Source of the DNA: Nereocystis luetkeana
Lineage: Eukaryota > Sar > Phaeophyceae > Laminariales > Laminariaceae
Direction of reading: 5' to 3'
Assembly (NCBI GenBank): GCA_031213475.1
Contig: JARUPZ010000025.1
Location: forward strand, 3,360,077-3,424,076
DNA length: 64,000 nucleotides
A model generated the notes under the pieces. The model was given only the letters and a program-made list of their open reading frames with translations, was not told the origin of the DNA and did no database searches. The first letter of the stretch is position 1. Every line of letters begins with the position of its first letter. This document shows positions 1 to 64,000 of the stretch, in pieces. Made by a program: the position numbers and the translations under genes.

Positions 1-1206
1 TGTGACTGACCCCGAGCGGTGGATAAAAACTAGCCTCAAGATAATGTTCGTAATGTAGCTTTATTCTGAGCTTGGCACGTTTTAAACGGACGGCATGAAT
101 CGCTAACGACCCGAACGGTATTCCCATTCTCATTCCACAGACCACGAAGTCGGCGTGTTGGGGTCCATCCGGCCGGGGGTGTCATTTTTCGCCGTGCCGG
201 CCATCTGCGCTTTGGCGGACAGGAGCGGCATGCACCAACAGGTGCGTCGGAGTTCTTCTGCAGGACACGTACAACAACGATCAGGGAGGAACCTGAGTAT
301 TCCGAGCGTCCCGCGATCCCTGCCACGGTAGACGGGGATGGACCCCCGAGTTTCTTGATACCCCTCTCTCGACGAGCTCAATGCGCCACCCTAAACCTGC
401 TTTACCCCCGTTCGAGCCTCGAGATAGCAACAACTAAAAATGACAACTTTGTTTTAGTTTCAACGATCTACGAAACCCCAGCGGTGGGGGTAGGTTCAGG
501 CTGCCCCGGTGCTTCGAGGCAATTTTCAAGTAAAAAACTTCGTGTGACCACGGGTGGCTCCTTCGTTCGAAAGTGAATGTCAGAATAGCAACAAGAACTA
601 TTAATAACAGCAGCAGCAACAACAACAATGTGAAGAAACCACACGGGGGGGGGTCGACAGGCTCTGAGAGTTTAGGTAGAATCGTACATGCTGGTCAAGA
701 TGAAAACGGCCTATTATTAATTGGCAAGATTGAGAAAGGTGAAATGATATACAAAAAAAGGCGTTATATGGGAGTAGGTTTAGCAGTATGGGAGAAGGGA
801 TCTTTAGGGATGTTTTTTACTCGAAAACATTGTAGCGTGGTCTGCACTTCGGAATCGTCGTCCGCATCTGAGAAATTTCCTGGCTGGATGCAAACTCGGC
901 GTAGCCGCGTTTATGGCGAGCTTTGGCCCGTTTCGGCTGCGGTTTGGGGTCAGGGTTTGGGTTATAGGGTTAGGGTTAGGGTTAGAGTCAGGGGTTGGGT
1001 TGGGTCTTCGCTCGTGCCTTCATCCCAACAGGAACCAAAACATCCGAACAGCCTACCAACCTAAAGATCCCTTCTCCCAGATAGTTAAAGGTCCTCGCTT
1101 CATGACTCCTTAAATTCAACCATTGTGACGCGAACATCAAGCTGTATCGTCGATGCCCCGATCCCCAAGTGAACGTTGTCGTGAGCGTTTCTCTTAGGAA
1201 AATAGA
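1..1206. other. Intergenic or intronic stretch with telomere-like tract
   Basis: No supported gene is visible. Short overlapping open frames have no family resemblance. The only notable sequence is the TTAGGG-type tract near 948-1005. Confidence 0.5.
948..1005 (+). repeat. Interstitial telomere-type tract (TTAGGG)n
   Basis: Degenerate GGGTTTGGG/GGTTA units surround about three perfect TTAGGG copies at roughly 964-983. TTAGGG is a common eukaryotic telomere unit. The tract is too short for a telomere and lies inside ordinary DNA, so it is interstitial. Confidence 0.7.
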
Positions 1207-1462
1207 GGTGTTCTATGATAGAGGTTCACCCCATTAATAGTTTTTCTGAGGCTCCTCACTCAAGAAGCTTCATACCTCACCCCGAAAACTGACTTCAGCA
1301 AAACCAAATGGCAACCCGATGAACACTCCCCCCATGGCCGATGAATACAAACTGTCTTTTTTCGAAACAGGATTGTCATTTCGACGATTTTGGGTGAAGG
1401 AGCCCCGTCACCATCCATACACGATTTTAGCGGATACGTGCTACCTCTATCGTAGAACGCGT
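1207..1462 (+). mobile_element. MITE family M2, copy a
   Basis: About 255 bp between inverted ends of the type GYGTTCTAYGATAGAGGT and its complement. The interior shares blocks with the copies at 24.9, 39.7 and 60.4 kb: a TTCTGAGGCTCCTCACT block, an ACTGACTTCAGCA block, a TTCGAAACA..GATT block and a CGACGATTTTGGGT block. It has no coding capacity. Confidence 0.75.
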
Positions 1463-1675
1463 CAATCGTCGATGCTCTCCAGCCTCTGCAGTTTCCGAGA
1501 GGTAAAAAACAAATAGGTGTTCTTGACCCGAGCAGCAATCTCATGGCTCAGGTTTGGATATAGATACCTGTTTTGTATAAACCATCGATATTGGGTTCTA
1601 CAGTGTTGTGAACCCCCGTCAGCCAGATACGGTTTTAGCCAAAGCGTGCTGTGTGTGGCCATACCGTAGCGCAGC

Positions 1676-1880
1676 CCTTCTGGGTTGAGGTGCTTTATTC
1701 TTCGCCCGAAACCTGATCTCAGCAAAAATCAAATTACATCCTGATGACCAATACCATTGCCCATGAATACGAAAACGCAATTTTCGAAACAAGATTGGCA
1801 CTCCGACGATTTTGGATTAAGGAGCCACGGCATTCAGAAAATATTTCAGCGGAAATATACTACCTCTATCGTAGAACGCG
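1676..1880 (+). mobile_element. MITE family M2, 5'-truncated copy b
   Basis: Shares the M2 interior from the TTCGCCCGAAACCTGA block onward and the terminal CTCTATCGTAGAACGCG. The left inverted end is missing, and a further M2-like fragment may be scrambled in 1592-1660. Confidence 0.65.
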
Positions 1881-2222
1881 TCGATAGTAGAGCCTATGGC
1901 GAGCACGAACGATGTTGTGTCTAGTTCCTGAATTGAGAAGCCCGATTAGGCAGAAATGTTTTTCGCCAAACAGTGCTACTCCTGAGTTGGAGCTCGTCAT
2001 CTAAACGTATAGCCTGGATATGGCCCCGAGACAATGTGTAAAATGCAAATGGGAATTTCGGTGATATCAGGAAATTAGTTAGCCGTTGGGGCCACAAGCA
2101 TTTCCGCCTTAAAACACATGCAAACTCGATCGTAGCACGCATGTTTTCAACCTTTGCAACGTTGAAGACGCACCTCGTTTCCCTCTCGCGTTCCTCTATT
2201 CGTCGTCGTGCCGTTGTCTGAG

Positions 2223-2389
2223 AAGGTGCTCTACGCACTGCTAATTGTTTACGGATTCGCTCGGCCGTTGGTGCTGGTCGCTGGGGGCATGTTGGCCGTG
2301 GCTGCCTTGGAGCTTATGGCTTCCATCTGCGAAGCTCCGGCCAACAGCCTCGTAGACTCGGGTGCCAGATACTCTTTCGGTGCCATCGG
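2223..2389 (+). CDS. MFS transporter exon A (TM helices of N-terminal half)
   Basis: The exon encodes [19 protein letters not shown], a second hydrophobic run, and then [22 protein letters not shown], the loop that precedes the YGxxRxWG motif in MFSD6-type carriers. A pyrimidine-rich tract and CTGAG acceptor precede it, and the donor is GTAAGA at 2390. The start could be 2226 instead of 2223 because a second AG follows. It ends in phase 2. Confidence 0.75.
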
Positions 2390-3608
2390 GTAAGAGGCTT
2401 TCTTAATTTCGAGGTTTCGAATAGGTTCTGCAGCTCCTCGAGTGCGGTGCTTTAGTAAAAACATGCGGTGAGGGGTGGGATACTCCCATTTGCATGGTTG
2501 TTTTTTGGGGACCGCCCGTACGAACGGCTCCCTACCTCACTACCTGGTATAGAATAACGCGTTTTTGAAAGTATGTTGTTCAGTCATGGTGAACAAACAG
2601 AGACCCAACCCCCGGCGACTGTGCCTATCGAGAAGCAAAACAGCACGAGCCCCTAAGGCCTAACAAAAACGGGATGGAGATACAGTAGCGAGTGGCTCTA
2701 TGAACTACCGAGAAATGCTACTCTAAAATTAGACTCCTACCGATGTCTTACCACGATAAACAACTTACTTTACCGCCAACAAAGGTCTGATTGGCGGGGA
2801 GCTGAGATATGTATTGAATGTCATTTGGTTTGAACAGTTTTTTCGGTATATATATGTGTACGTATGTTTGTCAAATTTTCGTACTTTTGCCATTTTGTTC
2901 TCTTCGTACGAGCACTTTTCCGTGAAACACCAAGTACTCGGGCGCATGAAGCCCAGGCGGATACATTGGTCGAGGTCCCGGCGCGATCCGTACACTCTGG
3001 AGCGCGTGGCAGGCGCTCAAAGTTTTTTCCGGCGGGGGTGGATAAGACGATTTCCCTGGTATCAACACGAGAGGCATTATCTTGTACGTACGTATCGGTA
3101 AATTGTTGTCCAGGTGTATGTGCCTGTTTTCCTTACACCAGATACGCAACAGACGATCACAGATAGATCCCATCGTCCCAACGCCGCCGCCCACACGCCG
3201 TGCGTGTGCGACACACCCATATGCGCAGTATTGCTGTGGCTCGTTGTCTTTGTCGGAGCCTTCCGTCCGCATCTCACCATCTGCCTTACCAGGTACCAGT
3301 TTTTTCCCCATGTTTTTTCACGTACAAACACAGGTTGACGTACCTGTATCAGCATCTCTCTCCCTGCGGTGCTTCTTCTTCTGCGCATTCCTGTGTGTGA
3401 TCCAACAATGGCACTGCTCCAGCTTCGCTCGGCACAGTGCGTCAGCAGCAGAAGTAGGCAGCATACTATGCTCATACATAAAATGCGCGCTGCACTTTCG
3501 GTACTACTCCAGCAGTAATGTTTGTTGTTGTCGTCGGCATTGGCTATCTATGCGCATACATACATACATACATGCATACATACATACATACATACATACA
3601 TACATACA

Positions 3609-3642
<34 letters not shown>

Positions 3643-6600
3643 CATACATACATACATACATACATACATACATACATACATACATACATACATACATACA
3701 TACATACATACATACATACATACATACATACATACAACTACATACTTAGATCACAACCCCTGAGCGTGCTCGGTTGGTGCATCCCTGGCCTTTAGAGCTC
3801 CCACTTCCAAACCGCCTCCTTTCATTACTCGCCGGACCTTTCCAGCAGTTCATTGTTTTCTCGGTAATTTCTTCTTTGTTTCTTCTTTTGTTTCGTGTGC
3901 GTGCGTGTTCTCCGAGCACGGCATCGTGGGAGGAACCGGCACCGTCGCGGGTGCCAGCGGGTGCTGGTGGGTAGAGGGGGGGTTGCAAGGAGCGCGGTCG
4001 CCGTTTCCGTGCCTAGGCCTCGCGTGTGCCTCGAGACACGAGGGATGCATGATCGGGCTTTGTCTGGCTTCGATTTATGATTGTTGAAAAAGTAGGTACG
4101 AGTTATGAAGGTCGTTCGGGAGGGCAAGATATTATTCAAGCGGTGCTTATGTTTGCGACCACGCTGAAGTTGAAAGAGGGAGGCGTGCAGCTTGAACACC
4201 AACATTATCGAGCTGGCAAACAACGGCCACGGTGAGCACCGGGGTTCACGCAGTGCGGGCGATGGGGCTGATTGTGGCAGAGAGAGATAAAAGCTTTACC
4301 TGATTCGAATCGGTAGCGAGGTGGTCGCGAGAGGGGCGGGCGGCGTACGAGGCTGAGAGAGAAGCTCTTCTGTGCGATTTTTTTCTTTTCTTCTTTTCGA
4401 CCGGGTGTAAGGTGTTGCAATCAGACAGAAACATATTACACGAGAGGGGACGGGGATTTTTTTCCCTTCCGAGTTTTATATTTATTTTTTTTGCTGCTGT
4501 GCCGTGCTGTGCTTTCGCTTTCTTCCTACATACAGTACAGACATAGAGCATATCGAAAGAAGAAAATAAGCACAGACAGTAGTACCCTACCTGGGGTGTA
4601 TGTACGTACGTACGACATCCGCGACGCGAAGCGTATATGTGGCATCCAAGCTGACGTCGGAGCTTCTTTTTCCTGAAGCATGGCGGCGGGACTCTCGGCA
4701 TTATCAAGTCGCCCGTTTGCAATTACGATTCTTGAAAACACTAAACTCAATCGTGGACCTCTGTTCGCTTCGCATAATTTGATGTATTTTTTTCCTTCCT
4801 GAGCGAAGCGCCTTGTACATACATAGAACTACATACTTAGATCGCAACCCCTGAGCGTGCTCGGTTGGTGCATCCCTGGCCTCTCAGAGCTCCTACTTCC
4901 AAACCGCCTCCTTTCATTACTTGCCGGACCTTTCCAGCAGTTCTTTGTTTTCTCGGTAATTTCTTCTTTCTTTCTTTTTTTGTTTCGTGTGCGTGCGTGT
5001 TCTCCGAGCACGGCATCGTGGGAGGAACCGGCACCGTCGCGGGTGCCAGCGGGTGCTAGCGGGTAGAGGGGGGGTTCCAAGGAGCGCGGTCGTCGCTTTC
5101 GTGCCTAGGCGTCGCGTGTGCCTCGAGACACGAGGGATGCATGATCGGGCTTTGTCTGGCTTATTTATGATTGTTGGAGAAGTAGGTACGAGTTATTATG
5201 AAGGTCGTTCGGGAGGGCAAGATATTATTCAAGCGGTGCTTATGTTTGCGACCACGCTGAAGTTGGAAGAGGGAGGCGTGCAGCTTGAACACCAACGTTA
5301 TCGAGCTGGCCAACAACGGCCACGGTGAGCACCGGTGTTCACGCGAGGCGGGCGACGGGGCTGATTGTGGCAGAGAGAGATAAAAGCTTTACCCGAACCG
5401 AATCGGTAGCGAGGTGGTCGCGAGAGGGGCGGGCGGCGTACGAGGCTGAGAGAGAAGCTCTTCTGTGCGATTTTTTTCTTTTCTTCTTTTCGACAGGGTG
5501 TAAGGTGTTGCAAGCAGGCAGAAACATATTACACGAGAGGGGACGGGGATTTTTTTTCCTTTCCGAGTTTTCGGTTTCGTTTTCATTGTTTTTGCTGCGG
5601 TGCCGTGTTGTGCTTTCGCTTTCTTCCTACATACAGTACAGACGTAGAGCATATCGACAGAAAAAAATAAGTACAGACAGTGGTACCCTACCTGGGGTGT
5701 ATGTGCGTACGTACGACATCCGCGACGCGAAGCGTATATGTGGCATCCAAGCTGACGTCGGAGCTGCTTTTTCCTGAAGCATGGCGGCGGGACTCTCGGC
5801 ATTATCAAGTCGCCCGTTTGCAATTACGATTCTTGAAAACACTAAACTCAATCGTGGACCTCTGTTCGCTTCGCATAATTTGATGTACTTTTTTCCTTCC
5901 TGAGCGAGTGTAGCGGGCGGCGTAGGCCGCCCGCGGAGCGAAGCGCCTTGTACATACATACATACATACACAAATACATACATACATACATACATACATA
6001 CATACATACATACATACATACATACATACATACATACATACATACATACATACATACATACATACATACATACATACATACATACATACATACATACATA
6101 CATACATACCAGGTACATACATACATACATACATACATACATACATACATACATACATACATACATACATACATACATACATACATACATACATACATAC
6201 ATACATACATACATACATACATACATACATACATACATACATACATACATACACACATACCTGCTGCTGCTGTGTGTGACCGGCATTTTTTGCTCCGTAC
6301 CGATCATCTCTGGATCGTGTGTATTCACAACCAATCGGCCGTACGAACATCGTGTACAGCAGCATTCGTACAAAAATACTTCCACTAGTTAAGGTTCATT
6401 CTTATCGGAGAGCGTTTTTTCCATAATAATTTCCAAAGTTTGGAAATAATTGGAGATATGTATCAATATACGGAGGCGTTCTGTCACTATTCGTGAAATT
6501 CTCCAGAACCAAAAATATCAAGTTCGCTAACATTCCAATATTTTTTGGAAAAAATAAAACAGGAAAACATGGGAGGTTGAAAAATTGCGCGAAAAAATGT

Positions 6601-9600
6601 CGAAAATTTGGAAAAAAAGCTCTCCGATAAGAATGACCCTTTTTACTGACTGCTGTGTGTCCTACACTGTTGACCAATAGGTCCCAGCGCCAGCTGAAAG
6701 AGCACAGCAGTACACGCTCCTTAGTTCCAGTACCGCGTATCTTCTGCTGCCTGCCGTATCTTATGACATACATGGCATTCTATACGGCTGTACATTCATA
6801 CATACATGCAGTTGTACCTGTACAAGCTACTCTAAAAGATCCCGCAACGTGTTTTAGATTACGAAAAAAACTTTCGCTACTACAGCAGTTGTATTGCTGT
6901 AGCATACCAGTGGTAGCTGGTAGACGATAACCGAATCTGCGCTTGATTATGCTTGCGTCACCTGTGCTCGACTCCGGACGCACGATCCTCGCGTCTTTTC
7001 TATTGTCACTTTTTTTCACTTTTTATCGTACCAGTACATCCACCTTGCTCTTCTGACCTACTATTAATAGGAATATTAATATTTATACGTACGAGGTATG
7101 ATACAATATTATACAATAATACAAGTTGTTGAGTGTTTGTAGGCGAAGAAGATCGCGGAGTTTGAGCGCGCTTTTATGTGTGGCGTGCGTACACACCTCA
7201 ACATTTCACAGTTGCACCCATTACTTGGGACTTAAGCAAAGTATGTTCGAGAAAACACTGTAGGTATTTCGTGCACTCGCAGTATTTATTTCGGGTTTGT
7301 ACTCCTTCCTGCACGAAGCAGATACGGCGAGTGCTTTAAGTATCTCGGGGTTCGGTACCGATGCGGCTACTGCAAGTATATTAAATTAAGTATTTCGTCC
7401 GTTGGTTCGTACTGCGAGTACTCGCAGTAGTACCGAAATACTCTCAATATGCTCAGTAATACTCCCAGTATCTAGATGTTCCGTATATTTTACCCTGAGC
7501 GCGAAGAAACATTTATTTTGCGGGAATATTTTTTTGTATGTATGTGCTGGGTTTTACTCAGCCGGTCACAAAGTATTACCTGGTATGTCGCAACCTCGAC
7601 CTCGCACAACTTTTTGTACTTACGTTTACGCCGCAAGCGTTGGATTGATCGCCGCGTCACATCTGTGTAGGATCAAAATCCACTTACCCGTACACCCTTT
7701 TTTATAATATTGTAGTAAAGCCGGCGTCCCCGGTGGCTGGTAGGTGGTCCGCGTGCCTATCAAGATCAATTTCGCGGGTTCAAGTCTCACCGAGTGCATG
7801 CTCGAAGGGACTTTTTCTTGCATAAAGAAATTGATTAGCGAAAAGCGCGAAATCGTGAGTTAGCTATGTTCGATGAAACTCGACGAGCAGTGGGAATGCT
7901 GAACCCTATGCGCGACAAAAAATAAAGGCACGTACCGGGGAGGAGACGGGACGACACCTGTGTCCACGGCTTGTCCAGAAGATCGCCGAGGAAAAACCTC
8001 CTACGAGCTATTAATAGGCTGGAGAGAAAAAGTGATACCAGGTACTGTACAAGAAAAAAAGAAAAAAGTAGGAATGATCCCACACCCTTGCCACAAACAG
8101 CGGTACATAGTCTTTCCTAAATTAATATGTGTGTGTTCTGTACGGGTGGACGCAGTTTCTCTGCAGTTCTAAATAGACAGGTAGGTGTGCAGGTATTGCA
8201 AACAACGAGTATTATTTCTTGCACCACTCCGCTAGACACCTCCCGGAAGTGAGCCTTGTATACATATCTCTCTCGGCTGCTCCCCGGCCGGGGTGGAGGT
8301 CCGGCCTGCGGCTTCCCCAACACGTGCTCGAGCTCCCAGTGGAGCGCGACCTTGACCTTGCTTGCGCGTCTAACTAGCGTTGCAGCATGGTCGAGCCGGC
8401 GGTGATGGCCAGCGATATGGCGAAAATTTTCCTCGCGGATTTTTTCCACGCGGCAGTATTGCCTGCGGTAGCCTTGTCGTATCACCGTCGCGCAAAGCGT
8501 GGAACTCATAGCGAACGGAGATAAGAGGCTAGGATCCACGCGAGTAAGCACCCCATTCGACGTCATCTAGGAGATGATGGGCGTCGAGGCGCGTTGGGAT
8601 TGCTGCCCCCAGCACGTCAGAACCTCGGCACGAACCGGGCCGGGCGAAAAAACACGGAACGGAAGAAACCCACCGCCTGGGAAAAGCGGAGGGTAGAGGA
8701 GAAAAAACACGCAGCACGGAAGAAGAGGAGGCAAGGTCGGTAAGGTTGCAGAGAAGCTCGAAGGTTACGCTCAGATGCTAGGGCTAGGTACAGAGCTGGG
8801 GAACTCGTCGTGGGTACGTTCAATGTTCGCACACTCGCCTTCAACGGCAAAAATGGCATCGGCCACATCGAGGTCATCATGAAGGTATGCCAGGAACTAG
8901 GATGCGATGTCGTAGGTCACCAAGAGACTAGGCGAGACGGGCATAACACGTTCACAGCAGCTGGATACACGATTTTTTGCTCTGGAGCAGACGGCAGCAA
9001 ATACGAGAGGAAGGGCACCCATAGTGTAGGACTAGCTGTCAGGGAGTCCATTGTGGCAGGTGTGGGCAAGGATGGTCTCGAGGTGGAGTGCGTTAGTGCC
9101 AGACTGATGAAAGTTCGCATTCAAATTGAGGGCAAATCAAATGCTGTTTCTTTTGTTGTCGGCTATGCGCCGATACTGGATGCACCCGTTCGCGAGAAAG
9201 ATCACTTCTGGAACGAACTGAACACAGTCGTCTCGGGGGTCCCAAGTGGGGATCACCTACTTGTGCTCTTGGATGCAAATGCTCGCACCGGCAAGTGCGA
9301 GAGCGGATGTGCCGGCAGTAAGGTGATGGGTAAATACGGGCGCGATAAATTGAACAACAACGGAGAGCGACTACTCCTCCTCGCAGATGACAACAGGCTT
9401 GCGCTCCTCAACACGTTCTTTGCCACACCTACTCGCGGAGTGTCGTACACTTTCCAATCTCCAAACTCCGGGAAGGGTCAGTGTAGGCTAGACTACATCC
9501 TTACTCGGCAAGTTGATCGACGCCTGGTCCGCAACATGACAGTACGGAAACCCCCAGAGGATCGGCATGAATCTGACCGCAACCTCGTGGTCTGCATTAT

Positions 9601-12600
9601 TCGCCTCTTGGGTCGGTTCGCGCCGAATCGGAGGATAAAAGCAGGCAGCGTAAAACGAGCTATTGATCTACAACGGTTAATGGCAGACACCGGTCTCCGA
9701 GCGGACCTCAATAGGGAGATAACCAAACTTACCACCCCACCGCCTGGTATAATTGGGAGTGTCGATGATAAGGCAACTGCTCTAGTGGAGACTGTGCTGT
9801 CGACTGCTGCTAAACTAGCACATCATACCAGTCGAAAACAAGGGCCGCTGGGATGGTGTACGCCCGAAGACGTAAAAGCAGAGGTGCGCTCACGATGGCA
9901 GGAAAAGGAAAATGCGAGGACGCAACTACGTGCTAACCCGGAGGACAAAAATCTGCGAAAAGCTGTGAAGATTGCCACTAAACAGCTCAAACGTGCAAGG
10001 ACGGACGGATTGCAGACGTTCTTCGAGGAATACGTCCGTCAACTCGAAAGGCGTATCCAAGAAGGCGATCAGTTTGGGTTCTACAAGCACCTTAAGGGGA
10101 TGAATGTGGAAGGAAAGAGGGCTTTTCATTCCCAGTACATCAGGGATGAGGAAGGTAGATTACTACGAGACATAGGCCTCATCCGTAACGATGGGTAAGG
10201 TGGTTCCATAAGCTGCTAAACACCAAGTCATCGACCCCTGACCCGACTATCGTCGATGAGCTCAAGATCTGGCCCTCGTGCTGTCCGCTGGACGACGTCC
10301 CGTCTAGATACGAGGTGGAAGACGCGATCAGGGCGATGGCGAACCGCAAGGCGGTTGGGCCTGATGGTCTCCCAGCTGAACTTCTGAAGGTCCTGGCCGA
10401 CGAGAGAGACTCGGACAGGTCCTGGCCGACGAGAGAGACTCGGACACCTTGGGAAGCTTCTACGAGATTATCGTCGCTGTGTGGAGGGGAGGGGTCGTGC
10501 CGCAGGAATGGAAGGATGCAACGATCAAGGTGCTGCACAAGAAGAAAGACAGGACGGAGTGTGGTAACTACCGTGGCATTTCCCTTGTCGCGCATGCCGG
10601 CAAAGCACTCCTCAAAGTCATCGCGCGCCGACTCAGCGACTACTGCGAACGGGAAGGCATCTTGCCAGAAGAGCAGTGTGGCTCTAGGCCCGAACGCTCG
10701 ACGGTCGACATGATGTTCGTGGTGCGACGCTTGCAGGAATTGGTAAGGAAGAAGGACACTCCGCTGTTCAAGTGCTTTGTCGACCTCACCAAAGCCTATG
10801 ACTCCGTCGACCGAAACCTCCTGTGGGCTGTCTTGGCTCGCTTCGGCGTGCCACCCAGAATGCTCACGGTTATCCGCCAATTCCACGACGGCATGCGAGC
10901 ATGCGTGCGGCTGGATGACGGCGAGTTCTCAGATATGTTCGACGTAAAACAGGCCCTACGGCAAGGGTGTGTGCTCGCGCCATTGTTGTTCAACATGCTT
11001 TTTACAGCGGTGCTGCGTGTGGCGGAGAAACGTTTCGCTGCTGATAAAGCCATCACGGACAGCTTGGTGCAACTCCAACAAAATCAGGAGAAGAAGAGGA
11101 AGAAGAGGGGGAAGGCACGGGCCGGGCACGCCGACGGACAGGGGAATGATAAAGAGGCCCAGACACTGTGGGCTATGCTCTATGCTGACGATGCAGGCAT
11201 AGTATCGAGATCACCCAACGGCCTGGAGAGGATGATGAAGGTGATCGTGTCTGCATGTGCCGCGTTCGGCCTGACGGTCTCGGAGGCCAAGACGGAGATA
11301 ATGTGTCTGCAAACGAAAGATGGGGGGAACGTGCCGTTCACCGTCACCGCCGCCGGCCACGTGTACAAACGACCGACCGAGTTTGTGTATCTGGGCGGGG
11401 CTACCAGCGCAGATTGGACGGGCAGAAGTGTCAAGGTAACGCGTCGACTCCAGAGGGCATGGGCATGCTTCGGACGGTATAATATGGAAATTTATGACCG
11501 CCCGGGTGTGCGCCTACGCCTGAAGGTGCGAATGCTGAGAGCCGAGGTGATCGAAACGTTGCTCTACGGTTGCGTTACTTGGAGCCCGAGCAAGACTGAT
11601 TACGGTAGGCTACGGGAGGTCCACCACAAGATGCTCCTCCGATGCATCGGCTGGCGAAAACGAAAGCGCGAAGACCACATTCTATCCTATGCTAGCGCGC
11701 TTCTCAGGACAACATCTGAAAGCGTTGAGACGACGGTACGCAGACGTAGGCTCTTGTTTGCGGGCTTTGTGACACGCATGGGAGAGGAGGGTTTGCCGAA
11801 GAGGGTGATGTGTGGGGAGATGGTTGGTGGTAAGGGTTACTCCGGAGGACAGGAGTGGGACTGGATGAGGTACCTTAAGGAGGACCTCAAGGAGTTCGGC
11901 ATCAAGCTCGAAGGGTGGCGCGAGGCCGCACAGAAAGCCGGCAGTTGTTGGTTCCGACGGGTCGAGGAAGGGGCGGAGGCCTTCATGTGGAAATGGCATA
12001 CAGATGAGAAGGAGGCATCGGCAGAACGGCATAGAATAGCTGCAACCACGACCACAGCCGTTGACGCCAACGCGAGTGCGCAGAATTGCAGGGAAGAGGG
12101 GGGGGGGCGAAAGGGGGACGAGGGGGAATGGGGGGGGGGCGGGCGGGGGGCGGTCTGCCCAACAGACTGAAGCCTGGTTATGGCCATCATCGTCCTGATG
12201 CACGCCCTTCTTTGGGACCCAAGTAACTAGCATGGTGCCACCTGGGCAACTGTGCGTGTCTGTATGCTCCAGTGCCTGCCTTTCGTATTTTCTTCCCCCC
12301 CCGCCCTTGATTCTCGCTTTTTTGTCCCTTTTTTTTTCATTTTTCTTTCATTCATTCCCGTTTGTACCTCTTTGTGTCTTTGTTAGTATGGTCCTTTTTG
12401 CCTTTTTTGGCGTTTTGTTTTCTGCTTCTGTTTTTGTTTTGTTTTGTTTTTTTTGCTTCGCTTCATCTTCTTTTTTAGCTTTTTGTCTACTATTAGTAGT
12501 CTCCTATTTGCTTCCCTGGTGTCCGCAGTGGTGGAGTGCGTATGCTTGTTTTTTGTTTTTGCCTCTGTTTCACTTGAGGTATTTCTTCCACTCCAGAGTT

Positions 12601-12692
12601 ATTAGAGCCTGTCCTGCGACCACGGACTGCATTGTATTGTGAGTTAATGCGAGAACAACAACAACGACAACAACAACAACAACAACAACACC

Positions 12693-12756
<64 letters not shown>

Positions 12757-15700
12757 TACATATATGTATAACCTATATATTATACAAGGTACACCTTCGG
12801 GATGTATGTACGTGAAATCCCGGGGGCGTAGCAAGGCGAGAATGGAGTCACACGTAACTCGCGTATAGCTGTTCTTGGCGGAGACGTGAACCATGGGTTA
12901 GCGTATTGCTCGAAGAAATGTACAGTAGTTAGCAGGAACTGAGTACTAATCTTTCTGTGGTGAATACTTCACTGCTACATTCACCCGGAACCGTGGGTTG
13001 ACTACTATACTGTTCCTATACACCACTACCACTACTACACAGATGCAGTTCAGATAAACGTAGCACGCACTGTACAAAATACTACCTGGTACACTACTAC
13101 GACTACTAACTATATAACTAAGTACTGCACTAGAGTTGAGCAATCGTTCATACAATACAGACAACCTCATGGTAAACAGAGATATGAAATAACCACGCCA
13201 CACCTCATGACCACTATTCTGTTTTACTATACATCACTGCCAGCGATAGGGAGACGCAGTACAGGTAGAAGCAGCATGAACAAATACTACTCAAATACCT
13301 ACTTATACTGCCACTAGAATACTAACTTTCGTACAACGGCAACAAAGCACGCAAGCGGTACCATGGGTTGGGGGCATAACCGCTATACTGTTACTATTGA
13401 CACACGCCCACCACTACTATGCAGATTGACGTACTGTAGTAACGTAGAAACAGCATGCACGCTATGACTACTGTTATGATACTTGTAGATGTACAGGCTA
13501 CGTCCTACATACTGTTGAGCGCAGCTACTGATATTGCCCAGGTGGAAGCAGCATGAAGCCTGCAACAACAGCAATGGCGGACACCACTCTGACTACGGCT
13601 ATTGCTACTACTTATAGTACAGGTACTATTACCGCTTTTAGACAGGCGTTAATAGAACCACCGTGCATTCGGTACCATGGGCTACTATCAATATTGATAC
13701 TGCAACTACAATCATTACATACTAGACTAAGTACTTTAAAGTTCTATACCTGCGTGTCAAAAACAGCGTCAATGACACAGAAAGGCCGAAAAACAAAAAC
13801 AGCAATATTAGCGGGAAGCATCGTCTCTGAATGTATTCATGTACAGGTATACATACGGTTGGGGCATGATGGAAACGTTATCTCCACCTTTTTGTTGTGA
13901 AAAAGTGATAATCATAGTCAAATAAGTACTCACGGCAACAACAGCTGACTCCTGGCAACAGCAGCTGACTCCTGGTAACAGCAGTAGAACTCTAACATCA
14001 CTATTGCCATCAATAGACAGCGACAGGTTTACATACGATTGGGAACATCACGAAAAACAGATCTGCGCCTGTCCTGAAGTGATTATGTCTACGTTCAAAT
14101 TAATGACTGCGAAAGCAGTATATTATATTCATGGTGACAAAACTCGTGGCAACGGCAGCCCTACTACCTACTACAACTACAACTACAACTACAACTGCTA
14201 CTACTACTACTACTACTACTACTACACTACTACTGCTATCAAAGACTACTTCTTATACTGCTACTGCTACTGCTACTACTACTGCTATTACTACTACTGC
14301 TACTACTACCGCTAGTGTACTCCTACACTCCTACGCCAGGTGCACACGGAGACATGGGGGGGTGAAGGGAAACGGTAAGCACGATGGGCCTGGCTCTGTA
14401 GCTATTGTGCAGTGCGATTACCTGCTGCTGAAAGCGTGCGACTGGACAACTCGCTACAGTAGGTATGATACGTAGATATACAGCAATAAGTACCAGGTAC
14501 CTGGTGCCAATTTTCCCCAGGTAGACGGACCAAGGGAGCAAGTTTTGTAGTCACGTACGTGCTCCGTGTGAGGTGTGTAGTGTACGTCGAAGGACTAAGT
14601 GAAACATGCATGACGCTTGACAGACGTTTACTGCTGCTGCTGCCTCTGAGGTTGATCGAAAACCTAAACTGGGCATGCAAACGAGGGCAATTCCCAAACT
14701 GTTGATATGTTCCAACGCAGAGAAAAATTAGCCAAGATATTTCTTCGTTGCTGAAAGTACACACAGCTCGTCGAAACATTACATACGTGCCCTGGAATCT
14801 TAGTACATATAAAATATAAACCAGGCAGTCGGGCAGTGTGGGCTGTGGCTGGTGCCACACCAAGGCAGTACAGTGAGACGGGACCGGTATAGGCCTGGCT
14901 CTATATATCATGCCCGTTGCGATTACCTGCTGCTGAGAGCGTGCAACTGGACAACTAGCCAGGTATGACACCAATACCTGGTACCAAATTTTCCCAGGTA
15001 GACGAACCGGGAGAGACCGTTTTGTGGCCACGAACGTGCTCGGTGTTCGATTTATACTACCCGTAAAAGGGCTTTGTGCAACAGATTCGACGGCGGACAG
15101 ATGCGTACTGTTGCTGCTGTATGTTGCTGCTACTGCTGCTGGACAACCAGCTAGGTATGGCACCAATACCAAGTATCAGATTCTATCAGGTAGACGGATC
15201 AAGGATTTGGTGGTCACAAGCTTGCCCGGTGTCAGGTGTACACCACCCACCAAAGAGCTTGGTGCAACATATACGACGACAGACAGAAGTGTACTGATGT
15301 TTTTACTGTATGTCTGCAGCTGCTACTGCTACTTCTGCTGCTGAGGTAGAAAGCATATGCACATCAAATGGTTAAAAAAAAAGTGTTCGAGATAGGCGGG
15401 CTATATACTTCTGAAATAACAAAACATGAGTGGGGTTTTCAATGTTACCTACTGGTTCGGCGAGGGAGAAAGCAAGCCCTTTCTAAATAAAGCCAGCTCA
15501 GCGAAGTAAAATGCCCCGGGCACCGCCACGGAGCTCGGCCGGGATCTAGGCATGCGTCGTAATGTACCCACGGTCCCCTTGCTTTTCCCGCAGCTGAAAG
15601 TGCGAGAAAGAACCCTCGGCCACCGGAGAACAGCATGCCAAAAACAATAAAAGTGCATCTAATACATATACATATATGCCTGGACCATGACAGTCTTCAT

Positions 15701-18700
15701 AGGGGTTGCACGCTCGCGTCTTTTCAGGGTCAGGTTATTGGTGGTGTATTGAGATCTTCAACAGACGAGCCTCAGAAAATAGAGCTGCTATAAACAGGTG
15801 CACCAGGAAAAGGTAGCATGCATCTATCATACACGTGTTCTGCACATTGATTCTTATCGTAGCATGGGTGATATTTACAACAAAAGCCGACGTCCTCCGA
15901 CCACACAAAAAAGTACCACACACAGCCAAGGGGGGTACCACTACAAAAGGAAAGGATAGAACGAGTTTGGCGCGGTTTCGGTTGCGTGCCTAAGTTCGAC
16001 GCAGCATTTATTGTGATTGAAACGTGCAAGTGTGTTTCATGGAAATAGCTTGCGCGACCTGCAGCGGCGTTTCTCAGTTAAACGGTTGGCCCTCCGTCTT
16101 GGCGATTTGTGAGTGCGTGCTGGCAGACAGATGAGCCAGGCATAAGGTAGAAGTATCTGTATAAAATACAGTACAGTATAGCTGCCCCCGAAAACGCTGA
16201 AACGTACAATAGGTTCGATTCAGCTCGCATCAAACAACATAACATATACCCATCTCGGCCTGTAGCGTCTACATTGGAGTGCATATGTTTTCGAGCACAA
16301 AGAACGCTTGGCGTTAGAGTGGGCATTTAATCACAGGAGTAAAAAGGGGTAGAGTAAGTGCGGGTGAAACATCGTACGCAGACGTCGCTTGGTTGATCCG
16401 GCCTTTATGGCCCGCATAGTCCATGACGCAATGCCATATACAACGTCCAAACCTCGAGTCGGCCCCACTCGATGTGCAGCTCTGACCACGTTACTACGAC
16501 AATCACAGGTATGGTAAGCTAAGAATGTGGGGTGGGTTCGGGTTCGGAGTGGCGTCGGTGATCGGCGGTTATGTTTTCGACGCGGGCACCGGCGGTTACA
16601 AGGACGTCATGATCACGTTCGTGACCCTCACGCTCGTCACCATTGTCGCGGCCACATTGGTTCCCATCGGTATAACCGCGAAGGCTTACCAGGAACCCGA
16701 CGAACCAAGGTGGGTGTTTTTTTCATGTAATTTCCTGGTTCTGTGGGGTTTCCCTGACCGTGTACATATTGCGGGTGATTTTTTTACTGAGGCACACTGC
16801 TATGGCGGAGTTTAAAAGTCAGGTCTACTACGCCAACGGCTTGGTGAAGAAATCACAAAGTAGTATGAAAATAATGGAGACCGAACTGATGTGGTTACGC
16901 TGCATTCCATCATGCTGGTAGCACCAACCTTTTCTGACGAACCTCGCTTGATGACCTCCAAACGTCACCCGAAAAGTGGATATACAGAAAGTATATAGCT
17001 GCAACCCAACGAGCAACCTCATAGCCTATGTAGGGTATGTCTGGTGCCTGTCTATGTTTCGAAAATGTTGTAGAACACGCACAGTATTCCCGCGGTATAT
17101 TGGAATGAGGATCATGGACAACGATGAACAGCTTGGTCCGAACAGTGCACACCTCACACAGAAACATCGAGCATCAACTCATGATCTGGATCGCTCGAGG
17201 CAGATATGTTCTCGCTTGCGTATGATCTAGCTTAGGGTTACAGGTAGGCCTCCGTACGGCCTGCATGATCTAGCACATGTTTCCTGGTTCAACGATTCAC
17301 GACGTATATCCCGCAGGGCCTCGGAGATTCAACAGGTGGGAAAGTAGTTTTTGTTAGGTCATGAAATACCTAATCTGTCCGAGGAGTGGAACGGCGCTAT
17401 AATGCATGCACTACCGTAGTAGAGCACGCGCCTGGGCGGTCGGCGAAAGAGAGTATATCCGCTTTGGAATCATGCACATATCCGTTCGACAAACGGTGTG
17501 TCGCATCACCGGCGTAATTACAAATATCTGTGGAAGTGTGCAGGAAAAATAGATATCTCGGTGATGTCATCATGATACTTACACACCCTGTAGAACGCGT
17601 GCCTGAGTTGTCACATCAAGCTTGTCAATATGCGTTTTGAGCAAGTGTTTGGTCTAATAGCTCCGTCATTTTTTCTTTCATACCTGGTATATAGCTTTCA
17701 AGATGTATTGAACCAAACTGTTACGGTGTACGTTCACAACTAACCGCCTCTTGGATATCGTAACTTCTACTAGCGGCGAGGAGCACGACAACGGTGGAAA
17801 ACGTCAGGTTTCAACCAACGGACGGGAGATCGCCGAGAAGACGATCAACCGCAAACACGTGGGTTCTGGAGCAGCTATGCCCATGGCCGCGGCCGCCGCG
17901 GCAACCAGCAACACGACCGGTCCGAACTGCAGGAGTGCGTGCCCCCCCGTGGGTAACCCACCTGCTCTAGACGCTATAGACGAGACGATAGTTACCACGA
18001 TTGGCACCGGTGGAGACAATGACGAGGAGCGGGGACTGGCGCAGAATGGCGCGGACGACACCGCGATGTCGGCGGTGTGGCGCGCGCTGCGCACCGTGGA
18101 TGCCGTTTCTTTTTTGGCGACGGTGGTCCTCAGCGGGATGGGCAGCGGTTTCATCGACACATTTCTTTTCATCAGGTTTGGGATCGATGTGTCGCGTTGA
18201 CGACGGGCAGCATTTGGACCCTTAGCGACGATATGGCCCCATTACGGTCGGGCATGGCGATCAAGACACATCACGTACACAAACACATACCCGGTACATA
18301 TTACTTTACGTTTACTGAATATATTTGGGTCGTGGAGGCGTTTTACGATAGAGGTGTCGCATCTGGGGGAAACAAAGAGGAGCCATCACGGCGTCCATAC
18401 CTGGCGCGCTGTTGAAGGAGGGATTCATACTGCACCACGGTTCATGGGGATAGGTGTAACCTTAAAAGGTGCACGCCCCAGTCCCAAGCATCAGCCGCAT
18501 TCGTATGTTTTCTTCCTTGAATTCCGCGTTTTGCTTTGGGGGTCAGATCAGCCTCAGAAAATGCAGGGTGGACATCTATCGTAAAACGACTCTCTGATCA
18601 CTATTTTGCCTCGTACGAAGTAATGGGTTATTGTTGAGATCATAAGGCAGAGAGCGTAAACTACGCTCGGGGCGTACATGGCACCTTTGCAGTTTACGGA

Positions 18701-21700
18701 GGACCCTCGCCGGGCGGGCTCTCTACTCGTTGTCACCTAGACAAAAACTGTTTCTCCAGAGGTATTATCCACATGACGCATCCTACACCATAGAGGTGCA
18801 CCTGCTGGTTCGGGCCCCGGGGCTCCTTTGCCCTTTGGGAGCTCTCACGATCATAAAATGAAAGCGCAACCCGATGGCCGAGGCATACAACAAAAAAACA
18901 CTCAAAAGACAAAAGAGGTGTTGCGTCGATGCAACTGTCGGGTAGGTCCTCGGTTACGTAGCCCCGACAGCCACAAACAGCTTCGACGTAAACGTTCCAC
19001 CACCCCTTACGCAGTCCCCGGTTCATACCGTGATGAGAGCGAACATTTCAGTAATATTTTCCGGCGCGCTCCTCGAATAGTAGCTGTACCCCTCGCGCAC
19101 AACACTGATTCTAAGAAAGAAGACTGTGGAAGCGATGAGAGACCTCCAACAATCTAGGTACGTTGGGAACAAATATAGTAAAACACAACTGGTATTCCAC
19201 CGATAATTGGTCAACCCTTTCAGCACTGCAGTTCCGTCTTGAAGACTATCTTCAAACTCTACTGTAAGTACCTCGTTCCCCCAATGGCGACTTCAGGACT
19301 GAAATGGTCTAGACAGGGACCCCCCCCCCCCCCCCCCGTCAGGCAGGAAGCGTTTCGGTAAGAACGTGCTACGTACCCCTTTCGCAGACACCAAGTACTC
19401 CATTTGCTGTCTCTGGAAGTGACTGCGCCGGAAAAATTATTAACTCATGAAGCTGTCATCTACATGCAAATCCACCTCACAAGAGATTCTTAGTAGTATG
19501 CAGCTCACCCTTCATACTACTCGCCAGATACCTCACGACGTTTCCCGCTTGGTGCAAGCAATGGCCGCCTGGTCGGTGAAAATCCAGCGTCCTCCGTCCC
19601 GGCATTGTAGGCATGCGAGAGTCTATGTCATGCGACTACGACCATGCGTGGGACCGAGTACATCTCTCCTGTCGAGGACCCCCCCCCCTGCCCCCCACCG
19701 TCACTTGACCTCCATAGCCTAGGTCTGCAGCGAAACCGACGTCTGAGAAGAAAAAACGATATAAGGGTAGTTCTTCCCCCGGTGGGAAGCCCCACCAGTC
19801 AGAACGTAAAAACACGTACCACCCCCATACTAGCGCAAGCGCGCGGCTCTGGCCTGACCACTCGAACAGGCAGCATCATTGGTATGACTTACGACAGGTG
19901 GTACAGCTGGCGCAGAGTACGGTGGAGGTGCGAAGTTTGTTTTAATGGGTCTCTCCTCACGTCACCTTAGGGCGCTCTACGCCTCTCGCCCAAAATCTGA
20001 TTTCGGAGGAGGGTGTACGTGCCGTCGGGGTAAGGAATCCCCTTGCATCATAGTATGTATGCAGCGAAACGTACGGCTACACTTGTGAGAAAAAAAAATC
20101 GGACGACGTTGGGTCAAGGAGACGCGCCATCCAGGAGCATTTTCGGCGCAGAAGTGATACCTCCATCGTAGCACGCGTTGTGTCTGCCCAACCTAGACAC
20201 GAGCTCCGATAAATCTTGTAGGCCACTTGACGCTTTTAGGACTGAAATTGCGTTTTTGGGGACGAATTGCTTCGAAATTGAGTTGTTTGTCACCAGAACG
20301 GGTCTTCGGTGCTATAAGGTTAGAACTGCCGTTTTAGTTGTGCGTACAAAGCACTCCGCGTCGGAGCAGTTTGCCCCCGAAACGGTTCCGCAGTACTAGA
20401 TGGGTTGGTATCGATTCGCAACCGCTACTACTACTACCAAACCCAAACGTGAAACATGGCGCATGGTGCCGGAGGGGGCATCAGTGACTCTCCTGAAGCT
20501 CCTTGGTGTCGAGGGGATTCATCTGTCCCCCTACAAACGACTTTAAGATAGTCAAGCTGGCTTCATCCGATGAGTAGACGCCCATGGCCTACAGCATCTT
20601 AAGACATTGAGAGAAACATCAAACGATGCCTGGTACAGGGTAGTTCAGTAACGCCAACTGCGTGGTTGGGGGAGTGATAGAAATCGCCTGGTGTCCGAGT
20701 TACAACCTAGGGGGTCTTACGGCACGGACTCACCTAAACCCTGCACGTACGTCTGATCGACCCCGCTGTCGACAACAACCAAATGAGTATTATGTTTTGA
20801 CCGCCATCTCGGTTGTTTTTACACTGTGTATGTGCTGAACAAAGATAAACACTATCATTTGGAGGTCCTAGCTTAAAGACCAGAATCTTGGAGGCTCAGC
20901 CTCCACTACGGCCAGAAATCTATGTCGACAACCCATGTCCGCTCTCGCCCTGTTGGGTTCCAACTCCAAACTGTTTTAAGACTAAGCCGGAGGAACTCCG
21001 CTCGCTTTTGTTCGTCTGCAGTAGGCAAGCAGTTCCCTCGATTTCCACGACGCAAAGACGAAAATCACACCATCCAGAGCAGTGCGTATCACCGTCCATT
21101 TAAGGCGTGCCACGATCGGCGTGCCGTTCTCAAAGAAAATAAAACGTTTAGGATTGCCGTGACTCTCGACCCAACCCCTTTTGAGACGCCGAGTCAGCGA
21201 CCGAGTTATACCAAACGTTTACGAGCACTGAGAGCGTCGATCATCACGAGTAGGACCGGGTCCCGCCCGTGTTGTGCTGCTACTTCTTGCATTGAAAATC
21301 GAAGACCAATCTGCACTATCGTCCAAACCCCACGCAGTGGCCGGTGCTTGCCACCATTTATTCCATTGGTTCTTTTTCGTTTATCCTTCGTCGGACTGGT
21401 CAAAATGTAGCGTAAGCTCACCACACTTCCATCGTGTGTCAATGTAAACCGTAGCTCCCGTTCCAACAGCAGACTGGGCTGTTGTTGACACTGATACCTC
21501 AAGCATGTCACCCCGACCGGACCCGTTAGTGTTTGTTTCCCTCTGAATTCGCAAAAGGGTCAACTGAGAAAGATCTGGCCTATATCGTCGGAACACCACC
21601 TGTAATTTACATGATTCGTTGAACGCCAACTACAGTAGGCCGGGATCGGGTTGCAATTTTCATGTTTTCGTAAGGTCGATCTCTGAGTTACGTGCATTTT

Positions 21701-24087
21701 GTTTAAATTCCCTCAATCGAGGAACCTGGAAGGGCAACCATAGGTGCAACCCTTATCGTAGCTTACCTCTTTTGGAGTGTCGCATCCAAATGTACGGGGA
21801 GTACAACCCGTTGATAATACATCACCGATGCAATCCAGTGCGTTCCCGACACGTCTTCTCACCTGTAGAGAAGCCCTTGCGTTTGTCCCGTCGACCCCGA
21901 CCACAACACACAATCCATCGTCTCTTCGTGCTTTGAACATTCTCTCACGTATCTTGGACCAGACTGGAAGAGCTGGGGGGTTCCCATACGCTCTTCGGGA
22001 TAGCCCGGCTTATCATGTGTCTTGCCGAGGTTCCGTTCTTCTACATCTCGGGCCCGATCCTGAGGCGGATTGGGCCACGAGGCGTAGCCAGCTTTGCTCA
22101 GCTGGGGTTCCTCTGCCGGTTCTTGTACTACTCGGTGAGAGCGTGCGGATGGTCGCCCCGTATACAGAGGCATTGCGTTTCGGGCTGCGTTGTCGCCGTC
22201 CTTCGTGAGGCTTCATTGCCGTGTACGTACGGCGAGGAGGACCAGGCTGGATATTGACTGTTTACTACACGCGTCATGTGGAGTCGTGCTGTGGTAAACG
22301 TTTCGCACGTTTTGAGACAGACGAATGTGGCACCCACCACCGTTGCAGGCGTCGGATATAGGCCAGCCCCCCCGCCCTAGACAGGGCCGTAGATAGACCA
22401 TCCCGCCAAGAACGCTAGTTCATATACCCGTTTGTCACGCGTCTCTCGGTAACCGCGATACTGCATGGTGCTCACGCCATATTGTTTGGTTGCAGCAAGC
22501 GTATCTGGTAGACCCCCCGTAGATAGCGCGGGGGAAATAGCCGTACAAGCTTGGGCTTTGCCTCTTTTTACGTTGCATTTGTCCCGCTACTAGGGCTGCT
22601 AAACTGCGGATTTACCCACTAAATGTTGCTCATGATGTGTATCGCATACATGTAATATTTTGTGAAAATCTGAGCTTGCTGATAGGGTAGCATTGTTTGT
22701 ACGATTCTGAATGACGGGGGCCATTGACCCCAAATCGTCGCAATTCCGCTCCTGTGCTGCAACATTGCTTTTATTCTTAGGCCATGAAATGGTTAATCAG
22801 GAGTAGAACTCGTACGTTCCCCCATAATAATTATGGGGTGTAACTGGGACAGGGAGCTCGTCAGGTGACGAGCCCCCGAAGCCAAATTGGCGCGACTCGA
22901 CCGTAGAAAACCTGACCGGTTTGAGTTGCTCATCGGGGCTGGCAGTTGCAATATTTGTGAAACTCGGTTGCTGGGTAGGGGGTACCGCCCCGTGGCACGA
23001 GGCCTCTAGCATCGCACAGGTGCTGTTCGTACCGTAGCCTGCATCAAAAGCCTGTACCGGGTAATACCCCGTCAAATATGCTCTCCTTCCCTGTTGCGAT
23101 GGGAAACAGCATGCACGTCCCATTGGTTGACTGCTTCGCATACCGGTGCATTCTGTCGGTGTGAGTACAACGTGACGCCGTCGCAAACCAATTGCTTTCC
23201 CCATGGGCTCGTGTTTTTTTTGTTTCCTTCGTCTCAGGTGCTTCGGAACCCGTGGTGGGTGCTCCCGGCGGAGGTGTTGCACGGCCTCACCTTCGCGACC
23301 ATGTGGTCGGCCACCATCGAGTACGCCCACGAAGTTGCACCAGGTAAACGTGAAGTAAGTCGTCTCCACCCGTTGAAAAAGCAGTGGCCGATTCCCGGAC
23401 GGCGCACAAATATCTCGTATAGCCAGATAGATGAGAGGCTGGTGATCGGTGCTGAAACGAAGGAAGGGTGACGGATTGGGCAAAACAATTTCGGACACAC
23501 GGCGCAACGCGAGGCAGGGACAACCAAATATCGACGGAACACTTCTTCTTTTTTGGTTGTGTCTGCGTGAGGAGTCGTCCTGGTGACCCCACCAGGGCCA
23601 CGTGCAACCAAACACCTATTTCGCGCACATAATTGCCTCCTCTGTCTTCCTCTCCGTCATACCTTCGAGCATAACATTGACCAGCCCACCGCGTCGTTGA
23701 CCCCGACCCCCCCAACACCAAACCAACACATTGCCCCGTCCTCTTCCTCCCGACTATGCCTACACAAAAAACTCTCGGACGCGCGGACGAACACACTCCG
23801 GTACAGTGAGTTCGGAAACTACCATGGTTGGAATCGTCTCGGGGCTCCACCAGGGACTCGGTGTTGGTCTCGGAGCGCTGATCGGAGGTTTTCTGTACGC
23901 GGGGCTAGGCCCCGCCCAGTGCTTTGTCGCTTTCGCCGCGTTGCCGTGCGTGAATATCCTTATGTTGGCTCTCCCCGCGGTACTGCGTTGTTTACACATC
24001 GGCGGCGGTAGCCAGCGGAAGGAGGTCATGATTGACGAGGAAGGCCTCGACGGGTGGGGTGTTGCGGAATCGCGCGATGTTGTTCCG
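2223..24087 (+). CDS. MFS transporter gene (MFS_1-like / MFSD6 type), six exons, incomplete at both ends
   Basis: I join exons 2223-2389, 16509-16709, 17774-18175, 21963-22134, 23238-23343 and 23807-24087. Every donor starts GT and every acceptor ends AG, and all five phase junctions agree, giving about 443 codons without a stop. The joins recreate family-like runs: exon 1 into 2 reads [17 protein letters not shown] and exon 3 into 4 reads [14 protein letters not shown]. About eight or nine hydrophobic segments are visible, with a long polar Ala/Ser/Glu-rich loop in exon 3 between the two transporter halves. Known of the family: 12-helix plasma- or organelle-membrane carriers, usually with unknown substrate. 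The first helices must be upstream of 2223, and a terminal exon after 24087 was not found because exon 6 ends in a GTGAGT donor. Substrate cannot be inferred. Confidence 0.82.
3555..3735 (+). repeat. (TACA)n microsatellite, left of the 1.1-kb duplication
   Basis: About 180 bp of TACA repeats with two minor interruptions (CATGCA and TATATA). The long Tyr-Ile-His-Thr frames it creates are artefacts of the repeat. Confidence 0.95.
3736..4826 (+). repeat. 1.09-kb tandem duplication, unit 1
   Basis: Starts AACTACATACTTAGATC and is almost identical to 4827-5957, with a constant offset of about 1091-1101 bp. It ends with a short TACATACATA remnant. No gene is recognised in it. Confidence 0.9.
4827..5957 (+). 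repeat. 1.09-kb tandem duplication, unit 2
   Basis: Second unit, differing from unit 1 by scattered substitutions, small indels and a GC-rich hairpin insertion at 5907-5940. It runs directly into the next TACA microsatellite. Confidence 0.9.
5902..5943 (+). repeat. GC-rich hairpin insertion
   Basis: Unit 1 has GAGCGAAGCG here. Unit 2 has GAGCGA, then a palindrome with arms GCGGGCGGC and GCCGCCCGC, then GAGCGA again. A closely similar hairpin lies inverted at 62290-62331. Confidence 0.7.
5949..6256 (+). repeat. (TACA)n microsatellite interrupted once by CCAGG
   Basis: About 300 bp of TACA repeats. The only major break is TACCAGGTA at 6107-6115. Removing seven bases (CCAGGTA) restores a perfect repeat phase. 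Confidence 0.95.
6393..6639 (+). mobile_element. TTA-type MITE (Harbinger/Tourist-like), copy 1
   Basis: 247 bp with inverted ends GGTTCATTCTTATCGGAGAGC and its near-complement GCTCTCCGATAAGAATGACCC, extended by T/A-rich bases. About 90 per cent similar by eye to copies at 37.5 and 54.3 kb. The flanking TTA duplication is less clean in this copy than in the others. Confidence 0.85.
6640..7723. other. Anonymous intronic DNA
   Basis: No gene, RNA or recognisable element is seen. The stretch contains one TACCTGGTA motif (7577), a CTATTAATAG palindrome (7061) and CGCAGTACTTCG-type near-palindromes around 7260-7450. Confidence 0.4.
7724..8071 (+). mobile_element. tRNA-derived SINE, copy 1
   Basis: The head (7724 to about 7800) has a tRNA-like A box (TGGCTGGTAGGTGG) and B box (GGGTTCAAGTCTCACC), the internal RNA polymerase III promoter. 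A body shared with 42830-43180 follows (TCGATGAAACTCGACGAGCA, GCACGTACCGGGG and ACGGCTTGTCCAGAAG blocks), with an A-rich tail at 8050-8071. It is not a functional tRNA because the acceptor stem does not pair. Confidence 0.82.
8744..10198 (+). pseudogene. LINE endonuclease domain (EEP fold)
   Basis: Open from 8744; recognisable protein begins at 8810 (GTFNVRTL). The frame has no convincing ATG, so the true start is probably lost or upstream. Residues counted from 8810: GTFNVRT 2-8, catalytic Glu in HQETR (39), LLDANAR with Asp155/Asn157, and RLDYI with Asp228. The terminal SDH motif reads SDR (255-257), so the catalytic His appears replaced by Arg (CGC where CAC would be His). The frame ends at TAA 10196-10198 because one base seems missing in the codons before [11 protein letters not shown]; that segment continues in another frame from about 10189. 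Confidence 0.8.
10189..10420 (+). pseudogene. LINE linker and RT finger segment in a third frame
   Basis: This frame encodes [11 protein letters not shown], then [20 protein letters not shown] and [16 protein letters not shown], the classic KxxGxDGxPxE region preceding LINE reverse transcriptases. It joins the endonuclease frame upstream and the RT frame downstream only if a 1-base loss and a 29-bp tandem duplication are undone, so it is a broken piece of one former protein. Confidence 0.75.
10389..10446 (+). repeat. 29-bp tandem duplication that shifts the LINE frame
   Basis: The unit beginning GGTCCTGGCCGACGAGAGAG occurs twice back to back. Since 29 is not a multiple of three, it moves the reverse transcriptase into a new frame. 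Confidence 0.9.
10422..12170 (+). pseudogene. LINE reverse transcriptase
   Basis: The long frame (573 residues from a TTG at 10449) has RT motifs in order: [18 protein letters not shown], motif [11 protein letters not shown] (Asp112), motif [16 protein letters not shown], motif C YADD (245-248), then [13 protein letters not shown] thumb/C-terminal region [21 protein letters not shown] follows. The catalytic Asp residues are intact, so this domain decayed less than the frame around it. A Lys/Arg-rich insert (residues 213-225) lies between motifs B and C. The last 60 residues are low-complexity. TGA is at 12168-12170. Confidence 0.88.
12654..12756 (+). repeat. (CAA)n microsatellite, probable LINE 3' tail
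   Basis: About 33 CAA units with few interruptions directly follow the T-rich 3' region of the LINE. Simple-repeat tails are common in LINEs, but a coincidental microsatellite cannot be excluded. Confidence 0.9.
12757..14160. other. Anonymous intronic DNA
   Basis: No supported gene. The stretch is rich in TACTACTA/AGTAGTA-like short motifs. A small tandem of AACAGCAGCTGACTCCTGG units lies near 13937-13988. Confidence 0.4.
14160..14312 (+). repeat. TAC/CTA-rich trinucleotide microsatellite
   Basis: Imperfect TAC, CAA and CTG trinucleotides over about 150 bp. They open long low-complexity frames (Tyr or Thr runs) that should not be taken as genes. Confidence 0.85.
14385..15340. repeat. Degenerate tandem repeat block, three related units
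   Basis: The block around GATTACCTGCTGCTGA..GTGCRACTGGACAACT recurs about 490 bp apart (14418 and 14918). A following segment, from ..ACCAATACC..TTTTCCCCAGGTAGACGGA to ..GTACTGCTGCTGCT, occurs three times (about 14490-14645, 14970-15140 and 15155-15330). Units are 75-85 per cent alike by eye. A 256-residue minus-strand frame across it has no family resemblance. Confidence 0.65.
15341..16508. other. Anonymous intronic DNA
   Basis: Nothing recognisable up to the exon B acceptor at 16508. Confidence 0.4.
16509..16709 (+). CDS. MFS transporter exon B (YGKLRMWG motif)
   Basis: After acceptor CACAG the reading frame gives [20 protein letters not shown], matching the conserved YGxxRxWGSxGxG signature of the family, followed by a long hydrophobic segment and a charged linker (KAYQEPDEP). 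The donor is GTGGGT at 16710. It enters and leaves in phase 2, compatible with both neighbours. Confidence 0.8.
17774..18175 (+). CDS. MFS transporter exon C (central loop and TM7)
   Basis: It starts after acceptor ACTAG, which completes a Ser codon with exon B. About 110 polar residues follow, including an Ala run and acidic patches, as expected for the central cytoplasmic loop. The exon ends with helix [20 protein letters not shown]. The donor is GTTTGG at 18176, a weaker donor than its neighbours, but the phase-2 end rebuilds [10 protein letters not shown] with exon D. Confidence 0.78.
18337..18590 (-). mobile_element. MITE family M2, divergent copy in intron of the MFS gene
   Basis: Ends GGCGTTTTACGATAGAGGTG and GACATCTATCGTAAAACG are inverted. 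On the minus strand the interior starts TTTTCTGAGGCT, as in other M2 copies. The rest has diverged. Confidence 0.6.
19300..19722 (+). repeat. Dispersed 0.3-kb repeat with a 91-codon open frame, copy 1
   Basis: From about 19391 to 19690 it aligns with 29272-29580 by eye at roughly three quarters identity. Both copies hold an ATG frame in the same register, here 19447-19722 ([20 protein letters not shown]...[12 protein letters not shown]). Both are preceded by a poly-C run (here 18 C at 19320-19337) and end in another. The frame could be a domesticated or transposon-derived peptide or simple chance; no family is recognised. Confidence 0.6.
19723..21962. other. Anonymous DNA within intron 3 of the MFS gene
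   Basis: No supported exon, RNA or complete element. A terminal M2-like fragment (ACCTCCATCGTAGCACGCG) lies near 20158-20176. Short overlapping frames at 20.9-21.9 kb show no domain. Confidence 0.4.
21963..22134 (+). CDS. MFS transporter exon D (TM8-9)
   Basis: The frame reads [19 protein letters not shown], then [20 protein letters not shown] and a further hydrophobic stretch. The LEELGGS turn followed by a Gly-rich helix is typical of the second half of MFSD6-type carriers. The acceptor is GACCAG and the donor is GTGAGA at 22135, phase 0. Confidence 0.82.
23238..23343 (+). CDS. MFS transporter exon E (TM10)
   Basis: A short exon encoding [20 protein letters not shown] and [15 protein letters not shown], which resembles the family motif of a Pro-rich turn, a HGLTFA helix and a tail reaching the membrane face. 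A strong pyrimidine tract and CTCAG acceptor precede it. The donor is GTAAAC and the exon leaves in phase 1. Confidence 0.8.
23807..24087 (+). CDS. MFS transporter exon F (TM11-12 and cytoplasmic tail)
   Basis: After acceptor TACAG the frame gives [20 protein letters not shown] and [20 protein letters not shown], the Gly-rich helix 11 that is the best-conserved part of MFSD6-like proteins. Helix 12 follows, then a polar tail ([14 protein letters not shown]). It ends at a consensus GTGAGT donor in phase 0, so at least one short terminal exon should follow; I could not identify it. Confidence 0.8.
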
Positions 24088-24679
24088 GTGAGTTTCTTTT
24101 TCCTAGACGACACGGTAGATATTCGTGCACACTTTGGTTGATTCGGTCCGTGACAGTAACCGTTTCCATGTCGTGACCAACTGTGGCCGCATGAAACGTC
24201 CATTTGTGGGGTACATGTAGGAGATCTCATGAAAGTCTTGAGTCAGCGAAACGTCAGCTACACGGTCGTGGGGCGACCATACCGTTGGTTGCTTCGTTCT
24301 AGACAAGGGTGTAAAACTTGCACAAAGGGGTGTATTATAGTACCAGTGGGATTGCCCAGAAAACAGTCGTTTTTATATGCATGGGGGAAACGGTGCGGTG
24401 TGTTGCCTGCGACGAGCTCGATCTCGGCGGCATCCAATCCCTGCTACTGTATCGAGTGGGTTCAAGTAGCAGGCCCCGTGGCGTGAAAATCCACGATAGG
24501 GCTGGCGCGTTGTGCTCCGAACGCTGCCCGCGAAGAGGAGCTCAACACATCAATCAAACCCTGACGTTGAAGAAGCGTGCTCGCGTAAGCCCAGGCCATA
24601 CTTTTATATGCGCTAGTCATACGTGAAAACAACATACTACAAGTATAATCGTATTAGAATCTTGCCACACGGTTTACTA

Positions 24680-24782
24680 TTACGGAAGACCATAGTATAT
24701 AGGACCTACGGTACACACAAAAAACTATACATACATATGTTTACCAACATTATTTGGTCCTATTTACAACGGTCCCCCATAA
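24680..24782 (+). mobile_element. Short TA-flanked MITE, copy 1
   Basis: Inverted ends TTACGGAAGACCATAG and ACGGTCCCCCATAA (imperfect) lie just inside TA dinucleotides. GGACC and GGTCC inner blocks also mirror each other. Related to 55710-55818. Confidence 0.65.
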
Positions 24783-24886
24783 TAGCAGTTTCTCGCTTGA
24801 GGACCTCAACCTGTCAGAACATTTTGCCTCGGAAATCGAAAAAGGTACAGACCCCTACCTACGGTGGGAGGAGTCCGGCCAACTGA

Positions 24887-25129
24887 AGCGCTCTACGATA
24901 GAGGTTCCCCCAAAATTGTTTGACGCTCCTCGCCTTAGGAGCTCGGCGTCTCACTCCATAACTGACTTCAGCAAGAATCAAATTACATTCCCACTAATAC
25001 TCCCACGGCCCAAGCATACGAAAACGCCATTTTTCGAAACACGATTGACATTCCGGCGATTTGGGATTCAGGAACCCCGTCATCCAAAAAAACAATTAGC
25101 AGAGCGCCACCTCTATCCTAGAAGACGTC
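24887..25129 (+). mobile_element. MITE family M2, copy c
   Basis: Begins GCGCTCTACGATAGAGGTTC and ends CCACCTCTATCCTAGAAGACG, with the M2 interior blocks in order (CCTCGCCTTAGGAGCTC, ACTGACTTCAGCAAGAATCA, TTCGAAACACGATTGACATT). Confidence 0.75.
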
Positions 25130-25328
25130 AAATGAGTAACTCCGGGTCTTGGAGGTGCGACGCGCGCAATCAAACGGAGTAGCATTTCTTGGTTGGAAAC
25201 GTTCTGACTTAGGACAGGGTTATCCTTTAAGGGAATATAGGAAGTACTGTAATAAATACCTGGTATCCAATATGGTCAGGGCAACATTTATGTATACGAA
25301 TAATTGCTCGCTTGCTTAAGGACGACTT

Positions 25329-25570
25329 CCGGTACGGTAGAGGTTCGTGTTGAACCTATTTTCAGCGTGAGGCTACTAACGTTGGGAACTCCTTATCTCT
25401 CCCAGATAATGTAACTTGACAAAAATAAACGCATGCCCTTACCGAAAATTGTTTTGCCAGCTAAAAGACGATGAAGACGGGGAAAATTGGTGTTTTTTCT
25501 TCTTGTCGAGGAACCCCGTCAGTCAGAAACAAAAACGGCAAAAAACTATACCCTTATCGTAGCTTGCATC
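25329..25570 (+). mobile_element. MITE family M2, strongly decayed copy
   Basis: Shows TACGGTAGAGGTTCG at the left, the AGGAACCCCGTCAGTCAGAAA block near 25509 and CCCTTATCGTAGCTTGC at the right, but little interior identity. Confidence 0.45.
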
Positions 25571-26587
25571 GGCCCCGAAATTGCAACCCCTTATCCAACG
25601 TGGGATGAGTGTGGTAAACGTTCCACTCTGAACCTCCGATGTAGGACGCAGGCGAATGATAGGAGTGACATTTCCTGGAAAAGAAACGTTCTGACTGGCG
25701 GGGTTCATTAAGGCAAAGAGAATCTAGTACTCAATATGGTTGGGGCTATCATTATGTTCACTGCCCAATAAGGCATGCCTCCTGTATTGGTTTTACACTG
25801 AAATTTAGACAGGCCACCTACGATAGGCCGACGAAGTAAAGCGTCTTTTTGTTCCCCAAAAACGTTTTTTTGAGGCGGACATATAGAGCTCTTCAAGCGA
25901 GGGTCCTCAGAAAAAAGTCGCGAGTTTTTTACGGGACGCCGGACGAGCATGTTTCTTGATTATAACTGTAAGCTTTGCCAGATCTCCTCGTCTGGTCCGC
26001 CGCTCTGGAGAACATTACGTAGTTTCTAGGGAAGGTATTATTTAATAGGGCCCTGCTATGATTGTACACTAGACACATATAATTTAGGCTGCATGCTCAC
26101 TGTCGAGCCCGATATGCACCCACTCACTTCCACGTTTCCATTCATTTTACGTATGTACAATCTTGATAATAAGGGCGGGTGCTGCCGTTTGCATGTGTAA
26201 TGTTTCCATCTCATAGGGTTTCATGCGGTCGTTCTTCCATCGCGCGTGAAACACTGTCATTAACAACACCTTCCTCGTGCCATGCCCGTCCCTGTGTAGG
26301 ACCAAAAGCACCCCAGTCGCAACGAGAGACAAGGCGAGAACAACGACGAAGGACCCAAGAACGACCGCAACGTGGCAAGCTCTGGGAATGGACTGGCACA
26401 GTTAACCGCATCCGACCCGTCGGCCGCTTGGGTTGGCACGGAGTAGAAGCGTCGTGTAGGCGATGGCGGATCGAAAAACGAACTCTACTCGTTCCTTGAT
26501 GCTGGCGACATTCTAGACTGAACGGACTGAACGGTTTTGGGTTCCTCCACTCTGTATACATCTAGGCAGACCCCCTCCCCGGGGATA
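25571..26587. other. Anonymous intergenic DNA
   Basis: No recognised gene. If the MFS gene has a terminal exon it may lie in the 24.1-26.6 kb stretch, but no short exon could be chosen. Confidence 0.35.
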
Positions 26588-26930
26588 GCCGGTCGCCCCG
26601 GTGGTTCAAGTGGTTAACCTCGAATTCTACTTGTTTGAGTCCTGGGTTCGAGCCCCAGGTGGGTCGGGCTTTGACTTTATTTGCAAAAATAAAAATAAAG
26701 GATTCAATTGTTGAGAGCGCCTTGCAGCGTGGGTAGGCACAATTCGATGCGAGTCGACGAGGGAAGAAAATGCTGGAATCTTCTCGCGATAAAAATGAAG
26801 GCTCGTACCGTAGCGGGAAGGGGGGAGAAGAGCCTGCTATGTTACCCCGGATCTGAGTTACGAGTTGGAAGGAGAGAGAGAAGAAGATGTGCGAAGATAA
26901 TTAATGGGATGCAAAAAAAAAATAAAAAAT
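26588..26930 (+). mobile_element. tRNA-derived SINE, divergent copy 3
   Basis: The head has a strong tRNA T-arm (CCTGG, loop GTTCGAGC, CCAGG) and an A-box-like GGTGGTTCAAGTGG. The acceptor stem does not pair, so it is not a working tRNA. The body shares order and pieces with copies 1 and 2 (TTCGATG..TCGACGAG, AATGCTG, GGCTCGTACCG). It ends in an A-rich tail at 26912-26928. Confidence 0.7.
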
Positions 26931-29257
26931 GTGATGTCGTGTCCGCAACAGAATTTGTCGTCCTTCCGGGTTGTCAGGACGTACGTGTGTATAGGCTTGA
27001 TAGGGCGTTGATGGGTCATTTCATGCTTTCAACCGTTAATACTCTGGTTTTTGGGTTAGCTGGATTCCACCCCGACTATCGCTAGGACTTGACCCTTGTA
27101 CTTGTTCATTTGCTTTTTTCTGCGTTCCTTTTTTTTGTCTTTGGACACCCTCCCTTGCCTCACTTTTGAGCAATGAAAGATCGTTTTCGAGTTATGTTCG
27201 CGGCCCCTGCTAAAGCCCTCGGACAGTCCATTTTGAGCTCCTTCACCTCATCATAGCTCTACTCGATCTCAAAATATATGGACCCGCGCGGGTGTGGATA
27301 TCGTGCCCCCAACCGTGTTTCGAGTCCGTCTGTTCTCCCGTAGACTCGAGGAAACATTCAACAGGGGTTTGTTGGTTGGTGGTGTTTTGAACGATGCTGT
27401 TATTTTCACGTATGATAAACGTTAGACGGAGGGTACATTTCCCTCGAGTGGGTACGTTTGTAGCTACGTACGGCCGAGTGAGCACACTACAGGGGTATAC
27501 CACGTTTGCGGCCAATACGTTCGGGCCGGATTGAGTTCTTCAGAAACGTAACCACCGGGCAAAGTATAAATGCTTTTACAAGAACTAATAGCTGTGTTCG
27601 TCTTCCGGCTTCTGATAGCGCAGATAAGAGTGTTGGTCCATTTGAGCGAACAAACTTTCTTCGGCGTCGTGTTTTTGGTGAGATATTTAGCTCCCCGTGT
27701 GTGGAAGAGCTCAGACAATTCAGCTTCATCCCTACCGTGGCGTGTCTTAGCCAGGGGGGGGGGGGGGGCGTGCTGTCCACGACACACTTTCTCGCTCACC
27801 TGTGTTTCCACGGACTGGAAACGTTGAACGATTTTTTGTGGTGGATGGCACAAAATTCCATATTTGTTTGCATTTCGACATCTGCTTGGATTTTCTGTCA
27901 GTCCGATAATTTCATTTGAATCAACGACGATTAAGCTCCATGCACTTTGCGTGGCCACTATAGACCCCTAGCGTATACCTTCGCGTCCCTGTCTCGTTGC
28001 ATTGCTATGGGCGCAATATTCTCCTCTACCGGAGGTAGTCGCACATTATCTTGTTCCTCTATTGTGCGCGCGGTCGAACATCCTGGCATATAAGGTCTCC
28101 TGTTCACACTGCTCGCTTTCAATACGACATCATGCATATTGAGTATAACAGGTTAGGCACTGATATGGTCATGGGCATGATTTATATTCCGGGTGCACTT
28201 AATATATTACTTCTTCCCACGAAGGAAGGTCACGGTTTGCTACTGGTGCTCTCCGAAGATAGCATAGACCTACGTAGGACGATATATCCTCTTCGGCAGA
28301 GTAGCGAGTCGAGGTGTTCGAGTCGTTCTGGTCGACGAGTTTATTACAATCAAAGAAGTTTCCGAGCACCCGTTTGATGAGTTTGCATCGACAGTGAACG
28401 GGCAGCGAATGTGATTAAGTATTTCTTTGGGCCGACCGAACAGATGGGGAAAAAATAGGATATTGTTACTTGAGCTCACGATCTTGATAAGCTCAGGCAG
28501 AAATAATCAGACGTCATGCTTGTCTTCGACGTATATATGCGTAAGGTGATCCTGTTCAGATACGCCCATGGCCACTACCATAGGTGAAAAATTGACGGGC
28601 AGGGCCTGTGGGGGAATTTCGTGCAGGAAAATTAACGTTGGGGGGGCCAAAGGGTGTACTTTGCTTCTTCGCGTTCATGAGATGTTCACGTTTTACGTTT
28701 CCTCCTTTCTCCCTCATAGCAAAAACTCTATAATACCTTTACCGCTTTCGTTATGCCGCACTGTTTGAACGCGAAGTGTGAAGGTATCGAAAAAAGGGTC
28801 TTAAGCCAAGACAACATGCGATTATTCCTGCAATACCGTACTGATAACATATTATCTCGAAAGCCTTGTCAAGAGATTGAACAGCAGAGCAAAAGACAGA
28901 ATTACGGCAGAGCGACATTTGCAGTTCCATCCCTGTGCCGTGACAGTGTTCTACGTTATGCCAATCAAACGTGCTGTGGAGTGTCATAGAGAGTTGTTGC
29001 AGCGTCAATTTCCCCCCGACAGGGCCATTGAACCCCCCCCCCCCCTCCCCTCGTTTTTATATACGTTGGGTTGGCGTCGGTTGGCAACCACACTGTAAAA
29101 CACCGCTCACTACGTGAGCTAGACAACCAGGGTACCTTTTGTTATTGTTTTTCGGCGGTTGCCCACAGCTGGTTGTCGAGTTAGACCATTTGTGCGGGGA
29201 AAATAAATTTTACTCCGCGCCAGTGGGAGGGATCGTATCACGTCGTGTTCAAGGTAA
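26931..29257. other. Anonymous intergenic DNA
   Basis: No supported gene. Contains a 13-G run near 27757 and a 14-C run near 29031. Confidence 0.4.
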
Positions 29258-29605
29258 GGCACCCAAGAGGCGGTTACATAGTACTCCCATTGCTGTCTCT
29301 GGAATTACCTACACACGAAAAATTATGAACGCATGAAGCTGTCATCCATCTGCATGTCCGCCTCACAAGCGGTTCTTAGTAGGATGCAGCTCACCCTTTA
29401 TGCGACTCGCCGGGCACCTGACGGCGCTTCGCGCTTGGTGCAAGCAATGTCTGCCTGGTCGGTCACAACCCGACATGCTCCGCCCCGGCATTGTAGAAAT
29501 GCGAGAGGGTCTATGGTTATACGACTACGGCCATGCATGAGATCGAGTGCATCTTTCCTATCGAGTACACCCCCCCCCCCATCAAAAGGTCATTATATCC
29601 CATAG
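29258..29605 (+). repeat. Dispersed 0.3-kb repeat with a 90-codon open frame, copy 2
   Basis: Counterpart of 19300-19722. The ATG frame 29333-29605 reads MKLSSICMSASQAVLSRMQL...SRLVQAMSAWSV, about 60 per cent identical over the first 50 residues. It ends in a C run at 29568-29580. Confidence 0.6.
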
Positions 29606-29859
29606 AAACCCGAATGTGCGGAAGTTCACGAAAGAACAACAAGCTGTTATTATCCCATGGCAGCTCCGTATCGGGGGCATGGGGTGTTGAAGTATATTGC
29701 TATCGTCGCCAATGTCACGGCCATGAACACGTCTGTACCTGGAGGCCAAAGGCATTGGCATACAAATGCCACGACGGTGCAACGAAAGCCCTTACGTGCC
29801 GAACGTCATACTCTGTCCCTTGGCAGTGCCGTGGGGTCTGACAGCACAGCTACGTGGGA

Positions 29860-30096
29860 CGCGTTCGACGATAGAGGTAGCACCTTTCCACTATTTTGTT
29901 TCCGATTGACGGTGTTCCTTGACCCAAAAACGTTGGACCGACAATCCTGTTTCGAACAATGACGTAATGGTTTGCTTGGGCCATGGGATCGTTCGTCAAC
30001 ACGCAGCGTTTCGCTGGAGCCAATTTTGAGGTGAGGTATGGACCTCCACAAGCGAGGAGCGTCAGAAAAACTAAGGTAAACCTCTACCGTAGAACG
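29860..30096 (-). mobile_element. MITE family M2, inverted copy
   Basis: Ends GCGTTCGACGATAGAGGTAG and AACCTCTACCGTAGAACGC are inverted. Read on the minus strand, the interior has the M2 order (CTGACGCTCCTCGCTTG, CATACCTCACC, TTCGAAACAGGATTG, TTTTTGGGTCAAGGA). Confidence 0.7.
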
Positions 30097-31143
30097 CCTC
30101 GTGGCTGTGTAGTCAACGTTTACGGTAAGGCCACGACAGACGACATTTCACATGAAAACCCATGGTAGCGCCGTGACAGAACCTCGCAAGTGACGGGCGA
30201 ACCTACGGGAATACCAAACATCACTCTGTCGTGAGACAATCACTTTCTGCGCATCGACGCAAATGCCATCGCTTTAAATCGATGACGGGCATCGTCAGGG
30301 GGGGGGAGTGGGTCTGGCGCTGTACATCGAGGAAGGATACATCAAAGGCCGCTACTCGTAAATGAACCACAAAGGTGGTTCACCGATAAAAGTACGGTAC
30401 TTCCGGGTCTGTTGCAAGCAACTCCCAACCTTCCGGAGGCCATCCCCAATGGAAAAATCGGCGCTCAACCAATTAATGTGTAATTTCCCGCTGTGCCGGA
30501 TATGTGAAACACACGCGAGAAACGGAGGTGAGGGGGGGGGTTATAATGAACAGCCAGTACCTTGGATGAAAATATCTGGCAACGTTGACTTGGCACAGGT
30601 CTAACGACGTAATATATCGATCACTAGAAAGGACTATTAATATTTAGCTTCAAACTTTTAAGGCATACGGACAGACAAACGGGCAGACATCCAGACGGAC
30701 TAACAGACAGACAGACAGACAGATCTGACATAATGAAAATAGAGGCTCAGTTTTACAGAGAATAGTACGTAGCAGGTGTTTGATGTCGGCGGACATCTTC
30801 TATCGTGTTGAAAATGATTCGCAACAATCAGAAGGGCCCCGCAAGATCAACCACGCGTCTCGAAGCCATGTTATACAGCGATATTTGACGACGGCATGTA
30901 ATTCAGCGACATTTCACGACGGCAACAACGGCTTTCAAAACCCGAAGACGGATAATGTGCATGGCGTGTGGTATGCGCGATGCAGAAACCCACGGACGCT
31001 CAAGCACTGCAAGATTCAGGAACCCAGGGACGCTCAAGCACTGCAAGATTGCGCTGCAATACAACTCAATTTGCCACTCTCAACCGACAGGTGGTCGATT
31101 TAACGGCAGCGTTCTCTAAAACACAACGCCACACACCTCTAGA
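30097..31143. other. Intergenic DNA downstream of the EsV-1-7 gene
   Basis: No gene seen. It includes an (ACAG)n stretch near 30702-30722 and a direct duplication around 31000-31045 (GGACGCTCAAGCACTGCAAGAT twice). Being just past the stop of the minus-strand gene, it must hold its 3' end, but no signal could be fixed. Confidence 0.4.
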
Positions 31144-34080
31144 CTATCCAGTATGAGGCCACACAGAGCTGCTGTCGACATTTGTGGAACACGTCTGCCT
31201 GGGTTCCACACCTGCCGGTACTTCCCGCTTGATCACTCTGCCAGACCCCACCCGCGAACGCTTAGCACCCATCACTGACTGGGTCCTCGCAGAGGCGATA
31301 ATAGTGGCAGGTTCTGCTCCAAACCGACCTCTGCCTCCAGCTTGGTACTCGGCGGGAGGCACCTCGTGGGCAACCCACAGTTCCGATTTCACCCCGGCAG
31401 CAGCAAACGCGGTAGCAGCTGGTTCAAAGGATGGAAGGTTCTCCTCTGAGGCTGAAAACCCAGCTACTGGTTCGAAACATGGGCGTTTGGTTCCTCTGCT
31501 ACTCCCTCTCGAGGATGAAGTCTCCGCATCGCCGATACTGGCACAAAAACCGTCCGCATTCCACTGAATGACGCCGGCATCAACCGTGCCGTCGGCGTCT
31601 ACTCCCGAACCCATCCCCCCCCTCTCACAAATGCCACCATTGCTCTTGTTGTTGGAGGAAAGTCTGCTCTGCAGGTAGGAGTATATCAAGCCACCTTTGG
31701 CGTGTCGTGCGCAGACGTCATTCGACTCGTTGCCGCCCAGGCCGGGAAACACCTCGGTCGTGCAGGCTTGATGGGAGCATCGCCTGGACGCGACGTTAGC
31801 CACGCCCTCCTCTGGGTGTGGAAGGCATACGCCCGGCTTGCTGCTGCCGCCCACGCCGCGAACCGGTGTTTTTGTCACACCCGGGCTGGGGAGCCTACTG
31901 GGAACTACTTTCACCATCCCGGCCCTTGCATGCCGTGTGCAAAACACCGCCCTCTCGCTCCCGCGAGCGCCGTGACTAGGCCAGAGTCTACAACGTGGGT
32001 GACTGCACCTTCTGCATGTGACGTTCACCATTCCCTCGCTCGCGTGTGGCGCGCAAAACGCCGGCTTCTTACTGCCCTCCACGCCGTAGGACGGAGTTTT
32101 GAAGCAGCCTGGATGGACGCACCTCCGAGACACGACGTTAACCATGTCCTCCGTCGAGTGCTCAGCACAGGAAACCGCCTTCCTGCTGCCGTCTAAGCCG
32201 TAGGACGGGGATTTGTTGCAACCTTGGTGGAGACACTTCCTAGATATGACGTTCACCATATCGTCTTTGGCGTGTCGGGCGCAGAACTTTGGCTTGGTGC
32301 TGCCCACCATGGCATACGCTGGGTTTTTCCCGCAGCCTGGCTCAGAGCACCTTCTACAGGTGATGTTGTTCATTCCTTTGAGGGCGTGCGCTGCGCAGAA
32401 TTCCGGCTTATTGCTACCTTCACGGCCGTAGGCCGGGACTTTTGCGCAACCCGGGTGAGAGCACTGTCTGGAAATGACGTTAACCATCCCCTTCTCAGCG
32501 TGCACAGCGCAGAATCTCCGCTTGTGGGTCCCCGCATCGCCATATGTCGGGGTTTTCGAGCACCCGGGGCCAGCGCACCTTCCACGCGTGACATTAACCA
32601 TCCCGTCATGTGCGTGCGGAGAGCAGAATATCGCCTTCCTGCTACCATCAAGGCCGTACGCCGGTACTTTCGGGCACCCCGGATAAGCGCACCTCCTACA
32701 AGTGAGATTGACCATCCCCTTCAAGGCGTGCGGAGAACAGAATTCGGGCTTGTTGCTGCCGTCCACACCGTAGGACGGGACTTTGTTGCAACCTTGCACG
32801 AGGCACCTCCTGGATACGACGTTAACCATCCCTTTCTTGGCGTGCTGGAAGCAATACTCTGGTATTTTGCTGCCTTCCACCCCGAATGCCGGCTTCTTCA
32901 CGCATCCTGGATGAGAGCACCTCCTATGCGTGACATCCATCACGCCCTCCTTGGCGTGTGGAACGCGCACTACCGGAGGTTTTGTGTTTTTCGAATCGTA
33001 GGACGGGGGTTTGGTGCATCCCTCGACAGCGTGCTTCTTGCCGATGACGTCCGTCACCCCCTGGGTGGATTCCAGCGAGAAAACGTCTTGCTCGCTGCTG
33101 GTGCCAACGCCATTTTGAGGGGGGCTCCCCGAACCAGAACTGGAATACATCATCGGTGTGGCATTATCCACCCCCTCCTGAGCATGTGGGGCACAAACGT
33201 CCGGCTTGTCACTGCCGTCCACGCCGTGTAAAGACGTCGTCGTGCAGCCGTCGGCAGACTCTTTGTTACCGATAAGCCCCACCATGCTCTGCTTCGGGTC
33301 CGGGGAAGTGCATTCCGTCTTTTTGTCACGATTCACACCATACGTCTGCGGGTTCGCGCCACCAGTCGGTGAGTATTTCCTGTATATGACGTTAGTCATA
33401 CCGTCAGGGGCGTGTGGGGCGCAGAATAACGGCTTGTCACTGCCGTCCACACCGTACGACGGGTATTTCGAGCAATCCGGGTGAACGCATTTCCTCGAGA
33501 CGACGTTGACCATCCCTTTCTCGGCGTGCTGAGAGCAAAATTTCCGCTTGCCGCTGCCGGCCGGGCCGAAAGACGGCGTTTTCCCGCAGCCAGCATGAGC
33601 ACATCTCCTAGATGTCATGTTCACCATCCCCACCTTGGAGTGTAGGGAGCAGAACTTTGGCCTCTTGCTGCCATCCACGCCGTAGGCCGGGACTTTCGAA
33701 CAACCCGGGTGAGAGCACCTCCTACATGTAACGTTGATCATTCCCTCCTCGGCGTGCGGCGCGCAAAACTCCGCCTTCTTTCCGTTGTCCAGGCCGTACG
33801 CCGGGACCTTCGGACATCCCGGCTCGGAGCATCTCTTCGAAACGACGTTCACAAGCCCCTCCTTGGCGTGCGGAGCGCAGAACAACGGTTTGCTGGTGCC
33901 GTACATGCCGTATGTTGGCCACTTGGGGCAACCTGGGTGTCCACATTTCCGGCGACCGACCTCCGGCATGTCGACGGCCGACCGAGGAGAGAATTCTTCC
34001 GCCTTCTTGTTGGCGTTCATCCCACCCAAGCTCCTGGTGGTGAGACCTTTGACGCAGCGGTTCTGGCGCGCATCGTTCAT
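31144..34080 (-). CDS. EsV-1-7 domain repeat protein (20 units)
   Basis: A single open frame of 978 residues. ATG is at 34080-34078 with an in-frame TAG three codons upstream. Residues 45-804 are twenty units of exactly 38 residues, typically C-X4-C-X16-C-X2-H, for example CGHPGCPKWPTYG..LFCAPH. This is the EsV-1-7 motif, named after an Ectocarpus virus gene and found in the brown algal developmental regulator IMMEDIATE UPRIGHT; the Cys/His pattern suggests metal binding, which is inference. Units 6-9 and 19 have lost several Cys/His yet keep the 38-residue length. The C-terminal 174 residues are Ser/Gly/Ala-rich with basic clusters (GAKRSRVGSGR) that could be a nuclear signal. No signal peptide or membrane helix. 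Intronless as read. Specific role unknown. Confidence 0.9.
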   Translation of the reverse strand: MNDARQNRCVKGLTTRSLGGMNANKKAEEFSPRSAVDMPEVGRRKCGHPGCPKWPTYGMYGTSKPLFCAPHAKEGLVNVVSKRCSEPGCPKVPAYGLDNGKKAEFCAPHAEEGMINVTCRRCSHPGCSKVPAYGVDGSKRPKFCSLHSKVGMVNMTSRRCAHAGCGKTPSFGPAGSGKRKFCSQHAEKGMVNVVSRKCVHPDCSKYPSYGVDGSDKPLFCAPHAPDGMTNVIYRKYSPTGGANPQTYGVNRDKKTECTSPDPKQSMVGLIGNKESADGCTTTSLHGVDGSDKPDVCAPHAQEGVDNATPMMYSSSGSGSPPQNGVGTSSEQDVFSLESTQGVTDVIGKKHAVEGCTKPPSYDSKNTKPPVVRVPHAKEGVMDVTHRRCSHPGCVKKPAFGVEGSKIPEYCFQHAKKGMVNVVSRRCLVQGCNKVPSYGVDGSNKPEFCSPHALKGMVNLTCRRCAYPGCPKVPAYGLDGSRKAIFCSPHAHDGMVNVTRGRCAGPGCSKTPTYGDAGTHKRRFCAVHAEKGMVNVISRQCSHPGCAKVPAYGREGSNKPEFCAAHALKGMNNITCRRCSEPGCGKNPAYAMVGSTKPKFCARHAKDDMVNVISRKCLHQGCNKSPSYGLDGSRKAVSCAEHSTEDMVNVVSRRCVHPGCFKTPSYGVEGSKKPAFCAPHASEGMVNVTCRRCSHPRCRLWPSHGARGSERAVFCTRHARAGMVKVVPSRLPSPGVTKTPVRGVGGSSKPGVCLPHPEEGVANVASRRCSHQACTTEVFPGLGGNESNDVCARHAKGGLIYSYLQSRLSSNNKSNGGICERGGMGSGVDADGTVDAGVIQWNADGFCASIGDAETSSSRGSSRGTKRPCFEPVAGFSASEENLPSFEPAATAFAAAGVKSELWVAHEVPPAEYQAGGRGRFGAEPATIIASARTQSVMGAKRSRVGSGRVIKREVPAGVEPRQTCSTNVDSSSVWPHTG
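31669..33948 (-). repeat. 114-bp coding repeat array (EsV-1-7 units)
   Basis: Twenty in-frame units of 114 bp. The best-preserved ones repeat GGNATGGTTAACGT-like and TGCGCCCCGCACGCC-like blocks on the minus strand. The four degenerate units 6-9 are at 32923-33378. Confidence 0.9.
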
Positions 34081-36952
34081 CGTTCCCTAGCGGGGGTGTA
34101 GGGGGCAGAGGGTGAGGGTAGGGTTGACTGATGACGTCCGAGACTTTCAAGACAAAATGTGGACTTCTGGAGCAGCTGCACGAGACTATTAGCATTCTCA
34201 TTCCGTTTGGCAAGGGCAATCAATTTCAAAAGGTACCAGCTCGTTAGTAGGCGAAGCGACGGCGTCGGTGAACACAGCGACGAACGTTTGTAGGGGAATA
34301 CCCTTACCGGCGTGGCAAAGCGCAGCAGTATATTGTGTAGCTGCCTTCAACTTGTGTGCGTTGATGGATGGTAGACGGCAGTCACTGATGGGAAACTCCC
34401 ACCAGACAAAGTTGATCTATTGGTACAACGCAGGCGTCGATATGTATGGAGTGGAAGTTACCACTAAAGAGGGGAAAACAAAAGAGCGGGGAAATCTCGG
34501 AATCGCATAACCCCACCAAGCAAACAAAACAAAACAAACGAATTGAGATCGACATAGATAGACAGGCCGACGCCGACCTATGATCTCACTGGCTTTTGAA
34601 TTTTTTCCTTGGTCCGCGGCTGCTAATGCACCTTGGTCGGCGCCTGCTGCCGTGTGGCAGGCACCCCCATTTATCTTTTCGCGCTGAGGCACGTTTTACT
34701 TCTAGCGGATATGTTTACGACTGAGTGTGTTTCTGCCTGCACTGCTGCGGCCTCAACGGAGGGGGTGTGGTGCACGAACAAATTTATCAGGATGCAGAAG
34801 ATACCACACAGTAGAAACCGCACGAGGACAGCAGAGCACAACAGGTAGCCTTGCGGTGGGCAGTGCAGTCACGCCTTCTTTCTTCAGGCGGAAGTTGTTG
34901 CTCACCAATTTCGGTTCTTCATATCGCGCTGACGACAAGAAGGGCTAGCTGGCCGGCACGTAGCAGAGAAAACAAACTCCCATCCGAGTGTAGGGCATAC
35001 TCAACGTATGCTGGAAATACGGAGAGCAATTCGGTTAGTACTGTGAGTCAGGAGTTTCGACTGAGTTACGTAATACTCTACTGTCAAAAAATGTTACGAC
35101 CGCCAAAAATTAGTACATAATCACAGCGTGAGCCGTCAGCACAGCCGCCATGTTGTACCAGGCAGCACGGTAATCTGCCGCCGCTCATGCGGCGCGCACC
35201 CTCTATCGCGGATGGAAACCAGCCGCGAGGTTTTCTGCCGCATTCTGATGGCCTTGTGTTCATGGTGGTGCTGTGCGATTTCTTCTGCAAAGCGCCGCGA
35301 CTGGCGGCTGTTTAATTCTGCCGGAACCTGGCCAGGGAACTACCGGCCTCGATATCTGGCGGGTGGGCTCGCGGAGCCCCGGAGCCAATACCCTGGCAGC
35401 AGCGACGGAAGTACAACTGTCGATGTTCGAAGAGAAGCCGAGTTGCGGGGATCGCTCTTGTGTCGGCCATCAGCCCGTTTCCGAAAAAACGAAAAACGGA
35501 TTGAGTCGTGGAAGTGCCATTTCACTGAGGCTTTAGCGCATGCGGGTGGGATCTCGCGGAGTCTTCGGCGGGAGTACTGGAAGCGTCCAGGCAAGAAGTT
35601 GAAACTTACGATCGAACTTTGCAATCGAAGTACTTTCAAGAACTCGTAAAATAAGTTCTTGAGAGCTCTTGGTGGCTTTTCGGGACCCCGCGAGGTCCCC
35701 ACGGGAACCCTACCGGACCGGAACTGACGCGACGTTACGCCGACATATCGCGGGTATTCGCAGACACCAGCACAGGCGGGGGCACGCGAGAAACTGTGTG
35801 CCTTCAAGCGGTGACTCACGGAAACCCGCGGGAACGCACGGGAATCCGCGGGATCTCAAAGGACTCCGCGGGAGCACACGGAAATCGTTCGAGTGCCGCG
35901 GAATCAAACAAAAATTTCACGCTGTCCGAATTCAGATGCGCGAACTGGATTCCCAGGGAGTTAGTGGCATATCGTTGCTTCCCATGATAACTTCCGCGGG
36001 AACTACCGTGGGAACCCGTGGGATTTATAGATGGAAATCCCGCGGTACGTCGCTGCGGAAGTCGCCGGGAGCCACTCGAAGGGCATGTTCGCGGGATCCC
36101 GGGAGATCTCATAAGATGCCACGTTGGAAAACGCCGGAACCCGTTTGATCCGCGGTGGGGTCGCGTGGAATCCCACCATATAGTCATGAGGCTTCACGCG
36201 GCTCCATGCCAACCTCCACAGAATCCCGACCAAAAACACTCTAATTAATACGTCGGGCACGTGGTCATCATAGCGTAGAGGTCGTCGAATATCTGCGAGA
36301 ACTACGTTGTCTCGACAGATGTGCGTGGCTTGGTGAGGAAAAGGTGAACGTAATGATTCTCATAAACATGATCATGAACGTCGGGCAAACCAGAACAACG
36401 GCCAAAAACAAAGGATCTGTCCTGCCACGCTCACTACACATCATATCACCCAACGTTCGACGCGCGATGCGATTGGGGCATATGGTATATTTTACCAAAG
36501 TCGATTCACGCCAACGGTGTTCGTCAGCTCAAGAACTACCCTGTATCGTCAGCAATTCGGGTGATTGCGAAACAAAATGGTTGAAAAACAGCTTAGTTGG
36601 GTTCCTTATGATCTATTTCCTACATAAAAGGACCCCAACCCACGAAAAGTCGGCATATTCCCAACGTTGTGCGCCAAAACGTGTATTAAACGTCAATTTT
36701 GACCCAATCATTTCTGGGTTGGGCAAAACAATAGGAAGGTTCCACCAGTCAGGGTTTTATCCTAATGAAAGGAGTAGCCACCACGAAACCAACCCATATT
36801 GGTTCCAACCAATTTCTCCGCAAAACAACGCAATGTTATCTGTATACCGGTTCCTAGGCTATGGGTCTTCTCGATAAGTCGCCCGATCATTATTCCTCAG
36901 AGCCAGGGTTCGGTGAGGTTTAGAGGGCATCAGGGGAAAAGCCTCAGAACGT
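34081..36952. other. Upstream region of the EsV-1-7 gene and anonymous DNA
   Basis: No recognised gene. The promoter of the minus-strand gene should start here, but no element can be assigned. From about 35680 to 36180 the motif CGCGGGA/CGCGGAA recurs about nine times, giving a G/C-rich islet of unknown meaning. Confidence 0.4.
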
Positions 36953-37046
36953 TCACCCTTTAGGACCGCAGTACCGTTCGAGGGATAGAGTACTTGAAAT
37001 TTGAGTGGTATCCCCCCAAAACGGGACTGCGGCCCTAAAAGGGTCA
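36953..37046. mobile_element. Fold-back element (CCCTTTAG..CTAAAGGG), copy A
   Basis: About 94 bp able to fold on itself: TCACCCTTTAGGACCGCAGT against ACTGCGGCCCTAAAAGGGT. Related to copies at 49.86 and 63.48 kb. Confidence 0.7.
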
Positions 37047-37399
37047 AGGTGTTACCTCGACCGTAGCACGCGATTATCCCGCATACTAAAAACCCAAAAT
37101 CGCTTGCAATCTTGGACTTACTTCTACGGGTATATATGCCAAGAAGATAACTCCACTGTCGAGGAAACGAACCAAGCCTACCTGTGTGTCTTGCAAGGAA
37201 GCGGTGACGGGCAAACCCAATGTACGCACCGCGTATTCAGGTGGCGTAGATCATTATGCGGGTGGCTCCGTCGTCGTCTGGTCGACGTCTAGGCGGGTGA
37301 TATCCGTTTCTGTGTCAGGCGTCGCTCTAGCAAAATATGGCGCCAAACACGAAAAACGACAAGAGCCACTGATGAATACGAAAATTGGTCACGTGGATT

Positions 37400-38460
37400 A
37401 TCTCGCTCGGTGTCTTGTAGGGTTGGGTGGATTGGGCCGGTATTGCGCTCGGGTACGGAGCCTGTGGGGGGGTGTTTGTGTCGGAAGGTTGACAGGTGGA
37501 TGGGTTGGTTGATTGTTGTTAGGTTAATTCTTATCGGAGAGCGTTTTTTCCATAATTTCCAAAGTTTGGAAATATTTAGAGATGTGTATCAATATATGGA
37601 GGCGTTCTGTCACTATTCGTGAAATTCTCAAGAACCAAAAATCTCAAGTTCGGTAACATTCCAATATTTATAAAAAAAATCAGGAAAATATGAAATATTG
37701 AAAAATTGAGCGAAAAAAGTGTCGAAAAATTTGAAAAAAAGCTCTCCGATAACAATGACCCTTAGTGAGTGGTTCAGTCGGTCGGTAAATGGACCAGCGA
37801 AACTTATTTCACTTCACTCCGTTGGGTTGGGTTCGGCTGGTCTCGAGTTGAGGCAATCGCAGAACCCGAGGGTAGGTAGGTGTGTGGGTTCGTGGTTAGG
37901 TGGGTGGGTTTGTTGTGAGTGGTTCATGGATAGCTGGTGAATTGTGGGTGGGTAAAACACGAAGCGGTTTCGCCGTGTTAGACTTCGGGTTATGCAGGAG
38001 TTTGGTTTGATGATTATAGTGTTGGGTTGGGCTGGGTTGTCGTTGTGTTGGGATGCGGGGGGTAAGGGTTCTTGCTGGGGTAGGGTGATGTTTGGTGTTT
38101 GGGTGGGTGAGTGAAGGGCTGAGTTGGTGGGTGGGTATTTTGGTCGGTACCTGGAACAGGCAAACACATGTATGTGGCTTCTTGTGGTTGGACTGGGTTG
38201 GGTTGGGTTGAAATGAGTTGACATGAGTTGGAATTAGGTCACGGTGAATCACGAGGGCAGGTAGACGGGTGAATTGGTTGGTAGGGTTTAGTTTTGGAAT
38301 GATTTCGGATTGTTTTGTGTTGGGGTACGGCGCATACGGGCTGATGCGCTTGTGACTGGCTTGGTGAGTGGGTTGGTCGAACACCAGAGATGTAGCTGGG
38401 GTTTGTTTAGCGGGGGCTGAGGTGAGGTCGGTGCCGGTTCCGTGATTGGTGATGGATTTT
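37400..38460 (+). other. Strongly G/T-skewed tract
   Basis: About 1 kb outside the MITE is dominated by GGTTG, GGGTT and TGGGTGGG on the plus strand, with almost no runs of C. The complementary 244-residue Pro/Thr/His-rich frame (38630-37896) is probably a by-product of composition. It may be a decayed minisatellite or telomere-like tract. Confidence 0.6.
37522..37761 (+). mobile_element. TTA-type MITE (Harbinger/Tourist-like), copy 2
   Basis: 240 bp with inverted ends GGTTAATTCTTATCGGAGAGC and GCTCTCCGATAACAATGACC plus C. It is flanked by TTA at 37519-37521 and 37762-37764. A 3-bp TTA/TWA duplication and GG-starting ends are typical of PIF/Harbinger-type MITEs. Confidence 0.88.
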
Positions 38461-39117
38461 CGGGGGGGTTGTTGTTTTATCCAAAGACGTAAACATATTT
38501 GAAGGGGGCTCCACCAAGACGGGCTGACGCCTGTCACCAGCTCGGCGCATTCCCGCAAAGGGTTGAGGGCGCAAGAAAATCGATTCAGTAAAGCGACTGC
38601 ACCGCAGAGAGGGATGTAGCCATACCGCATCAGGAACGGGCAGCTTCGGAAAACACAGAAGCATTTACGTAGAAAACCTCGGGAGCAGGCATCTCTTCGA
38701 GCCTAATCTACATCCTGCGAACGTCTATTCGATAAATTAGCCAGCATTGTGTTAGCTGTGAGTCCTCAAGGATTTTCTCAATACTCCCGTTTCCAAGCTG
38801 TGTGATATCGGCCGAGGTCGCACTTATTCTGGTCTGAATGACTTGTCCCACGTGTGCTACCCTTAGCATGTGGTACCCAATATTCATCGACATGGGCGAT
38901 AGTCAGTGATCGCCCCGGACACTACCGCAGCAGAAACGACAAGGAGGGGTGGCTCTGGCATACAGCCTGCATACTATTTTCATTCGTACATTATGAACAC
39001 AAAATATCGATGAACGCTGCATGTTACATGCACCTCGTTCCCTACGAGTTGATGACAGGCCTAAGGCGCAGCTGTCGGACCAGCCTGAATCTTCACCAGG
39101 GGTTTCAGTACGAGTTG
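38461..39117. other. Anonymous intergenic DNA
   Basis: Nothing recognisable. Confidence 0.35.
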
Positions 39118-39325
39118 GTATCCTTCCCGCGCCCCGCTTGTGCGGGATGGAGAGCGTGTGTGGGGCTGGGGACGTAGTGCCCCGAGGTTCCTCCTCCGCC
39201 TCCTCTGGCATACCTCCTGAGCTGGGGCGGCCGGTAGTCCAGGTTGGAACACGTGTCCACCCAGCGTCCTCCCGTCGAATGATCCGGGGTTCTGTATGAA
39301 ACCCACAAGGTTCGGCGCCTGCATT
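39118..39325 (-). repeat. Inverted repeat arm 1 (uninterrupted)
   Basis: On the minus strand this arm matches 39605-39692 followed directly by 39944-40062, that is, the right arm without its MITE. It may be a fragment of an unknown element; short Gly-rich frames (ARGGGGGTSGHYVPSPTH) exist but are not recognised. Confidence 0.8.
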
Positions 39326-39604
39326 AGCCATTCTGGAAATTCCGGTTCACCGCGCTTGGCACCGTACGAATTCTTAACGCTTTGAGGTTCACATGTATCG
39401 CCTTCTCGTCTATAGTTGCATCCAGTTCCCCCGCTACCAAGGAGTTCTTAAGCTCATATGCGCAGCTTTGTTTGTAGCGGGGGAACTCGGGGGAAACACA
39501 GACGAGGAGGGTGGCTTAAACAAGAAGGCCATACATGCGAAATTCAAAGAAGCCAAAAAATAATTCGGCGCCAAGCACGATGAGGCTGAATAAGCATGAG
39601 GGCA

Positions 39605-40062
39605 AATGCAGACGCCGAAAAATTGGGTTTCACACAGAAACCCGGATCCTTCGACGGGAGCGCGCTGGGCGAACACGCGTTCCAACCCGGGAGGCGTTCT
39701 ACGATAGAGGTTCCCCTAATTATTTCTGAGGCTCCTCACTTAAGGAGCTCTATTATACCTCACCCAAACACTGACTACAGCATAAATCGAATTGCATCCC
39801 GATGAATAATCCCATGGCCCAAGTATTAAAAAAACGTCATTTTTCGAAACAAGATTGGCATTCCGACGATTTTGGGTTAAGGAACCCCGTCATTCAGAAA
39901 AAAAAAACGCGGGAATGCGCTACCTCTATCGTAGAAAGCGACCTGGACTACCGGCCGCCCCGTCGAGGAGCGAGGCCAGACGGAGGAAGAGGTCCTCGGG
40001 CACTACATCCCCGGCCCCGCACACGCCCTTAGTCCAGCACAAGCGGGGAACGAGGTAGGATA
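39605..40062 (+). repeat. Inverted repeat arm 2 (carries a MITE)
   Basis: Matches arm 1 in opposite orientation after a 279-bp spacer, interrupted by the M2 element at 39692-39940. Confidence 0.8.
39692..39940 (+). mobile_element. MITE family M2, copy d, with visible target site
   Basis: Ends GGCGTTCTACGATAGAGGTTC and GCTACCTCTATCGTAGAAAGCG. The uninterrupted arm at 39118-39325 reads CCAACCTGGACTACC where this copy has CCAACCCGGGA on the left and GACCTGGACTACC on the right, so the target ACCTGGA was duplicated (7-9 bp). That length suits hAT- or Mutator-type insertion. Confidence 0.85.
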
Positions 40063-41901
40063 TCAATCACAGCACACGAAAGCAGGTCGGTAGAGCTAAA
40101 GCAACTGGGGGGTTGCTTACTCCAGGGTGCCCCCTACTACTGCAATATGGTGTTCACCATGTTTATCAAACGAGCATAACAACAGCCGTCGACAAGTAAC
40201 TGAGACTATATTATTTCCGGATCGGCAGCAATAAAACAAAGACACCATCAATGCAGGCATAGCAAGCTACTGCCCCGGATGCAATAATAGGCAAGTACAA
40301 GGGGAATGCATTGTTTCGGGCGAACCGTAAATACACCTTCAAATTCGATACCTGGAACCAAATCACAGCAGGAGTACCGTAGTCGCATTTATTTACGTAC
40401 ACCGACGGCTGGTTGGTGTTGTTGTGGAACAAGCATAACGACAGCCGTCGACGTAGAAAGTCAACCAACTGAAGGCTTCGCTTACTCCGTCGATCATCTT
40501 CAAAACAATAAAATCGGAACTACAAATTCGGGTGCTCGTGCTGTACTCGTACTCTCTAGGCTGGATCTTACGCAAAATAATTTCCGTGATTGAAAACGGA
40601 AGGAAAGTCGTGGAAGCGTGGTGAGCTTAAGCTTTTTTTTTACAGTTAATTTCCGCAGGAGGACAAAAAAAATAAACAAAAAAATAAAAGTTGGATTTTT
40701 CATCACCAAATCCCACCACATCGTTTTTCGATGTGTCATCTTATCGTGTTTTCGGTAATATTTCATGGGGGAGTAAAAAAAACCAGAAGATAACTGAGAT
40801 TTTGAACTCCACGACCCGAACAAGTCTTTCACGCCGGGGTTGGGCGATCAACCATCACCACCAGCTCCTCTCAGGAGGGGACAGAATGTGGGAACTCCTG
40901 GGGAGCTGCGTAAGGGATTTCCTGGTCGCTGGACCAGCAAGGAGCTCTCGCTCTTACGGGGCATGAGCTGCTTGCGGCGGATGGATGTAGAAAAAAAAAA
41001 CGTTGGGATATTTTGATACTACTGCTGTGGTCTCGTCTTATTCGTCCCCAAAGTTCGTTTTGTCTAGAGCAGCTGCACTTACTTACTTGGACGGGCGCAA
41101 CGCACGTGATGGTGGCCAAGGTACTGATGCCCTCCCTCTCCGTGGTGGCGGGTTTGTGAGTGCTGTGTCCCAGCTGCGTACAGGCGTGATCAAGCGCGTA
41201 GCGTCATGACCGGGCACGAGACCATCCTACAGCCCATACAAAAATTGGGTAATGCCTCCGAGGTCTCGTACAAAAGCGTTTTCAATTACTTTCTGAAATA
41301 TTACCACATACATGGTTGAAAAAGACTCGTAAAAAAAACATTAAATATTAAATTTGCTAAAATAATATCATCGATAAAATTAAAATCAAGAACGCACATA
41401 TATATGTTTTCAAAATACAGGCCCCATAAGACGCAGTTCTGATCAGTTGTGATAAAAATTTGGACTACCCCGAAAATTCTGTGAAGATTAAAACAATAGA
41501 GTGTTTGCGACAGAAGCAAGAAAAAAAAACTTTACTTCCACCAAAAATAGTAAAGTTCCTTGCCTTCCTGATTTCGGTGTGTTTGTGAGTGAAAATCCTG
41601 CAGGCGACGCCTCCGAAAATGAGATTGGAAGGGGGGAGGTGAGGCAAACGCGGCAAACAAAAACAAAAACGGAATTTGATAATCAGCGTGCGAGTAGCAA
41701 CGGCAGCCCAGCAACGTTTCGGTGGCAGAGTTGAACGTGGTGCCACCACTGCCATCCCACGACTGCAAGCAGCAGCAGCACAGCAAGCGGCAGCTAGAAA
41801 GCGCTAATCGCTGCAGCTAGGGGCAGCTTGAGCGACAAAAATATACAGCATCAGCACTAGCACAAGGAAGCACCAGCACCAGCACCACCCAGCTTCCATC
41901 T
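40063..41901. other. Anonymous intergenic DNA
   Basis: No supported gene. An AT-rich stretch lies at 41280-41460, followed by CAGCAGCAC/CACCAGCAC-rich sequence just before 41900. Confidence 0.35.
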
Positions 41902-41905
41902 ATGG

Positions 41906-41915
41906 ATGGATTGCC

Positions 41916-41949
<34 letters not shown>

Positions 41950-42208
41950 CCTGCCCCTCCTGCGCTCGGCCTACGCACGCCACAGCGCCGGCGGGCTCCG
42001 CTCTGCCTCCGCTGCCGCGGCCGTTGCTGCTGCCGCCGCTGCTGCTACTGCTGCTGCTGCCGCCGCCGCCGCTGCTGCTACTGCTGCTGCTGCCGCCGCC
42101 GCCGCTGCTGCTGCTGCTGCTGCTGCCGCCGCCGCCGCTGCTGCTGCTGCTGCTGCTGCCGCCGCCGCCGCTGCTGCTGCTGCTGCTGCTGCTGTAGCCG
42201 CAGTGTGG
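41906..42208 (+). CDS. Possible first exon with signal peptide and poly-Ala
   Basis: ATG at 41906 opens [20 protein letters not shown] then SAYARHS, a textbook signal peptide with likely cleavage after AYA. About 65 residues of almost pure Ala follow, ending at GTGTG|GTGAGA, a good donor. Against it: the whole stretch is a CTG/GCC trinucleotide microsatellite that opens all frames, and no second exon was found. Confidence 0.25.
41918..42196 (+). repeat. GCT/GCC trinucleotide microsatellite
   Basis: Alternating (GCT)n and (GCC)n blocks with a higher-order repeat of about 36 bp, creating Ala, Cys/Arg or Gln frames on both strands. Confidence 0.9.
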
Positions 42209-42829
42209 TGAGATCGAAATGGTACGCGAGCTGTCGCGCCTTGTGCGAGCACACATACAAGTACGAGTGTGAGTGTGAGCCCTTTTTTGGGACAAAACAT
42301 CCTCCACGTCGTCATCAAGTGGGCGAAGGTGTGTACCCTAGCAGCGGCGGCGGCCCGCTGGCACAATCCAACGCCGCTCGTGCGCGCTATACTCAAGCTA
42401 CACCTCTCGAGCCTCTGTGCTCCCGGTGGTTGTGGTGATGAGTACAACAAGCAGCATGGTGTCATGGAAGATGCTCGGTGTTTTGATCCTTCGAGATGTA
42501 TGTGAGATGCGTTCTGCATCGGGATAATGCTCGGTGCGAGTAGGCCAATGAAACAGAGACCCAAAACTTACCGTTACTTTTTGTTGGAAATCGTGACTTC
42601 GCTGAATTACTTTTTCGCGTTTTTTTCAGAAATTTACCTCGAAAAGTTACCCCGGGAGAATTTTTGGAGAAGTAAAAGCAAAGAAAACAAAAAAAAACGC
42701 TAACACTCCAGTAGTTACCCAAATCAATGTTGCATAAGATCTGGCCTTATGTTGCGCAACGCATGCCATGGGGGCGGGAGGCGAGAAAACTCGTAAACGG
42801 TGATTAAAAGGAGAAAACGCGAGGGCACA
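42209..42829. other. Anonymous intergenic DNA
   Basis: No gene or element recognised. Confidence 0.35.
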
Positions 42830-43180
42830 CTACTTTTCTTTTTTTAAAATCAACATCCCTTGTACTTTCCAGCCTATAACTCGTACCTGGTAGGAGGTTT
42901 TTACCCTCAACGTGCTTCTGGACAAGCCGTGGTCACAGGTGTCTACCCTTCTTCCCCCCGGCACGTCGTGCCTTATTTTTTTGTCGCGCAACGGGTTCAG
43001 CATTATTCCCACTGCTCGTCGATTTTCATCGAAAGCAGCTAACTCGCGCTCTCGCGCTTTTCGATAATCAATTTTTTAATGCAAGAAAAAGGCCATACGA
43101 GCATGCACTCGGTGAGACTTGAACCCACGCAATTGATCTTGATAGGCACGCGGGACCACCTACCAAGCCACCGGGGACGC
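42830..43180 (-). mobile_element. tRNA-derived SINE, copy 2
   Basis: On the minus strand the head starts GCGTCCCCGGTGGCTTGGTA, with B box GGGTTCAAGTCTCACC and a 5-bp T stem (GTGGG/CTCAC). The body aligns with 7724-8071 throughout. At 42884-42892 it has TACCAGGTA (minus) where copy 1 has only TAC. The A-rich tail is at 42830-42850. Confidence 0.85.
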
Positions 43181-45345
43181 ATGAAATAATAAAAAATACA
43201 CCACATTAATCCTGGAAAAAATCTTGGAAAGTCACAACGAAGAAAAGCTGCCAGTGGGGCAGAGCCGGCTGGGTTCTTCTACGCACCTACTCAAAGCACA
43301 AACTTGAAAAACAAAAGACAGTTTTCTACTTGATCGTACACTACAGCAGTTACTGTACAGCAGTAGTGCCAGGTATTACAGTAATAGCCTACCCTCCCAT
43401 TTCTGTCTATTAATAATAAATGTCGAATCCGATTTTCATTTTGGTTTCACCTCGGGGCAGGGGAGAGGATTGGTTCAGGAACGAAAAAATTTGCGGACAA
43501 ACACGGCCTACGCCGAAATGCCCCGCCTCCTAAACCGACAGTTGTCCAGTACTTGCGTCTCATAAACACGTGCTATGTGGTACCCACCAGCGAGCGGCTG
43601 CATGGCTTGCGCGGAAAGTTCAAAACTGTCAGTGATTTCAAATTAGCCCGATCGCAGAACCAGCAGCAGCAGCAACAGCAGCAACAAGCAGTGGCACCAA
43701 GCAGTGCTACGTAGAGCACAATGAATGGCGAGACAGCACGATATGTATGTATGACAATGTGTAGAACGAGATGAAAGCGGCGGCAACCAAAGACAGTCGT
43801 GCATCACACGTTGAGTAGTTCAACAACCATGCCACACACCCGAGTGCTTGTCGGTGTGTTTGAGCTGAATATTCCTGCGAATCCTGTGACTACCACGATA
43901 ACACCACCTAAAATCATACCACACCGGTTCAGCTTGACGGACTCCCCGGACAAGCTCCTGCAGTATTGAGGCGCTATGTAGCAAGCCCGATGTGCGTGCG
44001 GCTGTTCCAAGCCTTTCCTGTTGCCGCTGGACTTCCTGTCTACTACTGCTGAGTGCACCCTCTGCCTATTCTGTACTGGTGTCTGCGCTCCCTGCCCTCT
44101 GCCATTTTTTCGCTACTCGTCTTGGGGGGAGGGGAGGTTAGAGCATTTGCCCCTGTATCAAAATGCCTCGCGAAATGTTGGACATCCTACCAAGAATCCC
44201 GGGACAATAGGAATGACGAGGAAGCCAATTACAAGGGTCTGATAGCCGCTAAAGGCACAGCAGCGGTTGCGGACACCCGACAGCAGCAGGAGGCCAGCGC
44301 GGGGCCAGCATTTCTACTGCGCTGGGATCGGGCGTCGGAATTATGTGACTGGTTTGGTGGCACGCCGTGGCAGCAGCGGAATTCAGGTGACGCATTCGCC
44401 AGAGGTCTACGTGCGAGTACTCGTGCAAGGTGTCTACATTGTTTATGAGATTGGAAGCTGAGTTACTCCTCCCCCTCCCGTCCCCCGACGCTGATTTGAA
44501 ATGGATGGGTCACAACCCAACGCACGTGCGTCATAAGCATATCCTCCACAACTAGTGTCGTTGTGGTTAGACCTCGAGGCTACGTATAGATGGCACGATA
44601 TTAGGCAATGAGTTGCACGTTTGGTATGATTGATACTGGTGGTATCAGTATGTTGTTTTTTAACTGTCAGTTGTTTTGGGATACGTTCCGGTCTCGATGC
44701 GCCTTTGGGGACTGCATGGGCGTATGGTCCGTGTGCGGGCCTTTTTACTCTGGTAATAGACCGGGTGAAAAATTGCCTCGGTGGCGAGAGGCGCTTGCTG
44801 GCTTTGCTCGAAAGCCCACTAGCACGCTAGGAGCTACGAGTACTGCACGAATTCTCATCAGTTTCTTCGTCTGTAAATAACTGATACAGTGCCTACCTGG
44901 TGCAGCAAGAATGTGTCGCTCAGTTTTTTTCGCCGGCGATCGGTACGAACACACTCTCAAAGCTTTTGCAAAGTTACACCAAAGCAACAGCAGCAACAGC
45001 AGCAACAGCAGCAGCGGCTCATCCCGGGGGGGGGGGGGGGGGGGGGTTACTCACATACATATTATGTAGAATCATCCCATACGACGATGACTCAACAGCT
45101 TTCAATCAATACTTACTTGTAAAATGAAAACAGTTCAACATCTTGCAACGTCATGTTAGACCTAATAGTATGCCAATGGTTCAGCGAAGTTGCAATAAAA
45201 AGTTTGAATTTCAAAGATACCCGCCAAAAAAAATCAGAACACGCTTCCTATAGGCCACCTAAAAAAACAAAAGTTCCTAACTTTTGGAAAAGCCCGAAAA
45301 AGCAAATCTGGGGCCGATGTTGGGCCAACATCGGCTTGATTGAGA
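43181..45345. other. Anonymous intergenic DNA
   Basis: No supported gene. CAGCAGCAA repeats lie near 43661-43690 and 44985-45016, and a run of about 20 G near 45027-45046. Confidence 0.35.
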
Positions 45346-45350
45346 AAAAC

Positions 45351-45810
45351 TCAGGCCGATCTTTGGTTCGAAGCGGCGAGATTCCGAGTCCTCGACAGAC
45401 ATCGATCAACAAAACCAACGATTGCGTCATGAATTCTGAACGGAGTGCGCTCGTTAGGGGCTCCGACCCACCCTAGGGTCACCGTCTTCACGCCATGGCC
45501 GGTGTCATGTGGCGGGAGCTGACCAGGCGTGTGATAAAAAAACATTTGGCCGCTGATTTGCACAAAACAGAAGACAAAACTCAGGCCGATCTTTGGTTCG
45601 AAGCGGCGAGATTCCGAGTCCTCGACAGACATCGATCAACAAAACCAACGATTGCGTCATGAATTCTGAACGGAGTGCGCTCGTTAGGGGCTCCGACCCA
45701 CCCTAGGGTCACCGTCTTCACGCCATGGCCGGTGTCATGTGGCGGGAGCTGACCAGGCGTGTGATAAAGAAACATTTGGCCGATGGTTTGCACAAAACAG
45801 AAGACAAAAC
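45351..45810 (+). repeat. 230-bp tandem duplication
   Basis: Two units (45351-45580 and 45581-45810) starting TCAGGCCGATCTTTGGTTCG and ending ACAGAAGACAAAAC differ at only a few positions by eye. It probably arose recently. No gene is recognised. Confidence 0.92.
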
Positions 45811-48800
45811 TTCTCCATCCGTCTCGAATGGCCAAAAATTGTTTTTTTTTCAGGTTTGGGAGGATACCGTAGGTCGCCGCCGGCAAGCTCTCGCCCCCTA
45901 GACCATGGGTCCGCCTGATATCTTCGAGGCCGTCATCTATACTCGTTGGGCTTGCCAGATACCGAGTGGGTTGGCCGTGGGCTGAGTCTATGTCGAGATC
46001 GATCGTCGATCGTCGCACGAGCTGGTTTCGATAACCGTGTTGACAATTTGCGACCAGAAAAACACAAATTGCGCCGCTTGCCTGCGTGCAGCCGTTGGGG
46101 GAAAAAAAAGAAAAAATCAAACATTTTTCTCTTTTTTCCCCACAGCGGCGGTACGAGAAAATTTTCGGCTGTTTTTTTAAAGCCATATATTTGAAAAAAA
46201 ACTTTTGAACTTCGCGTTTCCATTGGCATAGGTAATACTCTTCCTTTTTCGGGTTATATAGTACCAGGTATGAATCAGTTGCGCAGAATGGTCATGATAA
46301 ATCGTCCTGTTGAGCCGGGTAGCATCCAGGGTAGCCACAGGCTTATACCCTAAACAAGGAATTACATACGTACGGAATACGTGCAGACTTCTTATCATAC
46401 ACCTACCTCGTAAAAATCAGTTAAAATGGGGAATAGACGAGGCGTGTTACCCAGCTTGCAAAGTCGACGATCAACTATTGTATGTAATCAGCTGACGTAC
46501 TTACGTAATTTTATTTTTCAAGTTTCGCGTCAACCATTTATTTGGTCGAAGTCGCGACTGAGGTGAATTTTGCACGTCGTTTTTCAATGATGTTTCTGCA
46601 CCTTATAGGTGGGTTTTTTTCAGATCAACATGCACGTTGTCGTGCGTGTGTACAAACACGTCACAATTCTACAGTCTGCAGCAACGCATATCAAGGCTAC
46701 CCGCACCTGCTGACCGGTACCTGGTACCTTAAGATCCACTCTTCGAATCTCGACCTCGCAAGCTGATGCGCGTTTCCCGTTTGTCGATAGCTAACAAAGA
46801 CGACTCGTACTTTGTACCCGGTGCCTCGTACGTACCGTATACTATATAATCAAGCTAACACATCCCCTGGGGGCGAATTTACTGACCGACTCGGCTCCAA
46901 AGCAGGGGGGGTACGCACAACGAAGACAATGGTTTTTGAATCGATTTCGACGATATTTTTCCATAGACTCATCGCCCGGCGTATTCAGTACGCGCCCTTC
47001 CCGCTGTCGGGAAAATCATCTCCGAAGTTCGTCCGAGTGGGGGTGTTATCTCGCCACCCTAGTGTGATAGTGTTTTACGGTAAACGTGCACAGCAGTAGT
47101 ATTGGCTCGCGAAGGAGAAACGCCTAACGCGAAGCCTTAGAACCGGGGTAATTGTGATATACCCCTTGAAGTCGACCTCGAGCACAGGCCATTTTACATG
47201 CCTGTGGGTAGGAATTTGGGTAGCGATCGACGCTGAGCGCGGTTTCCTAGTCAAATGTTCTCAGCGCCCCTCGAAAACGCCATCACTATTTTCTTACTAC
47301 TAATGCATTCCTGGTAGATTACTCCTTGCAATATGCTTGGTCTATACTGTGGTGGAGGACGCACGCCCATAGTATATGGCAGTGTATACCGCAACATAAG
47401 GAAAACAAATAAATATTTTTGCCTCAGGAAAGGGCCTTATTGCGGGACAGAGTGGTGTTTTTTTGGGCGCCTTGATGTGTATGATCTGGGAATCGACGTT
47501 CCGATAGCCCCTCAAAATGTTTCATCGGCCAACGATTGCTCTAGCTTCGTACCCGGGCCTCAGGAAACGTACGGTATGTTATTTTGCGAGACGTCATGTT
47601 CATGCTCAAGTTACTATAGCAGACGTATGTTGTGAAATAAGCTATCTGATAATGTTTAGCTGCGTTTTCCCTTCGTGGCGCTGTTAGCGCCAAGGCGGCA
47701 TTTTTCGCGTCGGTGTTCACGTTAGGCTCAAGCTCTCGGTGGAACTTGACTGCACAAACGACGTGAAAGGGTTAGACTGCATCCGCGACAAAATAGCCAG
47801 TCTCGAGGGCAGTTGGATCCTGACGCCTTCACTCATAGTACCGTGGGTGCAGGCACCAGGACCCTACCGCCCCCGAGACTGATCACTTGGTCGACAATGT
47901 TGCCTCCCCCCCCCCCACGTCTTTTATGCGATCGAGTTCCACCGGGAGCTTGAGCCCAAAGTGAATGCTGACGAGGGCAACCGCCTTAGCGCTAGCAGCG
48001 CTATGAACCAGACATAGATAGTCATCCCTCCCACCAGAAAAGCACCAAGACAATACGGCAGCCGTCGCCTGCTGCTGCCGTTGAGATCCGATTTTTCCTG
48101 GAGAAGATCCCTCCCGTTCGTTCAAGAGACAGCTCTCCTCCGTACCATTGACCTGGTGCATGGGTGCATGAGCGTTGAACACCGAACACAGAAGCGCGTA
48201 CCACCGTGGGGGTTGAGACGTTGATGGGTGTTTGGGGTCGAGTCCGGTGTGGTGTGTTGCCACGACTGGGCATTTTGATATATATATATATGTGTCTTCT
48301 GTAGAAACGTGCCTTGCTTTTCCTTGCCTTTCTTCTGCTCTACTATTAATAGCTGTCGCTGTAGTCTCGCTATTGTTTGTCGCTGCTGCCACGGGCATCT
48401 AATAATTTTAGCACCCTCATTGCGTAGACACCGTTCGTTGCTATTGCGTGTGTTTTCTTTCGTGTAGTTTTTGGACCGTTCCTCTTGGTTGGGAGTTTTC
48501 TCTGATTCTTCTGAGATGCACGCTTTATGTGTTTTACCGAGACTTGTTGGTCTTACTTCCATCCCTACGACGGTCCCCATGTCTGTCGTATAGGCTCCAT
48601 CCTTTACGTTGCAAGCACGCCAGGAACGACATCGGACGCGCTCGCGCCGTGTCCTGGAGTTGGGGGTCGGTCTTTCTTCACGTGTCGGCCGGTTGCGCCC
48701 GGGCCGCCAGTTTTCTCACCCACGCCCGCGCCATGTCTTGGCAAACCATTTATTAGGGCGAGGAGGCAAGCTGGACAGTCTACCACGTCTATCTACTATT

Positions 48801-49159
48801 ATTGTCTTCCGCGATGGCGATCGTGTGTTCTTCCGTGTTGCATGTCGTGACGTCTTTTCGCGACTATACGCAATGTTTCTTCTGGCGTATCTGTCTATCG
48901 TACTCGCCGTATCTTCGCAAACTTCAGCAGCAGGTGATTAGTGGTTGGGCGGCGAGAGCATGGTGTGGCAGCATTCTCCGAAAAACATCGAAGGCACGGT
49001 CAAAAACGTCTGATCTACGCTACACATTTCCTCGTGCTCGTTCGATCCGACGACGGCCCGCAATGAAAACGCACAGGCGTTCACGTGCGTACGTTTCTGC
49101 GGCTGCCTGGTCGCGTTCCTACCAACAAAAATCGAGGACACGGTAGGGTGCATGCTACG
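45811..49159. other. Anonymous intergenic DNA
   Basis: No supported gene. Three overlapping frames at 48.4-49.1 kb have no domain. A CTATTAATAG palindrome is at 48343 and TACCWGGTA motifs are at 46262 and 46718. Confidence 0.35.
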
Positions 49160-49400
49160 TAGGTGCATCTCACTATCGTGGAGGCTCGTCACTTGAGTAT
49201 AGTATAGGAGCTCTATACTCCCACCCAAAAAGTGACCTCTAGAAACCTGAAAGTGCAACCGGATGAACAAATTAATGGCCCTGGGCCCTGGCTTACGTGA
49301 CGGGTTTGGGACTGAAGTCACGTTTCGGCGACACACCGCTCAAACTCTCAAGTATTAATAGTTTGTCCCCAAAAACGGGACTGCAGCCCTAAAAGGGTCC
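49160..49400 (+). mobile_element. Decayed M2 fragment joined to half a fold-back element
   Basis: 49160-49340 keeps M2 blocks (TCACTTGAGTATA..GGAGCTC, CCCACCCAAAAAGTGAC, GCAACCGGATGAACAA). 49352-49400 matches the right half of the fold-back family (GTTTGTCCCCAAAAACGGGA). Confidence 0.5.
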
Positions 49401-49862
49401 AGTATTTATCGAAAGTTGTTAATAGTGAGACGCGCAAACATTATTCCAGCGATACAATGGTTGGCTCATACTTTAGTGGAGGGGCCCCGTACTACAGTTT
49501 ATGCAAAAAAAATGCTGCGAGTACCAGGTCTGTGGTAGCACGCGCCATTATTAGACTGATGTGGAACACTACAGTGCCAGTGGCAGGACCAAAGTTACTT
49601 GTTCTGTCTTTTCACCTGTCTGTGTGTGCCAATGCTCGCACATCAGGATGGTGCCACCATTGCTGGTGCTACTGCTGGGGTCCTGCTGCGGCCCTGTCAC
49701 ATGATGTCACACTGGCACCTGGTGGTGCTGATGTTCTGGCATACTTACTAACTATGCAAAACACGCACCAGGTATATCGCTGCTGCTTCCGCTGCTGCTG
49801 CTTGCTGCGAAATATATATCATGTATTTTAAGCGTCTGCGTCGAAACAAGTACCAGGTATGC

Positions 49863-49960
49863 GTTAACCCCTTTAGAACCGCAATCCCGTTTTGGGAACA
49901 AACTACTCGAAATTGAGTGGTTCGCCCCCGAAACGGGTCTAGGGTTCTAAAAGGGCTAAC
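49863..49960. mobile_element. Fold-back element, copy C
   Basis: GTTAACCCCTTTAGAACCGCA folds on GGTTCTAAAAGGGCTAAC. It lies only 13 bp from the target duplication of the Copia element. Confidence 0.75.
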
Positions 49961-49978
49961 GTTTTTTATAGTGCCAAA

Positions 49979-50278
49979 TGTGGGATTTGCTCGTACCAAA
50001 GTCTGATTTTCTGATTGTACTGAATTGTGTGATTCTTGTAAATGTAATATATCTACGTAGATTGCGGCGGGATTAGTGTTTCCCCGAGGAGTTGCATAAA
50101 ATTGTGTTTGACCTGCTTTCAGGGGTCTTATAGAGTCTAGGGGAACGTGGCCCCCTTGCTCTCAGTCCACCAGTACACTAAAATAATTGATACCTTTCTA
50201 CTTCTTCTACCCACCGCCTCATGGCAAGGCCCACCCACGCATCACCCAAGCGCACCCGGTGCTCGAATTGATCCCTTA
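49979..50278 (+). repeat. 5' LTR of the Copia element
   Basis: Starts TGTGGGATTTGC and ends GATCCCTTA. It differs from the 3' LTR at one visible base (ACGTAGATT against ACGGAGATT). The end could be shifted by one base because C follows in both copies. Confidence 0.93.
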
Positions 50279-50341
50279 CGCTAGCGAGCGTTAGCCTCTG
50301 ACATATGGTCACGGTCGCTCGGGCACGGGGTGTAGCGCACC

Positions 50342-50492
50342 ATGGTGGGTTTTGTGGTTTTAGGGGAGGAGCTTCCTTGGATGACAAGGATCCTCGATCA
50401 GGAGAGGCGACACCGCGAGGGAGCGGACATCGGGTTGGGGACATGGACTCCTGAAGAATGGAAGGAGCTACAGGAAACAGCAGCAGCCCCAT

Positions 50493-50528
<36 letters not shown>

Positions 50529-51301
50529 CAGCGGCGGCAGCGGCAGCAGCAGCAAAGCAGCAGAAGCAGGAGCAGGAGCAGGAGGAGCGTCACGGTAGGC
50601 CGGGCGCAGGATGCCGCATGGATTTATCATCTTTCCACTTGCTTACCGTCAAGGAGCAACAAGAAGCCATTGAAAAATATGTTGACCAGCAGCTGAGAGC
50701 TAGGAGGGGTTACGCAACCGCCGCGAATGCACGAGAGGAGGCAAGGAAAAAGACAGAGAACACGCACCAAGCCCAGGACAATGGTTCGAGGAGCTGCGAC
50801 AACTCGTCACCCGCCGACCCAGTGCTATCGAGAGCAAAAAGTGCGGCCCAACAGCAACAGCAGCAGCAACAACAAGTACGGGCTTCTACGTACGTCAAGA
50901 AAGGCGACGAGGAGGAGTTGATGGATATTACTGAGGAGGAGGAGTCGGATGAGGAGGAGCAGCACGGTTTGGAGCGTGAAGTGGTACCGGTGGATGGCAT
51001 GGGGATGGTGAGGGAGAGGGAACTGGAGGAGGAGTCGGATGAGGAGGAGCAGCACGGTTTGGAACGTGAGGGGGTCCCAATGGATGGCATGGGTCTGGTG
51101 GGGGAGATTGGTGTGACGGAAGGAGCTGTCGGGTGTTCGGAGAACATTGACGAGGACGACGGTGCGCCGAATGGAAGCGCTTGGGAGCGAGTTGGGATCG
51201 GTACGGGATGGTCATGCAGCGGCACCTTCGTGGGGTGGGGGTGTGAGGTGGCCGGTCGGCGTCCGACTCGGCTACGGCGGGCGCGCGTGCGAGAAAAGTG
51301 A
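50342..51301 (+). CDS. Copia element ORF1, Ala/Gln/Glu-rich, not a recognisable gag
   Basis: ATG at 50342, 64 bases inside the 5' LTR; 319 residues. Order: a short N-terminus (LPWMTRILDQERRH and WTPEEWKEL), an Ala run (about residues 47-71, CAG microsatellite), a charged coiled-coil-like part (LTVKEQQEAIEKYVDQQLRA), a Gln run, and two copies of EEESDEEEQHGLERE near residues 197-245. The C-terminus is Gly/Arg-rich. No CCHC knuckle or capsid motif is seen. It sits where gag belongs, so it may be a replaced, captured or degenerated gag. It is open through its whole length, unlike decayed pol. Confidence 0.55.
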
Positions 51302-52283
51302 AGGACCATCATCTTCGAGCAATTGCTCATCAGGCACGTTCTTGCTGTCTGTGTTTGGTTTGTTTTTAGAAACGTGATACTCGTACGAGTACGAGTAGTC
51401 TAGTCTTCGCTGTGGATTTGATCTTGTGTTTTTTTTGTTTTGCAGCGTTTCGAGACTTGTCATAATTTGGTGATGGCCATTTGATGCGTGGCGTGTGTGA
51501 CTGCAACTTTTGGAACTTTGAGCTTTCATTTACGAGTATACGTATCAAGTTCCGGACATACGTACGATTCACGTAATATACGATACACGTAACGTGTTGG
51601 ATAACAAAAACGCAGTTCGTATACGAGTAAAAACTACTGAGACGAGCGCGGCTGGAGGATAGAAAACTTGACTGGTATATATAATGTTTGCGATGGGCAC
51701 GAACTAGGGAGGGTAGTATGAGAGTTCAGTTTGAGCACATCGGAAATTCACACGGAATACCGGGTATCTTGATTGATAGTTTGCATGACCCTGGTTGCTC
51801 CCCTCACAGACAATATTTGAGGTGTACACAGGCCATGCGGGTGATATTCTCTTCCAACTAAATATCACCAAGCTATTAATGTTTCGTCCGATAGGATGAA
51901 GAGTCACCAGATTCCCTCATTCGAGTACCTTTGCTTTTCCCCCCTTTCGCTGTCGATGATTTGCCGAATCTCTGCTTGGAGACTGCACTGCGTTGATTGC
52001 ATCAGGTGGACGGTTGACGAGAGGACTAAATCACGACCGGGCATGGTGAACGGAGAAAATGAGGTGGATGCTCGACGGTCGTGATGTGTGGTTGTAGTGG
52101 TACTATTATATTGGGTAACGGTTGGTATTGATAGTGTTTTTGTTGTGTCTTTTTTATTATTTTGCTCGGTACTGCTATGTAAAAAGCGCAGGTAGTGGTT
52201 CGTTTTTGCTTGACATTGTGTGTAGCTTCTTCCAGTCAGATCTTGCCGACACAAGTTTTACTGCCATTTTGACTGTTGAGCAG
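51302..52283 (+). other. Non-coding interior of the Copia element
   Basis: About 1 kb without recognisable protease, integrase or the first RT motifs. ACGTATACGAGTA-like short repeats occur at 51370-51630. The deletion junction with the pol fragment is near 52240-52284. Confidence 0.5.
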
Positions 52284-53474
52284 GCTTTCGTGCAGTCTGA
52301 TCTTGAGGAAAATGTTTTCATGCGTTTGCCTCAGGGATGCGGTAGACTGTCGGGGAAGATAGTACGACTGAACAAGAGCTTGTACGGTTTGAAGCAGGCA
52401 TCGAGGCAGTGGCATGCTCACCTCACTAGGTGCTTACTGACTTTAGGGTTTGAGCAGTGTCTGGCTGATGCATGCGTATTTCGTTTGATGGATGAGGGGA
52501 GAGTAGTGATGACTATAGTGGTGCATGTGGATGATATTTTTGCGGTAGGGGAGAAGGCAAGGTGTGACCAGTTTGGCAAGGAATTGGACAAGATGGTTCC
52601 AGTTAAGAACCTGGGAGAGTTGCGTTGGTATTCGGGGTGTTTCTACGAGAGGGATTGGGAAAAGGGGGTGCTGAAGATTTCCCAGCAGACATTCGCTGAA
52701 CAATTGGCGGATGAATACGGGATAGAGTTTGGTAAGAGTGTTCCGCTCCCTGTTGGCACAAAACTTGCGGACTTTGACCAGGATGAAGCGCCAGGGAGCT
52801 GGCCGTTTCGCGAGTTGGTTGGCTCACTGATGTGGCTTTCAACTCAGACTCGGCCAGACATCTCCAACGCAGTAAGAGCAGTGGCTAGGTACTGCGCTGC
52901 TCCCAAGTTAGTGCACTGGAGGGCAGCACTTGGTATTTTAGGGTATGTGAGGAGGACTAGTTCTTTCGGAGTCACTTTTCAGAGAGGTACGGACGGGGGG
53001 CTGAGCTTGCAGGTGTTTGCTGACGCAGACTATGCAAGCAAGGCGGCTGACAGAAGGTCAGTTTCAGGAGGATTGGTGATGTGTGGGGGTGCATGCGTGT
53101 CTTGGTTTTCTAGGACTCAGAAATGCGTCACACTTTCCACGACGGAGGCAGAGTACGTGGCACTTGCAGACGTCATTAAGGAAGTGTTGTTCTTGAGGCA
53201 GGTTTGGCGCTTCATGTTGCCTGATGTAGGCATGCCGTGCATACCGGTGTTCGAGGATAATCAGGGTGCGGTGCAGCTTGCACAGAACCCTATTACCAAC
53301 TCAAACTCCAAGCACATCGACGTGCGACACCACTTCCTCAGGGAACTGGTTGGGAGGAAAGAGATATCGATCATCCACGTACCGTCCCCTTTTCAGCATG
53401 CGGATTTTCTAACCAAGGCCATCTCGCGAGAATCGTTCGAGTTCCACCGTAGCCTTGCGATGAATATGTGGTGA
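52284..53474 (+). pseudogene. Copia pol fragment: reverse transcriptase palm plus RNase H
   Basis: The frame is open from 52122, but similarity starts at AFVQSDLEENVFMRLPQGC (residue 55 counted from 52122). It continues with LNKSLYGLKQASRQWHAHL, motif C VHVDDIF (VDD 136-138), the GSLMWLSTQTRPDIS connection, and RNase H FADADYASK (Asp301), STTEAEYVAL (Glu342), FEDNQGA (Asp379) and KHIDVRHHF (Asp400). The Asp of motif A expected four residues before AF is Thr here (TVEQAF), so RT should be dead while RNase H looks complete. Integrase and protease are absent. TGA follows at 53472-53474. Confidence 0.9.
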
Positions 53475-53723
53475 CCCTATTGGTGTGGTATTGATTCCAT
53501 CGGGTACTGGTGATCGTTAGCCATGGCCAGTACCTTAGTAAAATTCGTGTTGATCCCAACGGGTGTCGATGATCGTTAGCCATGATTGACACTTTAGTGA
53601 CCTTCCTTCGGACTGTGTTATTTTATTTTGAGATTTCAGGGTGTTGTTATCATTAAAGGCGTTGGATGCATAGGTTTTATTTTTGATATTTTGACCGGAC
53701 GAGAGTTATCAGGACTGTGAAAC

Positions 53724-53735
53724 GAGCAGGGGGAA
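53724..53735 (+). other. Polypurine tract of the Copia element
   Basis: GAGCAGGGGGAA lies directly before the TGTGGG start of the 3' LTR, the expected place of plus-strand priming. Confidence 0.8.
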
Positions 53736-54035
53736 TGTGGGATTTGCTCGTACCAAAGTCTGATTTTCTGATTGTACTGAATTGTGTGATTCTTGTAAAT
53801 GTAATATATCTACGGAGATTGCGGCGGGATTAGTGTTTCCCCGAGGAGTTGCATAAAATTGTGTTTGACCTGCTTTCAGGGGTCTTATAGAGTCTAGGGG
53901 AACGTGGCCCCCTTGCTCTCAGTCCACCAGTACACTAAAATAATTGATACCTTTCTACTTCTTCTACCCACCGCCTCATGGCAAGGCCCACCCACGCATC
54001 ACCCAAGCGCACCCGGTGCTCGAATTGATCCCTTA
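53736..54035 (+). repeat. 3' LTR of the Copia element
   Basis: 300 bp, 299 identical to the 5' LTR by eye, followed by the CCAAA target duplication. Confidence 0.93.
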
Positions 54036-54290
54036 CCAAAGACAGGAGCAAGCTCTGTTGTAGCAAAGCGGTCTGCGTTAGAGTATTCCGCGTCATGATT
54101 TTCGTGGTATCCGTTCAAGGATGTTTTTCCCACCAGCATTTACAGTCAGAACTCTCGAAACATCGGGGGGGGGTTCAGACGATACAACAACCGTATTCCG
54201 TACGTCCGTACGTAGTCGTGACCGCGCCAACAAGAGAATAGGCTGAACGCTTGGAAAAGCAACGTATTGAACGCTAAGTTCAACTAGTTA

Positions 54291-54534
54291 GGTTCATCCT
54301 TATCGGAGAGCGTTTTTTCCATAATTTCCAAAGTTTGGAAATAATTGGAGATATGTATCAATATACGGAGGCGTTCTGTCACTATTATTCGTGAAATTCT
54401 CCTGAAGCAAAAATATCAAGTTCGTTAACATTCCAATTTTTGGGGAAAAAAACAGGAAAACATGGAAGATTGAAAAATTGCGCGAAAACAATGTCGAAAA
54501 ATTGGGGGGAAAAGATCTCCGATAAGAATGACCC
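54291..54534 (+). mobile_element. TTA-type MITE (Harbinger/Tourist-like), copy 3
   Basis: 244 bp with ends GGTTCATCCTTATCGGAGAGC and ATCTCCGATAAGAATGACCC. It is flanked by TTA at 54288-54290 and 54535-54537. Confidence 0.88.
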
Positions 54535-54537
54535 TTA

Positions 54538-55709
54538 CGAGACTATCCATAAAAAACGAATACTGGCCAGAATCAGTCAAAATCGGTCATTATCGGGGGG
54601 TTTCGGTGAAGTGATGAATACCTCACGAATATTCTCTGGTACAAAAAAGAAGGGAACGGTGAGCGTGCTTGGGAACGTATGTAACAGTTGTAGATGAATC
54701 GTTTTACGTAGGCAATTTTTATAGCTCGTGGTTGATTACCGCGGGTACCCGCAACGCCAACGAAATCGGCCTTCAAGATCCTACTTTAGCCAGTATCTCT
54801 TTAAACAAAAGAAGTAATTGAAGTCGGAACCAAGAGCCCTCCCCGCCTACGAAGAGCCCGGCAAAACCGTGGTCAGAGTACATGGGAGCAAAGCCCAAGA
54901 CACGCCTATAAACTGGATGCGAATTTGCACCGGGTTTTTTCAAACGACAGGCGAAACAATGAAACGAACAAAAAATACTAACAATGATAAGCTGCGGCCG
55001 AGGAGCTGATGGTTTCTACCGTGGTTTTCGATGCCCGAACAACCCACCAGGTCCTGGTCCTGCAAAAACTATTCCGTTCTGGCGGTTTTGCTCTTGTTTT
55101 TCATCGATGAGCATCGGGGGGCTTGATTCCGTTTCCCCCAAGATCAGTCCACCGTTCGTTCCTTAACAGTTTTTTTTTTTTTGCGGTACCCTGTGGCAGG
55201 ATATTCCTGTACCAGGTATGCGCGATGGACCTTAGTCCCGCGCTTGGTTACCGTGCGGCAGCAGTGGCAGCGGTGGTGGCGTGGCAGCTGGCTCGCCTAT
55301 TTGTGACAGCCTTTGCGTTGCTTGGTTGCCAACACATTTCAGCGCCCCACCGCATCCATACAGGGGTCTGTCGACGGCGCTGCTCGCACAGCAAGGGCTC
55401 GTGTCGACGACCACAGGGGCAGGACGGGAAAGGTCAGTTGTGTCGTATATCATCTGCGAGTTCGCTTCTCACCGTTTCACGTCTCGGCCAGATGACCGAT
55501 TCATACTTCTTATTCCCAAATGATTCAGGGAAGACTCCTGCTCTGTATGATCCACGTAATAATGCGTTTCATTTTGCCGATGCGGGAGCCGTATAATCTG
55601 AATGCTGTACTGCTGCTGTATACAGTAGCACACGCTTCCTCCGTTGAACCGGTCCTTTGCCGGTCTTGCACAACCTTTCACAACGGCAGGCGAGGAAGTG
55701 GATGGTCTA
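54538..55709. other. Anonymous intergenic DNA
   Basis: No supported gene. A 157-codon frame at 55123-55596 has one hydrophobic stretch but no family match. TACCAGGTA lies at 55210. Confidence 0.35.
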
Positions 55710-55818
55710 TTACGGGGGACCATAGTTGATGGGACCAAATGTTTTTAATAGAAATAAATGGTTGAATATGTAGTTTTTTATGTACACCACAGGTCCTATT
55801 AACTATGGTCCCCCGTAA
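55710..55818. mobile_element. Short TA-flanked MITE, copy 2
   Basis: Near-perfect inverted ends TTACGGGGGACCATAGTT and AACTATGGTCCCCCGTAA lie between TA dinucleotides (55708-55709 and 55819-55820). TA flanks suggest a Tc1/mariner-type MITE. Confidence 0.8.
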
Positions 55819-55820
55819 TA

Positions 55821-58800
55821 GAGCATGAGCTGATCGAGGTGCTCATACAGTAGTTGATCCTGCTGTGCCACGACCTGCTGCCGTGTTGACTTGACGTTTC
55901 GACCTGACCACTCCAGCTAAACACCACTGCCTTGAGACGTATTTAAATCACGTTCCTTATTCCATTTCACTCACGTATACAGTGTTAGTAGTAACGAATT
56001 CCTGCGTTCGCTGCTGCAAGATCAAAACCTACACCTTCACACCTACCTACCTGTGGACCACAATGTAGCATCCGATTTCCTAAGCATAAATCGGAACCAG
56101 TCAAAATGCAGTCGCGCTTTATCCACCAGCCTAACACGAACGCATCATCAAACCCTACAACTACAACGCTTCAGCGTTCGTTACAGCAATTTTTTTATAG
56201 GTATGAGCGCTGTGGCAAGGACACAACATACAAACCCAATCAAGTTTCCCAGTGATGATTATATATATATATATCACTTGGTTGAAAAAGATCAATTAAC
56301 CTTCGCAATAGACTATTTGCGGGGCCAGGTTTGACAGTATCATGCGAAGTACTGCTATAGGAGGTGTATTCACCGATACGATCCCTTCGGGAACTTATTC
56401 CGGTCTGGCATACGAATCGTTCTGGGTGTGTGTGCTGTCGATATGACGGTTGTATACCGGCTTGAATAAATTACTTCTTCAACCCGTTTACTACACAGTA
56501 GTTTCTTGCAATCACTTGGAGAACTTACTTCTTTGAATTGTTTGCTGCAGTAGCTTTATGCCGTCTTTCACTGGACGCATGCTGTCAACGACGTCCTGTT
56601 GTCTGTTTCTCGAGAAATTCTGCGCACAAATACATTTAATCGTGTTGACGGAAAGTCGCCAAGAGACGCTAGACCATGGTTGGTTGTCTCTCCCACTTTT
56701 GTACACGTATTATGATTCTCTAAAATTGTACGATTCGCCGCCCCTTCATCGATACTCCTCTCCGCAGCCCATCAAACCTACGCAGGTGCTACAGCAGCAG
56801 CGACACATGCCAGGTCGGACGAGGTCACCTCCACGGAAGAGGACGAGAGCTTGTGAGCATGTTTTAGTGGTCTCTACATTTTCGACCCACACGACATTCT
56901 ACCTCCGAACACGTCTGGCTCCAGTGAAAATAACAGGTAAAGGGAGAACATACCGTGTCGCGTCATCCTACAAGGACTGCGTACGTTCGGCAAATTTCAT
57001 CTGGAAACCTGGGCGGGTGGTTCCAGCAACATCATATGGAGGCCCCAACAGCCAGCAGGGGTGTCATGCCTATGTAACCTTGTCGTCGTGAATCTGAATT
57101 AACAGCTGGACGACAAAGGGTATACTTCGGTTGCTCCATGAATCCTTTAACGGAACTTTCCAGTGAAAGATCATGATTTTCTCGGAGCATCGCATGGGGA
57201 AGTTCTTCCTTGCATATATATTATGCTGTCCGCTTTCACGGTCTGAAGCCGGCCGGTGGTGGCGAAGTCAACAGCTAGCACAAACTCGATCGTTTGCCCA
57301 CATTTTTGTCCACGACCTCGACGCACACGGTTTCCTCGAGGGAGGATGCGCGAGCAAGCCAACTCGTCGGGGTCGAGCTCGGCGAATACCTCTCCGTCTC
57401 ACTCCTATTATTTGCTGCGCCATAGTAGTGAGGTCTTACGTCGGTCTCGACTGCATCGAGCAGGCTGCTCGGGGATCCCTCCCCGCGAACACCTTCTTCG
57501 TCGTCACCGCCGCCGCCGCCGCCGTTGATCATGCGTTGTGGGCAAGCGGCCCCCAGAACCTACTCAAAAGCACGTGTTTGTCCTACAGATAGATACCAAT
57601 TGCGTCACCACGCTCTGGCTTCTGTCCTCGAAAACGGACAAAATGAACAAGGTAGCCAACACTGTGCGGGGCAAAGTAAAAAAGCCGGCCCCGGTGACCT
57701 CCTTCGGGGTTTGACAGACCCGACGACGGATCAAGCGACGACGGGGACGAAGACTCTGGTGACAGCGGTGCCGGCGTTGTTGTCTCGGCTGCGAGCGTCT
57801 TGTGGGATGCCTCTCAAGAGATTTACATGTACTGCGGGAATGTATTTCCCTTGGTTACTTCTGATCGCGTTCATAGCTACCATGTCTATTTCGTGGTTTC
57901 GTCGGAATGCCCGTTAACTGCGTGCTTGTTTCGTTTTTTCCGTGAGATACGATGGTTTTCTACGTGCGTCCTTTGGTCACGACGTTCCCCCGAGCACGCT
58001 CACCGTAGCCCGACTGTGGTTCATTTTCTGTGGTTCGCAGCGCCTTCATCTTCTGTCAACCCGTGCCTTCTTTCTTCTTGCTCTTCCCCCGCTGTAGCTG
58101 TAGCGATAGCGTTGTTGTTTGTTGTCTCTACTACTGCCGACATTTATTCTTCCCTTCCGCGTTGCTTAAGAATCGTCGGCCTGTCGTTACTCTGTTTTTT
58201 TTCCGATTAGGCCATGTACCCTTTCTTATCAGGTTTCTCGTATTCTGGCGTTTTGGCTTGGTGAAGGTCATTTCATCGGATCGTCCGTAGCCATGGCTCT
58301 CAATAGAGTTGGGAGATGGTTGTCGCTTTCCGTTACACGGTCGGCATCATGGTTGTTTTCTGGTCCATGCCCTGCGGAGAGTTTTTAGTCTTCGCCCTCC
58401 CTGCTTCAAGACGCCGTATGCTGCGATCGGGAACAGCCCTAACAAAATGCGTGTTTCACGCGTGATCGGATGGTGCGCCAGACCCGACAAAGAATTGGGA
58501 TTAGGGAACCAAGAGAAATCCGCTCAAGTAGTTGTTTTTTATTCTAGCCGAATTGCCCTCTTTTGACAGTACCGTTATCTTGTAGTTTCCATGGCGGTAC
58601 CTGTAGTATTCTGAGACTAGTAACGATGATAAACGCATACGACACGCCTTCCATACGGCCTCGTTCAATCCTGCACTTCTATTAAATAGTAAACTCTGAC
58701 AACTAGAGTTGGGCACTGGCACAGTGAGTACTGGCACTAGTAGTCTACCGGCAATCGTATTTGACCTGCGTATTTGACCTGGCCAGTTTATTCGCCAATA

Positions 58801-60375
58801 GTTTTATCTTTCATACGGCCGACAAACACGCCAGATTATAGTACGGCACCCACTGAATGCGTTTCGGAAGGGGAGAGGAGAGGTTGTGTACTGCTGCAAT
58901 CTACTGTTTTACTGGTGTCGACAGTATAATCACTACTGCCCGAGTCAGCCAGGGCCCAGCCCTACTGACAACACAGCTATGTTGCCTCGTTTGTTGTTTG
59001 TGTCATCATCGCTGCACCAAACGTCATCTCGTCACGTCTTCTCCTTGTAGCCGGTGGTGTGTTTTTCCTTTCTCTCGTGCGCGTAGCTACAGTGCCTGTG
59101 TATGCCTTCTCCATCATTGCCGTGATTATGATTTACTTTACCTCGTCGACCAACATCATTCCACTACGCACAACGCTCACGCCTCGGCTCCGGTTTTGAA
59201 CATTACCTCCAGAAACTACGTACGACATCTCATAAATCTACTTCTACATCCCTAGTGAAAGCTACGTCTGTAACTTCATAGTGACACGGGTCCGTTCCGG
59301 GGACCCGATATATTGACGTAATGGCAGCTTCGCCTTTCTTTGGTGCAGAGAGGCCCGTTCGAGTCCCTAGAAATATCGTACGCGTGGTCCATTTCATTTA
59401 CCATGAGAGGAATTCGAACTGTCGTGCACGGTCCGTCCCACCGTGGCTTCGTTTACTGGGCCCGTCAATCAATTGTTCCTGATTTCCCCGGGTTTCGTTT
59501 TCGTTTTTACGTGGATAGTAGGCGCTCCTGTTTTTTGTCCCTCGTTCGAATTTCCTGGTTTCGGAAATGTTCCTGTTTCTTCTGGATTATTTTCAAGAAG
59601 GAGCGGACAACCAGGCGGGAACATCTTTGACAGTGATGGCCCTTAGATCGCATTATCTCCTTGTCAGCGCCCAATTCCTCTCTTACCTCCTAGCGCCTGT
59701 TTATATCCGCCTGTATCCGACCGGTGGCTTTGTCGGGTGCCTAAGGGACTGTTTGTACGAGGTCATGGAAAGGACAAAACGCCAATTGGGGACATGCGTC
59801 ACTCCTCTCGAAAGAACGTTGGAGCGAACAGAAAGGAATGGTATTGGCCAGATTCATTGGTACACATTGGTTCCGGAAAGCGAATAGGTTCCAGGCAGGC
59901 CAAGAAAACCAGTGATGTCTAGGAGAGAAAGAATACGTCTGGACCGCTTTGTTTTGATCGGGATGACCGGATGGCCTCACCGAAAGGGCCCCAAGTTTAG
60001 TCTATGGACACCACGGAAGATGGAGAAGGGCAGTAGTTGCCGACCAGCACGCTGTTGCTGTGCCGTGGTGTGTGCAAAAGGTTACCGTTCGTACTGATTT
60101 GGCTGGCGATGCCCACTATCGAGCAATTACTCAAACAGGTTCTTTGTCTACGAGGGAACGGAACGAACGACCAAGACAGCCTCTCGCTCCGTTCCGTTCC
60201 GCTCGGTCCCACAAGGTTGAATAGGGTTAAGACATGCCCTTAGATCACGTCGGCTTGAAAGTGCAGCAAAGGTGGACACAGATTGGGAACTTGGAACAAG
60301 CTTTGACGAATCCCTCTCGCGCAGTCTTCGTCGAGCGCCCCGTCCCATCCACCGAGCTGTGATTGCCAGGTTGAA
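55821..60375. other. Anonymous DNA with several unconfirmed open frames
   Basis: No gene can be supported. In 57170-57920 all three plus-strand frames and one minus-strand frame stay open, including a run LWLLSSKTDKMNKVANTVRG after a TACAG acceptor and an acidic run DDGSSDDGDEDSGDSG. These could be exons, but I cannot choose a frame. From 57,950 to 58,300 the plus strand is pyrimidine-rich. Confidence 0.35.
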
Positions 60376-60621
60376 GGCGTTCTACGGTAGAGGTCCACCC
60401 TATTTTTTCTTAGGGTTCTCCGATGAGGAGCTCAATAGCTTACCCGAAAACTGACTTCAGCAAAAAATAACGTAACATCCCGATGAATAATACCGTGGCT
60501 CAATTATACGAGAAGGCCAGTCTTCGAAGCAAGATTGGCATTCCGACGAGTTTTGGGCTAAGGAGCCCAGTCATTCAGAAAACGTTTCGGTATAAATGTG
60601 CTACCTCTATGGTAGAACGCG
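60376..60621 (+). mobile_element. MITE family M2, copy e
   Basis: Begins GGCGTTCTACGGTAGAGGTC and ends GCTACCTCTATGGTAGAACGC. Interior blocks ACTGACTTCAGCA, CATCCCGATGAATAATACC and GATTGGCATTCCGACGA are shared with copy d. Confidence 0.78.
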
Positions 60622-62289
60622 TCGTTGTTCGGTAATAGGTCGGGTCTAGGGGGGCCCTTATCATTAGTGGTCGGTCGATCGGGCTCGTCGTTCTTGTAAG
60701 AAGCACTTTTTTATATTTCCATTTACAGCGTAGTGATAGCACTACGAGATGTTGCGATAGCCGGTAGCTACTCGCCGTTTGACACAAATCACTTTAATCG
60801 TCTTTGTCGCGAACATGTTTTCAGGTTTATGGGACGACTACATGAGACAAGTGTTTTGTGTTCTGTTGCCTGTCTTTGACCTTGGTTTGCTTGTGGACGC
60901 AGTCAACAACGTCTCCATGTACTCGTATAGAGCATACCGAGGGCCTCCTCGAATTGACGATGGGGGGTGACAGTACATGTGTAGGCCCGACAAAGGCAAC
61001 TCTAACCCACCCTTCCTGAATTAATTGCGCCAAGGCCGTGTAGGACCTATCCTCTCCTGCCCCCCCCTTTGGTTTATTGTGCGCGATTTGATTGTTTCAG
61101 ACCAGGATGCCCAACGTGCAGAAGGAAACCGTCTGGAACGTATACGAGATTGCTCTATGGATGCAAGAAGCGGTGCGAACATCGGAAGTACCCCCCCTGA
61201 AGCGGCTATGGAACTCCAGCCGCGGCAGTCCGAGTTATGTCCTCCCAGCGGGAATAATATAAGAAGAGGAGTCTTCCGTTCACCAAAACCATAGCAACGC
61301 CCTTGAACGACCCCAGAAACATGAATGTGCATTTTCCAAGGTGTCTTTGCGGTCTTGCTCGTTTGATGACCCCATTTCGATGTTGCTGGATGTATATGTG
61401 TCGGTTGTCTGCTGCTATAGCTCCACAACAGAACCTCCCTGATAGCCGCAATACCTTTTGCCGATTTCTGTAGCCAATAATTGAGCGCCTTGAATGTTGT
61501 TTCGACGGTCTCCGGGGAGATTCGAGACTCGAAACCATATTCCAGCAAGTTCATCTTCTCGGGTATTAATATTAATACCAGGTACACTACTCGTAGTTGT
61601 ATTTTTTTTCTTGTGTTTTCGTTTGGGGGGTTGGTTCAAGCAAAGTTCGTGTGCAGAACGCAACAACGACCCGCGTTGCCGTGCTGTTCCCTAGGTGTTA
61701 GCTTGATTCACGCTAGTTAGTGTCGCTGTAAGGGGCAACTGATATTCCCAACAGCAGCAGCAAATATAGGCTTGCGTGTGGTGAAACCATGAAATATTTG
61801 TTGCCTCTGCTTTTTTGTGGCGGGGACTAGCGCGTTTTGACTCAGGTTCTCGATTGTTTGACCCCCGTGTGTTACGCTCTCTGTTTTTCCTGCTGCTGTT
61901 GCTGCTGCGCAAATGTTCCAAGATTACTACGTAGTCACGCGACAGTCGTGCGTAAACATTTATTTCCCTTGTTATTCCCGCGCGTGCGTCCTACGTGACT
62001 CCAGCGTTGCTATTTCTACCAGGTACCTACGTCTTGGTTTCACCGGATGTAAAGTTGGCATTATCCATCCCAGCAGCATATTCCCCGCGTACGTGATGCT
62101 GCCTAAAAGTGCAATAGTACCTTATACCAGGTACTGACCTAAACCTCACCGGTATACCGCTTTCGTGGCATTTTTCGAGGACGGAGCTTTTGTATCTGTG
62201 GTGATACAATTATATAGCCGCACAGAGAGCGATCGTGGATGAAGTTATACCAGCCGTTCGTTTATGTATGTATTGTGCGTGGTGCAAGA

Positions 62290-62331
62290 CGCTTCACCCC
62301 GCGGGCCGTTTCGCCCGCTACGCTCGCTCAG
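62290..62331 (-). repeat. GC-rich hairpin, second copy
   Basis: On the minus strand it reads GAGCGAGCGTAGCGGGCG, a short loop, then GGCCCGCGGGGTGAAGCG. It parallels the hairpin inserted at 5902-5943. Confidence 0.6.
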
Positions 62332-63453
62332 AACGAATGACACAACAAAAATGTGTGAACCGTAAGGGGACAGAGTTGACACAATTTCGTCAAAAATGAT
62401 TACTTACAAATGCAAAGGTTTACATGCTTCCGTAAAACAAACCGGGCGCCGTGTACCCATGTATCGTGTCACACAACGTACATGCATACATATGCACAAA
62501 AGAGGAAGGACGTAAGAGTGCGGTACTGTAGCGATCGTGTCGCCCAGTTTTGAATGATTTTCGATTCCGCGTCGAGGTTCAAAGTCTGTACTGGTACATA
62601 TATATATAAAAATTGTCGACCAAAGGCGTCCGTACTTACTTTCGGACATTTTTAATCTCGAAGTTAGGGTAGAATGTTTCATGTTGATGTTACTGTGGGA
62701 ATTTTGATCAAGGAGCTTTTGTCGGGGCGCGACTACCTTGCTTTATGCTGCCGCTTTTCAATTCTGACTCGAGCTCAAATATCCGTGTTTGGAATTTCTC
62801 GATTGGTTTTCGAATGTTTATCTTGAATTAGTGTGGGGGCGAGTATCTTGCTCCTCCTTGACTGCATTTCCATTTCGAGGCGAGTTCCGAAAACCGAAAA
62901 AAAAAATCCGCTTCCGAGTTGTTTTTGCATTTTTTTTTTAGATTTTGTTTTTTCGTACAGTACATGTTTTGCCTTGAAGTTAGCGTTGGGTTTCGCCTCG
63001 AATTTAGCACATAATTTATACATTGAAGTTAGTGCAAGTAATTTACCTTGGAGTTAGTGCGGGAGCAAACCCGGGAGGGCCAAAGTGAAAAACGATCAAA
63101 ATGTAGGAAAATGAATAAGCGAAGACGAGAGTCTTCAGGTGGAGGCCCTCGTAGACGTTTTGATTTTTTGTCGTAGACTCTTCGCTGCGAGCAAGGCTTT
63201 CTAATTAATGATGGCCCGAAAAAAGAATTATTTTCCCCGAAAAAAAGAGAAAAAACGTGCGTGAGTCAAAGTTCACGTTAGACTGTATGTTGTACTGACG
63301 GCAGGGCGGGTATGCAGGTTCCTTGACTTTTGGCAGGTAGGTGCGCCGGGTATGATTAACACTGCCCGGCTGCACTGACGTATGATGCAGCAGCACAGTT
63401 GTACTCACGAGTACGAAAAGTTTGAAAAAAAAAAACTATTAATAGAAAGGCAT

Positions 63454-63482
63454 AAACCCTAACCTTACCCTAACCCTCACCC
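63454..63482 (-). repeat. Interstitial telomere-type tract (CCCTAA)
   Basis: AAACCCTAACC, TTACCCTAACCC and TCACCCTTA units, imperfect, directly next to a fold-back element. Confidence 0.6.
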
Positions 63483-63580
63483 TTAACCCCTTTAGAACCG
63501 CAGTCCCACTTGTGGGACAAACCAGTCACATTTCAAGTAGTTTGTCCCCAAAACGGGACTGCGGTTCTAAAGGGGTTAAC
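63483..63580. mobile_element. Fold-back element, copy D (best preserved)
   Basis: TTAACCCCTTTAGAACCGCA and TGCGGTTCTAAAGGGGTTAA are inverted ends of a 97-bp near-perfect hairpin. The inner GTCCC..GGGAC blocks also pair. Confidence 0.85.
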
Positions 63581-64000
63581 ACTCGAGTAAAACGGCTTGT
63601 GCACGCGATGCCAAATTCGTTCGAGTAAACATTATTTTGAACATCGGAACTGCTGCCCCTGTCTGTGGTACCGTTCGCTCTCCACGCTCACAATAGATCG
63701 ACCCGATATGGGGTGTGCCCGGTTCCACTCCCTCTCTGTCTCGGTGATAGCCGACGAACGGCGTGCGATAGGCATACGCCGTGCCGGCCGTGCCCCGTGT
63801 CTCTAGCTGGTTAGCTCGGGCATGTGGCTTTTCAGCTCACCCATACGTTGGCGCAAAATATTATATCGAATGGTGCCGCTGTCCTCTGGAGTAAGCGCAG
63901 CATGGACGTTCATTTCCAAACTCCAGATGGCGGCATTTTTTTAACGTACATCGTGTGTGCGCCCGAACGGTAGAAGCGAAGCAAGATCCTCTTCGTTGAC
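63581..64000. other. Anonymous DNA at window end
   Basis: Nothing recognisable. Confidence 0.35.

What the first reader, a model, noticed from the sequence alone, without database searches (positions are those of the whole stretch)
2541..62133. TACCWGGTA palindrome about 35-fold over-represented
I count 18 exact copies of TACCAGGTA/TACCTGGTA in 64 kb; equal base frequencies predict about 0.5. They are scattered and in both orientations, and outer bases vary while TA-CCWGG-TA is constant. This looks like a short mobile footprint rather than a satellite. A palindrome with an ambiguous central W between duplicated TAs is what end joining after excision gives for some TA-targeting (Tc1/mariner-type) transposons, where two short overhangs mispair only at the centre. 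No full element with ends CCAGG is visible here, so the source is unidentified. A protein-binding palindrome is the alternative.
Basis: partly seen in the sequence, partly recalled or inferred. Interest (0 to 1): 0.75.

Follow-up and report, generated by a model that had tools for sequence, protein, structure and literature searches.

The report
Scars of a missing jumping gene
This probably brown-algal genome carries a seven-letter scar about every four thousand letters, apparently left each time a cut-and-paste jumping gene departed, while the jumping gene itself was not found in the DNA examined.

Summary
In detail: 18 exact TACCWGGTA in the window against 0.39 expected, the most over-represented 9-mer. 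It is not local: 74 in 280 kb sampled from five chromosome-scale contigs of the same assembly. The motif is a 7-bp insertion at a TA: TA -> TA-CCWGG-TA. One copy interrupts a (CATA)n microsatellite that is in perfect phase once 7 bp are dropped. Of 15 sites with a usable paralogue, 6 have one exactly 7 bp shorter, against 3 of 139 other TA-N5-TA sites, two of which overlap real scars (Fisher 2e-5). Flanks show a target preference, and nested scars occur. Best explanation: excision footprints of a TA-targeting, probably Tc1/mariner-type, transposon leaving 5-nt overhangs CCAGG that pair except at the central A:A, like Sleeping Beauty's C(A/T)GTA but longer. No source element was seen in 344 kb, so overhang, transposase and superfamily are inferred. 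Against: 7 of the 15 sites also have an ungapped paralogue; 14975 is probably not a scar. TA-TTAA-TA looks like a second scar. The genome search did not complete.

The parts
2541..2549 (.). TACCTGGTA, footprint candidate
   Evidence: exact match; no paralogue tested
3287..3295 (.). TACCAGGTA, footprint candidate
   Evidence: exact match; its one counted paralogue (L026:1281) carries the motif too, ungapped: uninformative or older than the duplication
6107..6115 (.). TACCAGGTA inside a (CATA)n microsatellite: clear 7-bp insertion
   Evidence: 0 period-4 mismatches over the joint after dropping CCAGGTA, 7 with it
7577..7585 (.). TACCTGGTA, footprint candidate
   Evidence: exact match
8036..8044 (.). 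TACCAGGTA, footprint candidate at the edge of a SINE-like repeat
   Evidence: exact match; homology between the repeat copies ends there
13083..13091 (.). TACCTGGTA, footprint candidate
   Evidence: exact match; both counted paralogues ungapped, L002:9517 sharing it and L003 reading CGCCTGGTA
14491..14499 (.). TACCAGGTA, probable footprint
   Evidence: dropping 7 bp raises the alignment score to the copy at 14975 by 14, but in a gap-rich stretch with tied positions; no gain against the copy at 15160
14975..14983 (.). TACCTGGTA, probably not a footprint
   Evidence: aligns without gap to TACCAAGTA in the next copy
17681..17689 (.). TACCTGGTA, footprint candidate
   Evidence: exact match
25257..25265 (.). 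TACCTGGTA, footprint candidate
   Evidence: exact match
42884..42892 (.). TACCTGGTA in a SINE-like repeat: 7-bp insertion relative to the copy near 7724-8036
   Evidence: no 7-bp deletion elsewhere (329 tried) raises the score more; joint reads ctcgTAggagg in both. In one search the net gap is 3, because the other copy has 4 bp more close by
46262..46270 (.). TACCAGGTA, footprint candidate
   Evidence: exact match
46718..46726 (.). TACCTGGTA, footprint candidate
   Evidence: exact match
49851..49859 (.). TACCAGGTA, footprint candidate
   Evidence: exact match
55210..55218 (.). TACCAGGTA, footprint candidate
   Evidence: exact match
61576..61584 (.). TACCAGGTA, footprint candidate
   Evidence: exact match
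62017..62025 (.). TACCAGGTA, footprint candidate
   Evidence: exact match
62125..62133 (.). TACCAGGTA, footprint candidate
   Evidence: exact match

Best explanation
TACCWGGTA is the excision footprint of a cut-and-paste DNA transposon that inserts at TA and duplicates it. On leaving, it is cut so that each flank keeps a 5-nt single-stranded piece of its terminus, CCAGG. The two pieces anneal (C:G, C:G, A:A mismatch, G:C, G:C), are sealed, and the A:A is resolved to A or T, giving TA-CC(A/T)GG-TA, a net +7 bp. Shown here: the 7-bp insertion at TA in the testable cases, its abundance over five contigs, a target preference, scars nested in scars, and one dominant product. Inferred: the transposon, its ends, the 5-nt stagger, the repair route, and a Tc1/mariner-type transposase.
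For: Microsatellite in phase after dropping 7 bp. 63 of 108 site-paralogue pairs differ by exactly 7 bp against 10 of 830 for other TA-N5-TA sites; by site 6 of 15 against 3 of 139, p 2e-5, two of the three controls overlapping real scars. In a survey of 455 indels between repeats, CCAGG is the commonest TA-x-TA insert of five bases, 4 cases, the same sites as. Symmetric target preference and four nested TACCWGGTACCWGGTA against 0.0 in Markov sequences. Shorter joints in excess: CCAG/CTGG 26 vs 14.2, CCGG 15 vs 6.1. Sleeping Beauty leaves C(A/T)GTA (PMC3878927, passage).
Against: No source element: TACCAGG not followed by TA occurs 40 times in 344 kb, about 42 expected. 7 of the 15 testable sites also have an ungapped paralogue, four of them only such; four more differ by 3, 5, 8 or 9 bp and not 7. 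The paralogue pairs are not independent: L008:9829, L019:8053 and L024:9429 lie in one repeat family. Published Tc1/mariner overhangs are 2-3 nt (PMC3878927, passage), shorter than the 5 nt proposed.
Confidence: 0.8

Rival explanations
1. Footprint of a TA-targeting transposon with a shorter stagger, the CCWGG coming partly from fixed fill-in repair and not from a 5-nt overhang.
For: Known Tc1/mariner overhangs are 2-3 nt (PMC3878927, passage). Shorter joints CCAG/CTGG and CCGG are in excess, and 2 of 5 CCAG/CTGG sites with a paralogue have one 6 bp shorter.
Against: One product with A or T at the centre dominates (92 exact, 8 with C or G), which a mismatch in a 5-nt duplex explains simply; repair without such a duplex tends to be mixed: 8 of 94 rice excisions were perfect (PMC4423477, passages).
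Confidence: 0.09
2. Some other process inserts CCWGG plus TA directly, without a departing transposon.
For: No source element in 344 kb; scars only.
Against: I know of no such process; TA duplication, a symmetric target preference and a mismatch-like centre are what excision predicts.
Confidence: 0.05
3. Joints of programmed excision by a domesticated TA-specific transposase.
For: Many scars, no element seen; one dominant joint.
Against: One-mismatch relatives exceed expectation (128 vs 80.8), as if scars decay by inheritance; two pairs of diverged repeats share a scar.
Confidence: 0.04
4. Protein-binding palindrome kept by selection.
For: Palindromic, exact, scattered; shared ungapped by some diverged repeats.
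Against: It arises as a 7-bp insertion with TA duplication and sits inside a microsatellite and repeat copies.
Confidence: 0.02

Closest known systems
Sleeping Beauty and Frog Prince excision footprint C(A/T)GTA (Tc1/mariner)
   Same: TA duplicated, short self-pairing overhang, A or T at the centre (PMC3878927 table passage; overhang of three nucleotides, PMC7827188 passage)
   Different: Five inner bases here, three there; here one joint dominates, and the source is unknown
Minos footprint, 6 bp
   Same: Tc1/mariner-type, TA target, longer than the usual footprint (PMC10992017 passage)
   Different: 7 bp here; the Minos footprint sequence was not seen in the passage
Mariner-Tc1 families of Ectocarpus
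   Same: Brown alga with 17 families and almost 12,000 copies, mostly non-autonomous (PMC12477816 passages)
   Different: Ends are not given in the passages; 'footprint' and 'excision' occur 0 times in the main text; the window's species is not identified

Membership tests
Transposon excision footprint | Related sequences without it carry the plain target | tested here: met
   6 of 15 sites have a paralogue exactly 7 bp shorter vs 3 of 139 controls; microsatellite. 7 of 15 sites also have an ungapped paralogue
Transposon excision footprint | The source element exists with matching ends | tested here: not met
   No excess of TACCAGG ends in 344 kb, no TIR pair in the window; most of the genome was not seen
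Tc1/mariner superfamily | TA target and TA duplication | tested here: met
   Plain TA in paralogues, TA on both sides of CCWGG
Tc1/mariner superfamily | Overhang and footprint of 2-4 nt | tested here: not met
   Five inner bases dominate; known range from PMC3878927 and PMC7913693 passages
Tc1/mariner superfamily | DDE transposase and terminal inverted repeats | not tested
   30 of the window's 107 ORFs of at least 100 aa were scanned with Pfam, none matched a transposase of this kind; genome-wide search not answered

The most novel reading that the evidence does not exclude
The scars are joints of programmed, genome-wide excision by a domesticated TA-specific transposase in a multicellular alga, comparable in logic to ciliate internal-element removal but leaving 7-bp scars; the source is not seen because it persists only in another life stage or in very few copies.
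Probability: 0.04. Interest if true: 0.92.

Novelty: new variant of a known kind. Interest (0 to 1): 0.62.

Why it matters
If true, a cut-and-paste transposon can be recognised, and its departures counted, from scars alone: about one per 3.8 kb in the sample, with no element in view. Each scar is an event at a known TA, so excision history, target choice and end-joining fidelity could be measured in a lineage where they are little studied. A 5-nt, nearly self-complementary overhang would extend the range I found in print for TA transposons.

Tried and rejected
Rejected: satellite or simple repeat (flanks unrelated); substitution-born binding site; an element inside the window with ends TACCAGG (pairs up to 12 kb). 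In the 28 stretches I only listed such ends and looked for shared sequence by eye; TIR pairs were not scored there. The case of 14491 looked clear by hand but is in a gap-rich alignment. In one search the comparison of 14975 with the third copy used overlapping stretches and says nothing.

Led nowhere: exact-motif literature search (224 papers hold a term, 20 listed, none looked relevant by title); viral-contig searches with Copia, LINE and EsV-1-7 proteins (no confirmed relative); genome-contig search with a 22-base piece of the repeat (0); Rfam at gathering threshold (0). TAC(A/T)GTA is frequent (107 vs 48.0) but its paralogue test is not above control (2 of 17 sites vs 8 of 151, p 0.27), so it is not claimed; TACSGTA, TACGTA and TACCGGTA likewise.

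Dropped rows: sites too near a stretch end (92 to 89 queries) and alignments without good 15-base flanks. Nested copies were left out of the target profile. 'Empty TA' counts can be inflated by trimmed alignments, so one search is used for statistics. The output was cut. Papers were seen as listings and passages only, none whole.

The labels SINE-like and MITE-like are mine, from the look of the repeats; ARAGORN and Rfam found no tRNA or RNA family in the window.

The sites with gaps other than 7 are now four, W 42884 included.

Full report
WHAT WAS CLAIMED AND WHETHER IT IS THERE. The window holds 18 exact TACCWGGTA, 10 with A and 8 with T at the centre; 100 dinucleotide shuffles gave a mean of 0.39 and never more than 3. 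It is the 9-mer furthest above an order-4 Markov expectation among those with at least 8 copies (18 vs 0.77); the next odd palindrome of that length has 4 copies. The window is probably from a brown alga: a 978-residue protein at 31144-34080(-) has 15 EsV-1-7 stretches, and of its 30 relatives six bear an organism name, three Scytosiphon, two Ectocarpus and one Elliptochloris. The species is not identified.

BEYOND THE WINDOW. The genome search did not complete, but stretches of the window's own assembly could be taken. In 28 stretches of 10 kb from contigs C1-C5 (13.6-21.9 Mb long) there are 74 copies in 280 kb, 16.9 per 64 kb, 0 to 7 per stretch. Window and stretches together: 92 in 344 kb against 4.8 (sd 1.9) in order-4 Markov sequences. 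By length, an extrapolation, the five contigs (about 89 Mb) would hold over 20,000.

IT IS AN INSERTION AT TA. (a) At 6107 the motif interrupts a (CATA)n array; dropping CCAGGTA leaves 0 period-4 mismatches across the joint, against 7 with it. (b) At 42884, in a SINE-like repeat, dropping 7 bp gives ctcgTAggagg as in the second copy, and none of the other 7-bp deletions tried (329 in all) raises the score more. (c) Controlled test over 344 kb: of 89 sites with enough flank, 15 had a paralogue with good flanks. 63 of 108 site-paralogue pairs differ by exactly 7 bp; of other TA-N5-TA sites (689 queries, 139 with a paralogue) 10 of 830 pairs do. By site it is 6 of 15 against 3 of 139, Fisher 2e-5; two of the three control sites overlap the scars at L008:9829 and L015:566. 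At L003:8194 all six counted paralogues are 7 bp shorter and read TA. Pairs are not independent: L008:9829, L019:8053 and L024:9429 lie in one repeat family. (d) In a survey of 455 indels of 3-15 bp between repeats, CCAGG is the commonest TA-x-TA insert of five bases, with 4 cases, the same sites as in (c).

RESULTS AGAINST. 7 of the 15 sites have at least one ungapped paralogue; for 3287, 13083, L002:9517 and L026:1281 the counted paralogues are only ungapped, so these scars are older than the copies or are no scars. W 42884 (3), L007:7700 (8, 9), L009:9564 (9) and L013:4504 (5) differ by other lengths; at 42884 the partner has 4 bp more nearby. At L015:566 three pairs differ by 7 and ten by 8. 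14975 aligns ungapped to TACCAAGTA. 14491 is only probable.

ANATOMY. Leaving out nested copies, in 166 half-sites the base next to TA is C or T in 82% (52% at all TAs) and outward position 7 is A or T in 86% (48%). In the window alone, A/T content at outward positions 2-9 exceeded random TAs (p 0.0002). Such a symmetric preference around TA is what an integration target gives. Four nested TACCWGGTACCWGGTA occur against 0.0 in Markov sequences; how many chance reuse of TAs would give was not computed. In one repeat family two copies bear the scar at the same TA, one with A and one with T, while 19 and 14 of their counted relatives are 7 bp shorter (L019:8053, L024:9429). One-mismatch relatives number 128 against 80.8, 8 of them with C or G at the centre, a modest excess that suggests decay. 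Shorter joints are in excess: CCAG/CTGG 26 vs 14.2, CCGG 15 vs 6.1. None of the 18 sites lies in the EsV-1-7 ORF, the LINE ORF region or the Copia RT ORF, too little sequence for a test.

MECHANISM. Shown: TA becomes TA-CC(A/T)GG-TA. Inferred: a TA-targeting transposon with ends CCAGG is cut with a 5-nt stagger, the overhangs pair except at the central A:A, and repair fixes A or T. Sleeping Beauty leaves C(A/T)GTA (PMC3878927, passage) after three-nucleotide overhangs (PMC7827188, passage). Passages give 2-3 nt overhangs, 2-4 bp footprints (PMC7913693) and 6 bp for Minos (PMC10992017). In rice 8 of 94 excisions were perfect (PMC4423477, passages) and Stowaway footprints vary (PMC1925063, passages), so the uniformity here is notable.

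THE MISSING SOURCE. TACCAGG not followed by TA occurs 40 times in 344 kb against about 42 from equal base frequencies. By eye the listed ends share little: one same-strand pair 77 bases apart in L012 shares 15 bases, and six of 40 begin TACCAGGCAC, which I did not pursue. In the window no end pair looked like a terminal repeat. The element is rare, extinct, or has altered ends. Ectocarpus has 17 Mariner-Tc1 families with almost 12,000 copies (PMC12477816, passages); ends could not be compared.

A SECOND SCAR. TATTAATA (54 vs 17.5 in 344 kb) behaves alike: 4 of 9 sites with a paralogue have one 6 bp shorter, against 19 of 368 TA-N4-TA controls (p 0.001).

NOVELTY. Excision footprints are known. 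This one, its length and its density were not met in my searches of an open-licence PMC library (listings and passages only). I rate it a new variant of a known kind.

Noticed in passing
window 599, 7062, 7074, 8009, 30635, 43408, 48344, 49353, 61564, 61570, 63437; L010:2882, L022:811: TATTAATA, a second probable TA footprint (TA-TTAA-TA): 4 of 9 testable sites have a paralogue 6 bp shorter; in L022:811 gtgcTATTAATAcctctatcg stands where window relatives read gtgcTAcctctatcg.
   Followed up: partly
window 14455-14461: TACAGTA in the first of three related copies, where the third reads a single TA (+5 bp), like a Sleeping-Beauty-type footprint; sample-wide the class is not above control.
   Followed up: partly
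L008:9829, L019:8053, L024:9429 and many other places: A MITE-like repeat of about 110 bp, matching on both strands, very common in the stretches, with CCWGG scars in at least three copies.
   Followed up: partly
L005:7895-7970: Run of degenerate TACCWGG units (TACCTGG TGCCTGG TACCAGG TACCAGG), as if a TA had been scarred repeatedly.
   Followed up: no
six of 40 listed ends, e.g. L012:3732 and 3809, L024:4442, L013:3383: Ends beginning TACCAGGCAC are more frequent than I would expect; not tested.
   Followed up: no
window 31144-34080(-): 978-residue ORF with 15 EsV-1-7 cysteine-rich stretches; an EsV-1-7 domain is reported at the start of the Ectocarpus TcMar-2 transposase (PMC12477816, passage).
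   Followed up: no
window 49977-54033: Identical 300-base direct repeats (49977-50276, 53734-54033) around a Copia-type reverse transcriptase ORF, probably a young LTR element.
   Followed up: no
window 3794-5873 and 45346-45811: Tandem duplications of about 1.09 kb (95-96% alike) and of 230 bp (98-99%).
   Followed up: no
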